DNA of 64,000 nt. It comes from Microthrixaceae bacterium. GTDB lineage: Bacteria; Actinomycetota; Acidimicrobiia; Acidimicrobiales; Poriferisodalaceae. The DNA is taken from the NCBI GenBank assembly GCA_011523825.1, contig WTFX01000005.1, positions 1-64,000 of the forward strand, given 5' to 3'. Positions within the stretch are counted from its first letter, which is position 1. Each line of letters begins with the position of its first letter. A program made the translations under genes and the position numbers. The notes below the pieces were generated by a model. That model saw only the letters and a program-made list of their open reading frames with translations. It made no database searches and had not been told where the DNA came from. Below are positions 1 through 64,000 of the stretch, one piece after another.

Positions 1-3000
1 GGGCGGGGTTGCGGCGTCGTCGTCGGCGACGGCGACGGTGGCTGTGCCCTGCGTGGCCGACACGGTGTAGGCGCTGCCGGGGTTCAAGGTGGCGGTGATT
101 GTGCCGTCGGCTTCTGCGGTGCTGTCGCCGGCGGTGGCGACGGTGTGGCTGACGCTGCCCGTGGTGGGGATGACCACGGTGCGGGCGCCGACCGCGGCGC
201 CGAAGTCGCCGGTCCGGGTGACGGTGACGACCACCGCCAGCGGCGCTGCGGGCGCGGGGGCGGCGGTGACGGTGAACGATGCCGGGCTGCCCTCGGTGAC
301 GCCCGCCCCGGCGGTCACGCTGATCTGCGGCGCCGCGGTCTTCGGCGTGCCGGGGGTTCCGGCCTTGCCGCGGCAGGCTTCGAGGCGGTCGAGCTCGGCG
401 TAGATGCTCTGCCAGAGCGCATTGGGGCCGTTGCCCTGCCAGTTCGGCGTCTGGCGGTCCGCTCGGGCCTTGAGGTCGGCGACCGTGTAGTCGTCGGTGC
501 CCAGCATGGTGTCATACGCGCGGGTGAACGTCTCCACCAGGTCGGGGCGGGCCCCGCTCCACGGATCGGCGGTCTTGGCCTTGACCTCGGCCAGCAAAGC
601 CGTGTCGGCGGTCTTGCACACCTTCGCCGGCGTCTCCGGCGGGTCGTCGTCATCGGCGACCACCAGCGTCGCCGCAGGCCGGCTCGGCGACACCGCATAG
701 CCGCTGCCGCGGTTCAGCGACAGCGTGATCGAGCCGTCGGGCTCATCCGCGCCGTCGTCGGCCGTCGCGACCGCGTGCGCGACCGAGCCGCTGGTCGGGA
801 TCGTGATCGTCTTGGCGCCGGTCGAGGCGCCGAACTCGCCGCTTTCGATCACCGTCACGCTCACCGCCAGCGGCGCGGCCGGGGCGGGGCTGGCGGTGAC
901 GGTGAACGTCGCTGTGCCGCCCTCGGTGACGCCCGCTGCGGCGCTGACGCTGACCTCCGGCGTCGCCGCGGGGGTGGGCGACGGGTCGTCGTCATCTGAC
1001 ACCGCGACCGTTGCGGCGCCCTGGGTGCCGGACACGGTGTAGCCGCTTGCTGCGTTCACGGTGAGGGTGACCGAGCCGTGCGGCTCGTCGGCGCTGTCGT
1101 CGACGGTGGCCACGGTGTGGCTGACAGTGCCGCTGATGGGGACGGTGACGGTCTTCGTGCCGGTCGTGCCCGATGCTGCGTAGTCGCCGCTCTGGGTGAC
1201 GCTCACGCTGACCGCGAGGGGCGCGGCGGGCGCGGGGCTGGCGGTGACGGTGAAGCTCGCTGTGCCGCCCTCGGTGATGCCCGCGCCGGCCGTGACGCTG
1301 ACCTCGGGGGTCGCCGGCGGCTGCTGGGACTGGGTGCCCTCGGTGGTGACGGAGACGGTCTGGCTGGACTTGGCCGCGACCACGCTGCCCTGTTTCACCA
1401 CCATCACCCGGATCTGGTAGGCCGTGCCGGCGGTGAGGCCGGTGATGGTGTGCGAGGTGCCGCTGAGCCGCTTGTTCTGCGGCTGCGTCTGGCCGCCGGC
1501 CTGCCAGCGCAGTTCGTAGCCGTCGGCGCCGTCGGCCTCGTTCCAGGCAACGGCGATGCTGGTCTCGGTGATGCCGGAGATGATCACCATGTTGATGCGG
1601 TCGTCGGCGGGCGCGCCGTCGTTGGCGTAGAGGATGTCCCCCGCCAGGCTGTCGAGCGCGCTGCGCGATCCCAGCGGTTGCGAGGTGGCGGCCGGCACCT
1701 CGGCGCGCAGGTCGACGGCCTCGATGCCGGCGCCGAGGTCGATCCAGTCGCCGCTCAGCGGGAACCCCTCGGGCAGCTCCAGCACGATGCCCCGGTAGAC
1801 GCTCAGGCTGTCGCCCAGCGGGATGTAGCGGGCCCTGCGCAGCTTCCGCTCCAGCGCTCGCTCCTCTGCCGCGTTGGCGGTGGTCTGGTCCACCGCGGGG
1901 TAGGTCTTCACATCGTTCAGGGCCGGATCGGTGCGGAGCCGGTGCACAGAGATCGGGAACTCGGTCTGGCGGTTGAGGGCCAAGAAGTAGCCCATCGCCT
2001 CGTTGTGGTGCACGTGCGCCCGCAGCCGGTCGTCGTCTTCGTGGGTCAGCACGATGGTGTTGTGGCCGGTGTCGACACTGACGAGCGGCGGCGGCACATG
2101 CAGACCGGTGCCGGCTGCGTTGAACACCTCAAGGCGGCCGCGGATCAGCGCGTCGCGCTCGACCAGGTTGTCGTCGGCGGCGTGGAGCACGACCTGGCTG
2201 ACCGTCGCACCCGTGCGCATGACCGGCAACGTGATCCTGGACCCGTCGGCGCTCAGACAGCCGTCGCACACGGCGTCCTTGTCGGAGAAGTCGGCGCCGA
2301 GCGTGACGGTGCGCAGGTCGATCACCGGCGTCACCGCGACGGGGAGCGGCTGCGAGGCGGTCACCGTCAGGCGCACCGCGCCGCTGGCGCCCTCGGCCAG
2401 CGTCTCGCGGTCCTGCGCCAGCGCGAGCCTGACATGGCTGTCGTTGTCGACCACCTGCAACCGCAGCACCATCTCCTTGCCGTCGTAGAACGGGTCGGCC
2501 GATGCGAACCTCAGCGTGATCTCCACCGGGTCCAAGGCCCGGGTGCCGGTGTCGTCCAGCCCGGCCACGACGAGCCTCTTGTTCGAGTGGGCGCCCGTGC
2601 TGAACTGGAGGTTGAAGACCGGCGACGTCGTCGCGTCGGCGCCGCCCTTGGTGACGGCGATGTCGGCTCGCACGAGGTGGGTCGGCCTCTGCGTCAGCGT
2701 GAGGTAGAGGTTCCGCGTCCTGCCCTCGCCGACCGACAGCACGCCGGCCTCGCAGCGCCCGCCTGTGGTGTCGCAGGCGATCTTGGCGGGCGCCGGGACG
2801 TGCTCGTCGTCGATGACGTTCATGACGAGGAGCGTGTCGCCGGCCGTCACCGGGCTCGGCAGGCGGCCGACGTCCACGAGGAAGTGCTCGTGGTCGTCGT
2901 CGCTGTCCTGGTTGGCCCGCAGCGTGGCCGTGCCCGTCAGCGACCGGGCGTCGATCCGAATGCCCGACGGGACGCTGATGTCGCCGGCCTCCGCGGAGAC

Positions 3001-6000
3001 CCGATCGATCTCCAGCGGCACCGTGATCGCACGCGGCAGCGCCGAGGCCAGCGTGGCGGTGATCGTCGCCGTCCCGCCCTCGGGCACCCTGTTCGTCGAC
3101 GCCGACAGCGACAGCCGCGGCGCCGGCTCGTCGTCGGCCACCGTCACCGTCACCGGGTCGGCGGTGACGCGCCGGTACTCGGGGTCGGTCGTCTGGATGC
3201 GGTGCGTGATCACAGCGGTGCGGCCGTTCGGGTTGTCGAACGGGTCGTCGACCGCCCGCACCGTGACCTCCTGGGGCCGATTCCACGTGGAGACCGTGAA
3301 GACGAACGTCCGGCTCCTCAGGAACGTGTTCCCGAATCTGCTCACCAATGCGGCGTCTGGATCGCTCGTCGTGGCCGTGACCAGCACCGTCCGCGACGGC
3401 CGTTTGCCCAGCCTCAGCGTGTAGGTGTCGGTGCCGCTGGGCTCGGCCGCTCGCGTGCTGCCGCCGGTCTGGGTGATGACCACCCCCACCTTGTCGTTGT
3501 CGGCCACGGTCACCTGGAGGTCTGTGCTGTCGGCTGCGGTGTAGTCGCCGCCCGACGTGGCGTGGCTGAGCGCGATCGTGTCGTCTGCGGCGTTGTGGTC
3601 GTCCTCGGCGGCGGTCACTGTCACCGACTGCGGCGTGTTCCAGGTGCCGGCGGTGCCGCCGGTGAACGTCAGCGTGTTCTGGTCGCCGTCGGTGCCGGGG
3701 TCGGTGTCGGCCACCCTCAGGCCCGCTCCGGCGATGGCGACGGTGACCGTGCCAGTGGGCTGCGAGGCCAGTTTGACTGTGTAGTGGGCGCTTTGGCCCT
3801 CGCCGACGGCCACCTTGGCGGGGTCGAACACCAGGCCGCGGGCGTCGTCGTCGGCGATGGTGATCTGCGCCTTCTTGTGGTTCATCAGCGTGTAGGCGTC
3901 GAGGTCGTCCAGCGAGACGATGGCCGACTCGGTGCCCTCGGCGACGCGGTCGTCGGTGATCGCCACGTCGAAGCGGGCCCACAGCGCTCGCTCCGGGACG
4001 GTGACGGTGCCCGACGCCGCCAGGTCTGCGCCCGCGGTCGCCGCGGGGTGGCCGCCGGCGCCGACGCTGCCGCCGGCGACGGTGTAGCCGACCGCGAACT
4101 CGTGCGTACACGGATTGGCCGCGGCAGGTATCACCGACAGGGTCAGCCGCACCGACCCGTCCCCTTCGGCCACTGGGTTGAACTGGTCCGCGATCCCCAC
4201 CTTCGGCCCATTGCACGGCAGGTCGCTGGCCGCGATGGTCAGCGTGTACACCTTGCGCGCCTCGTCCAGCGAATACCGCGACGGCGAGTCCGCCGACGCC
4301 GACAGCGTCAGCACGACTGTCTCCCCGGCCTCCTCCGCGGCGTCGTCGATGACCGCCACCGGGATCACCACGCTGGTCGCCAGCGCCGGCACCTCGACCG
4401 TGCCGCTGTTGGCGATGGTGTAGTCGCCGCTCGCGCCCTCGGTGGCCGTGCCCGAGACGGTGTAGCCGATGTTGAACGCCGTCGCCTGCGCCTGGCTCAG
4501 GTTGACCGTCACGTTCACGGTGCCGGCGTCCTCGTTGACGCTCTTGGCCGACTCCGCGAACGTCGCCGTCAACAACCCGTCGCTGCCCACCACGAACACC
4601 GGCGACATCGCGAAGAGGGAGTTGAGGGCGCCCTTGGCCTCGCTCGCGGTGCTCAGCGGCCCCCACATCCGCGCGTCCGCGTGCCCGCCTTTCTCCACGC
4701 TGCTGCCCGACGCGCCCAGGTGTTTGGTGGACTGCTTGGTGCAGTCGTTGTTGCTGCCGGTCCACGGGAAGTTGCTGTCGCCGTGGGCGGTGCCGTCCTC
4801 GTCGCGCTGGTCGGCGAGGTCGTCGTTCTTCCACCACCGCTCACGCGGGTTGGAGGAGTGCGTCGAGTCCCGCGTGCAGAAGTCCTGGTAGTCGTCGGCC
4901 ACCTTCGCGCCGCCGGCGGCGGCGTCCATCCAGTAGATCGGGATGCCCGTGCGCCAGTTGCTGCCGTCGCGCAGGTCCAGGTGAGTGCGGATGTCGAAGC
5001 TGTTGGTCGAGCCGACCACCTTGAACTGCGACGCATACGGCAGGATCGCCGCCAGCGAGCCGCCCGCCGCCTCGCCCTGCACATAGCCGTCGTAGGTCGC
5101 GATATCGGTCGAGGTGGCCGCCCACCGCGACGTCGTGCGGAACATCAGCCGGAACTTCTGGCCCACCGTCTGAAGGCCCGCAGGCAGCAGCGACCAGTCG
5201 CCGGGCACGGTGTAGGAACCGTCGGCGTTGGCCGTCGCTGACGCTTGGTCGCTCGCACCGATGGTCAGGGTGTGCGCGGTGTTCGTCCCGACCGTGTAGC
5301 CGTCGCCGTCGGCCAGGGTCAGGATGATCGTCTCGGCGGCCTCCTCGGCGGCGTCGTCGGTGATCGCCACGGGGATCGACACGCTGGTCGCGCCGCTCGG
5401 TATGGTCACCGTGCCGCTGCTGCCGGTCACCCCCGCAATGCTGTAATCCGAGCCCCGCGTCGCCGTGCCCGACAGGGTGTAGCCCACCGTGATCGCTGCG
5501 GCCGCGGCCGGGCTGATGTCGACGGTCACGTCGACCGTGCCCGCGTCCTCGCCGGCGCTCGCTGCGGCCATCGCGAACTGCGCCACCCCCGTCGCCGTGA
5601 ACACCGGCGACAGGCCGTAGAACGGCCGCGTTGCCGTGCTCGCTGCCGTTGTGCCGCTGCCCAACGGCGCACGGCCCGAACCGGAATCAGCCAGATAACC
5701 CAACGACACCGCTGCCGAACCCAGCGGGCTGGCCGACTTCGCGCCGGCGCTGGTCGATCCGGTGAAGTAGCCGGATGCGTTCACCGATGCGGCCGTGCCG
5801 GTCTCGTCGTGGGGCGCCGCCTGGTTCTGCCATTCACCCCGCAAACCGGGATACGAGGCCGTCACCCGGTCCGCGGCCGCTGTGTCGCCCAGCCAGAACA
5901 CCGCCACCGCGTCGCTGCCGGAGAACCCGGCATGCGCCGACGCGTCCACCGCGGCCGTGGAGCCCAACACCTTGAACAGTCCCGCATAGGGCACCGTCGC

Positions 6001-9000
6001 GGCGTGCCCCTGCGCGGCGGCTGCCCGCACGAACGCGTCGTAGTCGGCGATGGCCGACGAAGAAGCATCCCGAGTGCCAGAGGTGACGAACAGCAGGCGG
6101 AACTGCTGGCCCGGGCCCACGCCCGACGGCTTCAGCGCCCAGTTGCCCGCCACCTCGATGGCGCCGGTCTCGTCGTCGGCGACGGCGAAGACCACCGGCG
6201 ACCCGGCCGGGGTGCCCAGCGACACGCCGGTGCCCGACGGCAGCCGCGAACCGGTGCCGTAGGCAATCACCACCGCCGGGTTGGTGCGGACGCTGTTGTC
6301 GACCGGGGTGAACCGCAGCACCGCGCTCGTCGCCCCCGCGGCCAGGCGCACCGCCGGGTTCTGCGCGCTGTGCGCCCCGCTGGTCAACAGCGTCACGCCC
6401 GCCTGGGCCGCGGGCTGCAAAGCGAGGGTGTAGTCCGTCGCGACGGTCACGCCCGTCACCGTCAACGGCACCGTCACCGTCTGGCTGCCGGTCAGCGCGC
6501 TGCCCAAGGTGACCGTCACGTCCTTGTAGCCCGCCGCGCCCGACGCGCCCTCGGCCACGTCGCCCGCCGCGGCCGACAGCGTCAGGCTCAGCGACGCCGA
6601 CGAGTCATCGTCGGTCACCGCGATAGTCCCGGAGTTGACCGTCGCGCCCGCCTCAGTCGCCGACAGCGTGACCGTCTCGTCGCTCTCGACCGTGCTGTCG
6701 TCGGTGGGCGTCAGCGTGAAGTCGGCCGTGCCCGAGGCCGCGCCCGCGGCGATCGGCAGCGTCACACTGGACGGCGCGGTGAAGCCCACCACGTTGGCCC
6801 CACCGGACCCGGCAATGCCCACCGTCAGGCTCGTGTTCTCCTCGAAGCGGGTCGTCCCCTGCATCGTGCCCGTGACCGTCACCGTCGTCGCCCCGGCGAA
6901 CTCCGCCACCGTCGCCGGCGACGCCGACAGCGTCACCTCCGGCGCCGAATCGTCGTCGGTGATCGTGACCGTCGTCGACGGGTTCGCCCCCAAATCCCAG
7001 TTCGCCCCGTCCGACAGCGTGATGATGATGGTCTCGGCGTCGTCGTCGAAGGCGTCGTCTGCGATGGTGACGGTGATGGTGCTGGAGGTGTCGCCCACCG
7101 CGGTGGTGATGCTGGCGCCGCCGGTGCGGGTGTAGTCCTTGCCGCTGCCGGCGACAGCCGTGCCAGTCACCGTGATGGGAATGGTCAGAGCCGCCAGCGC
7201 GCTGGGCGTGTAGTCGACCGTCACGGTCACCGTGCGCCCGGCGCCCGCCGCCTCCGTCGCGGTATAGGTCGACTGGGCGAACGAGGCCAGCGTGATCTGC
7301 GAGCGGTTGACAATGCTGAACTGCGGCGCGCTGTCGGTGGGCGCGGCGACGCCGCCGCTCAAGCCTGTGATGGCTGTGGGCGTGCCCACCCCGATGTTGA
7401 CGGTCTCGTTGGGCTCGACGGGAGTCGTGTTGGCGTCGAGCACCGCGGCCATGACGATGGCGGCGGTCTGCGCGCCGTTGGCGAACACCACCCGCGGGTT
7501 GGCGCTTCCGGCGGTGCTGTTCAGGTCGTGGCAGGTCACGCCCGTGCCCGAGCAGGTGAAGGTGTAGTCGGTGCCGCGGGTGGCGGTGCCGGCGAAGGTC
7601 AAAGGCACGGTCACCGTCTCGCCCGACACCAGCCGCCGCCCCAGCGACAGGGTGAAGCTCTTGTCGAGGCCCTCGGTCACACCAGCCGACGAGCCGGTCA
7701 GCGTCAGCGAGGTCGCCTCGCCGTCGGTCACCGCCACCGTCGCCAAGTCATTGCCGCCACGGATGTATCCCTCCGCGGCGATCACACGCACCACCACGCC
7801 GCCGTCGGGCTCGTCGTTGCTGTCGTTCACCGTGTTCACGGAGAAGTCGGCCGATGTGGTCGTGCTGCTCAGGGTCACCGCGTTCAGGTGCGGGTTGGCG
7901 CTGCGGTCGGCGGCGTTGGTGTAGGACGGCTTGCCGGTCTCGTCGGTGATCCACAGCGTCACCCCGACCGGGTCGGTCGGCGCCGGGGAGATGCTGACGG
8001 TGAACACCGCCGGCGAGCCCTCCGCCACCGACTCCCCGCCCGCCTTGGGCACGATCGTCACCGCCGGACTCCGGTCGGCCTTGAACACCGCCGACAGGCC
8101 GTAGAAGGGGCGCGTGCCGGTGTTCGCCGTCGTTGTGCCGCTGCCGAGGGGCGCGCGGCCCGAGCCGCTGTCGCTCAGGTAGCCCAAAGTCACCGACGCC
8201 GAGCCGAGCGGGTTGGCCGACTTCGCGCCGACGCTGGTCGAGCCCGTGAAATAGCCGCCCGCATTGGCGGTCGCCGCCGTCCCGGCCTCGGTGTAGGGCG
8301 TCTGGTTCGACCACTCCCCCCGCAGGCCCGCATCGTTGTCGGCGACTTTGTCCGCGAACGTCTGATTGCCCATCCAGAAGACCGGGCGACCGCCGTCGCC
8401 CGTGGCGAAGCTGGCGTGCGCCGACGCGTCCGCCGCCGCAGTGCTGCCCACCACCTTGAAGAACCCGGCGAAGGGGACGATGTCCGCGTGGCCCTCAGCC
8501 AGCGCCGAGCGGATGAAGGCGTCGTAGTCGGCGATGTCGGACGACGAGGCGTCGCGTGCGCCGGAGGTGGCGAACACGAACCGGAACTCGTAGTTGCCCG
8601 GAACGATCGACGAGTGCGTCGGCATCAGATCGGAGTCGACCGGGAACAAGACGTCGCCCGTCTCGTCATCGGTGATCACGAACCCCACCGGCCCGCCCGA
8701 CGGCGGCGTCTGGAAGTCGAGGTTGGCCGCCGTCACGCCGCTGCCGTAGCGGACCACAGTGTAGGGCTGGGTGCGGTCGGTGTTGGGCAGGGCGGTGAAC
8801 CGCAGCACCGCCGACGACGCCCCCGCCGCGAACTTCAGCGCCGGGTTCTGCGAGCTGAACGGGCTGGTCGTCGTGTCGATCGTCACGCCCGTGTTCGTCC
8901 CGTGCAGGGCCACGGTGTAGTCGGACTCCACCGTCACGCCCACCACTTCGAGGGGCACGGTGACCGCCTCCGAGCCCGCCAGCGCGCGGCTCAGCGTCAA

Positions 9001-12000
9001 AGTGACGTCCTTGGTGCCGCCGTTCTCGGCCACCGCCCCCGTCGGCGCGGTCATCGTCACCGTCGTGTCCTCGTCGTCGGTGATGGTGATCTCGACGGGC
9101 GCCATCACGATGGCGTTGCCGTGTACGTCGGTCGCGGTCGCGGTCACCGTCACCGTCTCGTCGTACTCGTCGTCGGTGTCGTCGGTCGGGGTCAGCGTGA
9201 AGCTGCCCGTGACCTGCGCGGAGGTGCCCTTGGGGATCGTGCTCGTCTGGTCCGCGACCGGCGTGAAGCCCACCACGTTCGTGTCGCCGGAGCCTGCCAC
9301 GGCGACGGTCACCACGACGTCCTCGCCGTAGGTGGTGCCGCCCGTCCCGGTCTGCACATCGAGCGTGTAGTTGACGGTGGCCGCGCCGCCGTCCTCGGCG
9401 ATAGTCATCGGACTCAGGCCGAAGGTGATGCCCGCCGGCGAGGCGTCGTCGTCGGTGACGCTCACCGTCGCGCTGTTGAGCGTGGTCACGCCCGGCGCCG
9501 TGCCGCTCACCGTCGCCGTCGCGTTCTGCTCGTCGAAGGTGTTGGCGGTCGGCGTCAGCGTGAACGTCGCCATCCCGGTGGCCGATCCGGCACCGATGGT
9601 GATGTTGGAGACGCTGGCGGTGGCGAACTTCACCTTGTTCGTCTCGTTCTGTCCGGCGACCGCCACCGTCACGGTCTTGGCCGTGCCGAAGGTCTTGCCG
9701 CCGTGCACCGTCGCCGTGACGGTCACCGTCGTCGCTCCGGCCGCCTCCGCGATGGTGGTCGGGTTGACGCTCAGGTCGATCCGCGTCGGCGCGGCGTCGT
9801 CGTTGGTGACGCTGATCGTGTCGGAGGTGATGGTCACCCCCGTCGCCGGCGCGATGGCGCCGCCCACCGTCACAGTCTGGTCCGTCTCGTGCACATTGTC
9901 GTTGGCCGGCGTCAGCGTGAACGTGCTGGTGGCGGTCTGCGCCCCCACAGGGATGGTGATGGAGAGCGCCGACGTCGTCACGTCCACATAGTTCACAGAC
10001 GAGGTGTCCTGGAGGCTCGATATAGCCCCGGTGATCGTCTGCGCCGCGCCGAACCGCGTCGCGCCCTGCACCGTCGCCGTGACCGTGACGGTCTGCGCGC
10101 CGCCGTTCTCGGTCGCGGTCGAGATGGACGCCTCCAGCTCGACCGCGGTCGGCTGCGCGTCGTCGTCGATGACCTCCACCTCCACGTCATGGTCGCTCAG
10201 GTCCATGCCGGTGGTGTACTGGCCGTCAGGCGACGTGTCGCCGACCTGCACCGTGTGGGTGACGTCCACGGTGCGCTTGTCGTTCGGGTCGTCGATGATG
10301 TTCTGGACGCCCTGCACGGTCACCGTCTGCGCGGTGTTCCAGTTGCTCGGCGTGAAGACCAGGTCCTCCGTCGTGGTGTACGCCGTCTGCGTGTCGGGGC
10401 CGTCCACCTTGGCGACCGTGCCGTCGTCCGCCGTCACGCGGATCGTCACGTTGCTCAGCGGCTTGGAGTCCAGCACGACGGTGTAGGTGTCCGTCGCCGT
10501 GGGCGTGCCGTCCTCGTCCACCACCGTGTTCACCGGCGTGCCCGTCTCGGTAACGGTGATCCCCGCCGTGTCGGCGTCGGTGATGGTGATCGACACCTCG
10601 GTGTCGTCGGTCGCGTGCGCGACGACGCCCTCGGGCAGCGTCCCGAACTCCAGCACCAGCGTCTCCATGTTCACGGGCTCGTCGATGTCGTCCGCCACGG
10701 CCGTGAAGGTGAGCATGCCGCTGTTCTGGCCCATGGCGATGCTCACCGTGCCCGCCGGGCTGCCCGACAGGGTGAAGTCGTCCGTCGACGCGGTGGGACT
10801 GCCGCTGGTACGCATCTGGACGGGGATTTCCAGCGCGCTCGGTGCGTTTGCGCCCAGGTTCACCGTCACCGTCAAAGTGCCGCCCTCCGTCACCGCGCCG
10901 CTGTTGTTCACCGCCAGGCTCGCCTCCACGCCCTCCACCTGGAACACCGGCGACATGCCGTAGAAGGCGTAGCTATTGGCTCTGCCCACGAATGATCTGC
11001 TGATCTGGTCAGCCGAGAGCCGCCCAGCCCGCGGGGTGATCTGGCCGAGCCGTTGGGTCGCAGTCCCGTGCCGCGAGCCGTCCGCGTTGCTGCCGGTCCA
11101 GACCCACGTGTTGCCGCGGTCCGCGCCGGCCTGGTTCTTGGCGAGCGCGCTCTGGTCGGCACCGCCGTCCCAGGAACCGTCGAAGAAATCGTGGTAGTGG
11201 TCGGCCACCTTGCCGCCGTTGAGCCACCAGATCGAGATGCCGTCGCCGTCCGTGCTGGACGAGGTGGAGCCGTCCGTGTGGGCGCTGCTCGCCCACATGC
11301 CCGTGTTCTCGCGCGCCTGCCCGTCGAACTCAGTGCTGCCCAGCACCTTGACGAACCCGGCGTAGGGCTGGACCGAGGCGTGGCCCGTGGCCACGACCTG
11401 CCGCTGGATCCAGGCGTTGTATTCCCGAATGTTGCGGGGCGTGGCATCCCTGGTCTGCGACGTGACGAACAACAGGCGGAACTCGCCCGAGGCGGCCACC
11501 CCCGACGGCTTCAACGCCCAGTCGCGCGGCACCTCGACGGGGCCCGTCTCGTCGTCGACGACCACGAAGAACACGTCGCCCGAAGTGGTCACCGTGGGCG
11601 TGAAGCTGCTCTTCGCCACGGCGCCATGGAAGTCGATGATCACCCCAGGCTGCGTGCGCCGTTCGTTGTCGACGGCCACGAGGCGCAGCGTCGCCGTGGT
11701 CGGGTTGGACGAGTGCGCGGAGAAGCGGAGCGCCGGGTTCTGCGCCGAGTACGAGCCCGAGGTCAAAAGCGTGACGCCGTTCTGCGTCGCCGGATGGAGC
11801 GCCAAGGTGTAATCCGTGGTCACCGTCGCGCCGCGCACCCGCAGCGGCACCGTAATCGTCTCCGAGCCGCTCAGCGCGTAGCCCAGCGTGACCGTCACGT
11901 CCTTGCGGCCCGACGCGCCGCTCGCGCCCTCCGTCACGTCGTTGTCGTTGTCCGCCGCCATCGACACACTCAGCGCTGGCAGCACGTCGGTGATGGTCAG

Positions 12001-15000
12001 CGCCGCCGCGCTGTCAGTGGCCGTCACCCCGCCGCCCAGGCCCACGTCGTTGTCGTCGGAGTCCAACACACCCGAGGTGGTGGTGATCGTGCCCATGCCG
12101 ATGTCCACCGTCTCGGTCTCGCGCGGAACCGTGTCGGCGCGGGCGGTGAGGGTCAGCGTCACCGAGGTCGCGGTCTGGCCCGTGCTGGGGCCGGTGAAGG
12201 TGACGGTCGGCGCGCTGGCCGTGTTCAGGTTGTTGCAGGTCACCCCCGTCGGCAAAGTCATCGGACACGCCAGGGTGAAGTCGGTGTTGCGCACCGCCGC
12301 GCCCGTGCCGCTGTTGAACGTGAGCGGCACGGCCAGCGACTCGCCGTTCACCAGCCCGCGGCCCAGGGTGATCGTGTAGGCGTGCGACGCGCCCTCGGCC
12401 ACCTCAGACCCCGCCACCCGGGCCAAAGTCACTGTCGTCGGGTCGTTGTCGAGGACCAGCACCTCAGCCCGGCCCGGCGAGCCGATCCGGTAATGAGTCG
12501 GGCGGGGCAGCACGGTGACTATCGCCTTGCCGTTGGGCTCGTCCACGTTGTCGTCGCTGATCGGGATGGAGGCGTCACTGCCCGCCCCTGGGCTAATCCA
12601 TTCCTGGAAGTCTCTCAGATGGCCGGGAGTCCGGGCATAGTCGCCCTCCATCGCTCGACGAAATCGGACCTGCACAGACCGGCCTGGCGGCCCGGTATGG
12701 CGAATGCCGAATGGCGCCGGCACTTGAGCACTGTGCATCGTCTGACCCTCAGCCACCTGCGTCGTGGCGACCCCGAGATGTGTCTCGGCAACAACGGTCA
12801 CCACCGGCCGCGTGTCGGTGACCACCGTCGCCGCCACCGTCGCTCCCGACACGGCGCCGTTCGGGTAGTTCGTCGCGTCCCCGGTGTTCTGGATCGTGTG
12901 CGTGATGGTGGCCGTGTCGCTGACCGCCGCGCCGGATGCCGAGGTCACCGTCACCGTCTGCGGCGTGTTCCAGGCATTCGCGCCCGACGGCGCGAAGGTC
13001 AGCGTGAGCTGGTTGCCGTCCGTGCTGGTGTCGGTGTCCACCGTCGCGTGCGTCGTGTCGCCCGATGCCACCGCCACCGTCACGTTGCCCGCCGGCTGGC
13101 TCTTCAGCCGCACGCTGTACGTCGCGGCGCCCTCGTTGGCGAACACGTCCAGAGCCGAGGCGCTGAGCGTCAGGCCGTGGCCCGCGTCGGTCACGTCCAC
13201 TGCGACGGAGGCGATGGCAGCCTGATGGAACGGGCCCGAACTGCCGGTCGCAGTCGAGGTGTGGGTGATGGTCACGTCCTCGTCGTCGGCGTCGCCGTCG
13301 TCGACGGCGGTCACCGTCACCGTCTGGGGCGTGCTCCAGTTGCTGTTGCCCCCGCTGCCGCCGACGAAGGTCAGGGTCGCCGTGGTCCCCGCAGAGCCGC
13401 CGGGGCCGTGTACGCGCGCCGCGCCGCCGTCGTCGGAGGTCACCGTGACCGTCACCGTGACGCCGGCGCCCGGGTCCTCGTTCGCCGTGACGGTGTAGGT
13501 GCCCGCCGCGCCCCCCTCGGTCAGCGACAGCGAGGCCGGCGACACGCTCAGCGACGGCAGCCCCACCGTCACCGCCACGTCGGCAATCGTCAGCGTCGTC
13601 GGGTAGTTGGCCGAGTCGGCGGTGGTCTGCACGGCATGGGAGATCGTCGCCGTGCCGGCCGCCACTCCTGTCACGGTCACGTTCTGCGGCGTCTTCCAGT
13701 TGTCGCCGGTGCTGGTGAAGGTCAGGTCGCCGCTCACCGTGGCACGGGCCGTGGCCCCGGAGGTGGGCCGGATCACCACGTTGCCTGTGGGCCGGCTCTT
13801 CAGCCGGACGCTGTACACCGCGGTCTCGCCCGCCTTCACCGACACCGGGGCCCCGGTGATGATCACGCCGTGGCCGGCGTCGGTGATGTCCACCTCCACC
13901 GCGTCCACGTCGATCTCGTCGTAGGCGCCGCTGGCGGCGGTGGCCGCGTGGGTGATCTCCACGTCCTGCTCGCCCACCGCGTCGGCGTCGTTGAGGGCGC
14001 GCACCGTCACCGTCTGCGCCGTGCCCCAGTTGCCGCTGCTGCCATGGGTGAAGGTCAGCGTGTTCTGGTCGCCCGTCATCACGGAGTTCGTGTCCACCGC
14101 CACTGCGTCCGTGTCCCCAGAAACCACGGTGATGGTCACGTCCACCCCGGGGTCGGTGTCCAGCTTCACCGTGTAGGTCTTCTCGGCGTCCGAGGCGTGG
14201 AGCTCGGTGAGCGAGAGGGCCGTGGGCGAGACCGTCACCCCGTCGGCCGTATCCACCGCGAACACCGGCGACATGGCGTACAAGTAGCGCGTTCTCGTCT
14301 TCGGCTGCGCGACCCCAACGCCGTGGGAGAGGACTTGCAACGGATTGTTGTTGTTAGGACCGCCTTGCACTCCCGGTACGCCCAGCTGCGGATTGGCCGT
14401 GCCCAGCTCGTGGCCGTCCCGGCCGGTCCCGCCGCCAACGCTGCCCGTCCAGACAGCGTTGGGCAAATGGGCGGCGCCGCCGCCGTGCGTGTCGATGTCA
14501 GCCCCCGACTCGTCCTTGGTGGCGGTGTTGTCCCATGTGCCGTCGTAGAAGTCGTAGTAGTTGTCCGCCGCCTTCTCAGCGTTCAGCCACCACACCGAAG
14601 TCCCCGCAGACGACGCGCTGGTCGAGCCGTCGGTATAGCCCGCCGGGCTGCCGCCCCACATCCCCGTGTTGGCCCGCGCGTCCGCGGCGGCCGTGCTGCC
14701 CACCACCGTGATGAACCCGGCGTAGGGCTTGATCGAAGCGTGGCCGCCCGTCGCCACCAGCCGCTGCACGAACCGGTTGTACTCCTCGATGTCGGTGGCC
14801 GCGGCGTCGCGGCGCTGCGACGTCACGAACAGCAGGCGGAACTCGCCCGCGGGCATCACAGCAGACGGCTTGAGCGCCCAGCCGTCCGGCACCTCGGCGT
14901 CGCCGGTCTCGTCGTCTTCGATCACGAAGAACACCTCGCCGGTCGGCTTGCTGCTGCTCACCGGGACGCCGCCCGTCGCCGTCACGGCCGCGGCGAAGTC

Positions 15001-18000
15001 GATCAGCACCGCCGGCTGCGTGCGGTCGGTGTTGTTCACCGGCACAAAGCGCAGCGTCGCCGTCGTCGGGCTCGACGAGTGATGCGAGAACCGCAGCGCC
15101 GGACTCTGCGCCGAATAGGCGCCCGAGGTCACCAGCGCCACACCGCTCTGCGCCGCCGGATGCAGCGCGAACGTGTAATCCGTGGTCACCGCCGCGCCGC
15201 GCACCCGCAACGGCACCGTGACCGTCTCGCCGCTCCCGAGCGCGTAGCCCAGCGTGACCGTCACGTCCTTGCGGCCCGACGCCCCCGATGCGCCCTCGGC
15301 CACATCGTCGCCGTTGTCCGCCGCCATCGACACGCTCAGCGTCGGCAGGATGTTGACGATGTTCAGCGAGGCCGCGTTGTCCTCAGCCCTGGCGCCGCCG
15401 CCCAGCTTGGTGCCCGACGTCGAGGTCAGAGCGCCCAAGCCGATGTCCACCGTCTCGGTGGCCTCCCGCAGAGCAGCCCCGCTGGTCTCCCACGCGGCGG
15501 ACAGCGTCAGCGCCACCGCGGTGATCGGGCTGGCGGTGGGGCCGGTGAACGTGATCGTCGCGGTGCCGCTGTTCAGATTGGCGCAGCCCACCCCCGCCGG
15601 CAGCGGCGACGGGCAGGCCAGGGTGTAATCGCTGTTGCGGACAGCGGAGCCGGCAAACGTCAACGTCACCGGCAGCACCTCGCCGGCCACCAGCGGCCGG
15701 TCCAGCGTGACGGTGTAGGCGTGCGCCGAGCCCTCGGCCACGTTGTCACCGACGGCCCTGGCCAGCGTCGCCGACGTGGCCTCGCCGTCGGTGATCGTGA
15801 CGCTCGTGGAGGTCGTCGAGCCGAGCTTGTAGGCGTTGCCGCCGGCGGCCACCGTCACCGTCACCCTGCCGTCGGGCTCATCCGTGCTGTCGTCCACCGT
15901 CGCCACGCTGTAGCTCGCCGAGGCCGTGCCGCCAGTGATGGTGACCGTCTTGCCCGAGCCCTCGTCGGTCGAAGCCACATAATCGCCGGCGCCCTCGGCG
16001 ACGGCCAGGTTCACCACCAGGTCCGAGCCCGCGGGCGGTGCGGGGCTGGCAGTGACAGTGAACACCGCCGGCGAACCCTCCGCCACCGACGCCGAGTTTC
16101 GGGCGATCGTCACCACCGGCCGATCTTCGGCCACCACCGTCGCCGTCACCGTCGCGCCCGACACGGCGCCGTTCGGGTAGTTCACCGCGTCGCCGGTGTT
16201 CTGGATCGTGTGCGTGATCTTCGCCGTGTCGCCGGCCGCCGCGCCGGATGCCGACGTCACCATCACCGTCTGCGGCGTGCTCCATATGTTGGCGCCCGAG
16301 GGCGCGAACGTGAGCGTGCCCGGTGACACCGTCGCGTGGGTCGTATCGCCCGACGCCACCGCCACCGTCACGTTGCCCGCCGGCTGGCTCTTCAGGCGCA
16401 CCGTGTAGATGGCGGTCCCCCCGTCGGCGACCACTTCCAGTGCGGAGGCGCTGAGGGTCAGTCCGTGCGGCGCCGGGGTCACCGTGACCTTGACCTCCGC
16501 GCCGGACACCAGGCCGTTCGGGTAGTTCACCGCGTCGCCCGTGTTCTGGATCGTGTGCGTGATCTTCGCCGTGTCGCCGGCCGCCGCGCCGGATGCCGAC
16601 GTCACCATCACCGTCTGCGCGACGTTCCAGGCGGTGGCGCCGGTGGGCGTGAAGGTCAGCGTGCTGGGCGTCACCGTCGCATGGTTCGTGTCGCCCGACG
16701 CCACCGCGACGGTCACGTTGCCGGTCGGCGCCGACCGCAACTTGACGGTGTAGGTGGCCGTGCCACCGTCGGCTTCCACGTCCAGGGTCGATGTGCTGAG
16801 GATCACCGGGGGGGCACCCACCGTGAACTCCGGCGAGATGGCGTAGAAGGGATACGAAGTGCTGCGACTGGTAGCGGAACCGCTGTTCAACGGGTTGGCC
16901 TCAGGGCCCTGGCGTCCAAAGTAAGGCTGTGCCCAGCCCAGGTATTGGTTTGGGGTTCCTTGGTGCACATTGCGAGCACCGTTGAGGCCGCAGCCTGTCC
17001 ATACTCGATATGTCGTCCCCACGGTGACGCCCGACTCGTTCCGGTTGTCGTTCGCCCGAGTGCCGTCCCACGAGTTGTCGTAGAAGTCGAAGTAGTTGTC
17101 CGCCGCCTTCGTGTGGCCCAGCCAGTAGACGGGCACGCCGGCAGAGGCGGCGGTGGTGGAGCCGTCGCCCCATGCGCTGCCGGTCCACATCCCGGTGTTC
17201 ACCCGCGCGTCGGTGGCCGCGCCGCAGGCCACCACTGTGACCAGCCCGCCGTAGGGCTTCAGCGAGGCGTGTCCGGTGCCGGCCGCCACGACCTGCGCGA
17301 AATCGTTGTACACCTCGATGTCGGTCGATGTCGCGTCTCGTTGCTGCGAGGTGACGAACAGCAGGCGGAACTCGTCTCCGGCGCTCAGCCCCGACGGGAT
17401 CAGCGGCCAGTTGTGGGGCACCTCGATGTCGCCCCCCTCATCGTCGACGATGGAGAACGCCAGCGGGGAACCCGACAGCGTTCCCAGCCCGGCGCTTCCC
17501 ACCAGCATCTGGGGCCTGATGCTGCCGGTGCCGAAGGCGATCCTGACCGCCGGCTGCGACCGGTCGTCGTTGTCCACCGGGGTGAAGCGCAGCGTGGCGC
17601 CCGATGCGCCCGCCGTGAACGTCAGCGCCTGCCCCTCCGGGTTGGTCTGCAAGTTGCCAGGTGCCAAGGTGACACCGGTCTGCGTCGCCGGGTGCAGCGA
17701 GATCGTGTAGTCCTGCTCGCGTTCGGGGCCCGTCACCACGAGGGGGACAAAGACGGTCTCGCCGCTCGTCAGCGCGCGGCTGAGGGTGACTTCGATGTCC
17801 TTGTAGCCCGCTGCGCCCGCGCCGCCCTCGATCACGTCGCCGGTGGGGCTGCACAGTGCGACAGCCACCGCATTGTTCTGGCCCGCGGCCGGCGCCGGAC
17901 ACGGGTCCGCCAGCGCGTCGGCGATCGCCAGCGGCGCCGCGTTGTCGGTTGCCGTCACTCCGCCGCCCAGGCCCACGTCGTTGTTGTCGGAGTCCAACAC

Positions 18001-21000
18001 GCCGGAGGTGGTGGTGATGGTGCCCATGCCGATGTCCACCGTCTCGGTCTCGCTCGCCACCGCGTCGGTGAGTGCGGTCAGCGCCAGCGTCACCGACGTC
18101 GCGGTCTGGCCCGTGGTGGGGCCGGTGAAGGTGACCGTCGGCGCGCTGGCGGTGTTCAGGTTGTTGCAGGTCACCCCCGTCGGCAGCGACACCGGACACG
18201 CCAAGGTGAAGTCGGTGTTGCGCACCGCGGCGCCGGTGCCGCTGTTGAACGTGAGCGGAACGGCCAGCGACTCGCCGCTCACCAGCCCGCGGCCCAGCGT
18301 GATCGTGAAGGCGTGCGACGTGCCCTCGGCCACCTCAGACCCCGCGGCGCGCGCCAGAGTTACCGTCGTCGGGTCGTTGTCGAGGACAAGGACTTCAGCC
18401 CGGCCCGGTGAGCCGATCCGGTAGCGAGTGGGGCGGGGCAGGATCTCGCCGATCACCTTGCCGTTGGGCTCGTCCACGCTGTCATCGTGGATGTGGACGG
18501 ACCTATATCTGCCGTCTGTGTCAGTCCACTGTTTCACTTCAAGGTCCCCCAGGTCCGTGGCGACTCTGGCAATGTCGCCCTCCTGCGAAAACCGGTAACG
18601 GATCCCCGCCACCCCCTTGGTGGGGATGATGTTGAACGGCGCCGGCGGCTGGAGGTTGAACGACCTCTCACCCTCGGCCACTCGCTCCGTCGCGACCCCT
18701 AAAAAGTCTGCGGCAATGATGGTCACCACCGGGCGTGTGTCCGTCACCACCGTCGCCGCCACCGTCGCGCCCGACACGGCGCCGTTCGGGTAGTTCGTGG
18801 TGTCGCCGGTGTTCTGGATCGTGTGGGTGATCGTGGCCGTGTCGCTGACCGCCGCGCCCGACGCCGACGTCACCGTCACCGTCTGCGGCGTGCTCCAGAT
18901 ATTGGCGCCCGAGGGCGCGAAGGTGAGCGTGGCCGGCGCCACCGTCACATGCGACGTGTCCCCCGACGCCACCGCCACCGTCACGTTGCCCGCCGGCTGG
19001 CTCTTCAGCCGCACGCTGTACGTCGCGGCGCCCTCGTTGGCGAATACGTCCAAACTCGTCGGCGTCAACGTCAGGCCAGGGATAGCCTCGGTGATGGTGA
19101 CGGCCAGTTCGGGCACGGTCTGGCCCGGGGTGAAGTGGGTCGGGCAGCTGTCCTGGGGGCAGAGGAACAGCGAGACAGTCCCGCTGTCGTCTGCGGCGTC
19201 TGCCAATGCCGCGAAAGTGAAAGCCTTGGTCTGCTCTCCCTGAGCGAAGGTCACCGACGATGGGACGCTGTAGTCCTCGGGTTGTATGTGGGCATGCTGG
19301 GTTCGCAGCCCGATGGGGATGGTCACGGCATGGGGCGCGGGCCGGCTGAGCCCCACGGTGAAGACTTGGCTCTGGCCTTCCGGGATCGTGAGCGTCGTTG
19401 GCGCGGGGGTGCCGGTTCCGCTGCCCCGGTACCAGTTGACGGTGGTGTCGGCGATGGCGGTCTCGGTGATGGTGACGGTGGCGGTGGTCCGCGAGCCGAG
19501 GACGGCGTGCTCGGGCTCGGACAGGGTGACGGTGAAGGTCTCGTCGCTCTCGGACACGCCGTCGGTGGCAAGGGTGATGGTGAAGCCCCGCTCCTGGCGG
19601 CGGTGGCCGAGGAACGCGGTGCCGGTGACCGGGGCCGTGTAGTCGCCGGGCGAGACCGCGGTGCCGGGGGCGGCGGTCCAGGTCACCCAGCCGGGGCGGG
19701 CGGTCTTCTTGCCGGACTTGACGACGGCCAAGGTGACCTCGCCGCCGGCCTCGGTTGCCTTGTAGGTGGCGGAGGACAGTTGCAGCGTGGGGCGGTCGGC
19801 GAGGTCGGTGATGGTGCCGACCGCGCTGCCCATGGTCGAGCTGGCGGCGGGCGGGTCGGTGCCGCCGGTCGGGGTGCCGAGCGTGACGGTGAAGTAGTGG
19901 TCGCCCTCGTAGACGTCGTCGTCGACGGTGGCGACGCTGATGGTGCCCGTGGTGGCGCCCGCGGCGATGGTGACCGAACCGGCGGTGCCGGTGTAGTCCT
20001 TGCCGGCGCCGGTGCCGGCGGCGGACTGGTAGGCGATGTCTGAGCCCACGCCGCGGCCGTCGGTCAGCGTGTAGGGGACCGTGATGTTCGCGCTCGCGGC
20101 GGCGGGCAGCTTCACCGTGAACTCCACCGGGCTGCCTTCGGCCGCAGCGGCGGGCGCCACCGTCACGGTGTCGTCGATGGTGAACACCCCCGACAGCGCG
20201 TACAGCGGCTTCTCCGCGAACTCATCGGCAGGCACCGAGCGGGGGGCGCGGGGGTTAGCGCCGCTGATCGGCGGGTTGCGTCCCCAGTCGCCCATACAAC
20301 GCGCATCAGAGTCAAACGAGGTTCCACTAACCTCCCGCAAACCCAGAGGCCCCTTGTCCCCATCATTGGAAGTTGAGTCGTCCACGTTCAGATAGCCGAC
20401 CTTCACCTTGTCGGCGCCCATCAAAAACAGCAGATCATTGACTGTGGTGGTGTAGCAGGAGTAGCCCGGGCTGCCGTTTTGGGCGCCGCCGGTCCAGTAG
20501 CCTTCGCTGTGGACAGTGGCGGCGGAGCCGTCGGCGTGTTTGGGGTTGGCTTCGTCGTCCCAGGAACCGTCTTGGAAATCGTCGTTGTCGTCGGCGACCT
20601 TGGCGCCCTTGACCCAGTAGATCGGCGCACCCGTGCCTGAGTCGAAGTTGTTGCGGACCCGGGCCTGCCCGCGCCGGTCCGGCAGATCCTTGATGGCCGG
20701 ATAGGGGCTGCCCACGCTGACGGGGGGTCGGTGGCCCACGTTGACGACGGCCTTGAACGACCAGGCATACGGCAGCAGCCCCGGCACGGGGCCGACGGCG
20801 GCGGAGGAGTGGCCCACACCGATGATCTCGTCGCGGACGAAGTCGTCGTAGTGCTGGCCGCTGGTCGCCTCGGCGGTCTCGGTTGCCTTGGTGACATACA
20901 GCAGGCGGAACGTGTCGCCGGGGTTGAGGCCCGTAGGCGTGAACGCCCAGTCGGCGGCCACGACGGCGTCCTCGTCGTCGTGGATGCCGAACCAGCGCAG

Positions 21001-23442
21001 CCTCGCCGGGTCGCTGCTGGTGACCCACGCCGCCACGCCGCCGCCCAAGTTGGTGGGCACGGGCACGAACGGGATTTCGTCGTCCCCCAAGCCCGGGGCA
21101 ACGAGCTGGTTGACGAATGAGATCCAGAACAGCTCGTCGAATCCGTCGCCGTCGTCGAATTTGTCGCGTGCCCGCATCCGGATGGTGGCACTCTGCGCGC
21201 CCTCGCCGCGGAACTCGAGTATGCGGTAGCCGACGACGGGCGCTGTGAAGATCTCCGGGAACTCGAGGGTGGCGCCCACCGCATCGTCGTCGAGCGTCAT
21301 GACGATGTCGTTGTAGTGGGCTGGGTAGGACAGGTTGGCGCCTACGCGGATCCCCCGAACCGTCCGCGCGCCCGAACCGGTCTGCTCGGCATTCAGATAC
21401 AGCGGCACGCGAACGTACTCGCCGGCGGCCAACGGGCGGCTCAGGCTCACCGTCAACGTGTCGGCCCGCGTCGCGTCGCCCTCGGCCAGCTCCTGCGACG
21501 GCGACGCCTTCGTGCCGCCTCCGGCCAGGGTTACCGTGGTGGCGTCGTCGTCGCGCACCGTCACCGCCAGATCCCGCGACACGCTGCCGTACCCGCCTCC
21601 CGCCGCGCTGTGGGTGATGGTGAAGGTGCGGTCGACTTCGTCGGTGTCGTTGTTCTTGTCGCAGTCGAAGTCCACCGTCTGGGGCATATTCCAAACGCCG
21701 GCGCCCGACGGCGTGAAGGTGAGCGTCTTGGAGGCCGTGTCGTCCGGGTTGAAGACAAAGTCGCTGGACGCGACCGTCACCGTCACGCTGCCCGTCGGCG
21801 CCTGTGCCAGCCTCACTTGGTAGCGGTAGGTGTCAGAGCTGGAGCACTGGTTCTCGCCGAGAATCTGACTGGCGGGCAGATGCCCGGTGCCGCTGCCGAA
21901 CACGAAGACGATGCCGGGGCCCGACTCCTCGAGGGTGAACTGGTAGCTGCTCTGGGCAGTGAGGCCCGCGGGGCAGCCGCTGCCCGAGCACGCCCCGCCG
22001 GCGATGGTCGGCTCGAAGTGCTCCGCCGACTGCCACCCGTTGGAATGGGTCGCAGTGCGCACCGTCACCCGCTCGCGCACCTTGTTGCCGTCGTCAGCGA
22101 CGGCGGTCACTGCCACAGTCGCCTCAGACGCCGCGGACGAGCCGCCGGTGAACACAACACTGCTGCCATTGACGGCCACCCCGGTCGGAGAGCCGTCCAG
22201 CGCGATGTTGAAATGAGTGCCGAGCGCAGCACCGTCGAAATACAGCGGCACCGTCAACGACTCTCCCGCCACCAGCCTCCGGGCCAGCCTGACGCGGAAC
22301 TTCGCCGTGTCAGACGCGTTGCCCTCCGTGGCCAAGTTGTCAGGGGTGGTCGCTGCCAGGATCTCCACCGGGGTCGGATCGTCGTCGATCACAGTGAACG
22401 GCACCGGCGGCAGGGCCAGCGCCTGACCACCCGCCGGCCAAGGATCGGGAGTGGTGGGATTCACTTGCCTGAGCCTGGACGCGTAATTGTCGTTGTTGAT
22501 GAACGCCTTCCAGGTGACCTCACCGGTGTGATCACCGCCCGGCGCGTCCACACTGTTCCGCTCTGCGTGGATGAGCATCGTGAAACTGCGCTTCGAGGTG
22601 CCGCGAGACAGCACCACCTGGGTGGACACCCGTGCAAGCGGCCCCGAATAATTCGTGTCGTTCGGCGTGACCACAGCCTCCAAGGCGATCCCCTCGGCGG
22701 GCAGCGTGTTGCCCGTGAACAGCGTCTCGTTGAAGTCGATGACCACTGCGTCGCGCGTGTCCTCGCGGTCGTTGTTGCTCGTCGACTCCAGCATCACGGT
22801 GTCGCCGTCGGTGACGGTGATCGTGCCCCGAGCCGTGCCGGTGCCCGAATAGGTCAGCGTCGTGTCCGCTCCGGCGGCGTCGTTGACGGTGACGGTCCAG
22901 TCGCCCAGCACGGTGCCCGCGGCGCAGCTCGACGACGTGCAGAGCTGCACGCCGAACGTCTCGCCGCCGCTCTCAGCGGTGCTGTCAGCGATGGCCCGAG
23001 CCTCGAAGTTGACATAGCCGTGGGTGGGAGCAGGAGGGCGAGGCTGCCCCGGCCGGCGGCGGGGCCGGGTCGCGCCCTGCAGCGCCACCTGCTCAGAAGT
23101 GCCCGGCTCGACGATGACGTTGGCGTCTGAGCGCTGAGAGGCGTTGGGGTTGGTCCTGTCCCATACCGTGAAATCCCCCGCCTCGGCCGTATACGGACTT
23201 ACCAGCGGCTTCACACGCAACCAGTAGCCGCTGTGCCCGGATGGGACGTTGGCAACCAGGAACTCGCGAGACTGGCCCTCGACAATCTCTGTGCGATGCA
23301 GCCAGGGCTCGGGATACGAAGACGGAACCTGCGTCTGCGCCTCAGCGGCCGGCACCGTCGCCGGGGCCACCACTGCGGGCACGACTGCCAGCAGCGACCC
23401 CCCCAAAGCTGTCGCCAGCGCCGAGGCAAACCAGCGGCGCAC
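1..23442 (-). CDS. Giant secreted Calx-beta repeat protein (C-terminus beyond left edge)
   Basis: A single minus-strand frame is open from GTG 23,442 to base 1 with no stop, giving at least 7,814 residues. I confirmed the frame by translation at about 23,400, 20,616, 4,764, 1,590 and 318; all lie in the same phase, and no other minus frame there gives sensible protein. GAGGAG at 23,450-23,455, seven bases before the GTG, fixes the start. A signal peptide (residues 1-35) is followed by dozens of roughly 100-residue beta-sandwich repeats with Calx-beta signatures (VTEGG..ATFTVT near the start, D-D-D near the end), repeats of the NWNTPQTVTVTA type, seven copies of an unnamed module, one fibronectin III domain and a small two-cysteine helical domain. 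Calx-beta domains bind calcium and are frequent in bacterial surface adhesins, so adhesion or matrix formation outside the cell is the likely role. The anchor, if any, lies outside the window. Composition is Thr/Val/Ala/Asp-rich and Cys-poor. Confidence 0.93.
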   Translation of the reverse strand, partial: MRRWFASALATALGGSLLAVVPAVVAPATVPAAEAQTQVPSSYPEPWLHRTEIVEGQSREFLVANVPSGHSGYWLRVKPLVSPYTAEAGDFTVWDRTNPNASQRSDANVIVEPGTSEQVALQGATRPRRRPGQPRPPAPTHGYVNFEARAIADSTAESGGETFGVQLCTSSSCAAGTVLGDWTVTVNDAAGADTTLTYSGTGTARGTITVTDGDTVMLESTSNNDREDTRDAVVIDFNETLFTGNTLPAEGIALEAVVTPNDTNYSGPLARVSTQVVLSRGTSKRSFTMLIHAERNSVDAPGGDHTGEVTWKAFINNDNYASRLRQVNPTTPDPWPAGGQALALPPVPFTVIDDDPTPVEILAATTPDNLATEGNASDTAKFRVRLARRLVAGESLTVPLYFDGAALGTHFNIALDGSPTGVAVNGSSVVFTGGSSAASEATVAVTAVADDGNKVRERVTVRTATHSNGWQSAEHFEPTIAGGACSGSGCPAGLTAQSSYQFTLEESGPGIVFVFGSGTGHLPASQILGENQCSSSDTYRYQVRLAQAPTGSVTVTVASSDFVFNPDDTASKTLTFTPSGAGVWNMPQTVDFDCDKNNDTDEVDRTFTITHSAAGGGYGSVSRDLAVTVRDDDATTVTLAGGGTKASPSQELAEGDATRADTLTVSLSRPLAAGEYVRVPLYLNAEQTGSGARTVRGIRVGANLSYPAHYNDIVMTLDDDAVGATLEFPEIFTAPVVGYRILEFRGEGAQSATIRMRARDKFDDGDGFDELFWISFVNQLVAPGLGDDEIPFVPVPTNLGGGVAAWVTSSDPARLRWFGIHDDEDAVVAADWAFTPTGLNPGDTFRLLYVTKATETAEATSGQHYDDFVRDEIIGVGHSSAAVGPVPGLLPYAWSFKAVVNVGHRPPVSVGSPYPAIKDLPDRRGQARVRNNFDSGTGAPIYWVKGAKVADDNDDFQDGSWDDEANPKHADGSAATVHSEGYWTGGAQNGSPGYSCYTTTVNDLLFLMGADKVKVGYLNVDDSTSNDGDKGPLGLREVSGTSFDSDARCMGDWGRNPPISGANPRAPRSVPADEFAEKPLYALSGVFTIDDTVTVAPAAAAEGSPVEFTVKLPAAASANITVPYTLTDGRGVGSDIAYQSAAGTGAGKDYTGTAGSVTIAAGATTGTISVATVDDDVYEGDHYFTVTLGTPTGGTDPPAASSTMGSAVGTITDLADRPTLQLSSATYKATEAGGEVTLAVVKSGKKTARPGWVTWTAAPGTAVSPGDYTAPVTGTAFLGHRRQERGFTITLATDGVSESDETFTVTLSEPEHAVLGSRTTATVTITETAIADTTVNWYRGSGTGTPAPTTLTIPEGQSQVFTVGLSRPAPHAVTIPIGLRTQHAHIQPEDYSVPSSVTFAQGEQTKAFTFAALADAADDSGTVSLFLCPQDSCPTHFTPGQTVPELAVTITEAIPGLTLTPTSLDVFANEGAATYSVRLKSQPAGNVTVAVASGDTSHVTVAPATLTFAPSGANIWSTPQTVTVTSASGAAVSDTATITHTIQNTGDTTNYPNGAVSGATVAATVVTDTRPVVTIIAADFLGVATERVAEGERSFNLQPPAPFNIIPTKGVAGIRYRFSQEGDIARVATDLGDLEVKQWTDTDGRYRSVHIHDDSVDEPNGKVIGEILPRPTRYRIGSPGRAEVLVLDNDPTTVTLARAAGSEVAEGTSHAFTITLGRGLVSGESLAVPLTFNSGTGAAVRNTDFTLACPVSLPTGVTCNNLNTASAPTVTFTGPTTGQTATSVTLALTALTDAVASETETVDIGMGTITTTSGVLDSDNNDVGLGGGVTATDNAAPLAIADALADPCPAPAAGQNNAVAVALCSPTGDVIEGGAGAAGYKDIEVTLSRALTSGETVFVPLVVTGPEREQDYTISLHPATQTGVTLAPGNLQTNPEGQALTFTAGASGATLRFTPVDNDDRSQPAVRIAFGTGSIRPQMLVGSAGLGTLSGSPLAFSIVDDEGGDIEVPHNWPLIPSGLSAGDEFRLLFVTSQQRDATSTDIEVYNDFAQVVAAGTGHASLKPYGGLVTVVACGAATDARVNTGMWTGSAWGDGSTTAASAGVPVYWLGHTKAADNYFDFYDNSWDGTRANDNRNESGVTVGTTYRVWTGCGLNGARNVHQGTPNQYLGWAQPYFGRQGPEANPLNSGSATSRSTSYPFYAISPEFTVGAPPVILSTSTLDVEADGGTATYTVKLRSAPTGNVTVAVASGDTNHATVTPSTLTFTPTGATAWNVAQTVMVTSASGAAAGDTAKITHTIQNTGDAVNYPNGLVSGAEVKVTVTPAPHGLTLSASALEVVADGGTAIYTVRLKSQPAGNVTVAVASGDTTHATVSPGTLTFAPSGANIWSTPQTVMVTSASGAAAGDTAKITHTIQNTGDAVNYPNGAVSGATVTATVVAEDRPVVTIARNSASVAEGSPAVFTVTASPAPPAGSDLVVNLAVAEGAGDYVASTDEGSGKTVTITGGTASASYSVATVDDSTDEPDGRVTVTVAAGGNAYKLGSTTSTSVTITDGEATSATLARAVGDNVAEGSAHAYTVTLDRPLVAGEVLPVTLTFAGSAVRNSDYTLACPSPLPAGVGCANLNSGTATITFTGPTASPITAVALTLSAAWETSGAALREATETVDIGLGALTSTSGTKLGGGARAEDNAASLNIVNILPTLSVSMAADNGDDVAEGASGASGRKDVTVTLGYALGSGETVTVPLRVRGAAVTTDYTFALHPAAQSGVALVTSGAYSAQSPALRFSHHSSSPTTATLRFVPVNNTDRTQPAVLIDFAAAVTATGGVPVSSSKPTGEVFFVIEDDETGDAEVPDGWALKPSAVMPAGEFRLLFVTSQRRDAAATDIEEYNRFVQRLVATGGHASIKPYAGFITVVGSTAAADARANTGMWGGSPAGYTDGSTSASSAGTSVWWLNAEKAADNYYDFYDGTWDNTATKDESGADIDTHGGGAAHLPNAVWTGSVGGGTGRDGHELGTANPQLGVPGVQGGPNNNNPLQVLSHGVGVAQPKTRTRYLYAMSPVFAVDTADGVTVSPTALSLTELHASDAEKTYTVKLDTDPGVDVTITVVSGDTDAVAVDTNSVMTGDQNTLTFTHGSSGNWGTAQTVTVRALNDADAVGEQDVEITHAATAASGAYDEIDVDAVEVDITDAGHGVIITGAPVSVKAGETAVYSVRLKSRPTGNVVIRPTSGATARATVSGDLTFTSTGDNWKTPQNVTVTGVAAGTATISHAVQTTADSANYPTTLTIADVAVTVGLPSLSVSPASLSLTEGGAAGTYTVTANEDPGAGVTVTVTVTSDDGGAARVHGPGGSAGTTATLTFVGGSGGNSNWSTPQTVTVTAVDDGDADDEDVTITHTSTATGSSGPFHQAAIASVAVDVTDAGHGLTLSASALDVFANEGAATYSVRLKSQPAGNVTVAVASGDTTHATVDTDTSTDGNQLTLTFAPSGANAWNTPQTVTVTSASGAAVSDTATITHTIQNTGDATNYPNGAVSGATVAATVVTDTRPVVTVVAETHLGVATTQVAEGQTMHSAQVPAPFGIRHTGPPGRSVQVRFRRAMEGDYARTPGHLRDFQEWISPGAGSDASIPISDDNVDEPNGKAIVTVLPRPTHYRIGSPGRAEVLVLDNDPTTVTLARVAGSEVAEGASHAYTITLGRGLVNGESLAVPLTFNSGTGAAVRNTDFTLACPMTLPTGVTCNNLNTASAPTVTFTGPSTGQTATSVTLTLTARADTVPRETETVDIGMGTITTTSGVLDSDDNDVGLGGGVTATDSAAALTITDVLPALSVSMAADNDNDVTEGASGASGRKDVTVTLGYALSGSETITVPLRVRGATVTTDYTLALHPATQNGVTLLTSGSYSAQNPALRFSAHSSNPTTATLRLVAVDNERRTQPGVIIDFHGAVAKSSFTPTVTTSGDVFFVVVDDETGPVEVPRDWALKPSGVAASGEFRLLFVTSQTRDATPRNIREYNAWIQRQVVATGHASVQPYAGFVKVLGSTEFDGQARENTGMWASSAHTDGSTSSSTDGDGISIWWLNGGKVADHYHDFFDGSWDGGADQSALAKNQAGADRGNTWVWTGSNADGSRHGTATQRLGQITPRAGRLSADQISRSFVGRANSYAFYGMSPVFQVEGVEASLAVNNSGAVTEGGTLTVTVNLGANAPSALEIPVQMRTSGSPTASTDDFTLSGSPAGTVSIAMGQNSGMLTFTAVADDIDEPVNMETLVLEFGTLPEGVVAHATDDTEVSITITDADTAGITVTETGTPVNTVVDEDGTPTATDTYTVVLDSKPLSNVTIRVTADDGTVAKVDGPDTQTAYTTTEDLVFTPSNWNTAQTVTVQGVQNIIDDPNDKRTVDVTHTVQVGDTSPDGQYTTGMDLSDHDVEVEVIDDDAQPTAVELEASISTATENGGAQTVTVTATVQGATRFGAAQTITGAISSLQDTSSVNYVDVTTSALSITIPVGAQTATSTFTLTPANDNVHETDQTVTVGGAIAPATGVTITSDTISVTNDDAAPTRIDLSVNPTTIAEAAGATTVTVTATVHGGKTFGTAKTVTVAVAGQNETNKVKFATASVSNITIGAGSATGMATFTLTPTANTFDEQNATATVSGTAPGVTTLNSATVSVTDDDASPAGITFGLSPMTIAEDGGAATVNYTLDVQTGTGGTTYGEDVVVTVAVAGSGDTNVVGFTPVADQTSTIPKGTSAQVTGSFTLTPTDDTDDEYDETVTVTATATDVHGNAIVMAPVEITITDDEDTTVTMTAPTGAVAENGGTKDVTLTLSRALAGSEAVTVPLEVVGVTVESDYTVALHGTNTGVTIDTTTSPFSSQNPALKFAAGASSAVLRFTALPNTDRTQPYTVVRYGSGVTAANLDFQTPPSGGPVGFVITDDETGDVLFPVDSDLMPTHSSIVPGNYEFRFVFATSGARDASSSDIADYDAFIRSALAEGHADIVPFAGFFKVVGSTAAADASAHASFATGDGGRPVFWMGNQTFADKVADNDAGLRGEWSNQTPYTEAGTAATANAGGYFTGSTSVGAKSANPLGSASVTLGYLSDSGSGRAPLGSGTTTANTGTRPFYGLSAVFKADRSPAVTIVPKAGGESVAEGSPAVFTVSISPAPTDPVGVTLWITDETGKPSYTNAADRSANPHLNAVTLSSTTTSADFSVNTVNDSNDEPDGGVVVRVIAAEGYIRGGNDLATVAVTDGEATSLTLTGSSAGVTEGLDKSFTLSLGRRLVSGETVTVPLTFAGTATRGTDYTFTCSGTGVTCHDLNSTAGSANPRVVFANGAQTAAIVMAAVLDANTTPVEPNETVNIGVGTPTAITGLSGGVAAPTDSAPQFSIVNRSQITLASFAQSTYTATEAAGAGRTVTVTVDYTPSALAALTIPITVTGTAVAGSGKDYTRTGGASITTAVGDTSSTITVTIADDAFDDDAETIIITLSDGANWDLGANPSTTVTITDDDSAPEVTLSASPATVAEFAGATTVTVTGTMQGTTRFEENTSLTVGIAGSGGANVVGFTAPSSVTLPIAAGAASGTADFTLTPTDDSTVESDETVTLSATEAGATVNSGTIAVTDDDSSASLSLTLSAAAGDVAEGASGAAGYKDVTVTLGSALTGSQTVTVPLTVTGVTVATDYTLALQPAAQAGVTLLTSGAHSAQNPAVRLAAGATSAVLRFTPVDNSVRTNPAVVIAYGTGSRLPSGTGVSLGTPAGSPVVFAVADDETGAIEVAGNWALKPSGVGPGQQFRLLFVTSGTRDASSSAIADYDAFVRAAAAQGHAATVPYAGLFKVLGSTAAVDASAHAGFSGSDAVAVFWLGDTAAADRVTASYPGLRGEWQNQAAPHDETGTAASVNASGYFTGSTSAGAKSASPLGSAAVSLGYLADSGSGRAPLGSGTTAASTATRPFYGLSPVFTATGVAQFAMAAASAGEDAGTVDVTVDISPAAAAAITVGYTLSGTATRGSDYSIAGVTGSSGTVTIPSGATSVSIPVAITDDAAEEAAETIILTLADGDGYTVGTNTAHTLTIGASDQASATANADGSYTVPGDWSLLPAGLQTVGQKFRLMFRTTSRWAATSTDIATYDGYVQGEAAGGSLAAILPYASQFKVVGSTNSFDIRTHLDLRDGSNWRTGIPIYWMDAAAGGAKVADDYQDFCTRDSTHSSNPRERWWKNDDLADQRDEDGTAHGDSNFPWTGSNNDCTKQSTKHLGASGSSVEKGGHADARMWGPLSTASEAKGALNSLFAMSPVFVVGSDGLLTATFAESAKSVNEDAGTVNVTVNLSQAQATAFNIGYTVSGTATEGASGDYTIANSGTVEVPALATSVVIPVAVIDDAAEEAGETVVLTLSASADSPSRYSLDEARKVYTLTIAASDLPCNGPKVGIADQFNPVAEGDGSVRLTLSVIPAAANPCTHEFAVGYTVAGGSVGAGGHPAATAGADLAASGTVTVPERALWARFDVAITDDRVAEGTESAIVSLDDLDAYTLMNHKKAQITIADDDARGLVFDPAKVAVGEGQSAHYTVKLASQPTGTVTVAIAGAGLRVADTDPGTDGDQNTLTFTGGTAGTWNTPQSVTVTAAEDDHNAADDTIALSHATSGGDYTAADSTDLQVTVADNDKVGVVITQTGGSTRAAEPSGTDTYTLRLGKRPSRTVLVTATTSDPDAALVSRFGNTFLRSRTFVFTVSTWNRPQEVTVRAVDDPFDNPNGRTAVITHRIQTTDPEYRRVTADPVTVTVADDEPAPRLSLSASTNRVPEGGTATITATLASALPRAITVPLEIDRVSAEAGDISVPSGIRIDARSLTGTATLRANQDSDDDHEHFLVDVGRLPSPVTAGDTLLVMNVIDDEHVPAPAKIACDTTGGRCEAGVLSVGEGRTRNLYLTLTQRPTHLVRADIAVTKGGADATTSPVFNLQFSTGAHSNKRLVVAGLDDTGTRALDPVEITLRFASADPFYDGKEMVLRLQVVDNDSHVRLALAQDRETLAEGASGAVRLTVTASQPLPVAVTPVIDLRTVTLGADFSDKDAVCDGCLSADGSRITLPVMRTGATVSQVVLHAADDNLVERDALIRGRLEVFNAAGTGLHVPPPLVSVDTGHNTIVLTHEDDDRLRAHVHHNEAMGYFLALNRQTEFPISVHRLRTDPALNDVKTYPAVDQTTANAAEERALERKLRRARYIPLGDSLSVYRGIVLELPEGFPLSGDWIDLGAGIEAVDLRAEVPAATSQPLGSRSALDSLAGDILYANDGAPADDRINMVIISGITETSIAVAWNEADGADGYELRWQAGGQTQPQNKRLSGTSHTITGLTAGTAYQIRVMVVKQGSVVAAKSSQTVSVTTEGTQSQQPPATPEVSVTAGAGITEGGTASFTVTASPAPAAPLAVSVSVTQSGDYAASGTTGTKTVTVPISGTVSHTVATVDDSADEPHGSVTLTVNAASGYTVSGTQGAATVAVSDDDDPSPTPAATPEVSVSAAAGVTEGGTATFTVTASPAPAAPLAVSVTVIESGEFGASTGAKTITIPTSGSVAHAVATADDGADEPDGSITLSLNRGSGYAVSPSRPAATLVVADDDDPPETPAKVCKTADTALLAEVKAKTADPWSGARPDLVETFTRAYDTMLGTDDYTVADLKARADRQTPNWQGNGPNALWQSIYAELDRLEACRGKAGTPGTPKTAAPQISVTAGAGVTEGSPASFTVTAAPAPAAPLAVVVTVTRTGDFGAAVGARTVVIPTTGSVSHTVATAGDSTAEADGTITATLNPGSAYTVSATQGTATVAVADDDAATPP
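365..630 (-). other. Small helical two-cysteine domain in the giant protein
   Basis: Residues about 7605-7693. It reads as helices rich in Ala, Lys, Asp and Leu between KVCKTADTALLAEVKAK and YAELDRLEACRG, with a Trp-containing centre (TPNWQGNGPNALW). The two cysteines sit at the two ends and could pair. It interrupts the beta repeats. I do not recognise a named family. Confidence 0.6.
1335..1615 (-). other. Fibronectin type III domain in the giant protein
   Basis: Residues about 7276-7369. The hallmarks are present: ITETSIAVAWNEADGADGYE with the core Trp and Tyr, then LTAGTAYQIRVMVV and a closing TVSVTTEG. It is the only such domain I found and marks the change from the long irregular region (about 1,630-2,500) to the last three Calx-beta repeats in the window. 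Confidence 0.85.
4590..5228 (-). repeat. Unnamed surface module, copy 7 of 7
   Basis: Residues about 6072-6285, separated from copy 6 by a single Calx-beta-like repeat. Landmarks: WSLLPAGLQTVGQKFRLMF, IPIYWMDAAAGGAKVADDY, PWTGSNNDC and LFAMSPVFVVG. Two cysteines are present (FCTRDST and NNDCTK), which could form a disulfide outside the cell. Confidence 0.75.
5600..6165 (-). repeat. Unnamed surface module, copy 6 of 7
   Basis: Residues about 5760-5948. Landmarks: WALKPSGVGPGQQFRLLFV, GHAATVPYAGLFKVLGST, VAVFWLGDTAAADRV, GYFTGSTSAGAKSASPLG and RPFYGLSPVFTATG. It pairs with copy 5 as a recent duplicate. Confidence 0.75.
8078..8665 (-). repeat. Unnamed surface module, copy 5 of 7
   Basis: Residues about 4927-5122. 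Landmarks: YEFRFVFATSGARDASSSD, GHADIVPFAGFFKVVGST, RPVFWMGNQTFADKVAD, GYFTGSTSVGAKSANPLG and RPFYGLSAVF. The WTGS of copies 1-4 is replaced by YFTGSTS, a variant shared only with copy 6. The C-terminal half is nearly identical at DNA level to 5,600-5,780, which points to a recent duplication. Confidence 0.75.
10935..11548 (-). repeat. Unnamed surface module, copy 4 of 7
   Basis: Residues about 3966-4170. Landmarks: WALKPSGVAASGEFRLLFV, GHASVQPYAGFVKVLGST, ISIWWLNGGKVADHYHDFF, TWVWTGSNADGS and AFYGMSPVFQVEG. It shows the consensus pattern most clearly and is free of cysteine. Confidence 0.75.
14262..14910 (-). repeat. Unnamed surface module, copy 3 of 7
   Basis: Residues about 2845-3061. Landmarks: WALKPSAVMPAGEFRLLFV, GHASIKPYAGFITVVGST, SVWWLNAEKAADNYYDFYDG, AVWTGS and RYLYAMSPVFAV. 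The DNA aligns well with copy 4 at an offset of about 3,360 bp, together with the Calx-beta repeats on the promoter-distal side of both copies' partners. Confidence 0.75.
14700..15750 (-). repeat. Large intragenic DNA repeat, partner of 11,340-12,410
   Basis: The stretch aligns by eye with 11,340-12,410 at a constant offset of about 3,360 bp. It covers the start of the unnamed module and the next Calx-beta repeats; for example the DNA around 11,830-11,980 and 15,190-15,340 matches at most positions. The two blocks are one higher-order unit of the giant gene duplicated in tandem. Confidence 0.7.
16818..17440 (-). repeat. Unnamed surface module, copy 2 of 7
   Basis: Residues about 2002-2209. 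Landmarks in order: WPLIPSGL, FRLLFVTSQQRDATSTD, VPVYWLGHTKAADNYFDFYD, WTGCGLNG and YPFYAISPEFTV. Cysteines occur at VVACGA and WTGCG. It shares the opening FRLLFVTSQ-RDA segment closely with copies 3 and 4. Confidence 0.75.
17930..19060 (-). repeat. Large intragenic DNA repeat, partner of 11,995-13,160
   Basis: The stretch aligns with 11,995-13,160 at an offset of about 5,934 bp and includes the shared segment around GTGTTCAGGTTGTTGCAGGT. Shorter related copies of its right-hand part (the ACGGCGCCGTTCGGGTAGTT element) occur at about 16,160 and 16,510. This is a second duplication layer within the giant gene. Confidence 0.7.
20181..20975 (-). repeat. Unnamed surface module, copy 1 of 7 (longest)
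   Basis: Residues about 823-1088 of the giant protein. The copy opens with a WAFTPTGL...FRLLYVT segment, has a GAPIYWVKGAKVADDNDDF core and DGSWDDEAN, then WTGG, and closes with PLYALSGVFTI. It is about 60 residues longer than the other copies because of insertions, and it carries two cysteines (GYSCY and DARCMGDW). I do not recognise a named domain. Confidence 0.75.
23338..23442 (-). other. Signal peptide of the giant protein
   Basis: Residues 1-35 start VRRWFASALATALGG and continue as an Ala/Leu/Val-rich hydrophobic segment ending in a small-residue AEA site before Gln36. This is a standard export signal. The RRWF near the N-terminus loosely resembles a twin-arginine motif, but a Sec signal explains it equally well. 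Confidence 0.85.
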
Positions 23443-23449
23443 AGCCGAG

Positions 23450-23455
23450 CTCCTC
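23450..23455 (-). promoter_or_regulatory. Ribosome binding site that sets the giant gene's start
   Basis: GAGGAG with seven bases to GTG 23,442. The alternative TTG at 23,457 overlaps this site and would place the signal peptide behind extra residues, so the GTG is preferred. Confidence 0.8.
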
Positions 23456-23496
23456 AAGACCGCCGACCCGCTCTAGCGGCTGGACCGGGCGGCCAG

Positions 23497-23509
23497 CCCC
23501 CCCCCCCCC
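23497..23509 (-). repeat. Homopolymer of 13 C (13 G on coding strand) upstream of the giant gene
   Basis: Thirteen consecutive C lie 55-67 nt before the GTG start. Tracts of this length slip during replication and are known phase-variation switches of surface genes in other bacteria. On its downstream side (coding strand) a 6-bp inverted repeat, GGCTGG 23,478-23,483 with CCAGCC 23,493-23,498, partly overlaps the tract. I could not place a convincing -35/-10 pair, so whether the tract affects the promoter or the leader is open. Confidence 0.9.
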
Positions 23510-23661
23510 AACTTCGCAGCAGACGAGGGGTGCTCCAGCAAGTGTTTCGGACGTCTCCGGGGGCGTTCACGCGCATCATCTTACGCACTTGTCTCGGAGC
23601 CCCGACACACCGGGCGGCGGCAGGCCCAAGACGCCGCAGCAGGCTTCGGTAGTCTTCGGAC

Positions 23662-23889
23662 ATGGGCGCAGCCGACCTTGCAGCAGCGCACCGCGCCGCA
23701 GCCGAGCTCGTCAGCGCCGTCTCGGACCTGACGCAGCATCTCGCCCCAGGCGCACAAGAGGCCACGGCAGCCTCGACCGGGGACCTGACCGAGCACTCGC
23801 AACCACCAGTGGAGTTCGCCGAAGGACTGGTCCAGATACTTGCAATAGGCCGGACATTTTCTTCCGTTCGGTCCCCAAAAATGGTGTAG
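23662..23889 (+). CDS. Possible small protein, unknown
   Basis: 75 codons. The first 30 residues (ADLAAAHRAAAELVSAVSDL) would form an amphipathic helix, but the rest is unremarkable, there is no clear ribosome site, and the stop lies inside the probable promoter of the next gene. It may be spurious; it would otherwise be a third, leading member of the AbiE-like unit. Confidence 0.22.
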   Translation: MGAADLAAAHRAAAELVSAVSDLTQHLAPGAQEATAASTGDLTEHSQPPVEFAEGLVQILAIGRTFSSVRSPKMV

Positions 23890-23892
23890 GAT
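23887..23892 (+). promoter_or_regulatory. Candidate -10 element, near-leaderless start
   Basis: TAGGAT ends six bases before ATG 23,899. It fits the TANNNT -10 form of actinobacterial promoters, where transcription can start at or next to the start codon. The same bases contain AGGA seven bases before the ATG, so an ordinary ribosome site is the alternative. Confidence 0.35.
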
Positions 23893-23898
23893 GAACGG

Positions 23899-24759
23899 AT
23901 GGGCAGCGCTTCAGGTTTGTCGGATGCCGAGGCTGCTCGCCGTATTGCCGATGTCAGGTGGCCCGACAAGGTCACATGCCCGCGTTGCGACAGCTTGCGC
24001 GTCTCTGAGCGGAAGCGGCAAGGCCGAAGGTGGCCGCAGTGGCGGTGCCGCGACTGCCGCAAAGAGTTCACCGCTATCACAGGCACCGCCATGCACGGCA
24101 CTCGAATGTTGCCGAGAGCCGTTGAGCGCCAGATGGCAAAAGCACAAGAGAAGCCGTACCTGCCGCCAACGTCTGGTGACGCGGGATCGACAGGCAATCA
24201 AAGCGAGAACACAGCGACAAGGCTCAGCGCTGGGGCGAAGAGCGTGCTGAACGCGCTCCGCCAACGGCCTGCTGGAGCCACCTGCGGGAAGATCGCCGAA
24301 ATCGCTGGAATCTCCGAGAGGCACACCCACAGGATTCTCCACGACCTCTCCGCTGCCGGCATTGCGCTCAGCCGCGTAGGCGTGGTGCGCGACGGGCACA
24401 GGTCTACGACCAAGAGGCTCTGGGAACTGACCTACACGCCTGAATGCGTGAGACTGCTCGGGCATCTCCCGCGTCGTCGGGCGCCCATGTCCGAACCGCC
24501 TGTCCCCGGCACTGTGCCCCACCAGTTCTGGCCGCTGTTTTGGTCGGGGGCGGAAGGCTCAGAGCTCAGCCTCGAACACGATGAACTGCATATCGCAGGC
24601 ACGCTTATCGGCAGCGCAGACCTGTCAGCTGAAGCGTGGGCGCTACGCGCCGTCTCCGCTGAGACATTGGAGGCGCTGGCAGGAACACGCGGCTACGACA
24701 CAGGTGATACAGCCAAGCTGATCCGCTCTGAATTACGGAGTCGGCGTGTCGCTGCTTGA
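23899..24759 (+). CDS. Zinc ribbon (IS1595-type) fused to winged-helix domain, likely antitoxin/regulator
   Basis: 286 residues. Residues 10-66 match the N-terminal zinc ribbon of IS1595 transposases: RWPDKVTCPRC (C27, C30), WRCRDCRKEF (C50, C53) and TGTAMHGTRM. The transposase catalytic domain is absent. Residues about 108-175 form a winged helix-turn-helix (AKSVLNALRQRPAGATCGKI, then AGISERHTHRILHDL). The last 95 residues are unassigned. The gene overlaps the next by 14 bases, so the two are translationally coupled. In AbiE systems the gene before AbiEii encodes AbiEi, a winged-helix antitoxin that represses its own promoter; position and fold suggest the same role here. The zinc ribbon in this position is unusual. 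Codon use is less GC-biased than in the neighbours. Confidence 0.75.
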   Translation: MGSASGLSDAEAARRIADVRWPDKVTCPRCDSLRVSERKRQGRRWPQWRCRDCRKEFTAITGTAMHGTRMLPRAVERQMAKAQEKPYLPPTSGDAGSTGNQSENTATRLSAGAKSVLNALRQRPAGATCGKIAEIAGISERHTHRILHDLSAAGIALSRVGVVRDGHRSTTKRLWELTYTPECVRLLGHLPRRRAPMSEPPVPGTVPHQFWPLFWSGAEGSELSLEHDELHIAGTLIGSADLSAEAWALRAVSAETLEALAGTRGYDTGDTAKLIRSELRSRRVAA

Positions 24760-25615
24760 CGGCTGCGAGCACCTACTAGCACGAGGGCTGCGCGACCTTT
24801 GGCCCCTTGCCGCTGAGTTGGCGCGCAAGACATCAGGTCGCCTAATGGGGGGGACTGCGCTTGCGCTGCACTTGCGGCACCGGGCAAGCGAGGACTTAGA
24901 CATAATGACCCTCAAGGACTTCTCAGGCGTGACACTGCGCCGCCAGATGCACAAGCACCTTGACAGGGCATTTCCCTCTGGACACCAATACGACTTAGAA
25001 GTTCTGACCAGCGAACAAGGTGGCTTTTTCGTTCTGGTCGGGGGAGTCAAAGTGGATGTGTTCCAGGCAAGGCCCTCAGAGGAACGGAAACCCTCTCAGA
25101 TGAGATGGCTTGACGAGCCCATCACAGTTGACAAGGTGCCTATCGGGTCTGTACCAGACATCCTGGCAACCAAGTTGGACGTAATCATGTATCGGCCGAA
25201 GCTGCGCGACTACATCGACATCGCTTCGATAGACCTGATGAGCAACTATTCACTGGAAGACGGGATCGAATTCTATAAGCGCAAGTTCGGCTATGTCGAT
25301 GACCCGAACCCCCGCATCCTCAAGCGCATTGTCGGACTGCTGGCCGAACCTGGGCAGATACACGCAGACCCGCGTTTTGAGATTCGGCGGGACGATGTAT
25401 TCACACACCTGGAGCAACGGGCACGGCATCTCCTCGAATACATAGCAGACACTTCCGACAAGGAGTTCCGCAAGGCTGTCGATGCCGCCAGCGATCTTGG
25501 AATGCCTCGTCTAGCGCCCGTCCCGACCAACAGATGCGGGGCGTGGATGCCGAGGGCTCGCGCCTACTGCGCGCTGCCTCCTCACGAGAAGGGCCCGCAT
25601 AGAACCCTTCGTTGA
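24746..25615 (+). CDS. AbiEii-like nucleotidyltransferase (putative toxin)
   Basis: 289 residues from GTG 24,746. The nucleotidyltransferase signature GGTALALHLRHRASEDLD (G35, G36, D50, D52) is complete and the third acidic residue is D104 in VKVDVF. DILATKLDVIMYRPKLRDYI corresponds to the Lys- and Asp-containing motif that follows in AbiEii/DUF1814 proteins. AbiEii toxins transfer nucleotides, reported for related enzymes to target tRNA, and arrest growth. The length is normal for the family. The last 26 residues add a possible zinc site (C264, C275, H280, H285). Part of a two-gene unit with the preceding winged-helix gene. Several lower-GC stretches suggest acquisition by transfer. Confidence 0.82.
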   Translation: MSLLDGCEHLLARGLRDLWPLAAELARKTSGRLMGGTALALHLRHRASEDLDIMTLKDFSGVTLRRQMHKHLDRAFPSGHQYDLEVLTSEQGGFFVLVGGVKVDVFQARPSEERKPSQMRWLDEPITVDKVPIGSVPDILATKLDVIMYRPKLRDYIDIASIDLMSNYSLEDGIEFYKRKFGYVDDPNPRILKRIVGLLAEPGQIHADPRFEIRRDDVFTHLEQRARHLLEYIADTSDKEFRKAVDAASDLGMPRLAPVPTNRCGAWMPRARAYCALPPHEKGPHRTLR

Positions 25616-25616
25616 C

Positions 25617-25668
25617 GCGAGAAAGCCGCAGTCTCGAACGGGCACAGCATCTCGACTGACTTTCTCGC
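25617..25668. repeat. 9-bp inverted repeat just after the toxin-like gene
   Basis: GCGAGAAAG at 25,617-25,625 and its exact complement CTTTCTCGC at 25,660-25,668, separated by 34 bases. It could be a structured 3' end or the trace of an element border. I found no matching copy on the left side of the island. Confidence 0.45.
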
Positions 25669-25684
25669 CAGCTGAGTGTCCGGC

Positions 25685-25699
25685 CACGCCGTCGGCGTG
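25685..25699. terminator. Candidate bidirectional hairpin terminator
   Basis: CACGCCGTCGGCGTG is a perfect 7+7 palindrome around one central base, between convergent genes ending at 25,615 (+) and 25,723 (-). No T-run follows, as is common in GC-rich actinobacteria. Confidence 0.4.
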
Positions 25700-25722
25700 A
25701 CCGCGGCATGGTGCCGGCGGGG

Positions 25723-26436
25723 TCAGGGGCGGTCGTGGCGGAGGCCAGCTCGAAGCTCGGCGAGCTCTGCCTCGGCTGCCTCCGCGCGAGCCTCAGCAGC
25801 CGCAGCGCGGCCGGCGAGGTCGGCGAGGTCGTCGGGGTCGGGCAGCCAGGCGCCTGCGGCGATGTCCCACAAGCGCAGCTTGGGAGGCTGCCAGCACAAG
25901 TCCAAGCCCAGCACGTCGCTGCGGGCACGCAGCCCGCCCGCGCCGTCGGGCGCCACCTCGATCGCCGCCCAGCGCCCCGACACCCGCCGCTCGCCCTGCA
26001 GCGGCGGAACCAGCAAGTCCCCGCCCGTCGGGTCGAGGCGCCAGTACTCCTCCGCACCCAGTTCGGCGTACTTGGCGGGCTTCACCTCGAGATCGGTCCG
26101 CAACGTAGTGGGCGACGCGATCTCCAGCACGAAACACGGAACCGCCCCCGCCTCCCACACCTTGTAGGTGGTCTTGTTCTCCACCGCCGCCACATCGACC
26201 CCGAACGCCACCGCCACATCGGGCGCCACCACCACCCTGGGATCGCCCTGCCTGTAGTACACGTTGATGTCACAGCACACCCACGCGCCCTCGAGGTCGG
26301 AACGCCCCGCATACCAGTGACGTAGCGCGAGCACCAGCTCCATGCGCCGACGTGTCTGCGAATCTCCCTCCGGCATGCTCGGACCCTCCGGATACTCAAC
26401 GTCCGTTTCGGCAGGGCCGGCCGCGACCAAACTCAT
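25723..26436 (-). CDS. Uma2-family (DUF820) putative endonuclease
   Basis: 237 residues from ATG 26,436, chosen because GGAGG lies eight bases before it; an upstream GTG at 26,487 would add 17 residues but has no ribosome site. The PD-(D/E)xK-type core is visible: PDVAVAFG, FVLEIASPTTLRTDL with the E...K pair, and KYAELGAEEYWRLDP. Family members have the restriction-endonuclease fold but their biological role is unsettled. The last 35 residues form an Ala/Glu-rich helix (AAAEARAEAAEAELAEL), probably a coiled coil. Convergent with the AbiE-like unit. Confidence 0.85.
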   Translation of the reverse strand: MSLVAAGPAETDVEYPEGPSMPEGDSQTRRRMELVLALRHWYAGRSDLEGAWVCCDINVYYRQGDPRVVVAPDVAVAFGVDVAAVENKTTYKVWEAGAVPCFVLEIASPTTLRTDLEVKPAKYAELGAEEYWRLDPTGGDLLVPPLQGERRVSGRWAAIEVAPDGAGGLRARSDVLGLDLCWQPPKLRLWDIAAGAWLPDPDDLADLAGRAAAAEARAEAAEAELAELRAGLRHDRP

Positions 26437-26611
26437 CAAGCACACCTCCGATTCGCCCGAATCGCTCATGCCGATACTACCCGACACCCCGGACAGCCCA
26501 AAACCCGCAACAGCTTACAGGATACGAAAAGCTATGAAAACACACAAATGTCAAAGAACACGGCGAAAGCCCGCCCGAGAGGCTTCGAGCCGTCGCGAAC
26601 GGAGCGCCTAG

Positions 26612-29233
<2,622 letters not shown>

Positions 29234-29327
29234 TGGAATCCTCGTCTCCGGGACCTCGTTGTCCCTTCCCCGCAGGCCATTGTCGCACCACCGCGGGTCA
29301 ACTCACACCACCGGCTCTTCGTACTGG

Positions 29328-30254
29328 TTAGGGAGGCGGGATGACGCCCTTCTGGCGGCCGATCAGCTGATACGTCTCGGGCCGGCGATAGCGGTCGAAA
29401 TTGAACAGGGTGTTCTTGTAGTGCGAGCACCAGTCCAGGTCGCACTGGGCGGTGATGAGCTCGTCGCCGTCGGTGACCGCCTGGGCCACGATCTGGCCCG
29501 ACGGGGCGATCACCGCCGAATGAGCGAGCGACTCCACGCCCTCCTCAGTGCCGCCCTTGGCGACGCCGACCACCCAGGTGCCGTTCTGGTAGGCGCCCGC
29601 CTGCATCACGAGATGATTGTGAAATGCCTGCAGCGGGTCCTGGGTTGGGTCGGGCGCATAGAACAGCGGCGTGTTGTAGCCGATGAAAATCATCTCGACG
29701 CCCTGCAGGCCCATGACGCGGTAGGTCTCGGGCCAACGCCGGTCGTTGCACAGCGCGATGCCCATGACGCCGCCGAACGCTCGCCACACGCTGAACCCTT
29801 CGGTGGATTCCTCGAAGTAGCGGCGCTCGAGGTGCTGGAACGGCCGCTGCGGCTCGTGCTCTTCGTGGCCGGGAATGTGCACCTTGCGGTACTTGGCGAC
29901 GAGGCTGCCACTGCGATCGACGAGGATGGCCGTGTTGTAGCGGTGCCCATCGGGCGTCAGCTCGGCGTACCCCAGGTGGAAGCCGATGCCGAGCCGTTTG
30001 GCCTCGTCGAACAGCGGCTGCGTCTCGGCCGACGGCATCTCGGTCTCGAAGTACGACAGCAGCTCGGGGGAGTCGTCGGGGAAGTACCAGCGGGGGAAGA
30101 ACGTGGTGAGCGCCAGTTCCGGGAACACCACCACCTCGCATCCCCGGTCTGCCCCCTGGTGCAGCAACGCGATCAGCCGCTCGACGACCTTGGCGCGGGT
30201 CTCGTAGCGGGCGATGGGCCCGAGCTGTGCGGCACCGACCGTGAGCGGCCTCAT
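29328..30254 (-). CDS. N-carbamoyl-D-amino-acid hydrolase (nitrilase superfamily)
   Basis: 308 residues from ATG 30,254, which shares ATGA with the stop of the preceding gene; the longer upstream open frame is out-of-frame antisense-like sequence from that gene. The nitrilase triad is complete: E46 (FPELALTTFF), K124 (KYRKVHIPG) and C169 (ALCNDRRWPETYR). The CNDRRWPE signature is characteristic of D-carbamoylases, which release CO2 and ammonia from N-carbamoyl-D-amino acids, products of hydantoin opening. Length matches the family (about 304). Cytosolic. Paired with an M20 L-type carbamoylase, so both stereoisomers or several ureido compounds could be handled. Confidence 0.88.
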   Translation of the reverse strand: MRPLTVGAAQLGPIARYETRAKVVERLIALLHQGADRGCEVVVFPELALTTFFPRWYFPDDSPELLSYFETEMPSAETQPLFDEAKRLGIGFHLGYAELTPDGHRYNTAILVDRSGSLVAKYRKVHIPGHEEHEPQRPFQHLERRYFEESTEGFSVWRAFGGVMGIALCNDRRWPETYRVMGLQGVEMIFIGYNTPLFYAPDPTQDPLQAFHNHLVMQAGAYQNGTWVVGVAKGGTEEGVESLAHSAVIAPSGQIVAQAVTDGDELITAQCDLDWCSHYKNTLFNFDRYRRPETYQLIGRQKGVIPPP

Positions 30255-31555
30255 GCGGCCGTCCCGTTGCCGGCTGCGTCTCGGCCGCCGGCGATGTCGC
30301 TGTCGATCTCGCCGCTGGCGAGGCGCCAGACGACATCGGCCAGCAGGTTCGCCCCCGCCTCGATGTCTTCGGGCGATGTGTACTCGGCCGGGTTGTGGCT
30401 GACCCCGTCGAAGCTGGGCACGAAGATCATCGCCGTCGGGCACACGCGGGCCAGCATCTGGGCGTCGTGGCCCGCGCCGGACGGCATCCGGCGATGGCTG
30501 AGGCCCGCTTCCGCGGCGCAGCGTTCGACCAGATCGATGACTGCTGGATGGAACTCGACCGGCTCGAAGCGTGCAGTGCGCCGCATGGCGGCGTCGAGGT
30601 GCTCGCCCTCGGCGATGCGGCTGACGATCTCGTCGAGGCGAGCCTCTGCGTGCTGCAGCATCGGTTCGGAGGTGTTGCGCAAGTCGACCGTCATCACCGC
30701 CGAGCCGGCGATGACATTGACGAGGTTCGGCACCAGCGAGATGGAGCCGACCGTGCCGACCTGCGAGTCGCCGATGTTGTGCGCCAGCTCCCGCACCTCG
30801 CCGGCGATGCGGCACGCGGCGAGCCCGGCGTCGCGCCGCAGCGGCATCGGCGTGGTGCCGGCGTGGTTGGACTGGCCGCTGAGCGTGACCTCGGTCCACG
30901 AGATGCCTTGGACGCCTTCCACCACACCGATCTGCGTCTCATGGAACTCCAGCACCGGCCCCTGCTCGATGTGCAGTTCCATGTAGGCGTACGGCACGGT
31001 TCCGGGCACGGGGGCGGGGCCGCGGTAGCCGATGCGGTCCAGCTCGTCGCCGACGGCGATGCCGTCGCGGTCGGTGATCTCCAAGGCTTCCTCGAGCGCC
31101 ATGCCCCCGACGTAGGCGAGGCTGCCCAGCATGTCGGGCGCGAACCTGCTGCCTTCCTCGTCGGTGAAATAGGCCACCGACAGGGGTCGAGCGGGCACGC
31201 GGCCGCTCGCCAGCACCGACTCGATGACCTCCAAGCCGGCGAGCACACCGAGGTTGCCGTCGTAGCGGCCGCCTGTCGCAACCGTGTCGATGTGGCTGCC
31301 CATCATCACCGAGTCGGCCACCCGGCCGGGCTCGGTGCAGGCGACCACGTTCCCGAGCCCGTCGACGGTGATCTCCAGCCCTAGGTCGGCCATCCAGGTG
31401 CCGACCAGGTCCCGCCCGTCGCGGTCTTCGTCGGTGAGCGCCAACCGGCAGTTGCCCGTCGTGCCCTCGATGGCACCGATCTGAGCCAGATCGTCCAGCC
31501 GGCTCATCAGGCGCTCGCCGTCGATCTGCGGTGCTCCCCCAGCCGATCCGCTCAT
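30251..31555 (-). CDS. M20-family N-carbamoyl-L-amino-acid hydrolase / allantoate amidohydrolase-like
   Basis: 434 residues. Metal-binding motifs of the family are in place: MMGSHIDTVATGGRYDGNLG (His and bridging Asp), TDEEGSRF (Glu-Glu), ELHIEQGPVLE (His) and a C-terminal SGAGHDAQ (His). Members hydrolyse the ureido group of N-carbamoyl-L-amino acids, beta-ureidopropionate or allantoate. The stop overlaps the start of the D-carbamoylase as ATGA. The exact substrate cannot be told from sequence alone; the neighbouring molybdenum enzyme makes a purine or pyrimidine route plausible. Confidence 0.88.
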   Translation of the reverse strand: MSGSAGGAPQIDGERLMSRLDDLAQIGAIEGTTGNCRLALTDEDRDGRDLVGTWMADLGLEITVDGLGNVVACTEPGRVADSVMMGSHIDTVATGGRYDGNLGVLAGLEVIESVLASGRVPARPLSVAYFTDEEGSRFAPDMLGSLAYVGGMALEEALEITDRDGIAVGDELDRIGYRGPAPVPGTVPYAYMELHIEQGPVLEFHETQIGVVEGVQGISWTEVTLSGQSNHAGTTPMPLRRDAGLAACRIAGEVRELAHNIGDSQVGTVGSISLVPNLVNVIAGSAVMTVDLRNTSEPMLQHAEARLDEIVSRIAEGEHLDAAMRRTARFEPVEFHPAVIDLVERCAAEAGLSHRRMPSGAGHDAQMLARVCPTAMIFVPSFDGVSHNPAEYTSPEDIEAGANLLADVVWRLASGEIDSDIAGGRDAAGNGTAA

Positions 31556-31639
31556 TGCCTCATTCTCTCATCGCTGCCTGCCCAGGCTGCATCGCTGCTC
31601 ATCACGGTTCGTGCCCCGCCTGCACGTTGCGCATCCCGC

Positions 31640-33229
<1,590 letters not shown>

Positions 33230-33339
33230 ACCGAACCGAGGCTATGTTCCGCGAACGGCTCCGTACGCCCGCGAGGCCGGCGATGCTGGACCGACCAGAG
33301 GTTCAGGATTCGTGATGGCAGATCCATGGCGGTAGATCG

Positions 33340-34335
33340 ATGACACCAGTACGAAATGCGCTGTACCTGCAGGACGCTCACACCATCACCGAGGCGATGG
33401 GCTTCACGCAGTACGCGGAACAACGCGGCTTCGAGGCCGTCTGGCAGGCCGATTCGCGGCTGGTGCGCGAAGCCAGCGTGCCCATGGCGGCCTTCGCGGC
33501 CACGACGTCGCGCATCAAGGTGGGCGCGGGCGTCATCGACATCTGGTCCCGCAACCCGGCTCGCCTGGCATCGATGTTCTCGACGCTCGACGACTTGGCG
33601 CCGGGACGCATCATCTGCGGGCTGGGTGCGTGGTGGGACCCGTTGGCGGCCAAGGTCGGCATCAGCCGCGCCCGGCCGCTCGGCGCGATGCGCGAGGTCA
33701 CCGCGGTGGTGCGGGCATTGCTCGCCAACGAGAACGTCACGTTCCACGGCGAGCACGTCCACCTCGACGATGTCGAACTCGACTACGTGTACCAGGATCG
33801 GCGACCGAAGGACGTGCCGATCTACATCGGCGCCACGGGCATGAAGATGATGGAGCTGACCGGTGAGATCGCCGACGGCGTCGTGCTCAACTACCTGGTT
33901 TCGCCCGACTACAACAGCCGGGCCATGGACGCTCTCGACCGCGGTGCGAGCGCTGCCGGGCGAAGCGTCGACGACCTGGACCGGCCCCAGCTCGTGGTGT
34001 GCTCGGTGCATGAGGACCGGGGCACGGCGCTCGACATGGCCCGCAACATGGTCACCCAGTACTTGGGCCAGCAGCCGCACATCATGAAGGCATCCGGCGT
34101 GCCCGATTCGCTGCTCGAGGAGGTCGGCAGGGTGCTCACCTGGCCGGCCACCGCCGAGCAGGTCGAATCTGCGTCACGGCTGGTGCCAGATGAGATCGTG
34201 CAGATGCTCACCGCATCGGGCACGCCCGCCGAGGCCCGCGAGGCTGTCGACGGCTACCTGGCCACCGGCGCTACCTGCCCGATCCTGTACCCGCTCGGCG
34301 ACGTGCACGCCATGATCGACGCGTTCGCTGCCTGA
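33340..34335 (+). CDS. LLM-class flavin/F420-dependent oxidoreductase
   Basis: 331 residues, normal for the luciferase-like TIM-barrel family. Visible signatures: [19 protein letters not shown] near the N-terminus, [18 protein letters not shown], a central [13 protein letters not shown] and [20 protein letters not shown]. In actinobacteria this group includes F420-dependent reductases such as MER-like enzymes; the cofactor cannot be fixed from sequence. Divergent from the PLP-enzyme gene across 110 bases, convergent with the phosphotransferase. Confidence 0.85.
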
Positions 34336-34367
34336 ACCGGATTCCGCTCGCGCGCGACACCGGCAGC

Positions 34368-34384
34368 ACGGCGACCGTCGCCGT
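34368..34384. terminator. Candidate bidirectional hairpin terminator
   Basis: ACGGCGACCGTCGCCGT is an 8+8 palindrome around one base, in the 56-bp gap between convergent stops at 34,335 and 34,392. No T-run. Confidence 0.45.
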
Positions 34385-34391
34385 AACCCGC

Positions 34392-35447
34392 CTAGTAGCC
34401 GAGTTCGGTCGCAGCACGTTCGAGTGCCACCGTGACCGACCAGTGTGTGCGGGCCAGCCGCAGGTCGCTGTTCGAACCGTCGGCATACAGCCCTGCGGCG
34501 CTCATCCAGAACGCCGCCGAGCGCATGGCATAGAGCAGCTGGTAGTACGCGCAGCGCTCCTCATCGATCTCGATGCCGGTGGCCTGCTGGTACCTCTCGA
34601 AGAACAGCTCCCGAGGCACCACATTCGAGAGCAGCTCGGTGCCTTCCCGGTTGAGCTCGGTCAGCACGTAGGCAACGTCGTACATCGGGTCGCCGATGAC
34701 CTGCAGCTCCCAGTCCAAAATCGCCGATACCCGGTCGTCGTCGATCAGCACGTTGCCGGTGCGATATGCCCCGTGCACCAGCGTCAGCCGGTCGACGGGC
34801 GGCGCGTGGTGCCGGAGCCAGCCGATCAAGTCGGCGAGGATCGGGTGGCCCTCGTGCCCGGATTCCTCGATGAGACTCTCCCATTTGTCGATCTCGCGAT
34901 GTGCGAAGTCGTTGCCGTCCTCGGGCACGCCGAGAAAGTCCAGCCCTGCAGACCGCCAGTCGACGTTGTGCACTGCGGCAAGTGCGTTGGTGAAGCTGGC
35001 CGGCAGGACGCCTCGCCCCGCCGCAGCCGCGTAGAACTCCCGGCCGGCGCGCCGCCACGGGCTCGGGCACACGCCGGGCACTCGTTCCATGATCAACGCA
35101 GGCGCGCCCAGCACGGCAGGATCGGGTTCGTGCCAGTGAGCTCGCGGGGCGAGCACATCGGTGCCCTCCAGGCACTTCAGCACGCGGAATTGCTCGCCGA
35201 GGTCGGACTTGTCGCGCAGCAAGGCGTTGCCGGGATCGCGCCGCAGGCACAAACCCATGCGCTGCTCGGTGCCGTCCTGCGGCCAGACCGCATCGAAGAG
35301 CCAGGTCTCGTGGGACCACCCGACCGCAATGCGCTCCATGTCGCAGACCTCGACGGGCCTCGTCGTCCCGAGCCGCTCAGCCAGGTAGTCGCTGAGCACT
35401 GCCGCCAACTCGGCGCTGTCTGCCGGTGTCGTATGGGCCATGCTCAC
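34392..35447 (-). CDS. APH-fold phosphotransferase family protein, catalytic Asp missing
   Basis: 351 residues from GTG 35,447 (GTGA overlap with the upstream stop; ATG 35,441 is an alternative). The aminoglycoside phosphotransferase/choline kinase fold shows in the ATP-lid region and in VHGAYRTGNVLIDDD...ILDWELQVIGDP. The usual motif here is HGD(Y/F)RxGN; codon GCA (Ala) replaces the catalytic-base Asp, while the second-motif Asp (LDWE) is kept. It may be a pseudokinase or use another base. Family members paired with DUF6285 are common in actinobacteria and are poorly understood, often near acyl-CoA metabolism. Last gene of a trio with DUF6285 and DUF7064-like proteins. Confidence 0.85.
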   Translation of the reverse strand: MSMAHTTPADSAELAAVLSDYLAERLGTTRPVEVCDMERIAVGWSHETWLFDAVWPQDGTEQRMGLCLRRDPGNALLRDKSDLGEQFRVLKCLEGTDVLAPRAHWHEPDPAVLGAPALIMERVPGVCPSPWRRAGREFYAAAAGRGVLPASFTNALAAVHNVDWRSAGLDFLGVPEDGNDFAHREIDKWESLIEESGHEGHPILADLIGWLRHHAPPVDRLTLVHGAYRTGNVLIDDDRVSAILDWELQVIGDPMYDVAYVLTELNREGTELLSNVVPRELFFERYQQATGIEIDEERCAYYQLLYAMRSAAFWMSAAGLYADGSNSDLRLARTHWSVTVALERAATELGY

Positions 35448-35875
35448 CGGGCGATGTCCATGCGTCGATCGATGTCACGGCGCAGCACCGAACGGATCGC
35501 GTCGAGCGCTGCGGCCGCTGCAGGACGTTCGGGGCCCCAGCGATAGAGCGCCTCCACCACGAGCCCAAGTGACATCACATCCGGGTCGTCCTGCAGCCGG
35601 GCCAGTGCCGAGCGAACCCCCTCGGGAGCTGCCTGCGACTGCGAAGCCCCATCGATGCCGACGATCTCGCCCAGGCCTGAGGCCAGCTCGGCGAGGTCGG
35701 CGGCTTCGGCAGCCCGGTGACGCTCCCCGAGCGCCGCCTCGCGGGCGAGTCGCTCCAAGATCACCGCGGCCATGTGGGCCTGCGTGCGCAGGTACTCGTC
35801 GTCGACTGCCGGTGCGATCTCGCGACGCAGCCCCTCGGCGAGGCGCCCCAGCAGCTCATGGCTCTCGAAGCTCAT
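35444..35875 (-). CDS. DUF6285-type protein
   Basis: 143 residues from ATG 35,875, which overlaps the upstream stop as ATGA; further upstream in-frame sequence lies inside that gene. It begins MSFESHELLGRLAEGLRRE and is predicted all-helical, with RTQAHMAAVILERLAREAAL. This resembles DUF6285 proteins, which are regularly encoded next to APH-fold phosphotransferases. Function unknown; a partner subunit of the phosphotransferase is plausible. Confidence 0.75.
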   Translation of the reverse strand: MSFESHELLGRLAEGLRREIAPAVDDEYLRTQAHMAAVILERLAREAALGERHRAAEAADLAELASGLGEIVGIDGASQSQAAPEGVRSALARLQDDPDVMSLGLVVEALYRWGPERPAAAAALDAIRSVLRRDIDRRMDIAR

Positions 35876-36912
35876 CTGCGACTGCCGATCGACCAATCGC
35901 CGCTGCGCTTGGCGGCGGCGAAGCGGTGAGTGGGCCACATGTCCTGGTCCTCGCCCCACCAGGTTCCGGCTCCTTCGACTTCCCAGCGAATGAGGCTGTT
36001 GATGTCAATGAAGCTGTGGCGATTGATGACGATGCGGCTCACCGGATGTCCCACCGCCCCGAAGCGATCGCCGGCGGCGTCGACCGCGTCGATCCGGATC
36101 TCGGCAATCCAGCCTTCGGCGGAGCGCCGCACACTCCGTTCACCGCCGATCAGCGTGACCTGGGTGTCGCCGCGTTGGACGAACCCGTAGGCCACTCGGT
36201 CCTCGCCGTCACGGGTATTCGTCACGGCCAGGAAGCCCGACCCGCCCTCGCCGGCGCCGGTCACGTAGGCCGCCTGGCGGGGCCGGTCCTCGGGACGCCG
36301 ACCCCACGTGCGGTCGCGCATGGACCAGCAGTCGATTCCGATGTGATCGCCGTTCACCTCAATGCTGCCGGTGACATGACCGATCTGGTCGAAATGGGCG
36401 GAATGGCCGAATGTCGAATCGCCTGCCGTCAGCGGCCGCGGCGGCAGCACGGCTTCGAATCGGAGATCAGCGCTGAAGCGATGCGGGTCGTCGAAGCCCA
36501 GGCGGTAGCTCATGGTGGGCACTTCCACCTCGATGCTGACGCCGTTGGGCAGCGTGGCAGCGCGCAGGTCAAGTTCGGGCGGTAATGCCAATGCCGTGAG
36601 ATTCGAGCTGTAGAGCACCTCCCACGGCAGGTGCGTCGTGTCGTCCCACACCCAGGCACCGCCGGCGATGGTGCCGATGTTGTGCCGAGCCATCGTGTAC
36701 AGCCATCCGCCGAGCTTCCGCTCGGCGTGGTGGAACGAGAACCACGCCGTCTCGGTGAACCACCAGTCGTCGCCCCCCAGGTGCGCGTGGAAGCCGTCGT
36801 CGGCAGCGGTGAACACTGCAATGCTGTCGGAAGCCTCGCCCACGAGGCGCAGCGTAGGCCCGTGGGTATCGCCGATACCGATGCCGTGGCCACTGTGCAG
36901 GGACTCGACCAC
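35872..36912 (-). CDS. DUF7064/CrtC-AttH-like lipocalin-type protein
   Basis: 346 residues. The pattern of many aromatic residues (DDWWFTETAWFSFHHAERKL, GAWVWDDT) and the CWSMRDRTWGRRPED motif is typical of DUF7064/7065 proteins, related to the hydroxyneurosporene hydratase and AttH beta-barrels. They likely bind or modify a hydrophobic ligand. First of the trio with DUF6285 and the phosphotransferase, all with 4-base overlaps. Its first six codons overlap a broken VOC gene on the other strand, so a slightly later start is possible. Confidence 0.75.
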   Translation of the reverse strand: MVESLHSGHGIGIGDTHGPTLRLVGEASDSIAVFTAADDGFHAHLGGDDWWFTETAWFSFHHAERKLGGWLYTMARHNIGTIAGGAWVWDDTTHLPWEVLYSSNLTALALPPELDLRAATLPNGVSIEVEVPTMSYRLGFDDPHRFSADLRFEAVLPPRPLTAGDSTFGHSAHFDQIGHVTGSIEVNGDHIGIDCWSMRDRTWGRRPEDRPRQAAYVTGAGEGGSGFLAVTNTRDGEDRVAYGFVQRGDTQVTLIGGERSVRRSAEGWIAEIRIDAVDAAGDRFGAVGHPVSRIVINRHSFIDINSLIRWEVEGAGTWWGEDQDMWPTHRFAAAKRSGDWSIGSRR

Positions 36913-37039
36913 ATCGTCCTCAACGTGGCCGGCGCGGAGCGGTCGCTGGCGTGGTACCGGGACCGGCTGGGGTTCGGATGTCTACCTCCACGACCCCGAC
37001 GGCAACGAGGTCGAACTCCGCACCTACGATCTCGTATGA
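36889..37039 (+). pseudogene. Internally deleted VOC/glyoxalase-family gene remnant
   Basis: One frame gives VQGLDHIVLNVAGAERSLAW then YRDRLGF, the exact start of a VOC protein. The next frame then gives VYLHDPDGNEVELRTYDLV and stop, the exact end of one. The 70-80 residues that belong between them are missing and the frame changes at the junction near 36,980. Both conserved ends are intact, so the deletion looks recent. Confidence 0.75.
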
Positions 37040-37166
37040 GCTCTTGTGGTGAGTAACAGCAGATTTCAATCAATTCAATTGCTTTTCATGAGCACACATG
37101 CTGGTATGCAGGCATGGACTCGACGCACACCTGCCGTCAACGATCTTGCTCGATCGGAGCGAGCAG

Positions 37167-37634
37167 ATGACCGGCTCGCTCGGGTCGCTGCTGACCGCCA
37201 GCATCCCGACTCCGCTCGTCGTCGCGTGGTCGGTCCTCCTGCTGCTGCATGGCACCATGAGCCACCGTCGGCTGCTCAGACGCTGCCGTCGCTTGGCCAG
37301 CGAGGCTCGGGCCGACACGGAGAGCCTCCGCCAGGAATTCAACGACTACAAACGCGAGATCGATGCCCAGGTCGCGCGGATGCGAGCCGAGCTCGACGCC
37401 TATGGCGCATGGAGCGAGGCGAACGACCGCTTCTTCCACCACGGCCTAGTGGCAGTCTCCCACCTGCTCGGGGCGCGAGCATTGCCAGCCCGCCGCGCCT
37501 GCTTCAGCGAGCGGCGCAGTGCGCACAAGCGGCGGGCCACCGCGACTGCGTGGCGGCCCAAACCGGCCCGCGCCGCGAGCCCCGCTTCATGCGCCGGTTC
37601 CGCTGTGCGAGCCCACCATCGCGGCCGTACATGA
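37167..37634 (+). CDS. Small membrane protein with coiled coil, unknown
   Basis: 155 residues from ATG 37,167 (GGAG nine bases upstream). A hydrophobic segment (TPLVVAWSVLLLLHG) is followed by a basic patch and a heptad-like helix (ADTESLRQEFNDYKREIDAQ, then ARMRAELDAYG). The last 50 residues are Arg/Ala-rich and unconvincing, so the true stop or reading frame may differ. AT-rich sequence (37,060-37,090) precedes it. Confidence 0.4.
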   Translation: MTGSLGSLLTASIPTPLVVAWSVLLLLHGTMSHRRLLRRCRRLASEARADTESLRQEFNDYKREIDAQVARMRAELDAYGAWSEANDRFFHHGLVAVSHLLGARALPARRACFSERRSAHKRRATATAWRPKPARAASPASCAGSAVRAHHRGRT

Positions 37635-37699
37635 GTTGGCCGCCACCCCATCACCCTGGCGGAACGGCGGGGACACCCGGCGGCGCGTACTGTTGGGGC

Positions 37700-38575
37700 A
37701 TGGCTGAGCTTGCGCGTTTCACCCCGGACACTCCGGACGAAGAAATCGTCGAGGTGGTGCGTATTGACGGCGGCGCCATCATCGAAGACGCCATCGATAT
37801 CGACCTGCTGAACCGGCTCGAGGACGAGCTGCGGCCTTGGATCGATCGCACGCCGGGCGGCCTCGACAACTTCTCTGGCCCCAATACGACGCGTACCGGT
37901 GCCCTCGTGGCCCGATCAGCGGCATGCCGCGAGCTGGTGATGCATCCCAAGGTCATCGACATGGCGAACCGCTTCCTCAGCCCGTACACCAACAAGATCC
38001 AGCTGCACCTGACACAGGTCATCAACATCAAGCCGGGCCAGGGAACCCAGCCGCTCCACCGAGACCGCCTGGCATGGGGCGGTTACATCCCCGACGAGAT
38101 CGACCCGCAGTTCAACACGATGTGGGCCATGACCGACTTCACGCCCGAGAACGGCGGGACGCGGATCGTTCCGGGCAGCCCCGGATGGGACGAAGACCGC
38201 CGAGCCACCGACGACGAGAAGACACAGGCCGCCATGGGCGCCGGCTCGGTGCTGCTGTACTCGGGCTCGGTGATCCATGGGGGCGGCGAGAACTGCACCG
38301 ACGCCGACCGCACCGGCATCAACATCACCTACACACTGGGCTGGCTCCGAACAGAGGAGAACCAGTTCCTGTCGTGCCCGCCCGAGGTCGCCAAAGACCT
38401 CGATCCGGAGCTGGCGGACCTGATGGGGTACTCGATGGGCAACTACGCCTTGGGCTATTACTCCGACCCCCACGACATGCCGGGTCCGGTGGACCTGCTC
38501 ACGCCCGAGATGGTGCTCGGCCGCAAGCCGACCTCGAAGCACTCCAATTCGGGGCTCCTGCTCCCGGCCGAGTGA
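37700..38575 (+). CDS. Phytanoyl-CoA dioxygenase (PhyH) family protein
   Basis: 291 residues from ATG 37,700; open sequence further upstream is not protein-like. Fe(II)/2-oxoglutarate dioxygenase residues are visible: H-x-D in PLHRDRLAWGGY, the distal His in SGSVIHGGGEN and the 2-oxoglutarate-binding Arg in DADRTGINITY. Such enzymes hydroxylate an unactivated carbon using O2 and 2-oxoglutarate. The stop overlaps the next gene's GTG by four bases, so it forms a unit with the phospho-lyase-like and kinase genes; it could provide the hydroxyl group that the kinase phosphorylates. Confidence 0.87.
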   Translation: MAELARFTPDTPDEEIVEVVRIDGGAIIEDAIDIDLLNRLEDELRPWIDRTPGGLDNFSGPNTTRTGALVARSAACRELVMHPKVIDMANRFLSPYTNKIQLHLTQVINIKPGQGTQPLHRDRLAWGGYIPDEIDPQFNTMWAMTDFTPENGGTRIVPGSPGWDEDRRATDDEKTQAAMGAGSVLLYSGSVIHGGGENCTDADRTGINITYTLGWLRTEENQFLSCPPEVAKDLDPELADLMGYSMGNYALGYYSDPHDMPGPVDLLTPEMVLGRKPTSKHSNSGLLLPAE

Positions 38576-39852
38576 ACCAGACGCTGCAGAATCGGCGCGA
38601 TCAGGCGCTGGGCGCCGGGGCGCAGCTCTTCTACTCCGAGCCGCTGCACCTCGTGCGGGGCGACGGCGTCGAGCTGTTCGACGCGGACGGCCGCCGCTAC
38701 CTCGACCTGTACAACAACGTGCCCTGCGTGGGTCATGGCAACGCCCGCGTGGCCGAGGCGATGGCCGCCCAGCAGGCCACGCTCAACGTGCACAGCCGGT
38801 ACCTCGATGAGGGCATCGTGAGCTTCGCCGAACGGCTGGTGGCCCTGCACCATGACGGCATCGAGAGCGTCGTCATCAGCTGCACCGGCACTGAAGCCGT
38901 CGAGGTCGCGATGAACATGGCTCGCATTGCGACAGGGCGTCGGGGAGTCATCGCCACGAACGCCACCTACCACGGCAACAGCGAAGCGGTGATCGCGCTG
39001 CGCGCCGCCGCGACACGACCCGACGATTACCCCGATGTGGCCACATTCCCGTTCCCCCAACGACTCCGCCCGGTTCGGGCAGGTCTGGATGACCACGCAT
39101 TGGCCGACGCCTATCTCGACGAGATTGCGGCAGCGATCCAGCGGCTGGAGTCGTCAGGTGCCGGCGTGGCTGCGCTCATCGTCTGCTCGATCCAAGCCAA
39201 CGAGGGACTGCCGAACATCCCCGCCAGATTCATGGCGCAGGCAGCGGAGCTGGTGCGCACCGCTGGAGGTCTTGTCATTGCAGACGAGGTGCAGGCGGGT
39301 TACTGCCGGACCGGTCGCTGGTGGGGCTACGAAGTCACCGGCTTCGAGCCCGACATCGCCGTGATGGGCAAGCCCATGGGCAACGGCCTGCCGCTGGCGG
39401 CCACTGTCGCCAGCCGGAGTCTCGTCGAGCGATTCCGCTCAGCGACCCGCTACTTCAATACCTACGCAGCGAGCCCGCTGCAGGCTGCCGTCGGGCACGC
39501 CGTCATCGACGAGATCGAAGAGCGTGGTCTGGCCGCCAGCGTCGCTGAACGCGGCCACGGCTTGAAGGCTGCATTGGTCGAACGGGCCGAGCGCTGCCCG
39601 TGGATGGCCGATGTGCGAGGGCACGGCCTCTTCATCGGCGTGGAGATGGTGGAACCCGATGGCGAACTGGTTCCGGATCGCGCACGAGCGGTCGAGTTCA
39701 CCGACAGGTTGAAAGACCGGGGCATGCTTGCTTCGCACGCCGGCGCGTTCGCCAACGTGCTGAAGGTCCGGCCCCCGCTGGTGCTGCAGCAGTCCCACGC
39801 GGAGGAGTTCCTCGCAGCATTCGACGCGGTGATCGACGACATCGATGGATAG
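38572..39852 (+). CDS. Class III PLP enzyme, phospho-lyase-like (AGXT2L type)
   Basis: 426 residues from GTG 38,572. PLP-binding Lys lies in AVMGKPMGNGLPLAATV and the cofactor Asp in VIADEVQAGYCRTGRWWGYE. The GKPMGNG form is shared with ethanolamine-phosphate and 5-phosphohydroxylysine phospho-lyases, which eliminate phosphate and ammonia from phosphorylated amino alcohols; plain aminotransferase activity is the alternative. Coupled to PhyH upstream (GTGA) and overlapping the kinase gene by eight bases downstream. The kinase neighbour strongly favours the phospho-lyase reading. Confidence 0.85.
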   Translation: MNQTLQNRRDQALGAGAQLFYSEPLHLVRGDGVELFDADGRRYLDLYNNVPCVGHGNARVAEAMAAQQATLNVHSRYLDEGIVSFAERLVALHHDGIESVVISCTGTEAVEVAMNMARIATGRRGVIATNATYHGNSEAVIALRAAATRPDDYPDVATFPFPQRLRPVRAGLDDHALADAYLDEIAAAIQRLESSGAGVAALIVCSIQANEGLPNIPARFMAQAAELVRTAGGLVIADEVQAGYCRTGRWWGYEVTGFEPDIAVMGKPMGNGLPLAATVASRSLVERFRSATRYFNTYAASPLQAAVGHAVIDEIEERGLAASVAERGHGLKAALVERAERCPWMADVRGHGLFIGVEMVEPDGELVPDRARAVEFTDRLKDRGMLASHAGAFANVLKVRPPLVLQQSHAEEFLAAFDAVIDDIDG

Positions 39853-40852
39853 GCGCTGGCTCAGCGCGGCGCACCAGGCGCTCGACGCGTTCGGCGTGGA
39901 AGCAGCCCGCCTCGAGCTGGTCGGGGTCAGCGAGAACATCACCTTCCGCGCTGTCGAATCCGGCTCCCGGCAGGCCTACGTGCTGCGATTGCACCGGCCC
40001 GGCTATCACACTGATGCAGAGCTCGACTCCGAGCGCGTCTGGCTGTCAGCGCTGCGTGACGCCGACATCGGCGTGCCCAGTCCGGTCAGCGCCCCCGACG
40101 GTCGCTACTTCGTGCCAGTGGAACTCGGGTCGGGCGAGGTTCGCAACGCCGGGATGAATCTTTGGGTTGACGGAGAAATCGTGGGCGTGCTGCTGACACA
40201 GCCCGACGGCACGAATGAAGCACTTGCTGAGATCTCCGAGCCCTTCGGCCAGCTGGGCGGCTTGATGGCCGCGATGCACAACCAAGCGACAGCCTGGACG
40301 CCGCCGCCGTCGTTCCGGCGTCACCGTTTGGATTCGGACGGCCTGCTCGGAGACACACCCTTTTGGGGGCCGTTCTGGGAGCATCCCAAGCTGACTGCCG
40401 ACGAACGCAGCCTGTTGGTGACCACCCGAGACGCCTGCCGGGCGTCGCTGGCGCAGTACGGCGAGCCGGGGTGCACGTTCAGCATGATTCATGCCGACCT
40501 GCACCTGGCGAATCTGCTGGTTTCGGACGGGCAGCTCGCCGTCATCGATTTCGACGACGCCGGGTTCGGCTGGCACCAGTACGACATCGCGGTGGCCATG
40601 TATCACTCGCGGGCGGCGCCTGACTTCGACGAGGCCGCAGCCGCTTTCCTGCGCGGCTATCGATCCGTGCGTCCCATCGGCGATGACGACCTCGGCTTGG
40701 TGCCGATGTTCGAGCTGATCCGGGGCATGGCCATCGTCGGCTGGAAGGCGCAGCGGCCCGAAGTGGACTGGCCCGACGGCCAATTCGAGCTGCTGTTGAG
40801 CGGTGTGCTCAGCGGCTGCCGACGCTTGCTCGACGGCGGGCTCGAGTTCTGA
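39845..40852 (+). CDS. APH-fold small-molecule kinase (hydroxylysine/homoserine kinase-like)
   Basis: 335 residues. The complete catalytic motif MIHADLHLANLLV (H-x-D-x4-N) and VIDFDDAGFGWHQYDIA (metal-binding Asp) are present, unlike the degenerate phosphotransferase at 34,392. It groups by eye with homoserine kinase type II/hydroxylysine kinase (AGPHD1) proteins. Vertebrate AGPHD1 makes 5-phosphohydroxylysine, the substrate of the AGXT2L2 phospho-lyase; the adjacent gene is of that lyase type. The substrate here is unknown. Confidence 0.85.
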   Translation: MDRRWLSAAHQALDAFGVEAARLELVGVSENITFRAVESGSRQAYVLRLHRPGYHTDAELDSERVWLSALRDADIGVPSPVSAPDGRYFVPVELGSGEVRNAGMNLWVDGEIVGVLLTQPDGTNEALAEISEPFGQLGGLMAAMHNQATAWTPPPSFRRHRLDSDGLLGDTPFWGPFWEHPKLTADERSLLVTTRDACRASLAQYGEPGCTFSMIHADLHLANLLVSDGQLAVIDFDDAGFGWHQYDIAVAMYHSRAAPDFDEAAAAFLRGYRSVRPIGDDDLGLVPMFELIRGMAIVGWKAQRPEVDWPDGQFELLLSGVLSGCRRLLDGGLEF

Positions 40853-40949
40853 GCAGGCCGCCCAACGGGCAGTCGCTGCCGCCACACGCCGAGTCGGGCG
40901 GTGGGGGTAGCGTCGGCGATTGCCGTGCTGGGGCCGCTGGAGGTGCGCC

Positions 40950-42020
40950 GTGTGGGAGATCGCTGAGCCTGATCTGGCGCCGATCGCTCTGGGAGCAGCG
41001 GTGCTGGGCACCGGCGGCGGCGGCAATCCCTACCTCGGGCGGCTGCGAGTGCTGCAGGTCATGCGGTCCGGTGGCCGGGTGCGGGTGATCGAGCCAGACG
41101 AAATCGCCGACGATGACCTGCTGGTTGCCGTGGGTGGCATGGGCTCGCCGATGGTCAGCCACGAGAAGCTCGCTGGCGGCGACGAGGAAACCGTGGCCGC
41201 CCGGGCGCTGGAGCGGCACCTCGGCCGGAAGTTCGACGCAATCGCGCCGTTCGAGATGGGCGGCAGTAATTCGATGGTGCCGATGGTCGTCGCCGCCGCC
41301 ATGGACATCCCCATCGTCAACGGCGACGGCATGGGGCGGGCGTTCCCCGAGTTGCAGATGATCACCTATCTCATCTATGGCGGCAGTCCCTACCCCGCTG
41401 CCATTGCCGACGAGCGTGGCAGCCAAGTGGTCATCGCCGAGGTGCCCGATGCCAAATGGCTTGAGCGCATCGCTAGGGCGGCGACCGTCGAGATGGGCGC
41501 GCATACCGGTCTGGCATCCGCCGTGATGGACGGTGCGTACTGCCGGCGCTCGATCATTCCCAACACGCTGCGCCTGGCGAGCGAGATCGGGCACGCCGTG
41601 CATCAGGCTCGTGAGGTCAAGGACGATCCCACCGAGGCGATTCTGGGCGTCGCCGGAGGCATGCGCTATCTACGCGGCAAGGTGACTGATGTGCACCGGC
41701 GCAACGCGGCCGGATTCGCACGCGGCCAGATGACCGTGGCCGGCATTGAAGACGACGCCGGGCGCACGATCCGCATCGACTTCCAGAACGAGAACTTGGC
41801 GATCTACGAAGACGACGTGCCGCAGGTGATGGTGCCAGATCTCATCACATTGGTCACCACCGACACCGGCGAACCGATCACCACCGAGCTGCTGCGCTTC
41901 GGCGTGCGCGCCGACGTGCTGGTGCTGCCGGCGCCCGACCTGTTACGGACGCCCGAGGCGCTGGCCGTCGTCGGCCCGCACGCCTTCGGCATCGACGCCG
42001 ACTACCGACCTGCTGTCTAG
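40950..42020 (+). CDS. DUF917 family protein
   Basis: 356 residues from GTG 40,950, chosen for GGAGG six bases upstream; open sequence to 40,920 has no start support. It shows the Gly-rich opening (GAAVLGTGGGGNPYLG), EMGGSNSMVPMVVAA and DGDGMGRAFPELQM that define DUF917. Such proteins are usually encoded beside HyuA/HyuB hydantoinase-oxoprolinase genes, and one lies 1 kb away on the opposite strand. Exact activity unknown. Its stop overlaps the stop of the convergent LLM gene (CTAG). Confidence 0.85.
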   Translation: MWEIAEPDLAPIALGAAVLGTGGGGNPYLGRLRVLQVMRSGGRVRVIEPDEIADDDLLVAVGGMGSPMVSHEKLAGGDEETVAARALERHLGRKFDAIAPFEMGGSNSMVPMVVAAAMDIPIVNGDGMGRAFPELQMITYLIYGGSPYPAAIADERGSQVVIAEVPDAKWLERIARAATVEMGAHTGLASAVMDGAYCRRSIIPNTLRLASEIGHAVHQAREVKDDPTEAILGVAGGMRYLRGKVTDVHRRNAAGFARGQMTVAGIEDDAGRTIRIDFQNENLAIYEDDVPQVMVPDLITLVTTDTGEPITTELLRFGVRADVLVLPAPDLLRTPEALAVVGPHAFGIDADYRPAV

Positions 42021-43006
42021 GTGCGGGGGAGCACTTCCTGCGCCGTGAGGTCGATGATCTCGGCGAGTCGGTCGGTGGCGAGCGGGGCCAACGCCACCGA
42101 GTCGGCGCCCCCGTCCCACAGCGCGCGGATCTTGGCAGCGCATTCGGCCGGCGTTCCTGCCACGGTCAGGTCGGCGACCCACTGGTCCGGCATCCCGTCC
42201 CGGACGGCTGCGTACCCGCCCTGGCTGATGAGCACCTGCAGATCGTCGGAGATGCCGTAGACGTCAGTGAGGGCGTTCGGGCCGTGCTGGCGGTAGAACG
42301 CCAGCGAAGCCCGAGCCGAGTCCCGGGCCGCTTGGCCGTCTTCGTCCACTGCGTACAGGGCGAACACCGTGATCGGATGGGGATCGGTGCGTCCCGCCAG
42401 CTCGCGGCCCTCGTCGATGCGCTCTTTGGCCCATTCGACATAGCGCAGGCTGGAGCACACCGACAGCACAGTGCCGTCGGCGATCTCACCGCTGAGGCGC
42501 AGCATGTTCGGGCCCGACACGCCGAGTCGGACCGGCATCGGCGAGCCGATCTCAGGAAAAGTGAGTTTGACGTTGTTGAACTCGAACACCTGGCCGTGGC
42601 GGTCCAGGGTCTCCCCGGCCAGCAGCGATTTGACCGAAGTGACGCACTCCCGCACGGCGGCCAGGGGTGACCGCGGATGGAGGCCCATCTGGCGAACCCA
42701 GGCAGGCACTCCCAGCCCCACGCCTGCGACCAGCCGCTGCGGGGACGATCGGCTCAGCGTGGCGAGCTCCATCGCCAGCACCGAGGGATGCCGTGCCACG
42801 GCCGACACCACGCCGAGGCCGACAGTGATCTCGCTGGTCGCTCCCAGCACCACCGAGGCGCCCGAGATGCCGCCGGTGAAGAAGTAGTCCTCTGCCAGCC
42901 AGATCTCGCCGAAACCGCTCGTCTCCGCCTGCGCCGCGGCCCCCGCGATGTCCTCGGGCGCTATCGCGCTGCCCAAGATGAGGCCGATCTTGCCCTGTGT
43001 GCTCAT
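42017..43006 (-). CDS. LLM-class flavin/F420-dependent oxidoreductase
   Basis: 329 residues. N-terminus KIGLILGSAIAPEDIAGAAA, then GFGEIWLAEDYFFTGGISGA, LVAGVGLGVPAWVRQMGL and PVRLGVSGPNMLRLSGEIAD. The acidic LAEDYFFTGG segment resembles F420-dependent MER-like members, but FMN cannot be excluded. Last gene of the long minus-strand run; the start overlaps the HyuA stop as ATGA. Confidence 0.85.
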   Translation of the reverse strand: MSTQGKIGLILGSAIAPEDIAGAAAQAETSGFGEIWLAEDYFFTGGISGASVVLGATSEITVGLGVVSAVARHPSVLAMELATLSRSSPQRLVAGVGLGVPAWVRQMGLHPRSPLAAVRECVTSVKSLLAGETLDRHGQVFEFNNVKLTFPEIGSPMPVRLGVSGPNMLRLSGEIADGTVLSVCSSLRYVEWAKERIDEGRELAGRTDPHPITVFALYAVDEDGQAARDSARASLAFYRQHGPNALTDVYGISDDLQVLISQGGYAAVRDGMPDQWVADLTVAGTPAECAAKIRALWDGGADSVALAPLATDRLAEIIDLTAQEVLPRT

Positions 43007-44622
43007 GTGCCGACTCCCCCGCTGGTTGCGCCGTTGCCCGCGGCAAGGTCACCGACCGCTTTCACCCGGATCCGTATGGCGTTCGATGGCAGATACGTGA
43101 GGGGAATCTCGTCCACGTCGGTGATCTCCACCGTCGCGGGATCGGCGCCTGCCTCGACCGCACGCTGAGCAGTGAGGGTCCGGGCTTCTGCCATGGCTTC
43201 GTCGCGTGTCATCGTCGCCATCGAGTACACCCGGTCCGTCTCTGCGCCGACTTGGGATATGGCGGCGCCGATCGCGCTGGCAACCGAGAAGTGACCCGGC
43301 CGTATGGTCTCCGAAGCGCCGGCCAGGCCGTCGCGTACCAGCACTCCCCCACCGCCGACGATGACGACCGGCACGGGATCGGCAGAGGTCTTCATTTGCT
43401 CGACGGCAGTCGCCAGCATGTCCTGCATGCGATCGACCGCATCGTCAACCAGCGCCCCATCGAGAGCGTCGACGGTTCCTGGGTCACCAATCTCGGCCAT
43501 GCCAGCGGCAGTGGCCACATCTGTGGCGGTCAGCTCGACGCCGCCGAAGACAAGTGCCCGCTCGGTGAGCTCATAGCCGACACTGTCCGGGCCAACCGTG
43601 ACTCCGACCGCGACGCCGTTGGCGGAGCGCACCAGGCTCCCGCCGCCCAGCCCGAGCGACAGCACGTCGGGCATGCGGAAGTTGGTCCGCACGCCCGCCA
43701 CCGACACTGCGGTGGAGGCCTCGCGTGGGAAGCCATGCACCAGCACGCCGATGTCGGAGGTGGTGCCGCCCACGTCGATGACGACGCCGTCACGGATGCC
43801 GCTCAGGAAGGCGGCCCCGCGCATCGAGTTGGTGGGTCCCGACGCGAACGTGGCCACCGGGTAGCGCCGCGCGAAGTCAGCGCTCATGAGCGTGCCGTCG
43901 TTCTGGCTGACGTGCAGTGGGCAATCCAGGCCGAGCTGCACCAGCGCCTCGATGAGTCCCGCGACGGTCCGCTCGGCCAGTGGTCGCAAGCAAGCGTTCA
44001 CGATCGCCGCATTCTCGCGTTCGAGCAGCCCGAGCCTGCCGATCTCGCTGGACAGGCTGATGTCCAGATCGGGCACCTCGTCAAGTAGCAGCTCCTGCGC
44101 CTCGTGCTCGTAGCTGTCGTCCACCGGCGAGAACACCGACGCCACAGCGACCGACCCCACCCCCTTCGAGGCGATGTCACGGGCCGCTGCCCGCAGCTCG
44201 CCATGGTCGATGGGGGTGATCAACCGGCCGTCGAATTCGTGTCCGCCGTGGCACAGGTAGACGTGATCGCCGAGCACTGCTCGCAGCCGGTCGGGCCAGT
44301 CGATAAACGGCGGGATGCCCCGGGTGGCGGGAAGCCCGAGGCGCACGACCGCCGTCGGCACCAGCCGGCGACCCTCCACCAGGGCATTCGTGAAGTGGGT
44401 GGTGCCGATCATGACGGCACCGATCTCTGGGGCTGACAGGTCGTAGCCGGCCAGCAGCGACCGCACGGCGGTCACGATGCCAACGGTGACATCGGATGTC
44501 GTGACGGCCTTCGCCCAGCCGACCACCTCGTCGCCGGACATGGCCACGGCATCGGTGTTGGTGCCGCCCACGTCGACACCGATGCGAAGAGTGCCGGCCA
44601 CCGGCGGCGACGCCTCGCTCAC
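43003..44622 (-). CDS. HyuA-type hydantoinase/oxoprolinase family protein
   Basis: 539 residues from GTG 44,622. The ASKHA nucleotide-binding fold is clear: RIGVDVGGTNTDAVAMSG at the N-terminus, MIGTTHFTNALVEGR, a central VIDVGGTTSDIGVLV and VVIVGGGGVLVRD. Members open cyclic amides (5-oxoproline, N-methylhydantoin) with ATP, usually with a HyuB partner; no hyuB is in the window, but a DUF917 gene is close. It is somewhat shorter than classical HyuA (about 690), matching the DUF917-associated branch. GTGA overlap with the molybdenum subunit upstream. Confidence 0.87.
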   Translation of the reverse strand: MSEASPPVAGTLRIGVDVGGTNTDAVAMSGDEVVGWAKAVTTSDVTVGIVTAVRSLLAGYDLSAPEIGAVMIGTTHFTNALVEGRRLVPTAVVRLGLPATRGIPPFIDWPDRLRAVLGDHVYLCHGGHEFDGRLITPIDHGELRAAARDIASKGVGSVAVASVFSPVDDSYEHEAQELLLDEVPDLDISLSSEIGRLGLLERENAAIVNACLRPLAERTVAGLIEALVQLGLDCPLHVSQNDGTLMSADFARRYPVATFASGPTNSMRGAAFLSGIRDGVVIDVGGTTSDIGVLVHGFPREASTAVSVAGVRTNFRMPDVLSLGLGGGSLVRSANGVAVGVTVGPDSVGYELTERALVFGGVELTATDVATAAGMAEIGDPGTVDALDGALVDDAVDRMQDMLATAVEQMKTSADPVPVVIVGGGGVLVRDGLAGASETIRPGHFSVASAIGAAISQVGAETDRVYSMATMTRDEAMAEARTLTAQRAVEAGADPATVEITDVDEIPLTYLPSNAIRIRVKAVGDLAAGNGATSGGVGT

Positions 44623-46895
44623 TGTGCGCGCTCCAATGCGTCGAGCACAGCTTCGGGTGTGATCGGCAGCGAGTCGACCGGGGCGCCGATGGCGTCGGCT
44701 ACCGCATTGGCGATTGCGGCAGCCACCGGCACGACGGGCGGCTCAGCTGCGCCCTTGGCGCCGAAGGGGCCTGCGGGGTCGGCGTGCTCCATCACGATGG
44801 CCTCCACCTTGGGCACGTCCGCCGCGAGCGGCAGCCCGTGTGCCTTGAAGTTGCGCTGAACGTAGCGGCCGTGATCCAGGTCGACCCGTTCGCTCAAAGC
44901 GAAACCCAAGCCCTGTGCGACGCCGCCTTGGATCTGTCCGGTGATGGCGTCGGGATGGATGGCTCTACCGACCTCCTGGCACACGACGTACCGATCCACG
45001 GTGACCTGGCCGGTGACAGGGTCGACGCTGACCTCGGCCTGATGAAGGTGATATGTGGGGGTGGGCCATCCCTTGATCAGCATCCCTGTTGCGCACATCG
45101 GGTCATGCGGCGGTGTGGGCGTGACGTAGGAGGCGCCTGCAGCGATGGGCCCCTCGGACCAGGTAGCCGCCTGCGCGATCTGGCCGAGCGTCACGCTGGC
45201 GGTCGGCACGCCGGCAACTGACACCACGCCGTCGGTGATCACCAGATCCTCCGCGGCGGCTTCGAGCATCTGCGAGGCCCGTTCGAGCACGTGACTGCGC
45301 ACCTCCACGGAGGCGTCGGCGATGGCCCGGCCCACCACGTGGGTGGTGCGGCTGCCCTGCGACCCTGCGTCATAGCCGGTGGCGTCGGTGTCGGGCATGG
45401 TCACGGTGACGCGCTCGGTCGCCATGCCCAGCGCCTCGGCCGCGATCTGCCGCAGCCCGGTGGCCACGGCACCCGAGCCGTTCTCGGTTGCCGAGGTGAT
45501 CACGGTGGCGGTGCCGTCCTCGTTCAGCTTCACGGTTGCATGGCCCGGCATCGGATTGGTCAGCCAGACCGCCGCCGCCTGCCCGACACCGCGCAGTTCT
45601 CCTGCACCAGCGTCCCGCCACCCAGCCAGCTCGTTGACTCGTTCGAAGGCCTCTCGCAAGATCGACACCTGTTCGAGGGGCTGACCGTTGCGCATCAGGT
45701 CGCCGTCCTGCGCGAGCGAGGCCAGCCGGAACTCCCGGCGGTCACGGCCCAGCGTGTCGGCGACGGCATCCATATGGCGCTCGTTCGCGAATACCAGCCA
45801 CGGCCCGTTGACGCCCCGGTAGGCGCCCGTCGGCGCTGTGTTCGTGTACACGTTGCGGGTCCGGATCCGCGCGGTTCCCACCCGGTAGATCGACCCGAAG
45901 ACGAACATGGGAATCGACGACAGCGCCGGGCCGTTGTTGGCGTAAGCGCCGCTGTCAGACACGATCTCCACGTCGGTGGCCAGGATCGTGCCGTCGCGCC
46001 GGACTGCAGAGCGCACTGCGGTGATCGCATTGGCCCGGCACGGCGCCACCAGCCGTTCTTCGAGCGCCGTGTGCTGCATCCGCACCGGACGCCGGTAGCG
46101 CTGCGCCAGCAGCGCCGCGAACGCCTCGAGACTCACGTCGAGCTTGGACCCGAACCCGCCGCCGATGTGATGCCCCACCACCCGCACAGCGGACGGTGCG
46201 ACACCCAGGATCTGGGCCACCCGGTCACGCAGACGGAACGGGTACTGGTGGGAGACCTCGATGGTGAACCGGCCCGACTCGTAGGTGGCCAGCGCCATCT
46301 TGGGCTCCAGGTGAGCTTGGTACTGCCGAGGCGTGCGGTAGGTGCCTTCGACCACGAAGTCCGCCGCCGCGAACGCCTCGTCGAGGTCGCCTGGGTCGTG
46401 GATGACCTCGGCGACCACGTTGCCGTTGCGCCCGATGTCGGCTCCGCCTGCGACTGCGAAGCGATTCCAGTCGGGATGCACCAGGCGCGAACCCGGTGCC
46501 AGTGCCTGTTCTGGCGTGGAGACGGGCTCGACTGGCTCGATGTCGATGGCGACTGATCGCGCCCCGGCTTCGGCCGCGGCTCGGCTTTCCGCGACCACGA
46601 TCGCGACCGGTTCGCCCTCATAGGCGACGTAGTCGGCTGCCAGCATGGGCGTGTCCGACACGATCACACCGGTCCTCCAGTCCGGCACGTCAGCAGCAGT
46701 CACGATCTCCAGCACCCCGTCGACTCTGAGTGCGGGGATTGGGTCGATCGCTCGGATCTGGCCGGCAGCCGCCGGCGAACGGGCAAGCGACGCCCACAGC
46801 ATCCCGGTCCGGGACAGATCGGCGCCGAAGACTGCCTGGCCGCGCAGCTTTGCATCGGCATCGCTGCGATCCGGGCTGGTTCCCAGTGCGCTCAC
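44619..46895 (-). CDS. Molybdenum hydroxylase large subunit (CoxL/XdhA type)
   Basis: 758 residues from GTG 46,895, which overlaps the Fe-S subunit stop; a longer frame reading back into that gene is spurious. Molybdopterin-binding motifs: HHIGGGFGSKLD, TGAYRGVNGPWLVFANE and the active-site Glu in FGAKGAAEPPVVPVA. The AYRGVNGP loop differs from the AYRCSFR of true CO dehydrogenase, so it is a general hydroxylase for heterocycles or aldehydes. Third subunit in the order FAD, Fe-S, Mo. Confidence 0.88.
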   Translation of the reverse strand: MSALGTSPDRSDADAKLRGQAVFGADLSRTGMLWASLARSPAAAGQIRAIDPIPALRVDGVLEIVTAADVPDWRTGVIVSDTPMLAADYVAYEGEPVAIVVAESRAAAEAGARSVAIDIEPVEPVSTPEQALAPGSRLVHPDWNRFAVAGGADIGRNGNVVAEVIHDPGDLDEAFAAADFVVEGTYRTPRQYQAHLEPKMALATYESGRFTIEVSHQYPFRLRDRVAQILGVAPSAVRVVGHHIGGGFGSKLDVSLEAFAALLAQRYRRPVRMQHTALEERLVAPCRANAITAVRSAVRRDGTILATDVEIVSDSGAYANNGPALSSIPMFVFGSIYRVGTARIRTRNVYTNTAPTGAYRGVNGPWLVFANERHMDAVADTLGRDRREFRLASLAQDGDLMRNGQPLEQVSILREAFERVNELAGWRDAGAGELRGVGQAAAVWLTNPMPGHATVKLNEDGTATVITSATENGSGAVATGLRQIAAEALGMATERVTVTMPDTDATGYDAGSQGSRTTHVVGRAIADASVEVRSHVLERASQMLEAAAEDLVITDGVVSVAGVPTASVTLGQIAQAATWSEGPIAAGASYVTPTPPHDPMCATGMLIKGWPTPTYHLHQAEVSVDPVTGQVTVDRYVVCQEVGRAIHPDAITGQIQGGVAQGLGFALSERVDLDHGRYVQRNFKAHGLPLAADVPKVEAIVMEHADPAGPFGAKGAAEPPVVPVAAAIANAVADAIGAPVDSLPITPEAVLDALERAQ

Positions 46896-47383
46896 GACGC
46901 CACCGCACGAGCAGCATCCAGTGCCGCTTCGACGATCTGCTGGTACCCGGTGCAACGGCAGATGTTGCCTGCCAGGGCCTGCCGCACCTCCGCCTCCGTC
47001 GGCTCGGACACTTCCTCGAGCAAGGCCGTGAGCACCATCAGCACCCCAGGTGTGCAGTAGCCGCATTGGACTGCCGCGTGGCGTACGAATGCCTGCTGCA
47101 GCGTCGTCAGATCGCCCGCACCGGCCAGTCCCTCGACAGTGCGCACGGCGCGGCCGTTCGTCGAGCCAGCGGCCAGGATGCAGGACGCAACCGGCCCGCC
47201 GTCAACCAGCACGGTGCAGGCGCCGCACTCGCCTTCGCCGCAGGCCTCCTTGGGGCCCGTCAATCCCAACCGGTCCCGCAGCGTTCCCAACAGCGCCTCA
47301 CCCGAATCCACCGTCAACCGGTGCGCTCGGTCATTCACGATGAGCCGGATGGTCACGTGCTGCTCTCCCGTTGGTGCAGGCAT
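46892..47383 (-). CDS. Molybdenum hydroxylase [2Fe-2S] subunit
   Basis: 163 residues. Four-Cys plant-type cluster in CGEGECGACTVLVDG with a following Cys, and the second cluster CGYCTPG...CRCTGYQQI. ATG 47,383 shares one base with the FAD-subunit stop (TGATG); a GTG nine codons later (VTIRLIVN) is an alternative. It passes electrons from the molybdenum centre to the FAD subunit. Confidence 0.9.
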   Translation of the reverse strand: MPAPTGEQHVTIRLIVNDRAHRLTVDSGEALLGTLRDRLGLTGPKEACGEGECGACTVLVDGGPVASCILAAGSTNGRAVRTVEGLAGAGDLTTLQQAFVRHAAVQCGYCTPGVLMVLTALLEEVSEPTEAEVRQALAGNICRCTGYQQIVEAALDAARAVAS

Positions 47384-48249
47384 CAGGCGACCACCCCGGA
47401 GATCTCTGCACTGCAGCGCCCGGCGAGCCGGCCGAACAGTCCGGGCAACACGCGCCGGCGGTACTGACTTTCGACCGAGTCCCCCGGTCCCACCGCATCG
47501 GCCAACGCCGCCCTTGCTTCGGTGAATGCGCCGGATTCGTCGCTGAGCTGGGTGCCCAACAACACCGACTCGGCGGCAGGAACCCGATGTGCAGATCGGT
47601 CACCGCCGCACATCGCTATGCGGACACCGTCGATCACACCGCTCGGAGAAACGTGCAGCCGGAGCGCCAGGCCCACGACGGCCACATCCATGGAGCTGCG
47701 GCGTGCCACCTTCAGGTATCCCTCCGCACTGCGTTCGCCGAGCGGCTCCAGCTCGACCGCACGCAGCAATTCGGTGGGTCGCAGCGCCGTGGTGCCCGGG
47801 CCTTCGAGGAACTCCTCCAACCCGATGCGCCGCCGACCCGACTTGGATACCAGCGTCAGCTGCGCGCCGGCGACGAGCAGGGCCGGCAGCGTGTCGGCCG
47901 TCGAGGCTGCAGAGCAGATGTTGCCGCCCAAGGTCGCGACGGTCTGGGTCTGCCACGCCCCCACCGCGGCGGCCGCCTGGGACAGTGCCGGATGGCGCAG
48001 TGCAATCAGCGACGCAGTGGCGAGCCGTCGCATCGTGACGAGCGCGCCGATGCTCGTCACCCCGCCGACCTCGGAGATGCCCTGCAGCCCTTCGATCCCC
48101 CCGATGTCGATCAGCGCTGCGGGGACCTGCTCGCCCTGCAGGAAGCGGGGCATGACGTCGGTTCCGCCCGCAAGGACGCGCCCCTCAGCACCCCAGCGAG
48201 TCAGCTCGTCGACTGCCTCGGCGACACTGCTGACCCTGCAGTACTGCAC
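47383..48249 (-). CDS. Molybdenum hydroxylase FAD subunit (CoxM/XdhB type)
   Basis: 288 residues. FAD-binding motifs AGGTDVMPRFLQG and ATLGGNICSAASTADTLPAL are both present, followed by the CO-dehydrogenase flavoprotein C-terminal domain. Eighteen bases downstream of the MetE/UROD-like gene and coupled to the Fe-S subunit, so it belongs to the same transcript. Confidence 0.9.
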   Translation of the reverse strand: MQYCRVSSVAEAVDELTRWGAEGRVLAGGTDVMPRFLQGEQVPAALIDIGGIEGLQGISEVGGVTSIGALVTMRRLATASLIALRHPALSQAAAAVGAWQTQTVATLGGNICSAASTADTLPALLVAGAQLTLVSKSGRRRIGLEEFLEGPGTTALRPTELLRAVELEPLGERSAEGYLKVARRSSMDVAVVGLALRLHVSPSGVIDGVRIAMCGGDRSAHRVPAAESVLLGTQLSDESGAFTEARAALADAVGPGDSVESQYRRRVLPGLFGRLAGRCSAEISGVVA

Positions 48250-48267
48250 CGCCGACCCTCCTGCGCC

Positions 48268-49308
48268 TCAGGATTCCCAAGGCTCGCTGAGGGCGGCGTG
48301 CTGGTCGAGCAGTGCAGGAATCTGCGAAATCGGGCGGCGGCCGAATCCGCACTCGGTGGCGAGTCCGAACCGCGGCACGTGCCGGGAAGCCGTGGCGATC
48401 CGGCGCCGGGTCCCCTCCTGCCCGCCCGTGACATGCACCAACCCGAGGTACAGCTCGGTCTCGTCGGGGATCTCCACCGCTCCCAGCGCTTCGAAGTACG
48501 CGTCGTCGTCACGCTGCTTCGGCACCGGCAGGTGGATCCAGTCGATGCGGCGATGCACCTGCTCCAGCAGCGTCTCGGCTGTCCACGCCAGGTGACCGGT
48601 GTCGCTAGGTTCGACGAAGTGCTGATGGCCGGCGTCGCCGTAGCACAGGTGGTAGCCCATCTCGACCTTCCCGGGCACGAGGTTGCCGAGATAGGCAATG
48701 TGCTCCGCGACGCCCTCACGGGCATCGACGCCGTCGCCAGCGGTGTCCAGGTAGGTCCACAGGCCTTCGAGGATCCCGAACTCGATGCAAACCTCCCATT
48801 GGATGGACAGGCGGTCGTTGGGGATGCCGTCGAGAATGCGTGCGAGCTGGGCTTCCATGGCTGCGGTCCACGCGTCGAGCACAGCCGGGCGAGACTGCGG
48901 CGCCACATAGATGGTGACCACGCTGAGCGGCGACGGCAGTCCCACCATGAACCGCAGGTTCGCCGGCAGCGTGCCAGCGCTGTGAGCTGCCGCGAACCGC
49001 TCCCACGAGGCGAGCGCTGCGTCGGCATATCCCAGATCGACCAGCTCGAGCGGCCCCGCGCCGTCGACGATCTCGTGCTGAGGAACGTCACGGCCCAGGT
49101 ACGCCGAGTTCACCGACCTGGTCTCAAGCTGCGGGCATTGCGACAGCTTGGGGAATTGCCAGGCAATCCAGGTGTCGCGTTCGCCGACCTCGCCGTCGGG
49201 CACGCGGCGCAGGTGGCCTGCCAGGTGGTCCCGCACCAGTGCGAACAGCTCGCCCGGCTCGCTGACGGGAGCACTGCCGACCAAGTGAGCACCCTGTACT
49301 CGGGCCAT
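48268..49308 (-). CDS. MetE/UROD-superfamily-like protein
   Basis: 346 residues from ATG 49,308, with GGGAGG five bases upstream. The C-terminal GLATECGFGRRP and the pattern of LRFMVGLPSPLSVV, DWIHLPVPKQRDDD and LYLGLVHVTGGQEG suggest the TIM-barrel superfamily of cobalamin-independent methionine synthase and uroporphyrinogen decarboxylase. It is far shorter than MetE. Members encoded beside corrinoid enzymes often act as methyltransferases or demethylases; here it sits directly after the cobalamin-type dehalogenase gene. Substrate unknown. Confidence 0.6.
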   Translation of the reverse strand: MARVQGAHLVGSAPVSEPGELFALVRDHLAGHLRRVPDGEVGERDTWIAWQFPKLSQCPQLETRSVNSAYLGRDVPQHEIVDGAGPLELVDLGYADAALASWERFAAAHSAGTLPANLRFMVGLPSPLSVVTIYVAPQSRPAVLDAWTAAMEAQLARILDGIPNDRLSIQWEVCIEFGILEGLWTYLDTAGDGVDAREGVAEHIAYLGNLVPGKVEMGYHLCYGDAGHQHFVEPSDTGHLAWTAETLLEQVHRRIDWIHLPVPKQRDDDAYFEALGAVEIPDETELYLGLVHVTGGQEGTRRRIATASRHVPRFGLATECGFGRRPISQIPALLDQHAALSEPWES

Positions 49309-49318
49309 TCCCGCCTCC

Positions 49319-51394
49319 CTAATGTCCGATGCGTTCGCGAGCTTCGGCCGGCCGTTCGGCTTCTTGGGAGGCTGCGATGCCGGCCTCGCGGTCGAGCGAG
49401 AAGGGCGCCATGCCGTCAGGTCCTGGCGGCGCCATCTCGGGCGGGAACATCGCAAACCCCGACTCGTCCCGCGGCTTGCGGTCGAGATTGAGGCCGCGCG
49501 TGTTGGCGCCCTTCGGCGGCTCCACCGGCACGTCATCGAGCACCTCGATGTCGACCCACCACTTCTTGGCCTGGTTGATCTCCCCCCGACCGAGCTTGTC
49601 GTCCAAGCGGGCGATCCAAGATCGGGTGAACGGCAGCTTCATCGCCGCCCACTGGAACGGACGCTCAGCCAGCACGCCCTCGATGTTGTAGGGGCAGGTC
49701 TTCATGCAGCGCCCGCAGGCCGAGCCGCGCATGTTGGTGATGCGGTAGCGGGCACAGCGATCCACGTCGGGCTTCCACATCTCATAGCCGTTGAACATCA
49801 CCTTGTCGCCGAACCGGATGGCACCGACCGGGCACTCGCGAGCGCACTTGGTGCACTTCGTGCAGAAGTCCTGCAGGCCGAAATCGATGGGACGATCCGG
49901 TGTCAGCGGCATGTCGGTAGTGATTGCGCCGGACTTGAAACGCGGACCCACGAACGGGTTCAGCACCAGCTCGCCGATGCGCGACAGCTCGCCGATGCCG
50001 GCGGACAGCAGCAGCGGGATGTGGTTGATCTCGTCGTCGGCGGCGGTGTGAGCCTGCGCGGCGTAGCCGAGCCGGCGGATCTGCGCGGCGATCGCGTTGG
50101 CGATGATCGACGCCCGCAGGTACGCCCGCATCGATTGCGCTCCGCTGATCCAGTCATCGCCCGAAGCGCCTTCCATGGTCTCGAAACCCTGGTCGAGCAC
50201 GAACACGATGGCGTTGCGGTGCAGGTTCTCGATCGGCGATCCATCTGGCCGGTGGGAGTACCACGCGTATTCGGGCGCTTCACACACGCCGGTCATGTCG
50301 GCACCGATGAAGTGGCCGAGAGCCTTGACCGCATCGGCATTCGCGTCGGCGTCGTCAGCACCGGCAGCCACTTCGGGCGCCGCTTCCCCTCGCTGCAGTG
50401 GCACCAAGCGCCGCAGCATCTCCTGCGAGGCGATGCCGTGCGGTGCCTTGCGGATGAACCGGGCGACCTCTTTGCGCGGCCGGGGACCGAGGTCACCGGC
50501 ACCGGCCCGGACGAAGAAGTTGTGGCGGGCTGCGGGTCGCTTGACCTCGTCAGCGATGACGAGCGTCGTCGGCTCGTCGACGCGCTTGACCTTCTCCATT
50601 GGGTAGCGGCCGAGATGCCACGGGCGATGGCGGCCGTCCAGGCGGCTCCACCCTGGCCGGGTGCCGCCCCAGCCCAACCAGTGCTTGGTGGCGATGCGCA
50701 GGTTCTGCAGCGCACTGCGCCGCGCGAGGGGGCCGTCGGGTGTCAGCTCCAAGCTGGTCGTCACCGCCGAGACGGCGAATCCCCGCTTCAGGAATGGGTG
50801 GCCGAGCCCACGGCCTCCGGCTTCGAGCACGCCGGCTTCGACAGCAACCCGGCGACAGTCGACATCGGAGGCGGCGGCTGTGTGGGCAGTGGCGCTGTAT
50901 CCAAGGGTGCCGAGATAGCGGGTGAGCACGGTGGCGATCTCGGTGGCGCGCAGGTCAGCGTTGTCCTGTTCGGATCCGCTGATCCAGTCGTATCCCGGCT
51001 CGCCCGGTCGGATCGGCCGCCCGATTCCCACGACGACGGCGATGGCGCTGTGATGCCCCTCGATCGGCTCATCGATCCAGCAGGCCGGTGACGGTTCGCA
51101 GATGCCTGCAAGGTCGGCATCGAGAAAGAAGCAGTACCCCCGCATGTTGTCCACCGCTGCCTGCGTGCTGGGCATCGGCGCTGGCGCGGCCAGGACATCC
51201 GCCGTGCGGCAGGCGGTGAAGACGTCGACGATGTCGTCGAACGTGTGCGAGACACTCCAGGTGCCCGGCGACGCGGGCAGCGGCCCTGCCGGCAGCGCCG
51301 CCGCGCCCAGCGAACCGGGCGTACGGCGCGGCAATAGTTCGGTGGGCAGCGGACCGGCCGCTGCAGGACGTTTGCCGTGCGAGAACAGGCGCAC
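49319..51394 (-). CDS. Cytosolic reductive dehalogenase-like cobalamin/Fe-S protein
   Basis: 691 residues from GTG 51,394. Two [4Fe-4S] sites near the C-terminus: FCTKCTKCARECP (about 510-521) and C-x12-CGRCMKTCPYN (about 545-569), as in RdhA and related queuosine reductases. The preceding cobalamin-binding-like region is duplicated: an N-terminal half (about 85-260: HSAIAVVVGIG, YDWISGSEQDNADLRA, HTAAASDVDCR) mirrors the central half (about 365-490: NAIVFVLDQGF, DDWISGAQSMRAYLRA, HTAADDEINH). No Tat signal or membrane anchor. This matches the soluble catabolic dehalogenases of aerobes such as NpRdhA (about 700 residues, degenerate N-terminal duplicate), which remove halogens from halophenols. 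Flanked by VOC and MetE-like genes. Confidence 0.82.
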   Translation of the reverse strand: MRLFSHGKRPAAAGPLPTELLPRRTPGSLGAAALPAGPLPASPGTWSVSHTFDDIVDVFTACRTADVLAAPAPMPSTQAAVDNMRGYCFFLDADLAGICEPSPACWIDEPIEGHHSAIAVVVGIGRPIRPGEPGYDWISGSEQDNADLRATEIATVLTRYLGTLGYSATAHTAAASDVDCRRVAVEAGVLEAGGRGLGHPFLKRGFAVSAVTTSLELTPDGPLARRSALQNLRIATKHWLGWGGTRPGWSRLDGRHRPWHLGRYPMEKVKRVDEPTTLVIADEVKRPAARHNFFVRAGAGDLGPRPRKEVARFIRKAPHGIASQEMLRRLVPLQRGEAAPEVAAGADDADANADAVKALGHFIGADMTGVCEAPEYAWYSHRPDGSPIENLHRNAIVFVLDQGFETMEGASGDDWISGAQSMRAYLRASIIANAIAAQIRRLGYAAQAHTAADDEINHIPLLLSAGIGELSRIGELVLNPFVGPRFKSGAITTDMPLTPDRPIDFGLQDFCTKCTKCARECPVGAIRFGDKVMFNGYEMWKPDVDRCARYRITNMRGSACGRCMKTCPYNIEGVLAERPFQWAAMKLPFTRSWIARLDDKLGRGEINQAKKWWVDIEVLDDVPVEPPKGANTRGLNLDRKPRDESGFAMFPPEMAPPGPDGMAPFSLDREAGIAASQEAERPAEARERIGH

Positions 51395-52078
51395 TCAGTC
51401 GGCGCCGACCGGGGGCGTGGTCTCGCTCATGCGGTCCCACACCACCTGGTCGGGCAGGCTCATCACCATGTCGTAGTGATCTTCGGGCATCAGCCGCGGC
51501 ATGCCGGTGTCCCCCGACGGCTGCGGCACTGGCTCGGCTGGACGGGAGAACTCCGCCGGTTGCTTCAGGGCCTCGAGCTCGGCGGCAGAGATGCCACACA
51601 GATCTTGAACTTCAGGGTCCACCCACTGCTCCACCGGGATGGCCGAACCGCATGCCACCTCCAATGCCAAGCCCTCGGGGCCAGCAAAGTAGATCGACTG
51701 GATGAAGCCGTGGTCGATCGGGCCGAAGACCTGCACTCCCCGGTCACGGATGCGGTCCCGCAACGCCATCAGATCCTCGAACGTGTCCACGTTGAAGGCA
51801 ACATGCTGCATCGTGCCGGCAGTCACCGGTTCGCCCGGACCGCCGGCGTGGGTGACCCCCAGCTCGATGTCCTTGGCATTGTCGGGATGCTGCACGAACG
51901 CGACGTAGCTGTCAGGCGCGAGCTCCACGAAGCCGTGGTAGGTGCCGTCGACGCCGTGCATCCAGTACAGGGCCTTCAGCGGCAGGCCCAGCACATCGCA
52001 CCAGAACTCCAGCTGGCCCTTCATGTCCCGCGTCGACAAGGCCAGATGATTCACGCCATTGGGATGCAATGCAGTCAT
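51395..52078 (-). CDS. VOC-family (extradiol dioxygenase-like) protein
   Basis: 227 residues. A full VOC pair with candidate metal ligands His (GVNHLALSTRDM), His (TMQHVAFNVDTF) and Glu (EGLALEVACGS), the 2-His-1-carboxylate set of extradiol ring-cleavage dioxygenases. A proline-rich tail of about 60 residues follows (RLMPEDHYDMVMSLPDQVVW). Its TGA is followed directly by the GTG of the dehalogenase-like gene, so the two are co-translated; ring cleavage of a dehalogenated phenol is a reasonable guess. Confidence 0.82.
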   Translation of the reverse strand: MTALHPNGVNHLALSTRDMKGQLEFWCDVLGLPLKALYWMHGVDGTYHGFVELAPDSYVAFVQHPDNAKDIELGVTHAGGPGEPVTAGTMQHVAFNVDTFEDLMALRDRIRDRGVQVFGPIDHGFIQSIYFAGPEGLALEVACGSAIPVEQWVDPEVQDLCGISAAELEALKQPAEFSRPAEPVPQPSGDTGMPRLMPEDHYDMVMSLPDQVVWDRMSETTPPVGAD

Positions 52079-52153
52079 TCGAGCCCGCCCCCCTTCTGCA
52101 GATCTCTCCTGACTATATGTCTTGAGGATTCAGGGGGACCGACCTGAGTGCGC

Positions 52154-52615
52154 TCAGGAACTCTCGGCCGCGTGCGCCGCCTTGCTGGCCTCGTACCCCT
52201 CCAGCATCTCGATGAAGCGGTTCGGGTTGTAGATGTCTTCCTCGTAGTTCCACAAGCCATTCCCGGCGTACTTGAGGAGCGAGAAGTTGTACTCCCGATG
52301 GTCCGAGCCGTCGCCGGGGTCGCCCATGCGATTCCAGATCTGGCACACCACCCAGCCGCGTTCTTCGTCGATGATGTGCCACTCGATGGGGAACTCGATC
52401 ATCTCCGATCCCGGCCACTCGCTCATCTGGGACTGGATCCACTCGTAGATGGCTTCCCGCCCGATCATCGTGCCGAAGAAGTGCTCGACGTAGGTGGCGT
52501 CTTCGGTGAAACAGTCAGCCCAGTCGCGCCAGTCGCCGGTCTGCCCCGCTTTCTTGCTCGCCGCTTGATAGGTGGCAAGCGCCTGCTCGATCTCGTCTCG
52601 GCTCCACTGGCTCAT
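52154..52615 (-). CDS. SnoaL/NTF2-like protein
   Basis: 153 residues. Cone-shaped NTF2-like fold signatures: DWRDWADCFTEDATYVEHFF, IGREAIYEWIQSQM and a buried-Trp strand GWVVCQIWNRMGD. Many such proteins are small-molecule isomerases, cyclases or dehydratases. Located 55 bases after the LLM gene and 75 bases before the VOC gene on the same strand. Confidence 0.82.
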   Translation of the reverse strand: MSQWSRDEIEQALATYQAASKKAGQTGDWRDWADCFTEDATYVEHFFGTMIGREAIYEWIQSQMSEWPGSEMIEFPIEWHIIDEERGWVVCQIWNRMGDPGDGSDHREYNFSLLKYAGNGLWNYEEDIYNPNRFIEMLEGYEASKAAHAAESS

Positions 52616-52670
52616 GGCGGCTCATCCTCGGTTCTTGTCTGGGGCGGCCGAAGCGTAAGCGGCGGGGCGC

Positions 52671-53681
52671 TCAGGGCGCCGCCAGTGGGACCATCACGTG
52701 CTCCGCGAAGAGATCGAACGAGCGGTCCACCTCATAGGCGGACAGATCGCCCCACGCGAAAACGCCCACGAAGTAGTCCGTGCCGGCTTCGGTGGCGAAC
52801 TGCTCGCAGTGCTCGCGCACTGTCTGCGGCGAACCGACCACGACGGCCTGGAAGTGCTTGGCCTTGTCGTAGTCGCCGCCGAGCGTCGGGTCATTCGGCG
52901 GCGTCATCTCATATCGCCTGAACAGCCGTGTCAGATGCTCGGTGAACGCAGCCCAGGTGCGGCGCCCGATCTCGTCGGCCTCTTCATCGGTGGGCGCCAC
53001 CACCAGTCGCCGCAGGCCGCCGATCATCGGCGCGTGGTGGCGGCCGATGCCGTCTTCGCCGAGAAGTTCGCTGTACCGGGCGGTGCTGGCGGCCACGACG
53101 GCAAGCGGCCCCGCGGCCATGGTGCGCACGCCCATCTCGGCGGCAGTCCCCAGCTGGCCAGGACGCCACAACGGCGGGTAGGGCTTCTGGTAGGGCTCGA
53201 ATTCGATCGGCACGTCGCGGAATTCGTAGAACTGCCCGTCGAAGCTGAAGTTCCCGCTGGTCTGCATGGCCGCCAGGATCAGCTCCAGCGACTCGTCGGT
53301 CTGCGCGATGGCGTCGTCGGGGTCGAGGCCCCACAGCAGGTGCTCGGGCACGCTGATGCCTTTGCCGAAGCCGAACTCCAGCCGGCCCTCGGAGAGCTGA
53401 TCCAGCATGCACAGCTCCTCGGCCAAACGGATCGGGTGGTAGAAGGGCAGCAGGTGCACCAGTGAGCAGATGCGGATGCGGCTGGTGCGCTCGATGGCGG
53501 CCGCCAGGAACACGTTGATGCTTGGTGCGGCATCGAGCGGGATCAGGTGGTGCTCGGACTTGTGCCAGCCCCACACGCCGGCCTCCTCGGCCCGAACCAG
53601 CAGGTCCAGACGGTGCCGGTAGAGCTCATGCCACGGCACGTCTCCGGGCTGTTCGAGCTGGTCGAAGATGCCGAACCGCAT
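52671..53681 (-). CDS. LLM-class flavin-dependent monooxygenase
   Basis: 336 residues. The N-terminus MRFGIFDQLEQPG and GVWGWHKSEHHLIPLDAAPS, plus LEFGFGKGISVPEHLLWGLD, place it with bacterial luciferase-like FMN monooxygenases (the WxSEHH form) rather than F420 enzymes. A reduced-flavin supply must come from elsewhere, as no flavin reductase is nearby. In the same minus-strand run as the dehalogenase-like gene. Confidence 0.87.
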   Translation of the reverse strand: MRFGIFDQLEQPGDVPWHELYRHRLDLLVRAEEAGVWGWHKSEHHLIPLDAAPSINVFLAAAIERTSRIRICSLVHLLPFYHPIRLAEELCMLDQLSEGRLEFGFGKGISVPEHLLWGLDPDDAIAQTDESLELILAAMQTSGNFSFDGQFYEFRDVPIEFEPYQKPYPPLWRPGQLGTAAEMGVRTMAAGPLAVVAASTARYSELLGEDGIGRHHAPMIGGLRRLVVAPTDEEADEIGRRTWAAFTEHLTRLFRRYEMTPPNDPTLGGDYDKAKHFQAVVVGSPQTVREHCEQFATEAGTDYFVGVFAWGDLSAYEVDRSFDLFAEHVMVPLAAP

Positions 53682-53750
53682 GAGGGGCGAGCGTAGTTCT
53701 GGGACAGGGCGCGCAGCCGGGAGGCCGGTCGGCCTGGCTCGGTCGGCCGC

Positions 53751-54935
53751 TTAGATGATGGCGCTCTCGACGAACGGCCGGTTCTCGACGATGCGGCGGT
53801 AGCCCAGCGGGGTGAGATCCAGCGTGCGGTACTCGCCGTAGGCGATCCACTCCGACACCCCCCGGCCAATGGCCGGCGACTGCTGCATGCCGTGGCCGGA
53901 GAACCCGTTGGCGAAGATGAAGTTCTCGATCTCGTGGTGCGGCCCCACCACCACGTTGTGGTCGAGCGTGTTGTAGGCGTAGTGGCCGGCCCACTGGCGA
54001 GTGACCTTGAGGCGTTCGAAGGCAGGCACCCGATGGGCCAGCACCGGCCACACCTTGGCTTCGAAGATGTCGTGGTCCATGGCGAAGTCGTCGTAGTCGA
54101 CGGTGGGGTCGACATCGGGGGTACAACCGCACATATAGGCGTCGCCGTCGGTGCGCATGTGGACACCGGACGGGTCGATGGTGAGCGGCAAGGCGCGGTC
54201 GAGCGGCTCGGCGGCGTCGAAGACGAACGTGTAGCGCTTGCGGGGCTCCACCGGCAAGGTCGCTCCCGCCATCCGGGCCACTTCGACGGCACGCGGTCCG
54301 GCGGCGTTGACGAGCGTGCCGCAGCGAACGGTGCTGCCCGAGGCCAGCTCCACTCCGCCGACACGGCCCGCATCGACGACGAGGTCGACCACCTCGTCGG
54401 TGACGTACTCCACACCGTTCTGGCGAGCCTTGCGACGCCACCAGTCGAACATGGTGCCCGAGTCGAAGTAGCCCTCGTCGGTGAGGTTGTGGCTGCCACA
54501 GACGATGTCGTCGACGTTGTAGAAGGGATAGTCGGCCTTGATCTGCGCCGGGCTCATGATGCGGGTGCCAGCCCCGAGATCGGACTGGATGGCCTGGTTG
54601 CGGCGCAGCGTTTCGGCGAAGTGCTCGTCGCCGGCAAGGTACATGTAGCCGAAGTGGTGGGTGAAGATGTCAGGGATCTCGGGATCGCCGCCGAGGCGTT
54701 CGCGGAAGTTGCGCACGAAGTCCGCGCTGAAGCGTGAGATCTGCACGTTCAGCGGGTTCGAGAACTGCTGCCGCATGCAGCTGTTCGTATGCGTGGTCGA
54801 GGCTTGCGAGTAGGTCGGATCCCGCTCCACCACCAGGACCGAGCCGTCGAAGCCACCGCAGGCAGACAGCGCCCAGGCGATCGACGACCCCATGACCGCT
54901 CCGCCCACGATCACCACGTCGTATGCATTGTGCAC
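53751..54935 (-). CDS. FAD-dependent amine/amino acid oxidase (DAO family)
   Basis: 394 residues. The dinucleotide-binding start DVVIVGGAVMGSSIAWAL and ERDPTYSQASTTHTNSCMRQ are typical of the D-amino acid oxidase/sarcosine oxidase family, near FOXRED1; LVNAAGPRAVEVARMAG and GFSGHGMQQSPAIGRGVSEW are the later FAD and substrate motifs. It would oxidise a secondary or primary amine. First gene of the eleven-gene minus-strand run; 182 bases separate it from the divergent SDR gene, where both promoters must lie. Confidence 0.88.
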   Translation of the reverse strand: MHNAYDVVIVGGAVMGSSIAWALSACGGFDGSVLVVERDPTYSQASTTHTNSCMRQQFSNPLNVQISRFSADFVRNFRERLGGDPEIPDIFTHHFGYMYLAGDEHFAETLRRNQAIQSDLGAGTRIMSPAQIKADYPFYNVDDIVCGSHNLTDEGYFDSGTMFDWWRRKARQNGVEYVTDEVVDLVVDAGRVGGVELASGSTVRCGTLVNAAGPRAVEVARMAGATLPVEPRKRYTFVFDAAEPLDRALPLTIDPSGVHMRTDGDAYMCGCTPDVDPTVDYDDFAMDHDIFEAKVWPVLAHRVPAFERLKVTRQWAGHYAYNTLDHNVVVGPHHEIENFIFANGFSGHGMQQSPAIGRGVSEWIAYGEYRTLDLTPLGYRRIVENRPFVESAII

Positions 54936-55117
54936 TGATCACCGTCCTAGCGGCTGGGCGCAGCGCCGAACGGGGCCATCCTGCCCGCGTCGAACGCCCA
55001 AGATGATGGCAGCCGCAGCCTCGGCGGCCCCGCACCGTGATGGCACGTGCACGAACAGCCTCGTGCTGTCGGGGACAATGGCTCGCGACCACGACGCCGG
55101 CCCACGGGAGGATTTCC

Positions 55118-55888
55118 ATGAGACTGCAGGGCAAGGTGGCGTTGATCACCGGCGCCGGCAGCGGCATCGGACGTGCCACCGCTCTGCGCTTCGCCGCCGA
55201 GGGAGCGCAGGTCGTCGCCGTCGACATCGCAGATTCGAATGACGGCACGGTGGCCGAGGTGCAGCGCGCTGGCGGCGAGGCAATCGCTGTGCACGCGGAT
55301 GTGTCGATTGATACGGACGTGGCGGCTGCGTTCAGCCGGGCGGAAGAGGTGTTCGGCGGGCTGGATGTGGTGTTCAACAACGCCGGCATCATGCTCGACG
55401 ACGACACCGATGCCATCGCCACTGGCGAGGAGACGATCGACCGCACCTTCGGCGTCAATATCAAGGGTGTGCTGTACGGCTGCCGGCACGCCGTCGAGGC
55501 GATGCGCCGCCGCGGCGGCGGCTCGATCATCAACACGGCTTCGTTTGTGGCATCTGTGGGTGCGGCCACGCCGCAGATCGCCTACACCGCGTCCAAGGGC
55601 GCCGTGCTGGCACTGACCCGCGAGCTGGCAGTCGTCCATGCCAGAGAGAGCATCCGCGTCAACGCCCTCTCTCCCGGGCCGCTGCGCACCGAAATGCTGA
55701 TGTCCTTCCTCGACACTCCCGAGAAGAAGCAGCGAAGGCTCGTCCACGTGCCGATGGGCCGCTTCGGAGAAGCGGACGAGATGGCTTCAGCCGCGCTGTT
55801 CCTGGCGTCAGACGACTCGTCCTACATGACGGGCGCCAATCTGCAGGTCGACGGCGGCCTCACCGCCGCGTACGTCACGCCCGAGTAG
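55118..55888 (+). CDS. Short-chain dehydrogenase/reductase
   Basis: 256 residues from ATG 55,118 with GGGAGGA five bases upstream. Classical SDR: TGAGSGIGRAT cofactor loop, DVVFNNAGIM, catalytic Ser (IINTASFVASVG) and YTASKGAVLALTRE. The acidic residue after strand 2 (VVAVDIADSN) predicts NAD(H). Opens a plus-strand series with the CoA-transferase 112 bases on. Confidence 0.92.
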   Translation: MRLQGKVALITGAGSGIGRATALRFAAEGAQVVAVDIADSNDGTVAEVQRAGGEAIAVHADVSIDTDVAAAFSRAEEVFGGLDVVFNNAGIMLDDDTDAIATGEETIDRTFGVNIKGVLYGCRHAVEAMRRRGGGSIINTASFVASVGAATPQIAYTASKGAVLALTRELAVVHARESIRVNALSPGPLRTEMLMSFLDTPEKKQRRLVHVPMGRFGEADEMASAALFLASDDSSYMTGANLQVDGGLTAAYVTPE

Positions 55889-56000
55889 CGGCTCCGCCTG
55901 CCGGCGCGGCCATCGGCGTGCCCAGCAAGCAGAACTAGTGTCCGGCTGCAGAAGCCGCGGCGGCGCGCTGCCGCCGACCGCTCGAGAGCTTGGGGGCGGG

Positions 56001-58346
56001 ATGCTCGGTCCGTATCGGGTGCTGGATCTCACCGATGAACGCTGCTGGTTCGCCGGCAATCTGCTCGCGCAGCTCGGCGCCGATGTAGTGCTCGCCGAGC
56101 CACCCGGCGGCTGGCCGCGTGGCTATGCGCACGATGCCTACAACCGGGGCAAGCGCTCGGTGACGGTCGCAAGCGCCGCTGACGTCGCGGCGCTGGCAGC
56201 GACGGCTGACATCGTGCTGCACAACGACGGCACACTGCTTGAGATCGACCTGGCCGCCATGCGGGAGTCGAACGACCAGCTCATCACCGTGCACATCACC
56301 CCGTGGGGCGAGACCGGACCCAAGGCCGACTGGCAAGCGAACGACCTGGTGCTGTTCGCATCCAGCGGCCAGCTCGCCGTCACCGGCGACAGCGACCGTC
56401 CGCCGGTTCGCATCAGCATCCCGCAGGCCTGGCTGCACGGCTGCGCGCAGGCCGCAGTGGCGGCGCTGGTCGCTCTGGAGCACCGGGCGCGCATCGGCCG
56501 CGGCCAGCACATCGACCTGTCGACGCAGCAGGCAGTGTGCGAAACAGCGCTCTCCGCGATCCTGTACGCACCCGCCGGCCTCGCAGAGGTGCAGCGCGAG
56601 GCCGGCGGCGTGCGCTTCGGCGACCTCATGCTGCGCACCATCTACCCCTGCAAGGACGGCTACATCATCGTGACCGTTGCCTTCGGTCCGATGATCGGTC
56701 CGATGGTGAAGCGATTCCTGACCTGGATGCATGCCGAAGGCTTCTGCGACGACGAGACCTTGAACAAGGACTGGGTGAACTTCGCCTTGCAGCTGCAGAC
56801 CGGCGAGGAGACCGTCGACGTCATCGAACGACTGATGGACGACATCGCCCGCTTCTGCCTCACGAAGACCAAGGCCGAGATGATCGAGCGAGGCCTGCAG
56901 GACTCGTTGCTGGTCTGCCCGGTCAACACGCTGCAGGACGTTCTGGACAGCCCCCAGCTTGCAGACCGGGATTTCTGGGACGATGTCGACGGCACCCGGA
57001 TGCCGGGCAGGCTCGTGCTGGCCGGCGCCACCCCGTTGCACGCCCTCGACCCCGCACCCGAGGCTGGACAGCACACTGCCGAGGTCATCGCCGCAGGCGA
57101 CGCTCGGCTGACCTCGGCGCCCCAACCGCTGCCCGCTGATGCGCGCACGGACAAGCCGCTCGCTGGCCTGAAGGTGGCGGACCTGTCGTGGGTGGCAGCC
57201 GCACCGCTGGCGACGAAGATCCTGGCGCACTGGGGCGCAACCGTCGTGCGGGTCGAGACGCAGAACCGGCCGTGCCTGCTGAGGGGCGCACTCGGGCATC
57301 GCGACGACGTTCCCGATCAGGAGAACGCCATCGCCTGGCATTCCACCAATGCCAACAAGATGACAATCTCGCTGAATCTTGCCAAGCCCGAGGCTCGCGA
57401 CGTGGTCCGTGACCTCGCTGCGTGGGCCGACGTCGTCGTCGAGTCGTTCACGCCCGGCACCATGGCCGCCTGGGGCCTCGGCTACGACGATCTGCGGAAC
57501 GCCAACCCCGAACTGGTCATGGTCTCGAGCTGCGTGATGGGCCAGACCGGGCCGTTCCGGCAGTTCGCCGGCTTCGGCAACATGGCGGCTTCGATCGCCG
57601 GCTTCTTCGACATCACTGGCTGGGCAGATCGCGGGCCTGCCGGGCCATACCTGGCCTACACCGACTACTGCTCCCCCAGGTTCACGGTGTGCGCCCTGCT
57701 GGCGGCGCTCGATCACCGACGCCGGACGGGAGAAGGCCAGCACCTGGATTTCTCCCAGATGGAGGCTGCCGTGCATCTGCTGGCGCCGGCGATCGCCGAA
57801 CTGCAGGACACGGGCGAGATGCGTTCGCGTCGGGGCAATGCCGACGACGAGATGGTGCCCCACGGCGTGTACCCCGCGGCCGGACAGGACGAGTGGATCG
57901 CCATCGCAGTCGCTGATGACGAGCAATGGCGCTCGCTGGCGACCGAGATGCGGCGTGACGATCTCGCCGATCTCGACGCCGCTGCGCGGAGAGCGCAGCA
58001 GGCTGAACTGGACGAGATCGTCACCGGGTTCACCTCCCGCCAGAACGGTCCCGGCCTCATGAATCGCCTACAGGCACACGGCATTCCTGCCCACCATGTG
58101 CAGAACTCGGGAGCGTGCTTCAACGATCCGCAGCTCGCACACCGTCAGCATTTCCAGTGGATGCCGCACGGCTTCGCCCGCAGCACTGTCGTCGACGGGG
58201 TGCCGTACACCCTCTCGGCGGCACACAACGGTTTCGAGTGGGCAGGGCCGATGTACGGCGAGCACACGCTGGAGATCCTCGAAGGCCTGCTCGGCTACGA
58301 CGGCGGCCGCATCGCCGAGCTGGCCGTCGCCGAGGCCCTCGAATGA
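56001..58346 (+). CDS. Tandem family III (CaiB/BaiF) CoA-transferase
   Basis: 781 residues from ATG 56,001 (Gly-rich ribosome site; the 21 upstream in-frame codons are not conserved-looking). Two complete CaiB/BaiF domains in one chain: about 1-385 ([23 protein letters not shown]) and about 400-781 ([31 protein letters not shown]). At the position of the catalytic Asp of formyl-CoA transferase, domain 1 reads LSTQQAV (Gln) and domain 2 FSQMEAA (Glu), by eye alignment. The tandem layout recalls DddD, the DMSP-cleaving enzyme, but that keeps Asp. A CoA transfer to a carboxylic acid such as a carnitine- or betaine-like substrate is the general expectation. ATGA overlap with the macro-domain gene. 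Confidence 0.86.
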
Positions 58347-58858
58347 GCGAGTCCCGTCCCGGACCGAGACTGGAATTGGCTGTCGGCGACATCACGGCGG
58401 AGCAGGTCGACGCCATCGTGAACGCCGCCAACGAGACGCTGCTGGGCGGCGGCGGGGTGGACGGTGCGATCCACCGGGCCGCCGGGCCCGAACTGCTGAA
58501 ACACTGCCGCACGTTGGGGGGCTGCCCGACCGGTCAGGCCAAGATCACGCCCGGATTCGGGCTGGCGGCGCGTTGGGTCATCCACACCGTGGGGCCCGTC
58601 TGGCGCGGCGGCCACCAGGAAGAGCCCAAGCTGCTGGCATCGTGCTACAGCGAATCACTGGCCCGGGCCGACGAGGTCGGCGCCCGTTCGGTCGCGTTCC
58701 CGGCGATCTCGACGGGCGTCTACGGCTATCCCGCAGCACCTGCTGCCAAGATCGCCGTCGCGGCCGTCCAGAACGCGGCGACTGATGTCGAACTGATCCG
58801 CTTCGTCTGCTTCAACGAGGATGCCCGCGCCGCGTACGAGGCCGCACTCGCTGCTTGA
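58343..58858 (+). CDS. Macro-domain ADP-ribose hydrolase (YmdB-like)
   Basis: 171 residues from ATG 58,343. Macro-domain motifs: [40 protein letters not shown] and [12 protein letters not shown]. It matches O-acetyl-ADP-ribose deacetylases/mono-ADP-ribosyl hydrolases in length and motifs. Translationally coupled to the CoA-transferase and six bases before the copper gene, an unexpected setting that may be only genome compaction. Confidence 0.92.
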
Positions 58859-58864
58859 GCGCGA

Positions 58865-60430
58865 ATGACACTGCGACCGACAATCGCACTCGTGCTGGCG
58901 TTAGCGCTCGGCGCCGTGCTCTTGGGTTCGCTGCCGACGCCTGTTGCTGCGCATACCGGGCTGGAGTCGTCGCAGCCTTCCGACGGCGAAACCGTCAGCG
59001 AGCCGGTATCGGCTGTTTCGCTCACGTTCAACCGCCCGGTCGAGCCGGCCGGAAGCGGTTTCACGGTATTCGATGCGCACGGAATCGAGCACCGGCCCGA
59101 CTCGCTGAGCTCAGCGGACAGCCAGACCTGGGTCCTGGAATTCGAGACACCGCTGGCCGGCGGACAGTACGAAGTCTGGTGGCGAGTCGCGGCCGAAGAC
59201 GGGCACGTCGTCGAGGGCGCATTCGGATTCACCGTCGATGCTCCCCACGAGGAATCCACGGCGGAGCCGTCCCCCGATTCAGCCGCAGCGCCGGCAACGG
59301 CAGCCACCGATCAAACAGCCGCAACCGCCGACGTCGATGATGAATCGCCGGACGCGGCGAGCACGACGGGCACCGCCCCGACGGAATCGACGGCACCCAC
59401 GACCTCGCTGCGCGCCGACGGCGAGACATCGCCCGTGGCCACGATCGCGCCCTCGGGATCGGAGACCCCGGCCGTCACGACCGCCACGGGATCGGGCAAG
59501 GCCGCCGACAGCAGGCCACTGAGACGCAGCCCGGGAGCGACAGGTGCCGCACGACTCGCCGACGCTGCACGAATCCTGGGTCTGCTGGCGACATTGGCCA
59601 TGGTGGGCGGGCTCGCTTTTGCGTCGTTCGTCGTACGGGACGAACCATCGGAACGAGCCCGAGTGCACCGGGCGCTGTCCATCGGCGGAACCATCCTCAT
59701 CGTTGCCGCCGTAGGAGCTGCGCTGGCGCAGACAGTGGTTCTCGAAGACGACTGGGCCGCCATCGTGTCCTTGGATGCGATCACCGACGCGCTCTCCGCG
59801 CCCTTCGGCATCGCCGTAGGCCTGCGCGTGTTCGGCGGGCTCGCAGTGCTTGCCGCACCTCGTTCGGACACGCCAGGAGCTGGCCGGGTTCGACTTCAGG
59901 CCATCGGCCTCGTTGCCGCGGCGCTGGTGATCATCTCGTACTCGTTCGACGGTCACACCGTCACCGAGGGCCCGCGTTGGCTGCATGCTGCTGCCAACGC
60001 GACGCATGTGTATGCCGCCGCTGTGTGGAGCGGAGGCCTCGCATTCCTCGCTGACCTGCTCCGGCGCCGCCGGGACGGCGCTGACTTGGTCCGGCCGCTG
60101 ATGCGTTTCTCCCAGCTGGCGTCGTTGTCGCTCGTGATGACAGCGGTCGGCGGCACGACCATGGCGGTGCTCGTGATGGATCGATTCGCCGACCTATGGT
60201 CGACGGCGTGGGGCCGGTTGCTGCTCGCGAAGATCGCACTCGTGTCAGCAGCGGTGTTCCTCGGGGCGCGCAACCGCTGGGTACACATGCCGGCGGCGAC
60301 GCACGTCTTCGGCCAGGCCCCCTCTGGCCCCGCGTACGAGCGATTGCGCCGAACTGTGATCATCGAGGCCATCGCGCTCGGGTGCGTCGGGGTCGTCACG
60401 GCGTTCCTCGTCGGGGCATCCGCTCTGTAG
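58865..60430 (+). CDS. CopC-CopD fusion, copper uptake/resistance membrane protein
   Basis: 521 residues. A signal peptide ends at VAAHTGLESSQPSDG, leaving His as the likely mature N-terminus, the copper-brace residue of CopC; the CopC beta-sandwich runs to about 125 with DGHVVEGAFGF carrying further ligands. A Ser/Thr/Pro/Ala-rich linker (about 125-225) leads to CopD with about eight membrane segments, including WLHAAANATHVYAAAVWSGG with conserved His. The fused form is common in actinobacteria; it brings periplasmic-side copper into the cell. Its stop shares a base with the cytochrome start. Confidence 0.9.
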   Translation: MTLRPTIALVLALALGAVLLGSLPTPVAAHTGLESSQPSDGETVSEPVSAVSLTFNRPVEPAGSGFTVFDAHGIEHRPDSLSSADSQTWVLEFETPLAGGQYEVWWRVAAEDGHVVEGAFGFTVDAPHEESTAEPSPDSAAAPATAATDQTAATADVDDESPDAASTTGTAPTESTAPTTSLRADGETSPVATIAPSGSETPAVTTATGSGKAADSRPLRRSPGATGAARLADAARILGLLATLAMVGGLAFASFVVRDEPSERARVHRALSIGGTILIVAAVGAALAQTVVLEDDWAAIVSLDAITDALSAPFGIAVGLRVFGGLAVLAAPRSDTPGAGRVRLQAIGLVAAALVIISYSFDGHTVTEGPRWLHAAANATHVYAAAVWSGGLAFLADLLRRRRDGADLVRPLMRFSQLASLSLVMTAVGGTTMAVLVMDRFADLWSTAWGRLLLAKIALVSAAVFLGARNRWVHMPAATHVFGQAPSGPAYERLRRTVIIEAIALGCVGVVTAFLVGASAL

Positions 60431-60882
60431 TGCACGGCAGCGTGATCGTCCGCACCCTGCCGGCCATCCTGGCCGCATGCGCGTTTGCGGTTGCCTGCGG
60501 TGCCGATACCAACGACGCAACCGACTCGCTGACCCCGGCACCAGGGCCAGCACCTGCGACCAGCACTGCCCCGCCGTCTCCGACGGGCACTGCCGCTGCA
60601 CCCGCGGTCCCCGACGGCGCAGCGGTGTACCAGCAGTACTGCGCCGAGTGTCATGGGGTCGACCTGCGCGGCACCGACAAGGGCCCGTCGCAGCTCTCCA
60701 TCATCTATGAGCCCAACCATCACGGTGACTACGCATACCGGGTGGCCATCCGTGACGGCACCCGAGAGCACCACTGGTGGTTCGGCGACATGCCGCCGGT
60801 CGAAGACATCACCGATCTCGAGATCGAGAAGGTGATCAGCTTCATCAGAGCTGAGCAGCAGCGCCTCGGCTTTGAGCAGTGA
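60430..60882 (+). CDS. Small exported c-type cytochrome, probable lipoprotein
   Basis: 150 residues from GTG 60,430 (TAGTG junction; GTG 60,442 is possible). A hydrophobic leader contains LAAC and AVACGAD, either of which could be the lipidation Cys. A Thr/Pro/Ala linker precedes a single haem site YCAECHGVDLRG (CxxCH) with Met ligand in WWFGDMPPV. Single-haem class I cytochrome, on the outer face of the membrane. Its coupling to CopC-CopD suggests a link between copper supply and respiration. Confidence 0.85.
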   Translation: MHGSVIVRTLPAILAACAFAVACGADTNDATDSLTPAPGPAPATSTAPPSPTGTAAAPAVPDGAAVYQQYCAECHGVDLRGTDKGPSQLSIIYEPNHHGDYAYRVAIRDGTREHHWWFGDMPPVEDITDLEIEKVISFIRAEQQRLGFEQ

Positions 60883-60989
60883 CCTCAGTCGCCGCTGCAT
60901 GTGCCGAGGCGAATCGGGCGATCTAGTCTCCCGACGCTGAGCGAACGGGGTCTCGCCCACGGTTCGCATCGATCGCGGGAGGAATCAAC

Positions 60990-61802
60990 GTGACCAAGCG
61001 CATTCTGCTCACCGGAGCGTCGACGGGAATCGGGAACGCAACCTTGCAGCGACTGGTCTCTGCTGGTCACGAAGTCGTGAACCTCGACGTGAAAGACGCC
61101 CCCGAAGGCGCCGCCGAGCACCACCACTGCGACTTGTCCGATCCGGCCTCCGTTGACGAGGTCGTCGCCGCGCTTGACGGCTCGTTCGACGGGCTCGGCA
61201 ACATCGCCGGGGTGGCCGGGAGCATGGGCGCCGAGCTGGTGCTGCGAGTCAACGTGTACGGCCTGCGTCACATCACCGAGACGCTGCTGGCAGCTGGCAA
61301 GCTCAACGACGGGGCATCGATCGTCAATATCGCGTCGCTCGCCGGGATGGTGTGGGACCGGCATCGTGATCGCATCGCCGAACTGGATGCAGCCGAGGAC
61401 TTCGCCGCCGGCATCGAGGTCGCCCAGTCGTACGACCGGGGCGGCCCGAATGCCTACACCCTGTCGAAGGAATGGGTGGTGTCGTACACCAAGCAACTCG
61501 CCGGACGCCTGGTAGACCGCGGCATTCGCGTGAACTCGGTCAGCCCCGGCCCGGTGGACACTCCCCTGTTCCCGTACTTCGAGCAGGACGCCGGCGTCGA
61601 GCAGATGGCGTGGCTGAACGAACAGGTCGGCAGGGTCGCCACTCCCGACGATCAAGCTCAAGTGGTCGCCTGGCTGCTGACCGGCGACAGCAGCTGGGTC
61701 AACGGGGTGGATCTTCCGGTGGACGGTGGCCTGTCGGCCGGCATGACCGTCGGCTGGGCCAATCCGAAGGAATCGCCGGCGTCTCGCTCGCGCCGCGGCT
61801 GA
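60990..61802 (+). CDS. SDR, 3-alpha-hydroxysteroid/coniferyl-alcohol dehydrogenase type
   Basis: 270 residues from GTG 60,990 with GGGAGG seven bases upstream. SDR loop TGASTGIGNAT, a short variant of the central region (NIAGVAGSMGAELVLRVNVY), and catalytic NAYTLSKEWVVSYTKQL. The long insertion between the Ser (NIASLAGMVW) and Tyr motifs is typical of the 3-alpha-HSD/coniferyl-alcohol dehydrogenase branch. NLDVKDAP predicts NAD(H). Convergent with the enolase-like gene. Confidence 0.87.
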   Translation: MTKRILLTGASTGIGNATLQRLVSAGHEVVNLDVKDAPEGAAEHHHCDLSDPASVDEVVAALDGSFDGLGNIAGVAGSMGAELVLRVNVYGLRHITETLLAAGKLNDGASIVNIASLAGMVWDRHRDRIAELDAAEDFAAGIEVAQSYDRGGPNAYTLSKEWVVSYTKQLAGRLVDRGIRVNSVSPGPVDTPLFPYFEQDAGVEQMAWLNEQVGRVATPDDQAQVVAWLLTGDSSWVNGVDLPVDGGLSAGMTVGWANPKESPASRSRRG

Positions 61803-61847
61803 ACGCCGTTCTTCCGGCCATCGCCCGGAGAGCCGTCGCAAGTCGAA

Positions 61848-63020
61848 CTACGAGGTCGCCTCGCGGATCTGGTCGCGGGTCAGGTCGATACCGAACCCTG
61901 GTGCATCGCTGGGCACCAGCCAGCCATCATCGGGCAGCGACATGCCAGGAGTCGAGCGCCAGGCATTCATCAGCGACTCGCCGGGTGGGCAGCCCACGTA
62001 CATCTCCGCCCAGCGGTTCTGCGGCAGCGCGTGGCTGAGGTGCTGGCCGTAGCTGTCGTTGCAGCCGGCATGCAGCGCCAGATCGACACCTGACGCCGCC
62101 GCGATTGCCGCGATCCGCAAAACGGCCGTGGCACCGCCCACCCATTGGATGTCGGGCTGCAGGACATCGACAAGTCGGTGCTGGGCCGCATAGGCGAATG
62201 CCCGGTCTGAGAGCCAGCGCTCCCCCGCTGCGAGCATCTGTGTCGGCAGCCTGCGCCGCACGTCGGCGAACCCCGGCCAGTCGTCGGGCTGGGCGTAGTC
62301 CTCCATCCACGTCAGCCGGTACGGCGCCAGTGCCTCGCCGAGACGTACTGCGTAGGAGGCATCCAACGTCGACCAGCAGTCGAGCATGAGGTCTGCATCA
62401 GGACCCAGCTCAGCGCGTGCGTCCGCCACGAGCCGCTCGGTCTCGGTGATGCCAGCGGTGGCCGAGCCAGGCCCGACCGAGCCGGCCAGCTTGAATGCGT
62501 CAAACCCCCGGTGGCGAGCGTCGTCGAGGTCGTTGCCGGTTGCGTAGCAGCGGGTGCGCTCTCGGGCGGGCCCGCCGATGAGCTCGTACACCGGGCGATC
62601 AAGCGCCTTGCCTTTGAGGTCCCAGAGCGCCAGGTCGACAGCGCTGAGGGCGTAGGCGGCCAGCCCCGCTGCCCCGAAGGCGCTGTTGGCGCTGCGGCTC
62701 ATCAGGTTCCACAGCCGTTCAATGGCGAATGGGTTCTCGCCCACGATCATCGGCCCGTAGAAGTCGTTGATGATCGGCGCTACCGGCCCGGCGTGACACG
62801 TCATGCCTACGCCGAAACCACCGTCGGAGGCCGTGACAATGCACACGACTTCGTCCCACGACGGTTCGAAGCGGCCGGCCTGACCGACGAAGGCGCTGTC
62901 ATGCGACAGCGGATGCATCATCCCCGTCGAGTCCCACGAAACTGTGGCGGGAGCGGTACGCCCCAGCACCTCGGGCCGCCGCAGCGGAGCCGCTCTCACC
63001 TCGACGATGGTCGCCGTCAT
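61848..63020 (-). CDS. Enolase-superfamily dehydratase (L-rhamnonate dehydratase-like)
   Basis: 390 residues from ATG 63,020; the longer open frame upstream is not protein-like. Metal ligands at the ends of the barrel strands: Asp in DLMLDCWSTLD, Glu in TWMEDYAQPDDW, Glu in LAAGERWLSD, and the catalytic His in ALHAGCNDSYGQHLSHAL. This set and the length match the rhamnonate dehydratase group, which removes water from sugar acids. True substrate not certain, as the group is broad. Follows the SnoaL-type gene by 46 bases. Confidence 0.86.
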   Translation of the reverse strand: MTATIVEVRAAPLRRPEVLGRTAPATVSWDSTGMMHPLSHDSAFVGQAGRFEPSWDEVVCIVTASDGGFGVGMTCHAGPVAPIINDFYGPMIVGENPFAIERLWNLMSRSANSAFGAAGLAAYALSAVDLALWDLKGKALDRPVYELIGGPARERTRCYATGNDLDDARHRGFDAFKLAGSVGPGSATAGITETERLVADARAELGPDADLMLDCWSTLDASYAVRLGEALAPYRLTWMEDYAQPDDWPGFADVRRRLPTQMLAAGERWLSDRAFAYAAQHRLVDVLQPDIQWVGGATAVLRIAAIAAASGVDLALHAGCNDSYGQHLSHALPQNRWAEMYVGCPPGESLMNAWRSTPGMSLPDDGWLVPSDAPGFGIDLTRDQIREATS

Positions 63021-63066
63021 TTCCGCAGCGTACGGCTCGCACGGCCATGCGAATTCGCCAACTCGG

Positions 63067-64000
63067 CTATCTAGCTGCGAGCTCCGACATCCGCGCCAAC
63101 ACGTCGACACCGATCTGGTCATAGACGTGCAACAGGTCGATGAGCACCCAGTTCTCCCGAATCTTGCGATCCACCGATCCGTCCGCAAGCACCTGACTCT
63201 CAATGCGCCAGAAGTCCAAGCTGCGCATCGTGATCTCTTGACCGGAAGCAGCGATGCCAAGCCATCCGTCGCCCGTCACCGTCATGGCCATGCCTGGCCA
63301 CCCGGTGACACCCACATACGCACCGTCGCCGAAGAAATGCCCGTCGCCGGCATAACCGCCACGCCGGTCTGGCAGCGCTCGCAGGAACGGGATCTGATGA
63401 AACCGGCGGAACCCATCCACGCCGCGGCCGGTGCCGATGCCGTGCGGGCCGTACCAACTGAATCGAGGATGCCACCAGTGCTCAAGACGCATCACCTCGA
63501 CAGGCTCACGGGGATGACGCCCCATATCGGAGAGCATCCCGATCACGTGATCGACGCTGGCCTGCGATTCAGCGTCGTCGCGTGGCCCCGAGGCGAGGCC
63601 GTCGCCGGTTGCCGGGGACGGCACCAACCAATCGCGCCCAAGACTCGGCGTCATCGGCCAGACACCCGCAGCCATCATGACTTCCGGCAAGTCCCAGACT
63701 GCCTGCATCTCCACCACCCGCTGGTCGGCGAACCGGAAGAACTCGTGGTAGCGCATCGCAGTCGGCCGGCCAGTGGCGGGAATGCCGAGCCACGGCGCAG
63801 CGAAGGTGCCCATGTACGAACCGGCGCAGCCGACCCAGTGATGACCGCTGCGGTCTGAGCCAGCCATACAGATGTAGTCGCGCCGCTCGAGGTCTGGCCA
63901 GGCCGCTGCCAGCGGCGAGAGCGCCTCGTCGTACAGGCCGTCCGGTCCGTTGAGATCCTCGAACGGGTGGGTCAGGTGCACCGCGGCGTCGGGTGCCATC
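63067..64000 (-). CDS. Tandem SnoaL/NTF2-like protein, probably truncated by the right edge
   Basis: At least 310 residues. Two NTF2-like units: HPFEDLNGPDGLYDEALSPL...WLGIPATGRPTAMRYHEFFR, and a second from about 170 (HWWHPRFSWYGPHGIGTGRG). The last in-window ATG (63,999) falls where homologous SnoaL domains already have about 30 residues, so the real start is probably beyond the edge. Likely an isomerase, cyclase or hydratase of an unknown small molecule; forms a unit with the dehydratase gene. Confidence 0.75.
   Translation of the reverse strand, partial: MAPDAAVHLTHPFEDLNGPDGLYDEALSPLAAAWPDLERRDYICMAGSDRSGHHWVGCAGSYMGTFAAPWLGIPATGRPTAMRYHEFFRFADQRVVEMQAVWDLPEVMMAAGVWPMTPSLGRDWLVPSPATGDGLASGPRDDAESQASVDHVIGMLSDMGRHPREPVEVMRLEHWWHPRFSWYGPHGIGTGRGVDGFRRFHQIPFLRALPDRRGGYAGDGHFFGDGAYVGVTGWPGMAMTVTGDGWLGIAASGQEITMRSLDFWRIESQVLADGSVDRKIRENWVLIDLLHVYDQIGVDVLARMSELAAR

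Follow-up and report, generated by a model that had tools for sequence, protein, structure and literature searches.

Endostatin, the C-terminal domain of the animal basement-membrane collagens XVIII and XV (PF06482), carries two conserved disulfides and binds extracellular matrix or acidic glycans in animals. Bacterial proteins with a predicted endostatin-like structure have been described in Leptospira: these Len proteins are reported to bind laminin, five of the six also binding fibronectin (PMC2063517), and the family has been tied to DUF1554 and to PDB entry 1koe (PMC2387172). In sponge symbionts, Calx-beta is reported as an enriched eukaryotic-like domain of Ircinia MAGs, in a survey that gives Actinobacteriota as not enriched for eukaryotic-like proteins (PMC9531527), and attachment genes are reported to have been transferred laterally among such symbionts (PMC8163846).

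The locus described here belongs to an acidimicrobial genome (G000, 3.3 Mb, 31 contigs). The window, i.e. the 64-kb stretch of DNA that was analysed, spans positions 1-64000 of contig C22 (WTFX01000005.1, 68,671 bases) and opens within a giant gene, in whose product a domain with a predicted endostatin fold recurs seven times among Calx-beta-like sandwich modules. Giant Calx-beta adhesins are a known kind of protein; the new part is the predicted endostatin-fold domain family, which was not found in Pfam.

The giant gene and its start

An open frame on the minus strand runs from position 23457 to position 1 and comprises 7,819 codons with no N. The gene itself (1-23442, minus strand) begins with GTG at 23442, continues for 7,814 codons with zero stops and leaves the contig at its left end. 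Over 1-23442, the remaining five frames contain 11, 139, 325, 289 and 57 stops. An in-frame TAG (23473-23475) lies upstream of the start, and GC at codon positions 1, 2 and 3 of the giant frame is 0.62, 0.56 and 0.92. The stop-free frame of more than 23.4 kb, put forward as signal-led in the preliminary description, is confirmed as real by these figures.

GTG 23442 fits better as the start than TTG 23457, because a Shine-Dalgarno-like GAGGAG (23450-23455, minus strand) precedes it by 7 nt and because the N-terminus recurs in two same-genus relatives, G003 and G009. This N-terminus, VRRWFASALATALGGSLLAVVP...AEA/QT (23338-23442, minus strand), looks like a Sec signal peptide, and its pattern VRR..A.ALA...GSLLAVVP is also present in both relatives.

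Opposite the gene, long plus-strand ORFs occupy 1078-5241, 5245-10995, 11053-16326 and 16336-18411. Their GC content peaks at codon position 1 (0.90-0.95), which is the mark of antisense shadow ORFs; plus-strand genes across most of 1-23130 were therefore rejected, and the ORFs of 1078-18411 are regarded as shadows, not genes. The earlier impression that the most prominent frames are antisense does not hold, since no ORF is longer than the minus frame. Being the longest frame, with a strong codon bias, it also seems unlikely to be overlooked by automatic annotation.

Upstream of the giant gene, the plus strand encodes two proteins (23899-24759 and 24746-25615), one with a transposase zinc ribbon of the IS1595 type and the other a nucleotidyltransferase of the AbiEii type. 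Neither tRNA genes nor Rfam families were found in the 64-kb window.

The sandwich modules

Iterated profiles resolve the window protein into 52 domains, 45 sandwich modules and seven endostatin-fold domains, which cover 84% of its length. The 45 Calx-beta-like modules (1-23200, minus strand) fill the space between the other parts. PF03160 matches residues 1-4000 at 107.6 bits (cut-off 27) in two stretches, the best of which covers residues 1220-1332 (19462-19800, minus strand); residues 3901-7819 gave no PF03160 match at E≤0.01, and all modules beyond the Pfam stretches were assigned via iterated profiles only. When seven sandwich modules were run singly, none exceeded any Pfam cut-off, one of them scoring 25.7 bits against the 27 bits of PF03160. 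A fibronectin type III (FN3) domain is found at 1378-1587 (minus strand; PF00041, 39.7 bits, cut-off 25), and Calx-beta and this one FN3 are the only Pfam families above cut-off at E≤0.01 in the giant ORF. Of the two families named in the preliminary description, Calx-beta thus stands as two stretches above cut-off, with few of the ~45 modules exceeding it, and FN3 as a single copy. The calcium-binding type of repeat proposed there is partly borne out at the level of domain family, and the seven endostatin-fold domains are not mentioned in it.

In the PDB, the sandwich part matches sequences of Na/Ca exchanger Calx-beta domains and of designed FN3 proteins. The LapA profile scores 18.1 bits on the ORF and 19.6 and 16.5 bits on single modules, all below its cut-off of 27.

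The seven-copy domain

The seven copies of the second domain type, each ~200 aa long, make up about 20% of the window protein. All lie on the minus strand. Copy 1 (20170-20982) is the longest and most divergent, and its fold is assigned by homology to copy 4 (10930-11559), the modelled one; copies 2 (16813-17448), 3 (14248-14919), 5 (8071-8673), 6 (5587-6180) and 7 (4582-5235) are likewise profile matches. Landmarks of the domain are W.L.P.G, FRLLFVTS.RDA, Y..FV, PYAG, W, WTG and SPVF.

Alignment A3 holds 39 of 44 copies from the window and loci L055-L070, the five not used being four incomplete ones and the long copy of the window, and alignment A4 holds 15 of these 39; the doubtful record L068 was retained in both. 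At E≤1, Pfam returned nothing for the seven window copies save one 10-residue match (E 0.24). At E≤10, the 39 copies matched eight families, each in one to three copies, the best being a plant eIF-4B model in one copy (E 0.0019); these scattered matches are taken as chance. No PDB chain was matched at E≤10 by the sequence of the domain or by the profile of A3. Cysteines are absent from 26 of the 39 copies and number exactly two in the other 13, a pattern that suggests optional disulfides.

The AlphaFold2 model of the domain, made from the 39 copies, has a pLDDT of 92.6 and a pTM of 0.90. The five best PDB matches found by Foldseek are all endostatin (four collagen XVIII, one collagen XV; E 4e-6 to 4e-4), and the sixth is a C-type lectin-like protein (E 0.27). 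VIA-align superimposes the model on endostatin with Z 16.6 and an rmsd of 2.6 over 163 of 178 residues at 17% identity, the next fold reaching Z 4.4. A plain C-type lectin fold, at Z 4.4 against 16.6 for endostatin, was rejected. No viral structure was matched at E≤0.001.

A second model, led by a Bryobacterales copy, was built from 15 of the 39 sequences behind the first, a subset to which neither the window nor any Acidimicrobiia-labelled record contributed. It has a middling pLDDT of 67.7, and its other four models range from 42.8 to 56.7. Endostatin again takes the first two places among its structure matches (E 1.1e-3 and 3.9e-3, Z 12.1-13.2), the third match lying at E 3.8; none reaches E≤0.001. 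An endostatin fold is well supported as the predicted structure of the seven-copy domain. At the level of sequence, neither PF06482 nor PF07588 exceeds its cut-off in any of 14 domain-bearing genomes or gives a match at E≤10 in G000, and none of the 39 copies matches PF06482 at E≤10.

A Bryobacterales MAG encodes a separate protein of 226 aa (L071, 1348-2028, plus strand), in which PF06482 and PF07588 score below cut-off and PDB endostatin is matched at E 0.0028. Judged from its sequence, this appears to be another bacterial endostatin-like type, and the same genome also carries the seven-copy domain.

Related giant proteins and the missing 3' end

The first 500 residues of the window protein were matched in eight of 61 genomes (own included), all of the window's genus (one of 34 genera). 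G003 and G009 contain complete stop-to-stop frames of 6,527 and 6,528 codons, in which the genes start ~70 codons inside. The module order E-E-E-F-ENDO-x-F-E-E-F-ENDO is common to the window protein, G003 and G009, and in the complete relatives it surrounds two endostatin-fold copies. Both complete proteins finish in a Calx-beta-like domain, and inspection of their ends by eye revealed no C-terminal anchor.

A single ORF of G004, in the same genus, combines two endostatin-fold domains with three CWB2 stretches (L034, 5438-10924, minus strand). It encodes a relative shorter than the window giant, with its CWB2 cell-wall repeats near the protein end, so the mode of retention may vary from protein to protein. 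A short, probably helical segment near the C-terminus is shared by the window protein (322-645, minus strand) and the products of the L025 and L063 ORFs; its likeness across lineages was judged by eye, and the window copy has no Pfam match.

The window starts at base 1 of C22, and the 3' end of the giant gene is missing. Related repeats are found at the ends or starts of contigs C3, C5, C9, C15, C20 and C24 of G000 and on its short contigs C17 and C26. C-terminal pieces on C3, C5, C15 and C24 end in ...GTATVTI(T/K)DND followed by a stop. If one of these four completes the gene, the full protein would have ~7,929-8,077 aa; the register of completion is unsure, since for three of them an earlier repeat of the window protein is a better match than the final one. 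Many assembly breaks of G000 lie inside this family of giant repeat proteins, and draft genomes will consequently under-count such genes.

Distribution of the domain

A pattern scan of a collection of 84,980 species found 16 loci carrying the domain, in metagenome genomes. Eight bear the name prefix jk18x, and the other eight the prefixes p16x (two) and CO, SB, COS and CAR (six together), which presumably stand for sponge projects. The jk18x prefix is used for Caribbean Ircinia sponge MAGs (PMC9531527), and the sponges sampled in PMC8163846 are seven, including Coscinoderma, Carteriospongia and Ircinia ramosa. One jk18x genome falls inside the window's genus, where contig C133 of G007 (77,063 bases) has the same domains as jk18x40bins.18.

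Among 1,583 non-seed genomes drawn evenly over five phyla, with at most 8-13 first-look candidates scored per genome and the seed genome of each phylum omitted, one carries the domain: 0 of 395 in the window's own phylum, 0 of 295 in that of Rhodothermales, 1 of 250 in that of Dehalococcoidia, 0 of 246 in that of Bryobacterales and 0 of 397 in that of Pseudomonadales. In the window's order, nine of 148 genomes (own included; at most 20 candidates scored per genome) contain it. There is a strong hint that the domain is restricted to sponge genomes. It was not found in the plasmids or phages searched, and 13 pattern matches in viral_contigs yielded no relatives.

Not counting L057 and L068, the deposited labels of domain-bearing genomes are Acidimicrobiia, Dehalococcoidia, Rhodothermales, Bryobacterales, Gammaproteobacteria and Alphaproteobacteria, i.e. 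five phyla. Rhodothermales is the firmest cross-phylum case because the domain-bearing ORFs of L064 and L065 carry a T9SS sorting domain at their ends (TIGR04183, 36 bits, cut-off 23), a mark of the secretion pathway native to that lineage; the remaining phyla rest on deposited labels. The domain directly follows a signal-peptide-like stretch in L059, L061, L063, L064 and L069. Other relatives repeat it within giant frames of 6,827 codons (G196) and 6,473 codons (G183, the doubtful genome of L057).

The two records left out of the phylum count are apparent binning or labelling errors. L057 (WTGP01000020.1), labelled Gammaproteobacteria, is co-linear with the window gene along 5,065 nt at 83% identity, and 1,484 nt of it are 98% identical to L058, labelled Acidimicrobiia; it is probably mis-binned or mislabelled, recent transfer being the remaining option. 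L068, labelled Dehalococcoidia, clusters with copies from L056, which has the same sample number, and no near-identical DNA was found between the two.

In a tree of 55 copies, those of Bryobacterales and Rhodothermales cluster by lineage, and the deep branches are weak, with 25 of 52 inner branches open. The tree excluded copies that cover fewer than 150 positions of the profile, redundant identical copies and a number of loci, including L026, L028-L033, L037, L045 and L048-L054. Transfer of the domain between lineages is likely on the basis of this topology.

No paper on an endostatin-type domain in sponge symbionts appears by title among the literature matches listed, and endostatin goes unmentioned among the listed matches on sponges and eukaryotic-like proteins. 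The matches for an endostatin domain or fold in the metagenome literature comprise a fly paper only. The word is likewise not found in the main text of PMC8163846.

Possible function

With a probability of roughly 55%, the giant gene encodes a secreted multi-domain adhesin or matrix filament whose endostatin-fold modules would bind ligands of the host or of the matrix. The producer, an acidimicrobial relative of sponge symbionts, would export the protein via its signal-peptide-like start. The sandwich modules would line up into a long stalk, to which calcium might lend stiffness. A sandwich-type domain is ~4 nm long, and ~52 domains would span ~0.2 micrometre; the several hundred nanometres proposed earlier are probably too long. 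Along this stalk, the seven endostatin-fold modules could act as repeated ligand-binding knobs, and, by analogy with animal endostatin, their repetition may add avidity to the binding of the host's extracellular matrix or of acidic glycans within it. The nearest tested analogues of these putative binding modules would be the Len proteins of Leptospira.

The signal-like stretches, the T9SS sorting domain of L064 and L065 and the CWB2 repeats of L034 all point to an extracellular setting, as far as sequence features can tell. Since no anchor could be discerned at the C-terminus of either complete relative, the protein probably enters the sponge mesohyl or the bacterial matrix, where it would be free or retained by non-covalent contacts. 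The giant, exported-looking, repeat-built protein of the preliminary description is supported; as for its putative cell-surface placement, an anchor was seen in neither complete relative, though a shorter relative has CWB2 repeats.

Alternatively, the protein could be a filament of the bacterial biofilm or capsule matrix that serves cell-cell cohesion, its modules binding bacterial polysaccharide or one another and no host ligand. No host ligand is known, a relative carries CWB2 repeats, and free-living marine bacteria are reported to use Calx-beta/cadherin-like adhesins in biofilms (PMC12153261). However, a module of such general use would not be rare in all five phylum samples, and the sponge-derived look of the named domain-bearing genomes is unexpected for it, which leaves this explanation unlikely. 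Still more doubtful is a nutritional role, in which the endostatin-fold domain would be a lectin-like module on a long tether that scavenges or binds host or dietary glycans. Endostatin is close to the C-type lectin fold, the source of the next structure matches, and symbionts are reported to use sponge glycosaminoglycans (PMC8163846), but the lectin matches are weak (Z 4.4) and Pfam detects no enzyme family in the giant ORF. It is very improbable that the frame is an assembly chimera or a decayed gene held open by GC-rich codons: many contig ends of G000 are broken at repeats and few stops are expected in GC-rich frames, but zero stops stand against 11-325 in the other frames, and complete related frames with the same module order in two same-genus genomes argue against an assembly accident and led to rejection of a repeat chimera.

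A wider proposal can be made tentatively, at somewhat less than even odds: sponge symbionts of several unrelated phyla may share an undescribed, laterally spread endostatin-fold family that engages or imitates the basement-membrane-type matrix of the animal. Inserted into giant exported proteins, in up to many copies, this family would give symbioses between animals and bacteria a molecular handle in common. The proposal bears on the means by which numerous unrelated bacteria persist extracellularly within a single sponge. A domain that looks exported and is predicted to fold like an animal matrix protein, and that is rare in general yet occurs in sponge-type genomes from several phyla, is a testable candidate for a means of attachment shared among them.

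Comparison with known systems

Large Calx-beta/cadherin-like adhesins such as LapA and BapP share with the giant protein a stalk of tandem beta-sandwiches and some PF03160 matches. The giant protein differs from them in its predicted endostatin-fold modules and its signal-peptide-like start, and the LapA profile stays below cut-off. Among the eukaryotic-like proteins of sponge symbionts (ankyrin, cadherin, FN3 and Calx-beta), Calx-beta is common to the giant protein. Unlike those domains, the seven-copy domain belongs to no Pfam family found here, and surveys based on Pfam would therefore miss it.

Endostatin itself has the fold predicted for the seven-copy domain, with Z 15.5-16.6 across 151-165 residues. 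With 16-18% identity and no PF06482 match above cut-off, the likeness is one of fold level, not of shown descent. The two disulfides of endostatin are not kept, 26 of 39 copies having no cysteine, and endostatin terminates a collagen chain, whereas the giant ORF has no collagen family among its Pfam matches (E≤0.01).

The Len proteins of Leptospira (DUF1554, PF07588) are bacterial, exported and predicted to be endostatin-like, as the seven-copy domain appears to be, but none of the 14 genomes with the seven-copy domain has a PF07588 match above cut-off. Len proteins are outer-membrane proteins described as paralogues from a single genus, whereas the present protein of nearly 8,000 aa carries seven copies of the domain distributed along its length. 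The domain would constitute the second endostatin-fold family of bacteria, next to the Len proteins that bind host matrix.

Follow-up and report, generated by a model that had tools for sequence, protein, structure and literature searches.

Homopolymer-based phase variation has been described chiefly in cultured pathogens and in commensals of humans. Is the run of 13 cytosines that lies just upstream of a giant secreted-protein gene in an uncultured member of the Acidimicrobiia a switch of this kind, and, if it is, on what does a change in its length act? The window, by which we mean the whole stretch of 64,000 nucleotides that was analysed, holds the following features at and around the tract.

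23497-23509, minus strand: run of 13 C, which reads as G13 along the giant gene's coding strand and is proposed to be a slipped-strand length switch; G15 in the orthologue
1-23442, minus strand: gene for a giant secreted protein containing Calx-beta and fn3 domains, beginning with the GTG at 23442 and truncated by the contig start after at least 7,814 codons
23338-23442, minus strand: signal peptide region (VRRWFASALATALGGSLLAVVPAVVAPATVPAAEA), cleavage point judged by eye
23443-23496, minus strand: tract-to-start stretch of 54 nt (55 nt in the orthologue), partly conserved as GCTAG.GC.GGTCGGC..T.TTGAGG
23450-23455, minus strand: ribosome-binding-like GAGGAG, 7 nt before the GTG, recognised from the sequence
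23473-23475, minus strand: in-frame TAG stop between the tract and the start codon, at the same place in the orthologue (locus L169)
23510-23522, minus strand: short stretch of conservation immediately upstream of the tract, reading TGCTGCGAAGTT in the window and CATGCGGCGAAGGC in L169

The tract and the giant gene downstream of it

Exactly 13 cytosines are counted at 23497-23509, and they lie 55-67 nt ahead of the GTG start codon (23442, minus strand), just as an earlier reading made from the letters alone (the sequence-only reading) had described. The next-longest run of C or G within the 64-kb window measures 7 nt. The same reading had allowed for an assembly artefact in the count; the number may indeed be off by one or two, the assembled 13 being a consensus that could be one off or represent a mixed population, but the existence of the tract is firm, given an orthologous G15 in an independent assembly. 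That G15 belongs to the closest orthologue, L169, in which the segment between tract and start is partly conserved and whose homology with the window ends about 12 nt upstream of the tract, with none clear farther upstream between these two species. A second short run, at 23398-23404 of the window (G7 on the coding strand), falls inside the signal-peptide codons of the giant gene; no such run occurs in L169.

The frame of the giant gene is free of stops from 23472 to the window edge on the minus strand, and the SLLAVVP motif in the signal peptide region is invariant across the aligned family. The protein matches the Pfam families Calx-beta (E=1.3e-31 and 7.2e-24) and fn3 (E=2.3e-10); these matches lie farther on, the first 1003 residues giving no Pfam match at 0.001. 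A self-BLAST of the protein for internal repeats returned nothing below the set E-value, and we place no inference on it.

Homologues of the N-terminal part are found in seven of the ten genus genomes, and all 12 of those that are N-terminally complete are preceded, at a distance of no more than about 230 nt, by a G or C tract of 9-23 nt, which often ends 53-57 nt before the start. The tracts consist of G in some homologues and of C in others, and some homologues have two. The nearest named records for the N-terminal part all come from metagenome-assembled genomes (MAGs) of uncultured Acidimicrobiia, namely COS4_bin_1 (83% identity over the matched part), COS4_bin_33 (66%) and the jk18/p16 bins, and further copies of the giant gene from named MAGs likewise carry upstream tracts. 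Two relatives of the protein, at L177 and L188, occur in MAGs labelled Pseudomonadales and are either misbinned contigs or cases of horizontal transfer. Tract length is not constant among relatives, a point on which the sequence-only reading had made its proposal depend: it is 13 in the window against 15 in the orthologue, and runs from 9 to 23 among related copies.

A genus-wide set of long tracts

The tract is far from solitary. The genome to which the window belongs (3.32 Mb in 31 contigs) contains 18 C/G runs of at least 10 nt, and their lengths form a bimodal spectrum, with four runs of 10 nt, none of 11, five of 12, eight of 13 and one of 14. An order-3 Markov estimate built on the sequence of this genome predicts 0.02 runs of at least 13 nt over 3.3 Mb, and nine are present; for runs of at least 12 nt the figures are 0.10 and 14. 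The earlier judgement that a 13-base run is very unlikely by chance is thus borne out. Moreover, runs of C11 or longer occur in all ten of the other genomes of the genus, and none was detected in 26 of the 28 genomes of the same family outside it. The window tract is one member of a genus-wide set, which comprises about 6-26 long tracts per genome in one uncultured Acidimicrobiia genus and almost none in sister genera, so that the gain can be placed on the tree. The sequence-only reading had proposed a slipped-strand phase-variation tract; the comparison lends that proposal good support, and with some 18 such runs in the genome and more throughout the genus the reading understated its case.

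Base composition and the loss of mismatch repair were both considered as reasons why the genus differs from its family, and both were set aside. High GC is unsupported as a reason, since exact C6 runs have a similar density in several sister genomes that lack long tracts. MutS was found neither in the own genome nor in the genus nor in any surveyed family genome, and NucS is present in all but one of the surveyed family genomes, the own genome included. In Mycobacterium smegmatis, NucS leaves indels of 1-2 nt unrepaired (PMC11551767), so that, with MutS lacking as well, slippage in such tracts should go uncorrected; given that the sister genera possess the same repair genes, however, repair does not account for the restriction of the tracts to this genus.

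Long C tracts also prefer a particular context, A-Cn-G, irrespective of orientation. When the runs of relatives are counted as independent, A precedes 55% of long tracts against 29% of C5-6 runs, and G follows 73% against 55%; the joint context surrounds 39% of long tracts and 15% of C5-6 runs (own genome, L051-L191 and L243-L282). At seven loci (L058, L060, L137, L164, L244, L248 and L268) several long G and C runs are clustered within 100-250 nt, unlike the single tracts found elsewhere, and these clusters could be degenerate G-rich arrays or assembly trouble.

Placement and targets of the tracts

Codon-usage segmentation of 127 loci from the own genome and the genus provides a view of where the tracts sit. 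The loci were chosen for the tracts that they hold, with controls drawn from the same neighbourhoods; the positions of gene starts are approximate and related genomes do not count as independent samples, which makes the p values for placement and targets indicative only. Most tracts are intergenic. Of the 116 tract clusters, 77 are found 1-300 nt ahead of a coding segment and 6 within its first 120 nt. These 83 (72%) at gene 5' ends compare with 21% for positions drawn at random from the same loci (odds ratio 9.3, p=8e-30). Intergenic regions between two 3' ends are avoided, with 4 of 112 tracts against 15.8% expected (p=4e-5; COS4 loci included). The targets are distinctive as well, in that 49% of them have hydrophobic, signal-peptide-like N-termini, compared with 11% of control genes (p=8e-16), and 29% are long (at least 800 codons), compared with 7%.

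In the own genome the targets include two Peripla_BP_6 substrate-binding proteins, a xanthine/uracil permease, an FtsX/MacB-type permease, an IclR regulator, a PAS-domain protein, a ResIII helicase-type restriction protein and several secreted proteins. Across the genus they comprise, among others, Calx-beta, SAF, subtilase, LRR and fn3 proteins, type ISP specificity domains, N6/N4 DNA methylases with HNH domains, and Mrr/ResIII. The outcome is a catalogue of genes that are candidates for switching, those for giant secreted proteins and for restriction-modification among them, in organisms that have not yet been grown.

Other tracts of the own genome lie inside an open reading frame where one length in three would give the full-length protein, the arrangement of a translational switch. 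As assembled, three of seven in-frame tracts are ON (C20:65297, C20:9087 and C31:467471) and four are OFF (C20:61980, C31:408743, C9:45118 and C27:312707). Two of the seven, C20:61980 and C20:65297, fall in signal peptides. At C9:45118 a periplasmic-binding-protein domain is split at the tract, with profile positions 1-61 before it and 68-338 after it. Annotation of these genomes, it should be cautioned, will label genes in the OFF phase as pseudogenes.

Several coding tracts deserve mention in their own right. In two genes an upstream tract is accompanied by another in the signal peptide (L025, 9087-9096 and 9229-9240; L029, 12744-12756 and 12870-12882), and such pairs would give two-step control. 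In L096, L123 and L153 an orthologous coding tract of C10, C15 and C12 directly follows an ATG, and the C-terminal half of a type ISP restriction specificity domain comes after it; as assembled, none of the three is in frame with that ATG, and the first half of the domain is not called upstream. A conserved ResIII-type gene carries a coding tract at 8050-8059 of L021 and in the orthologues L072, L141 and L155, with G10, G13 and G10 at one site in three species, and in L155 (genome G001) a C13 stands close by, with a frame change. Finally, an unexpected switch target appears at 2525-2535 of L090 (genome G003), where a C11 coincides with a frame change near the N-terminus of FtsK.

Length differences at orthologous sites and promoter geometry

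Length differences recur at other orthologous sites with conserved flanks. Other orthologous groups show lengths of 12/11 and 12/11/13, and the upstream regions of L173, L176 and L178 are near-identical, differing mainly in two tracts of 15/13/12 and 12/14/7. The first of these two tracts forms the spacer between a -35 box, TTGACT (TTGACG in L178), and a -10 box, GATAAT, and the spacer measures 17, 16 and 15 nt. A comparable geometry is seen at C20:5043 in the own genome, which reads TTGACG-12 nt-TACAAT, and in its sister-genome orthologue L264, which reads TTGACG-17 nt-TACTCT (spacings counted by hand). In this pair the tract ends 50 and 54 nt before the start, by hand count from the alignment, and the corresponding distance for the window tract is 54 nt.

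Over the whole collection, a TTGAC box stands directly upstream of 13 among 258 distinct tracts, with about 5 expected. The -35/-10 match score shows no enrichment over all tracts, and a general architecture of -35 box, tract and -10 box was accordingly discarded; only the upstream TTGAC box is enriched.

How the window tract may act

Taken together, these comparisons lead us to place the window tract, with high confidence, in what is predicted to be a functional, length-variable set. The genome's roughly 18 tracts would very probably switch surface-protein, transporter and DNA-restriction genes on and off at random. For the window tract itself, a simple-sequence contingency locus that alters the promoter or leader of the giant gene, as part of the genus-wide set, is the likely reading of the sequence comparison.

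The mechanism that we envisage is as follows. Replication slippage would add or remove C:G pairs at high frequency, and in a lineage without MutS-type repair the slippage loops would stay. The resulting change in length would alter promoter spacing or geometry, or less likely the leader, and would set the output of the giant protein on, off or at graded levels. Elsewhere in the set some tracts would serve as -35/-10 spacers, some would shift the frame within signal peptides or coding regions, and some would act at the ribosome-binding site; combined, they would furnish each cell with a different mix of surface proteins, transporters and restriction systems. We infer that switching is reversible within a strain, that it affects transcription, that promoter rather than leader is its site and that the cell benefits.

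Control of the reading frame was rejected for the giant gene, because the in-frame TAG between the tract and the GTG means that a change in length cannot shift the frame of the protein. We favour promoter spacing with moderate confidence, since the distance from the window tract to the start matches that of the C20:5043 pair, whose promoter geometry is visible. A search of 23300-24000 and of the surroundings of the window tract yielded no sigma-70-like promoter pair, high-GC actinobacterial promoters being poorly predicted, and no terminator either.

The main rival to promoter spacing is a tract that forms part of the transcribed 5' leader and acts, through its length, on translation or RNA stability and not on transcription. 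The failure to find promoter hexamers around the window tract speaks for it, and so do the location of the conserved sequence, which lies between tract and start, and the presence at ribosome-binding sites in the own genome of other tracts, 3-14 nt ahead of a start codon. However, three sibling upstream regions have their tract as a promoter spacer, and the coding strand carries both G (43 cases) and C (56 cases) at similar distances, a pattern ill-suited to an effect of RNA structure or anti-Shine-Dalgarno pairing that depends on one letter. Leader control is a possibility to be entertained, though an unlikely one. As a general cause, a single-letter RNA effect such as a G-quadruplex is improbable, given the use of both letters.

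Alternative explanations for the set

A less probable explanation, to which we give little credence, is that the tracts are neutral, homopolymers having grown wherever the harm is small in a slippage-prone, GC-rich lineage. The lack of MutS and the intergenic location of the majority of tracts speak for such neutrality, and so do the tracts of Cutibacterium acnes, which appeared slow to change and bound to clades (PMC4746626). Yet sister genera with the same repair genes and a similar density of short runs have no long tracts, and the avoidance of 3'-3' intergenic regions weakens the idea of passive tolerance in intergenic DNA. The bias toward secreted and long proteins, the occurrence of tracts inside signal peptides and conserved coding regions, and their persistence at orthologous sites also speak against neutrality.

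One may also conceive of a dedicated, genome-wide phase-variation programme, in which long C/G tracts were gained in one Acidimicrobiia lineage and kept in the A-Cn-G context, on either strand, at gene 5' ends for the combinatorial switching of giant secreted proteins, nutrient uptake, restriction-modification and regulators. We regard this as speculative and improbable; if it were true, the preferred flanks would suggest that the tracts arise or persist through a specific process, and not through passive slippage alone.

It is very unlikely that the tract marks a recombination or rearrangement joint that swaps new upstream regions onto giant genes, although the homology between window and orthologue stops some 12 nt beyond the upstream edge of the tract, an IS1595-type transposase zinc-ribbon gene lies 390 nt away and tracts of C. 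acnes are found at rearrangement sites (PMC4746626). Other orthologous groups keep their homology well upstream of the tract.

Homopolymer counts are error-prone and tracts cluster at contig ends in draft relatives, but it is hardly credible that faulty assembly or sequencing accounts for the tract or for its length. Orthologous tracts occur in assemblies with both SPAdes-style and MEGAHIT-style contig names, and sister genera assembled as drafts have none; an error of one or two bases in the count is possible and would leave the conclusion as it is. The excess at contig ends in draft relatives (17 of 119 tract clusters within 200 nt of an end, against 1.8 expected) is only suggestive, fitting length heterogeneity in the sampled populations and also poor sequencing through homopolymers.

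Relation to known systems

The closest parallels to promoter spacing come from Neisseria, in which the promoter homopolymers of porA, opc and fetA sit between the -10 and -35 elements (PMC2791445). As there, a homopolymer stands upstream of a surface-protein gene, and in sibling loci of our set it forms a -35/-10 spacer of 15-17 nt; unlike there, no -35/-10 pair was found around the window tract, the phylum is different and the present system is known from sequence alone. The distal repeat of Neisseria nadA, a TAAA tetranucleotide with a known repressor and IHF, lies upstream of the core promoter, changes the spacing of regulatory sites and gives graded expression (PMC2791445). The window tract may resemble it as a repeat in such a position and differs in being a homopolymer for which no regulator is known.

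Among actinobacteria, C. acnes has 54 tracts of variable length, 96% of them G/C; two thirds of the intergenic ones lie upstream of genes, some within promoters, surface-protein genes are among the targets, and others produce frameshifts (PMC4746626). Their lengths followed phylogenetic clades, which the authors read as slow change and not as active switching (PMC4746626). The likeness thus extends to the host phylum, the G/C tracts upstream of genes, the surface-protein targets and the frameshifts, whereas tracts in C. acnes can be short (5-7 C in a promoter example) and vary by clade, and those described here measure 10-23 nt and belong to an uncultured Acidimicrobiia genus. In Gardnerella the median genome holds 20 G/C tracts, of which about 70% fall in the 300 nt preceding an ORF and about a quarter within ORFs, with adhesin-like targets and in vitro length variation shown for one (PMC11287997). 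This actinobacterium shares with our genus G/C tracts that are mostly upstream of ORFs and sometimes inside them, but tracts of 8 nt or more were counted there, A/T tracts are more numerous and the species are human-associated. In Bifidobacterium breve, pili are switched by G-tract slippage of an intragenic ON/OFF kind, demonstrated by maximum depth sequencing (PMC9187656); actinobacterial host, G-tract slippage and surface structures are common to both cases, but the window tract cannot act on the reading frame. Phase variants are also reported for Mycobacterium tuberculosis (PMC11898584).

The sequence-only reading had held that such switches are scarcely reported for this kind of actinobacterium, a statement that these four examples from the phylum qualify. 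A literature search on phase variation in Acidimicrobiia or sponge symbionts, with most subscription papers outside its reach, found nothing relevant. The mechanism is known, other actinobacteria included, and the lineage appears to be new.

A neighbouring gene pair

One further observation concerns the DNA on the far side of the tract. On the plus strand, at 23899-25615 of the window, a gene for an AbiEii-type nucleotidyltransferase, the toxin of a type IV toxin-antitoxin system, is overlapped at its start by the frame of a protein that combines an IS1595-type transposase zinc ribbon with a helix-turn-helix. The zinc-ribbon/helix-turn-helix protein may be an unusual antitoxin partner of this toxin.
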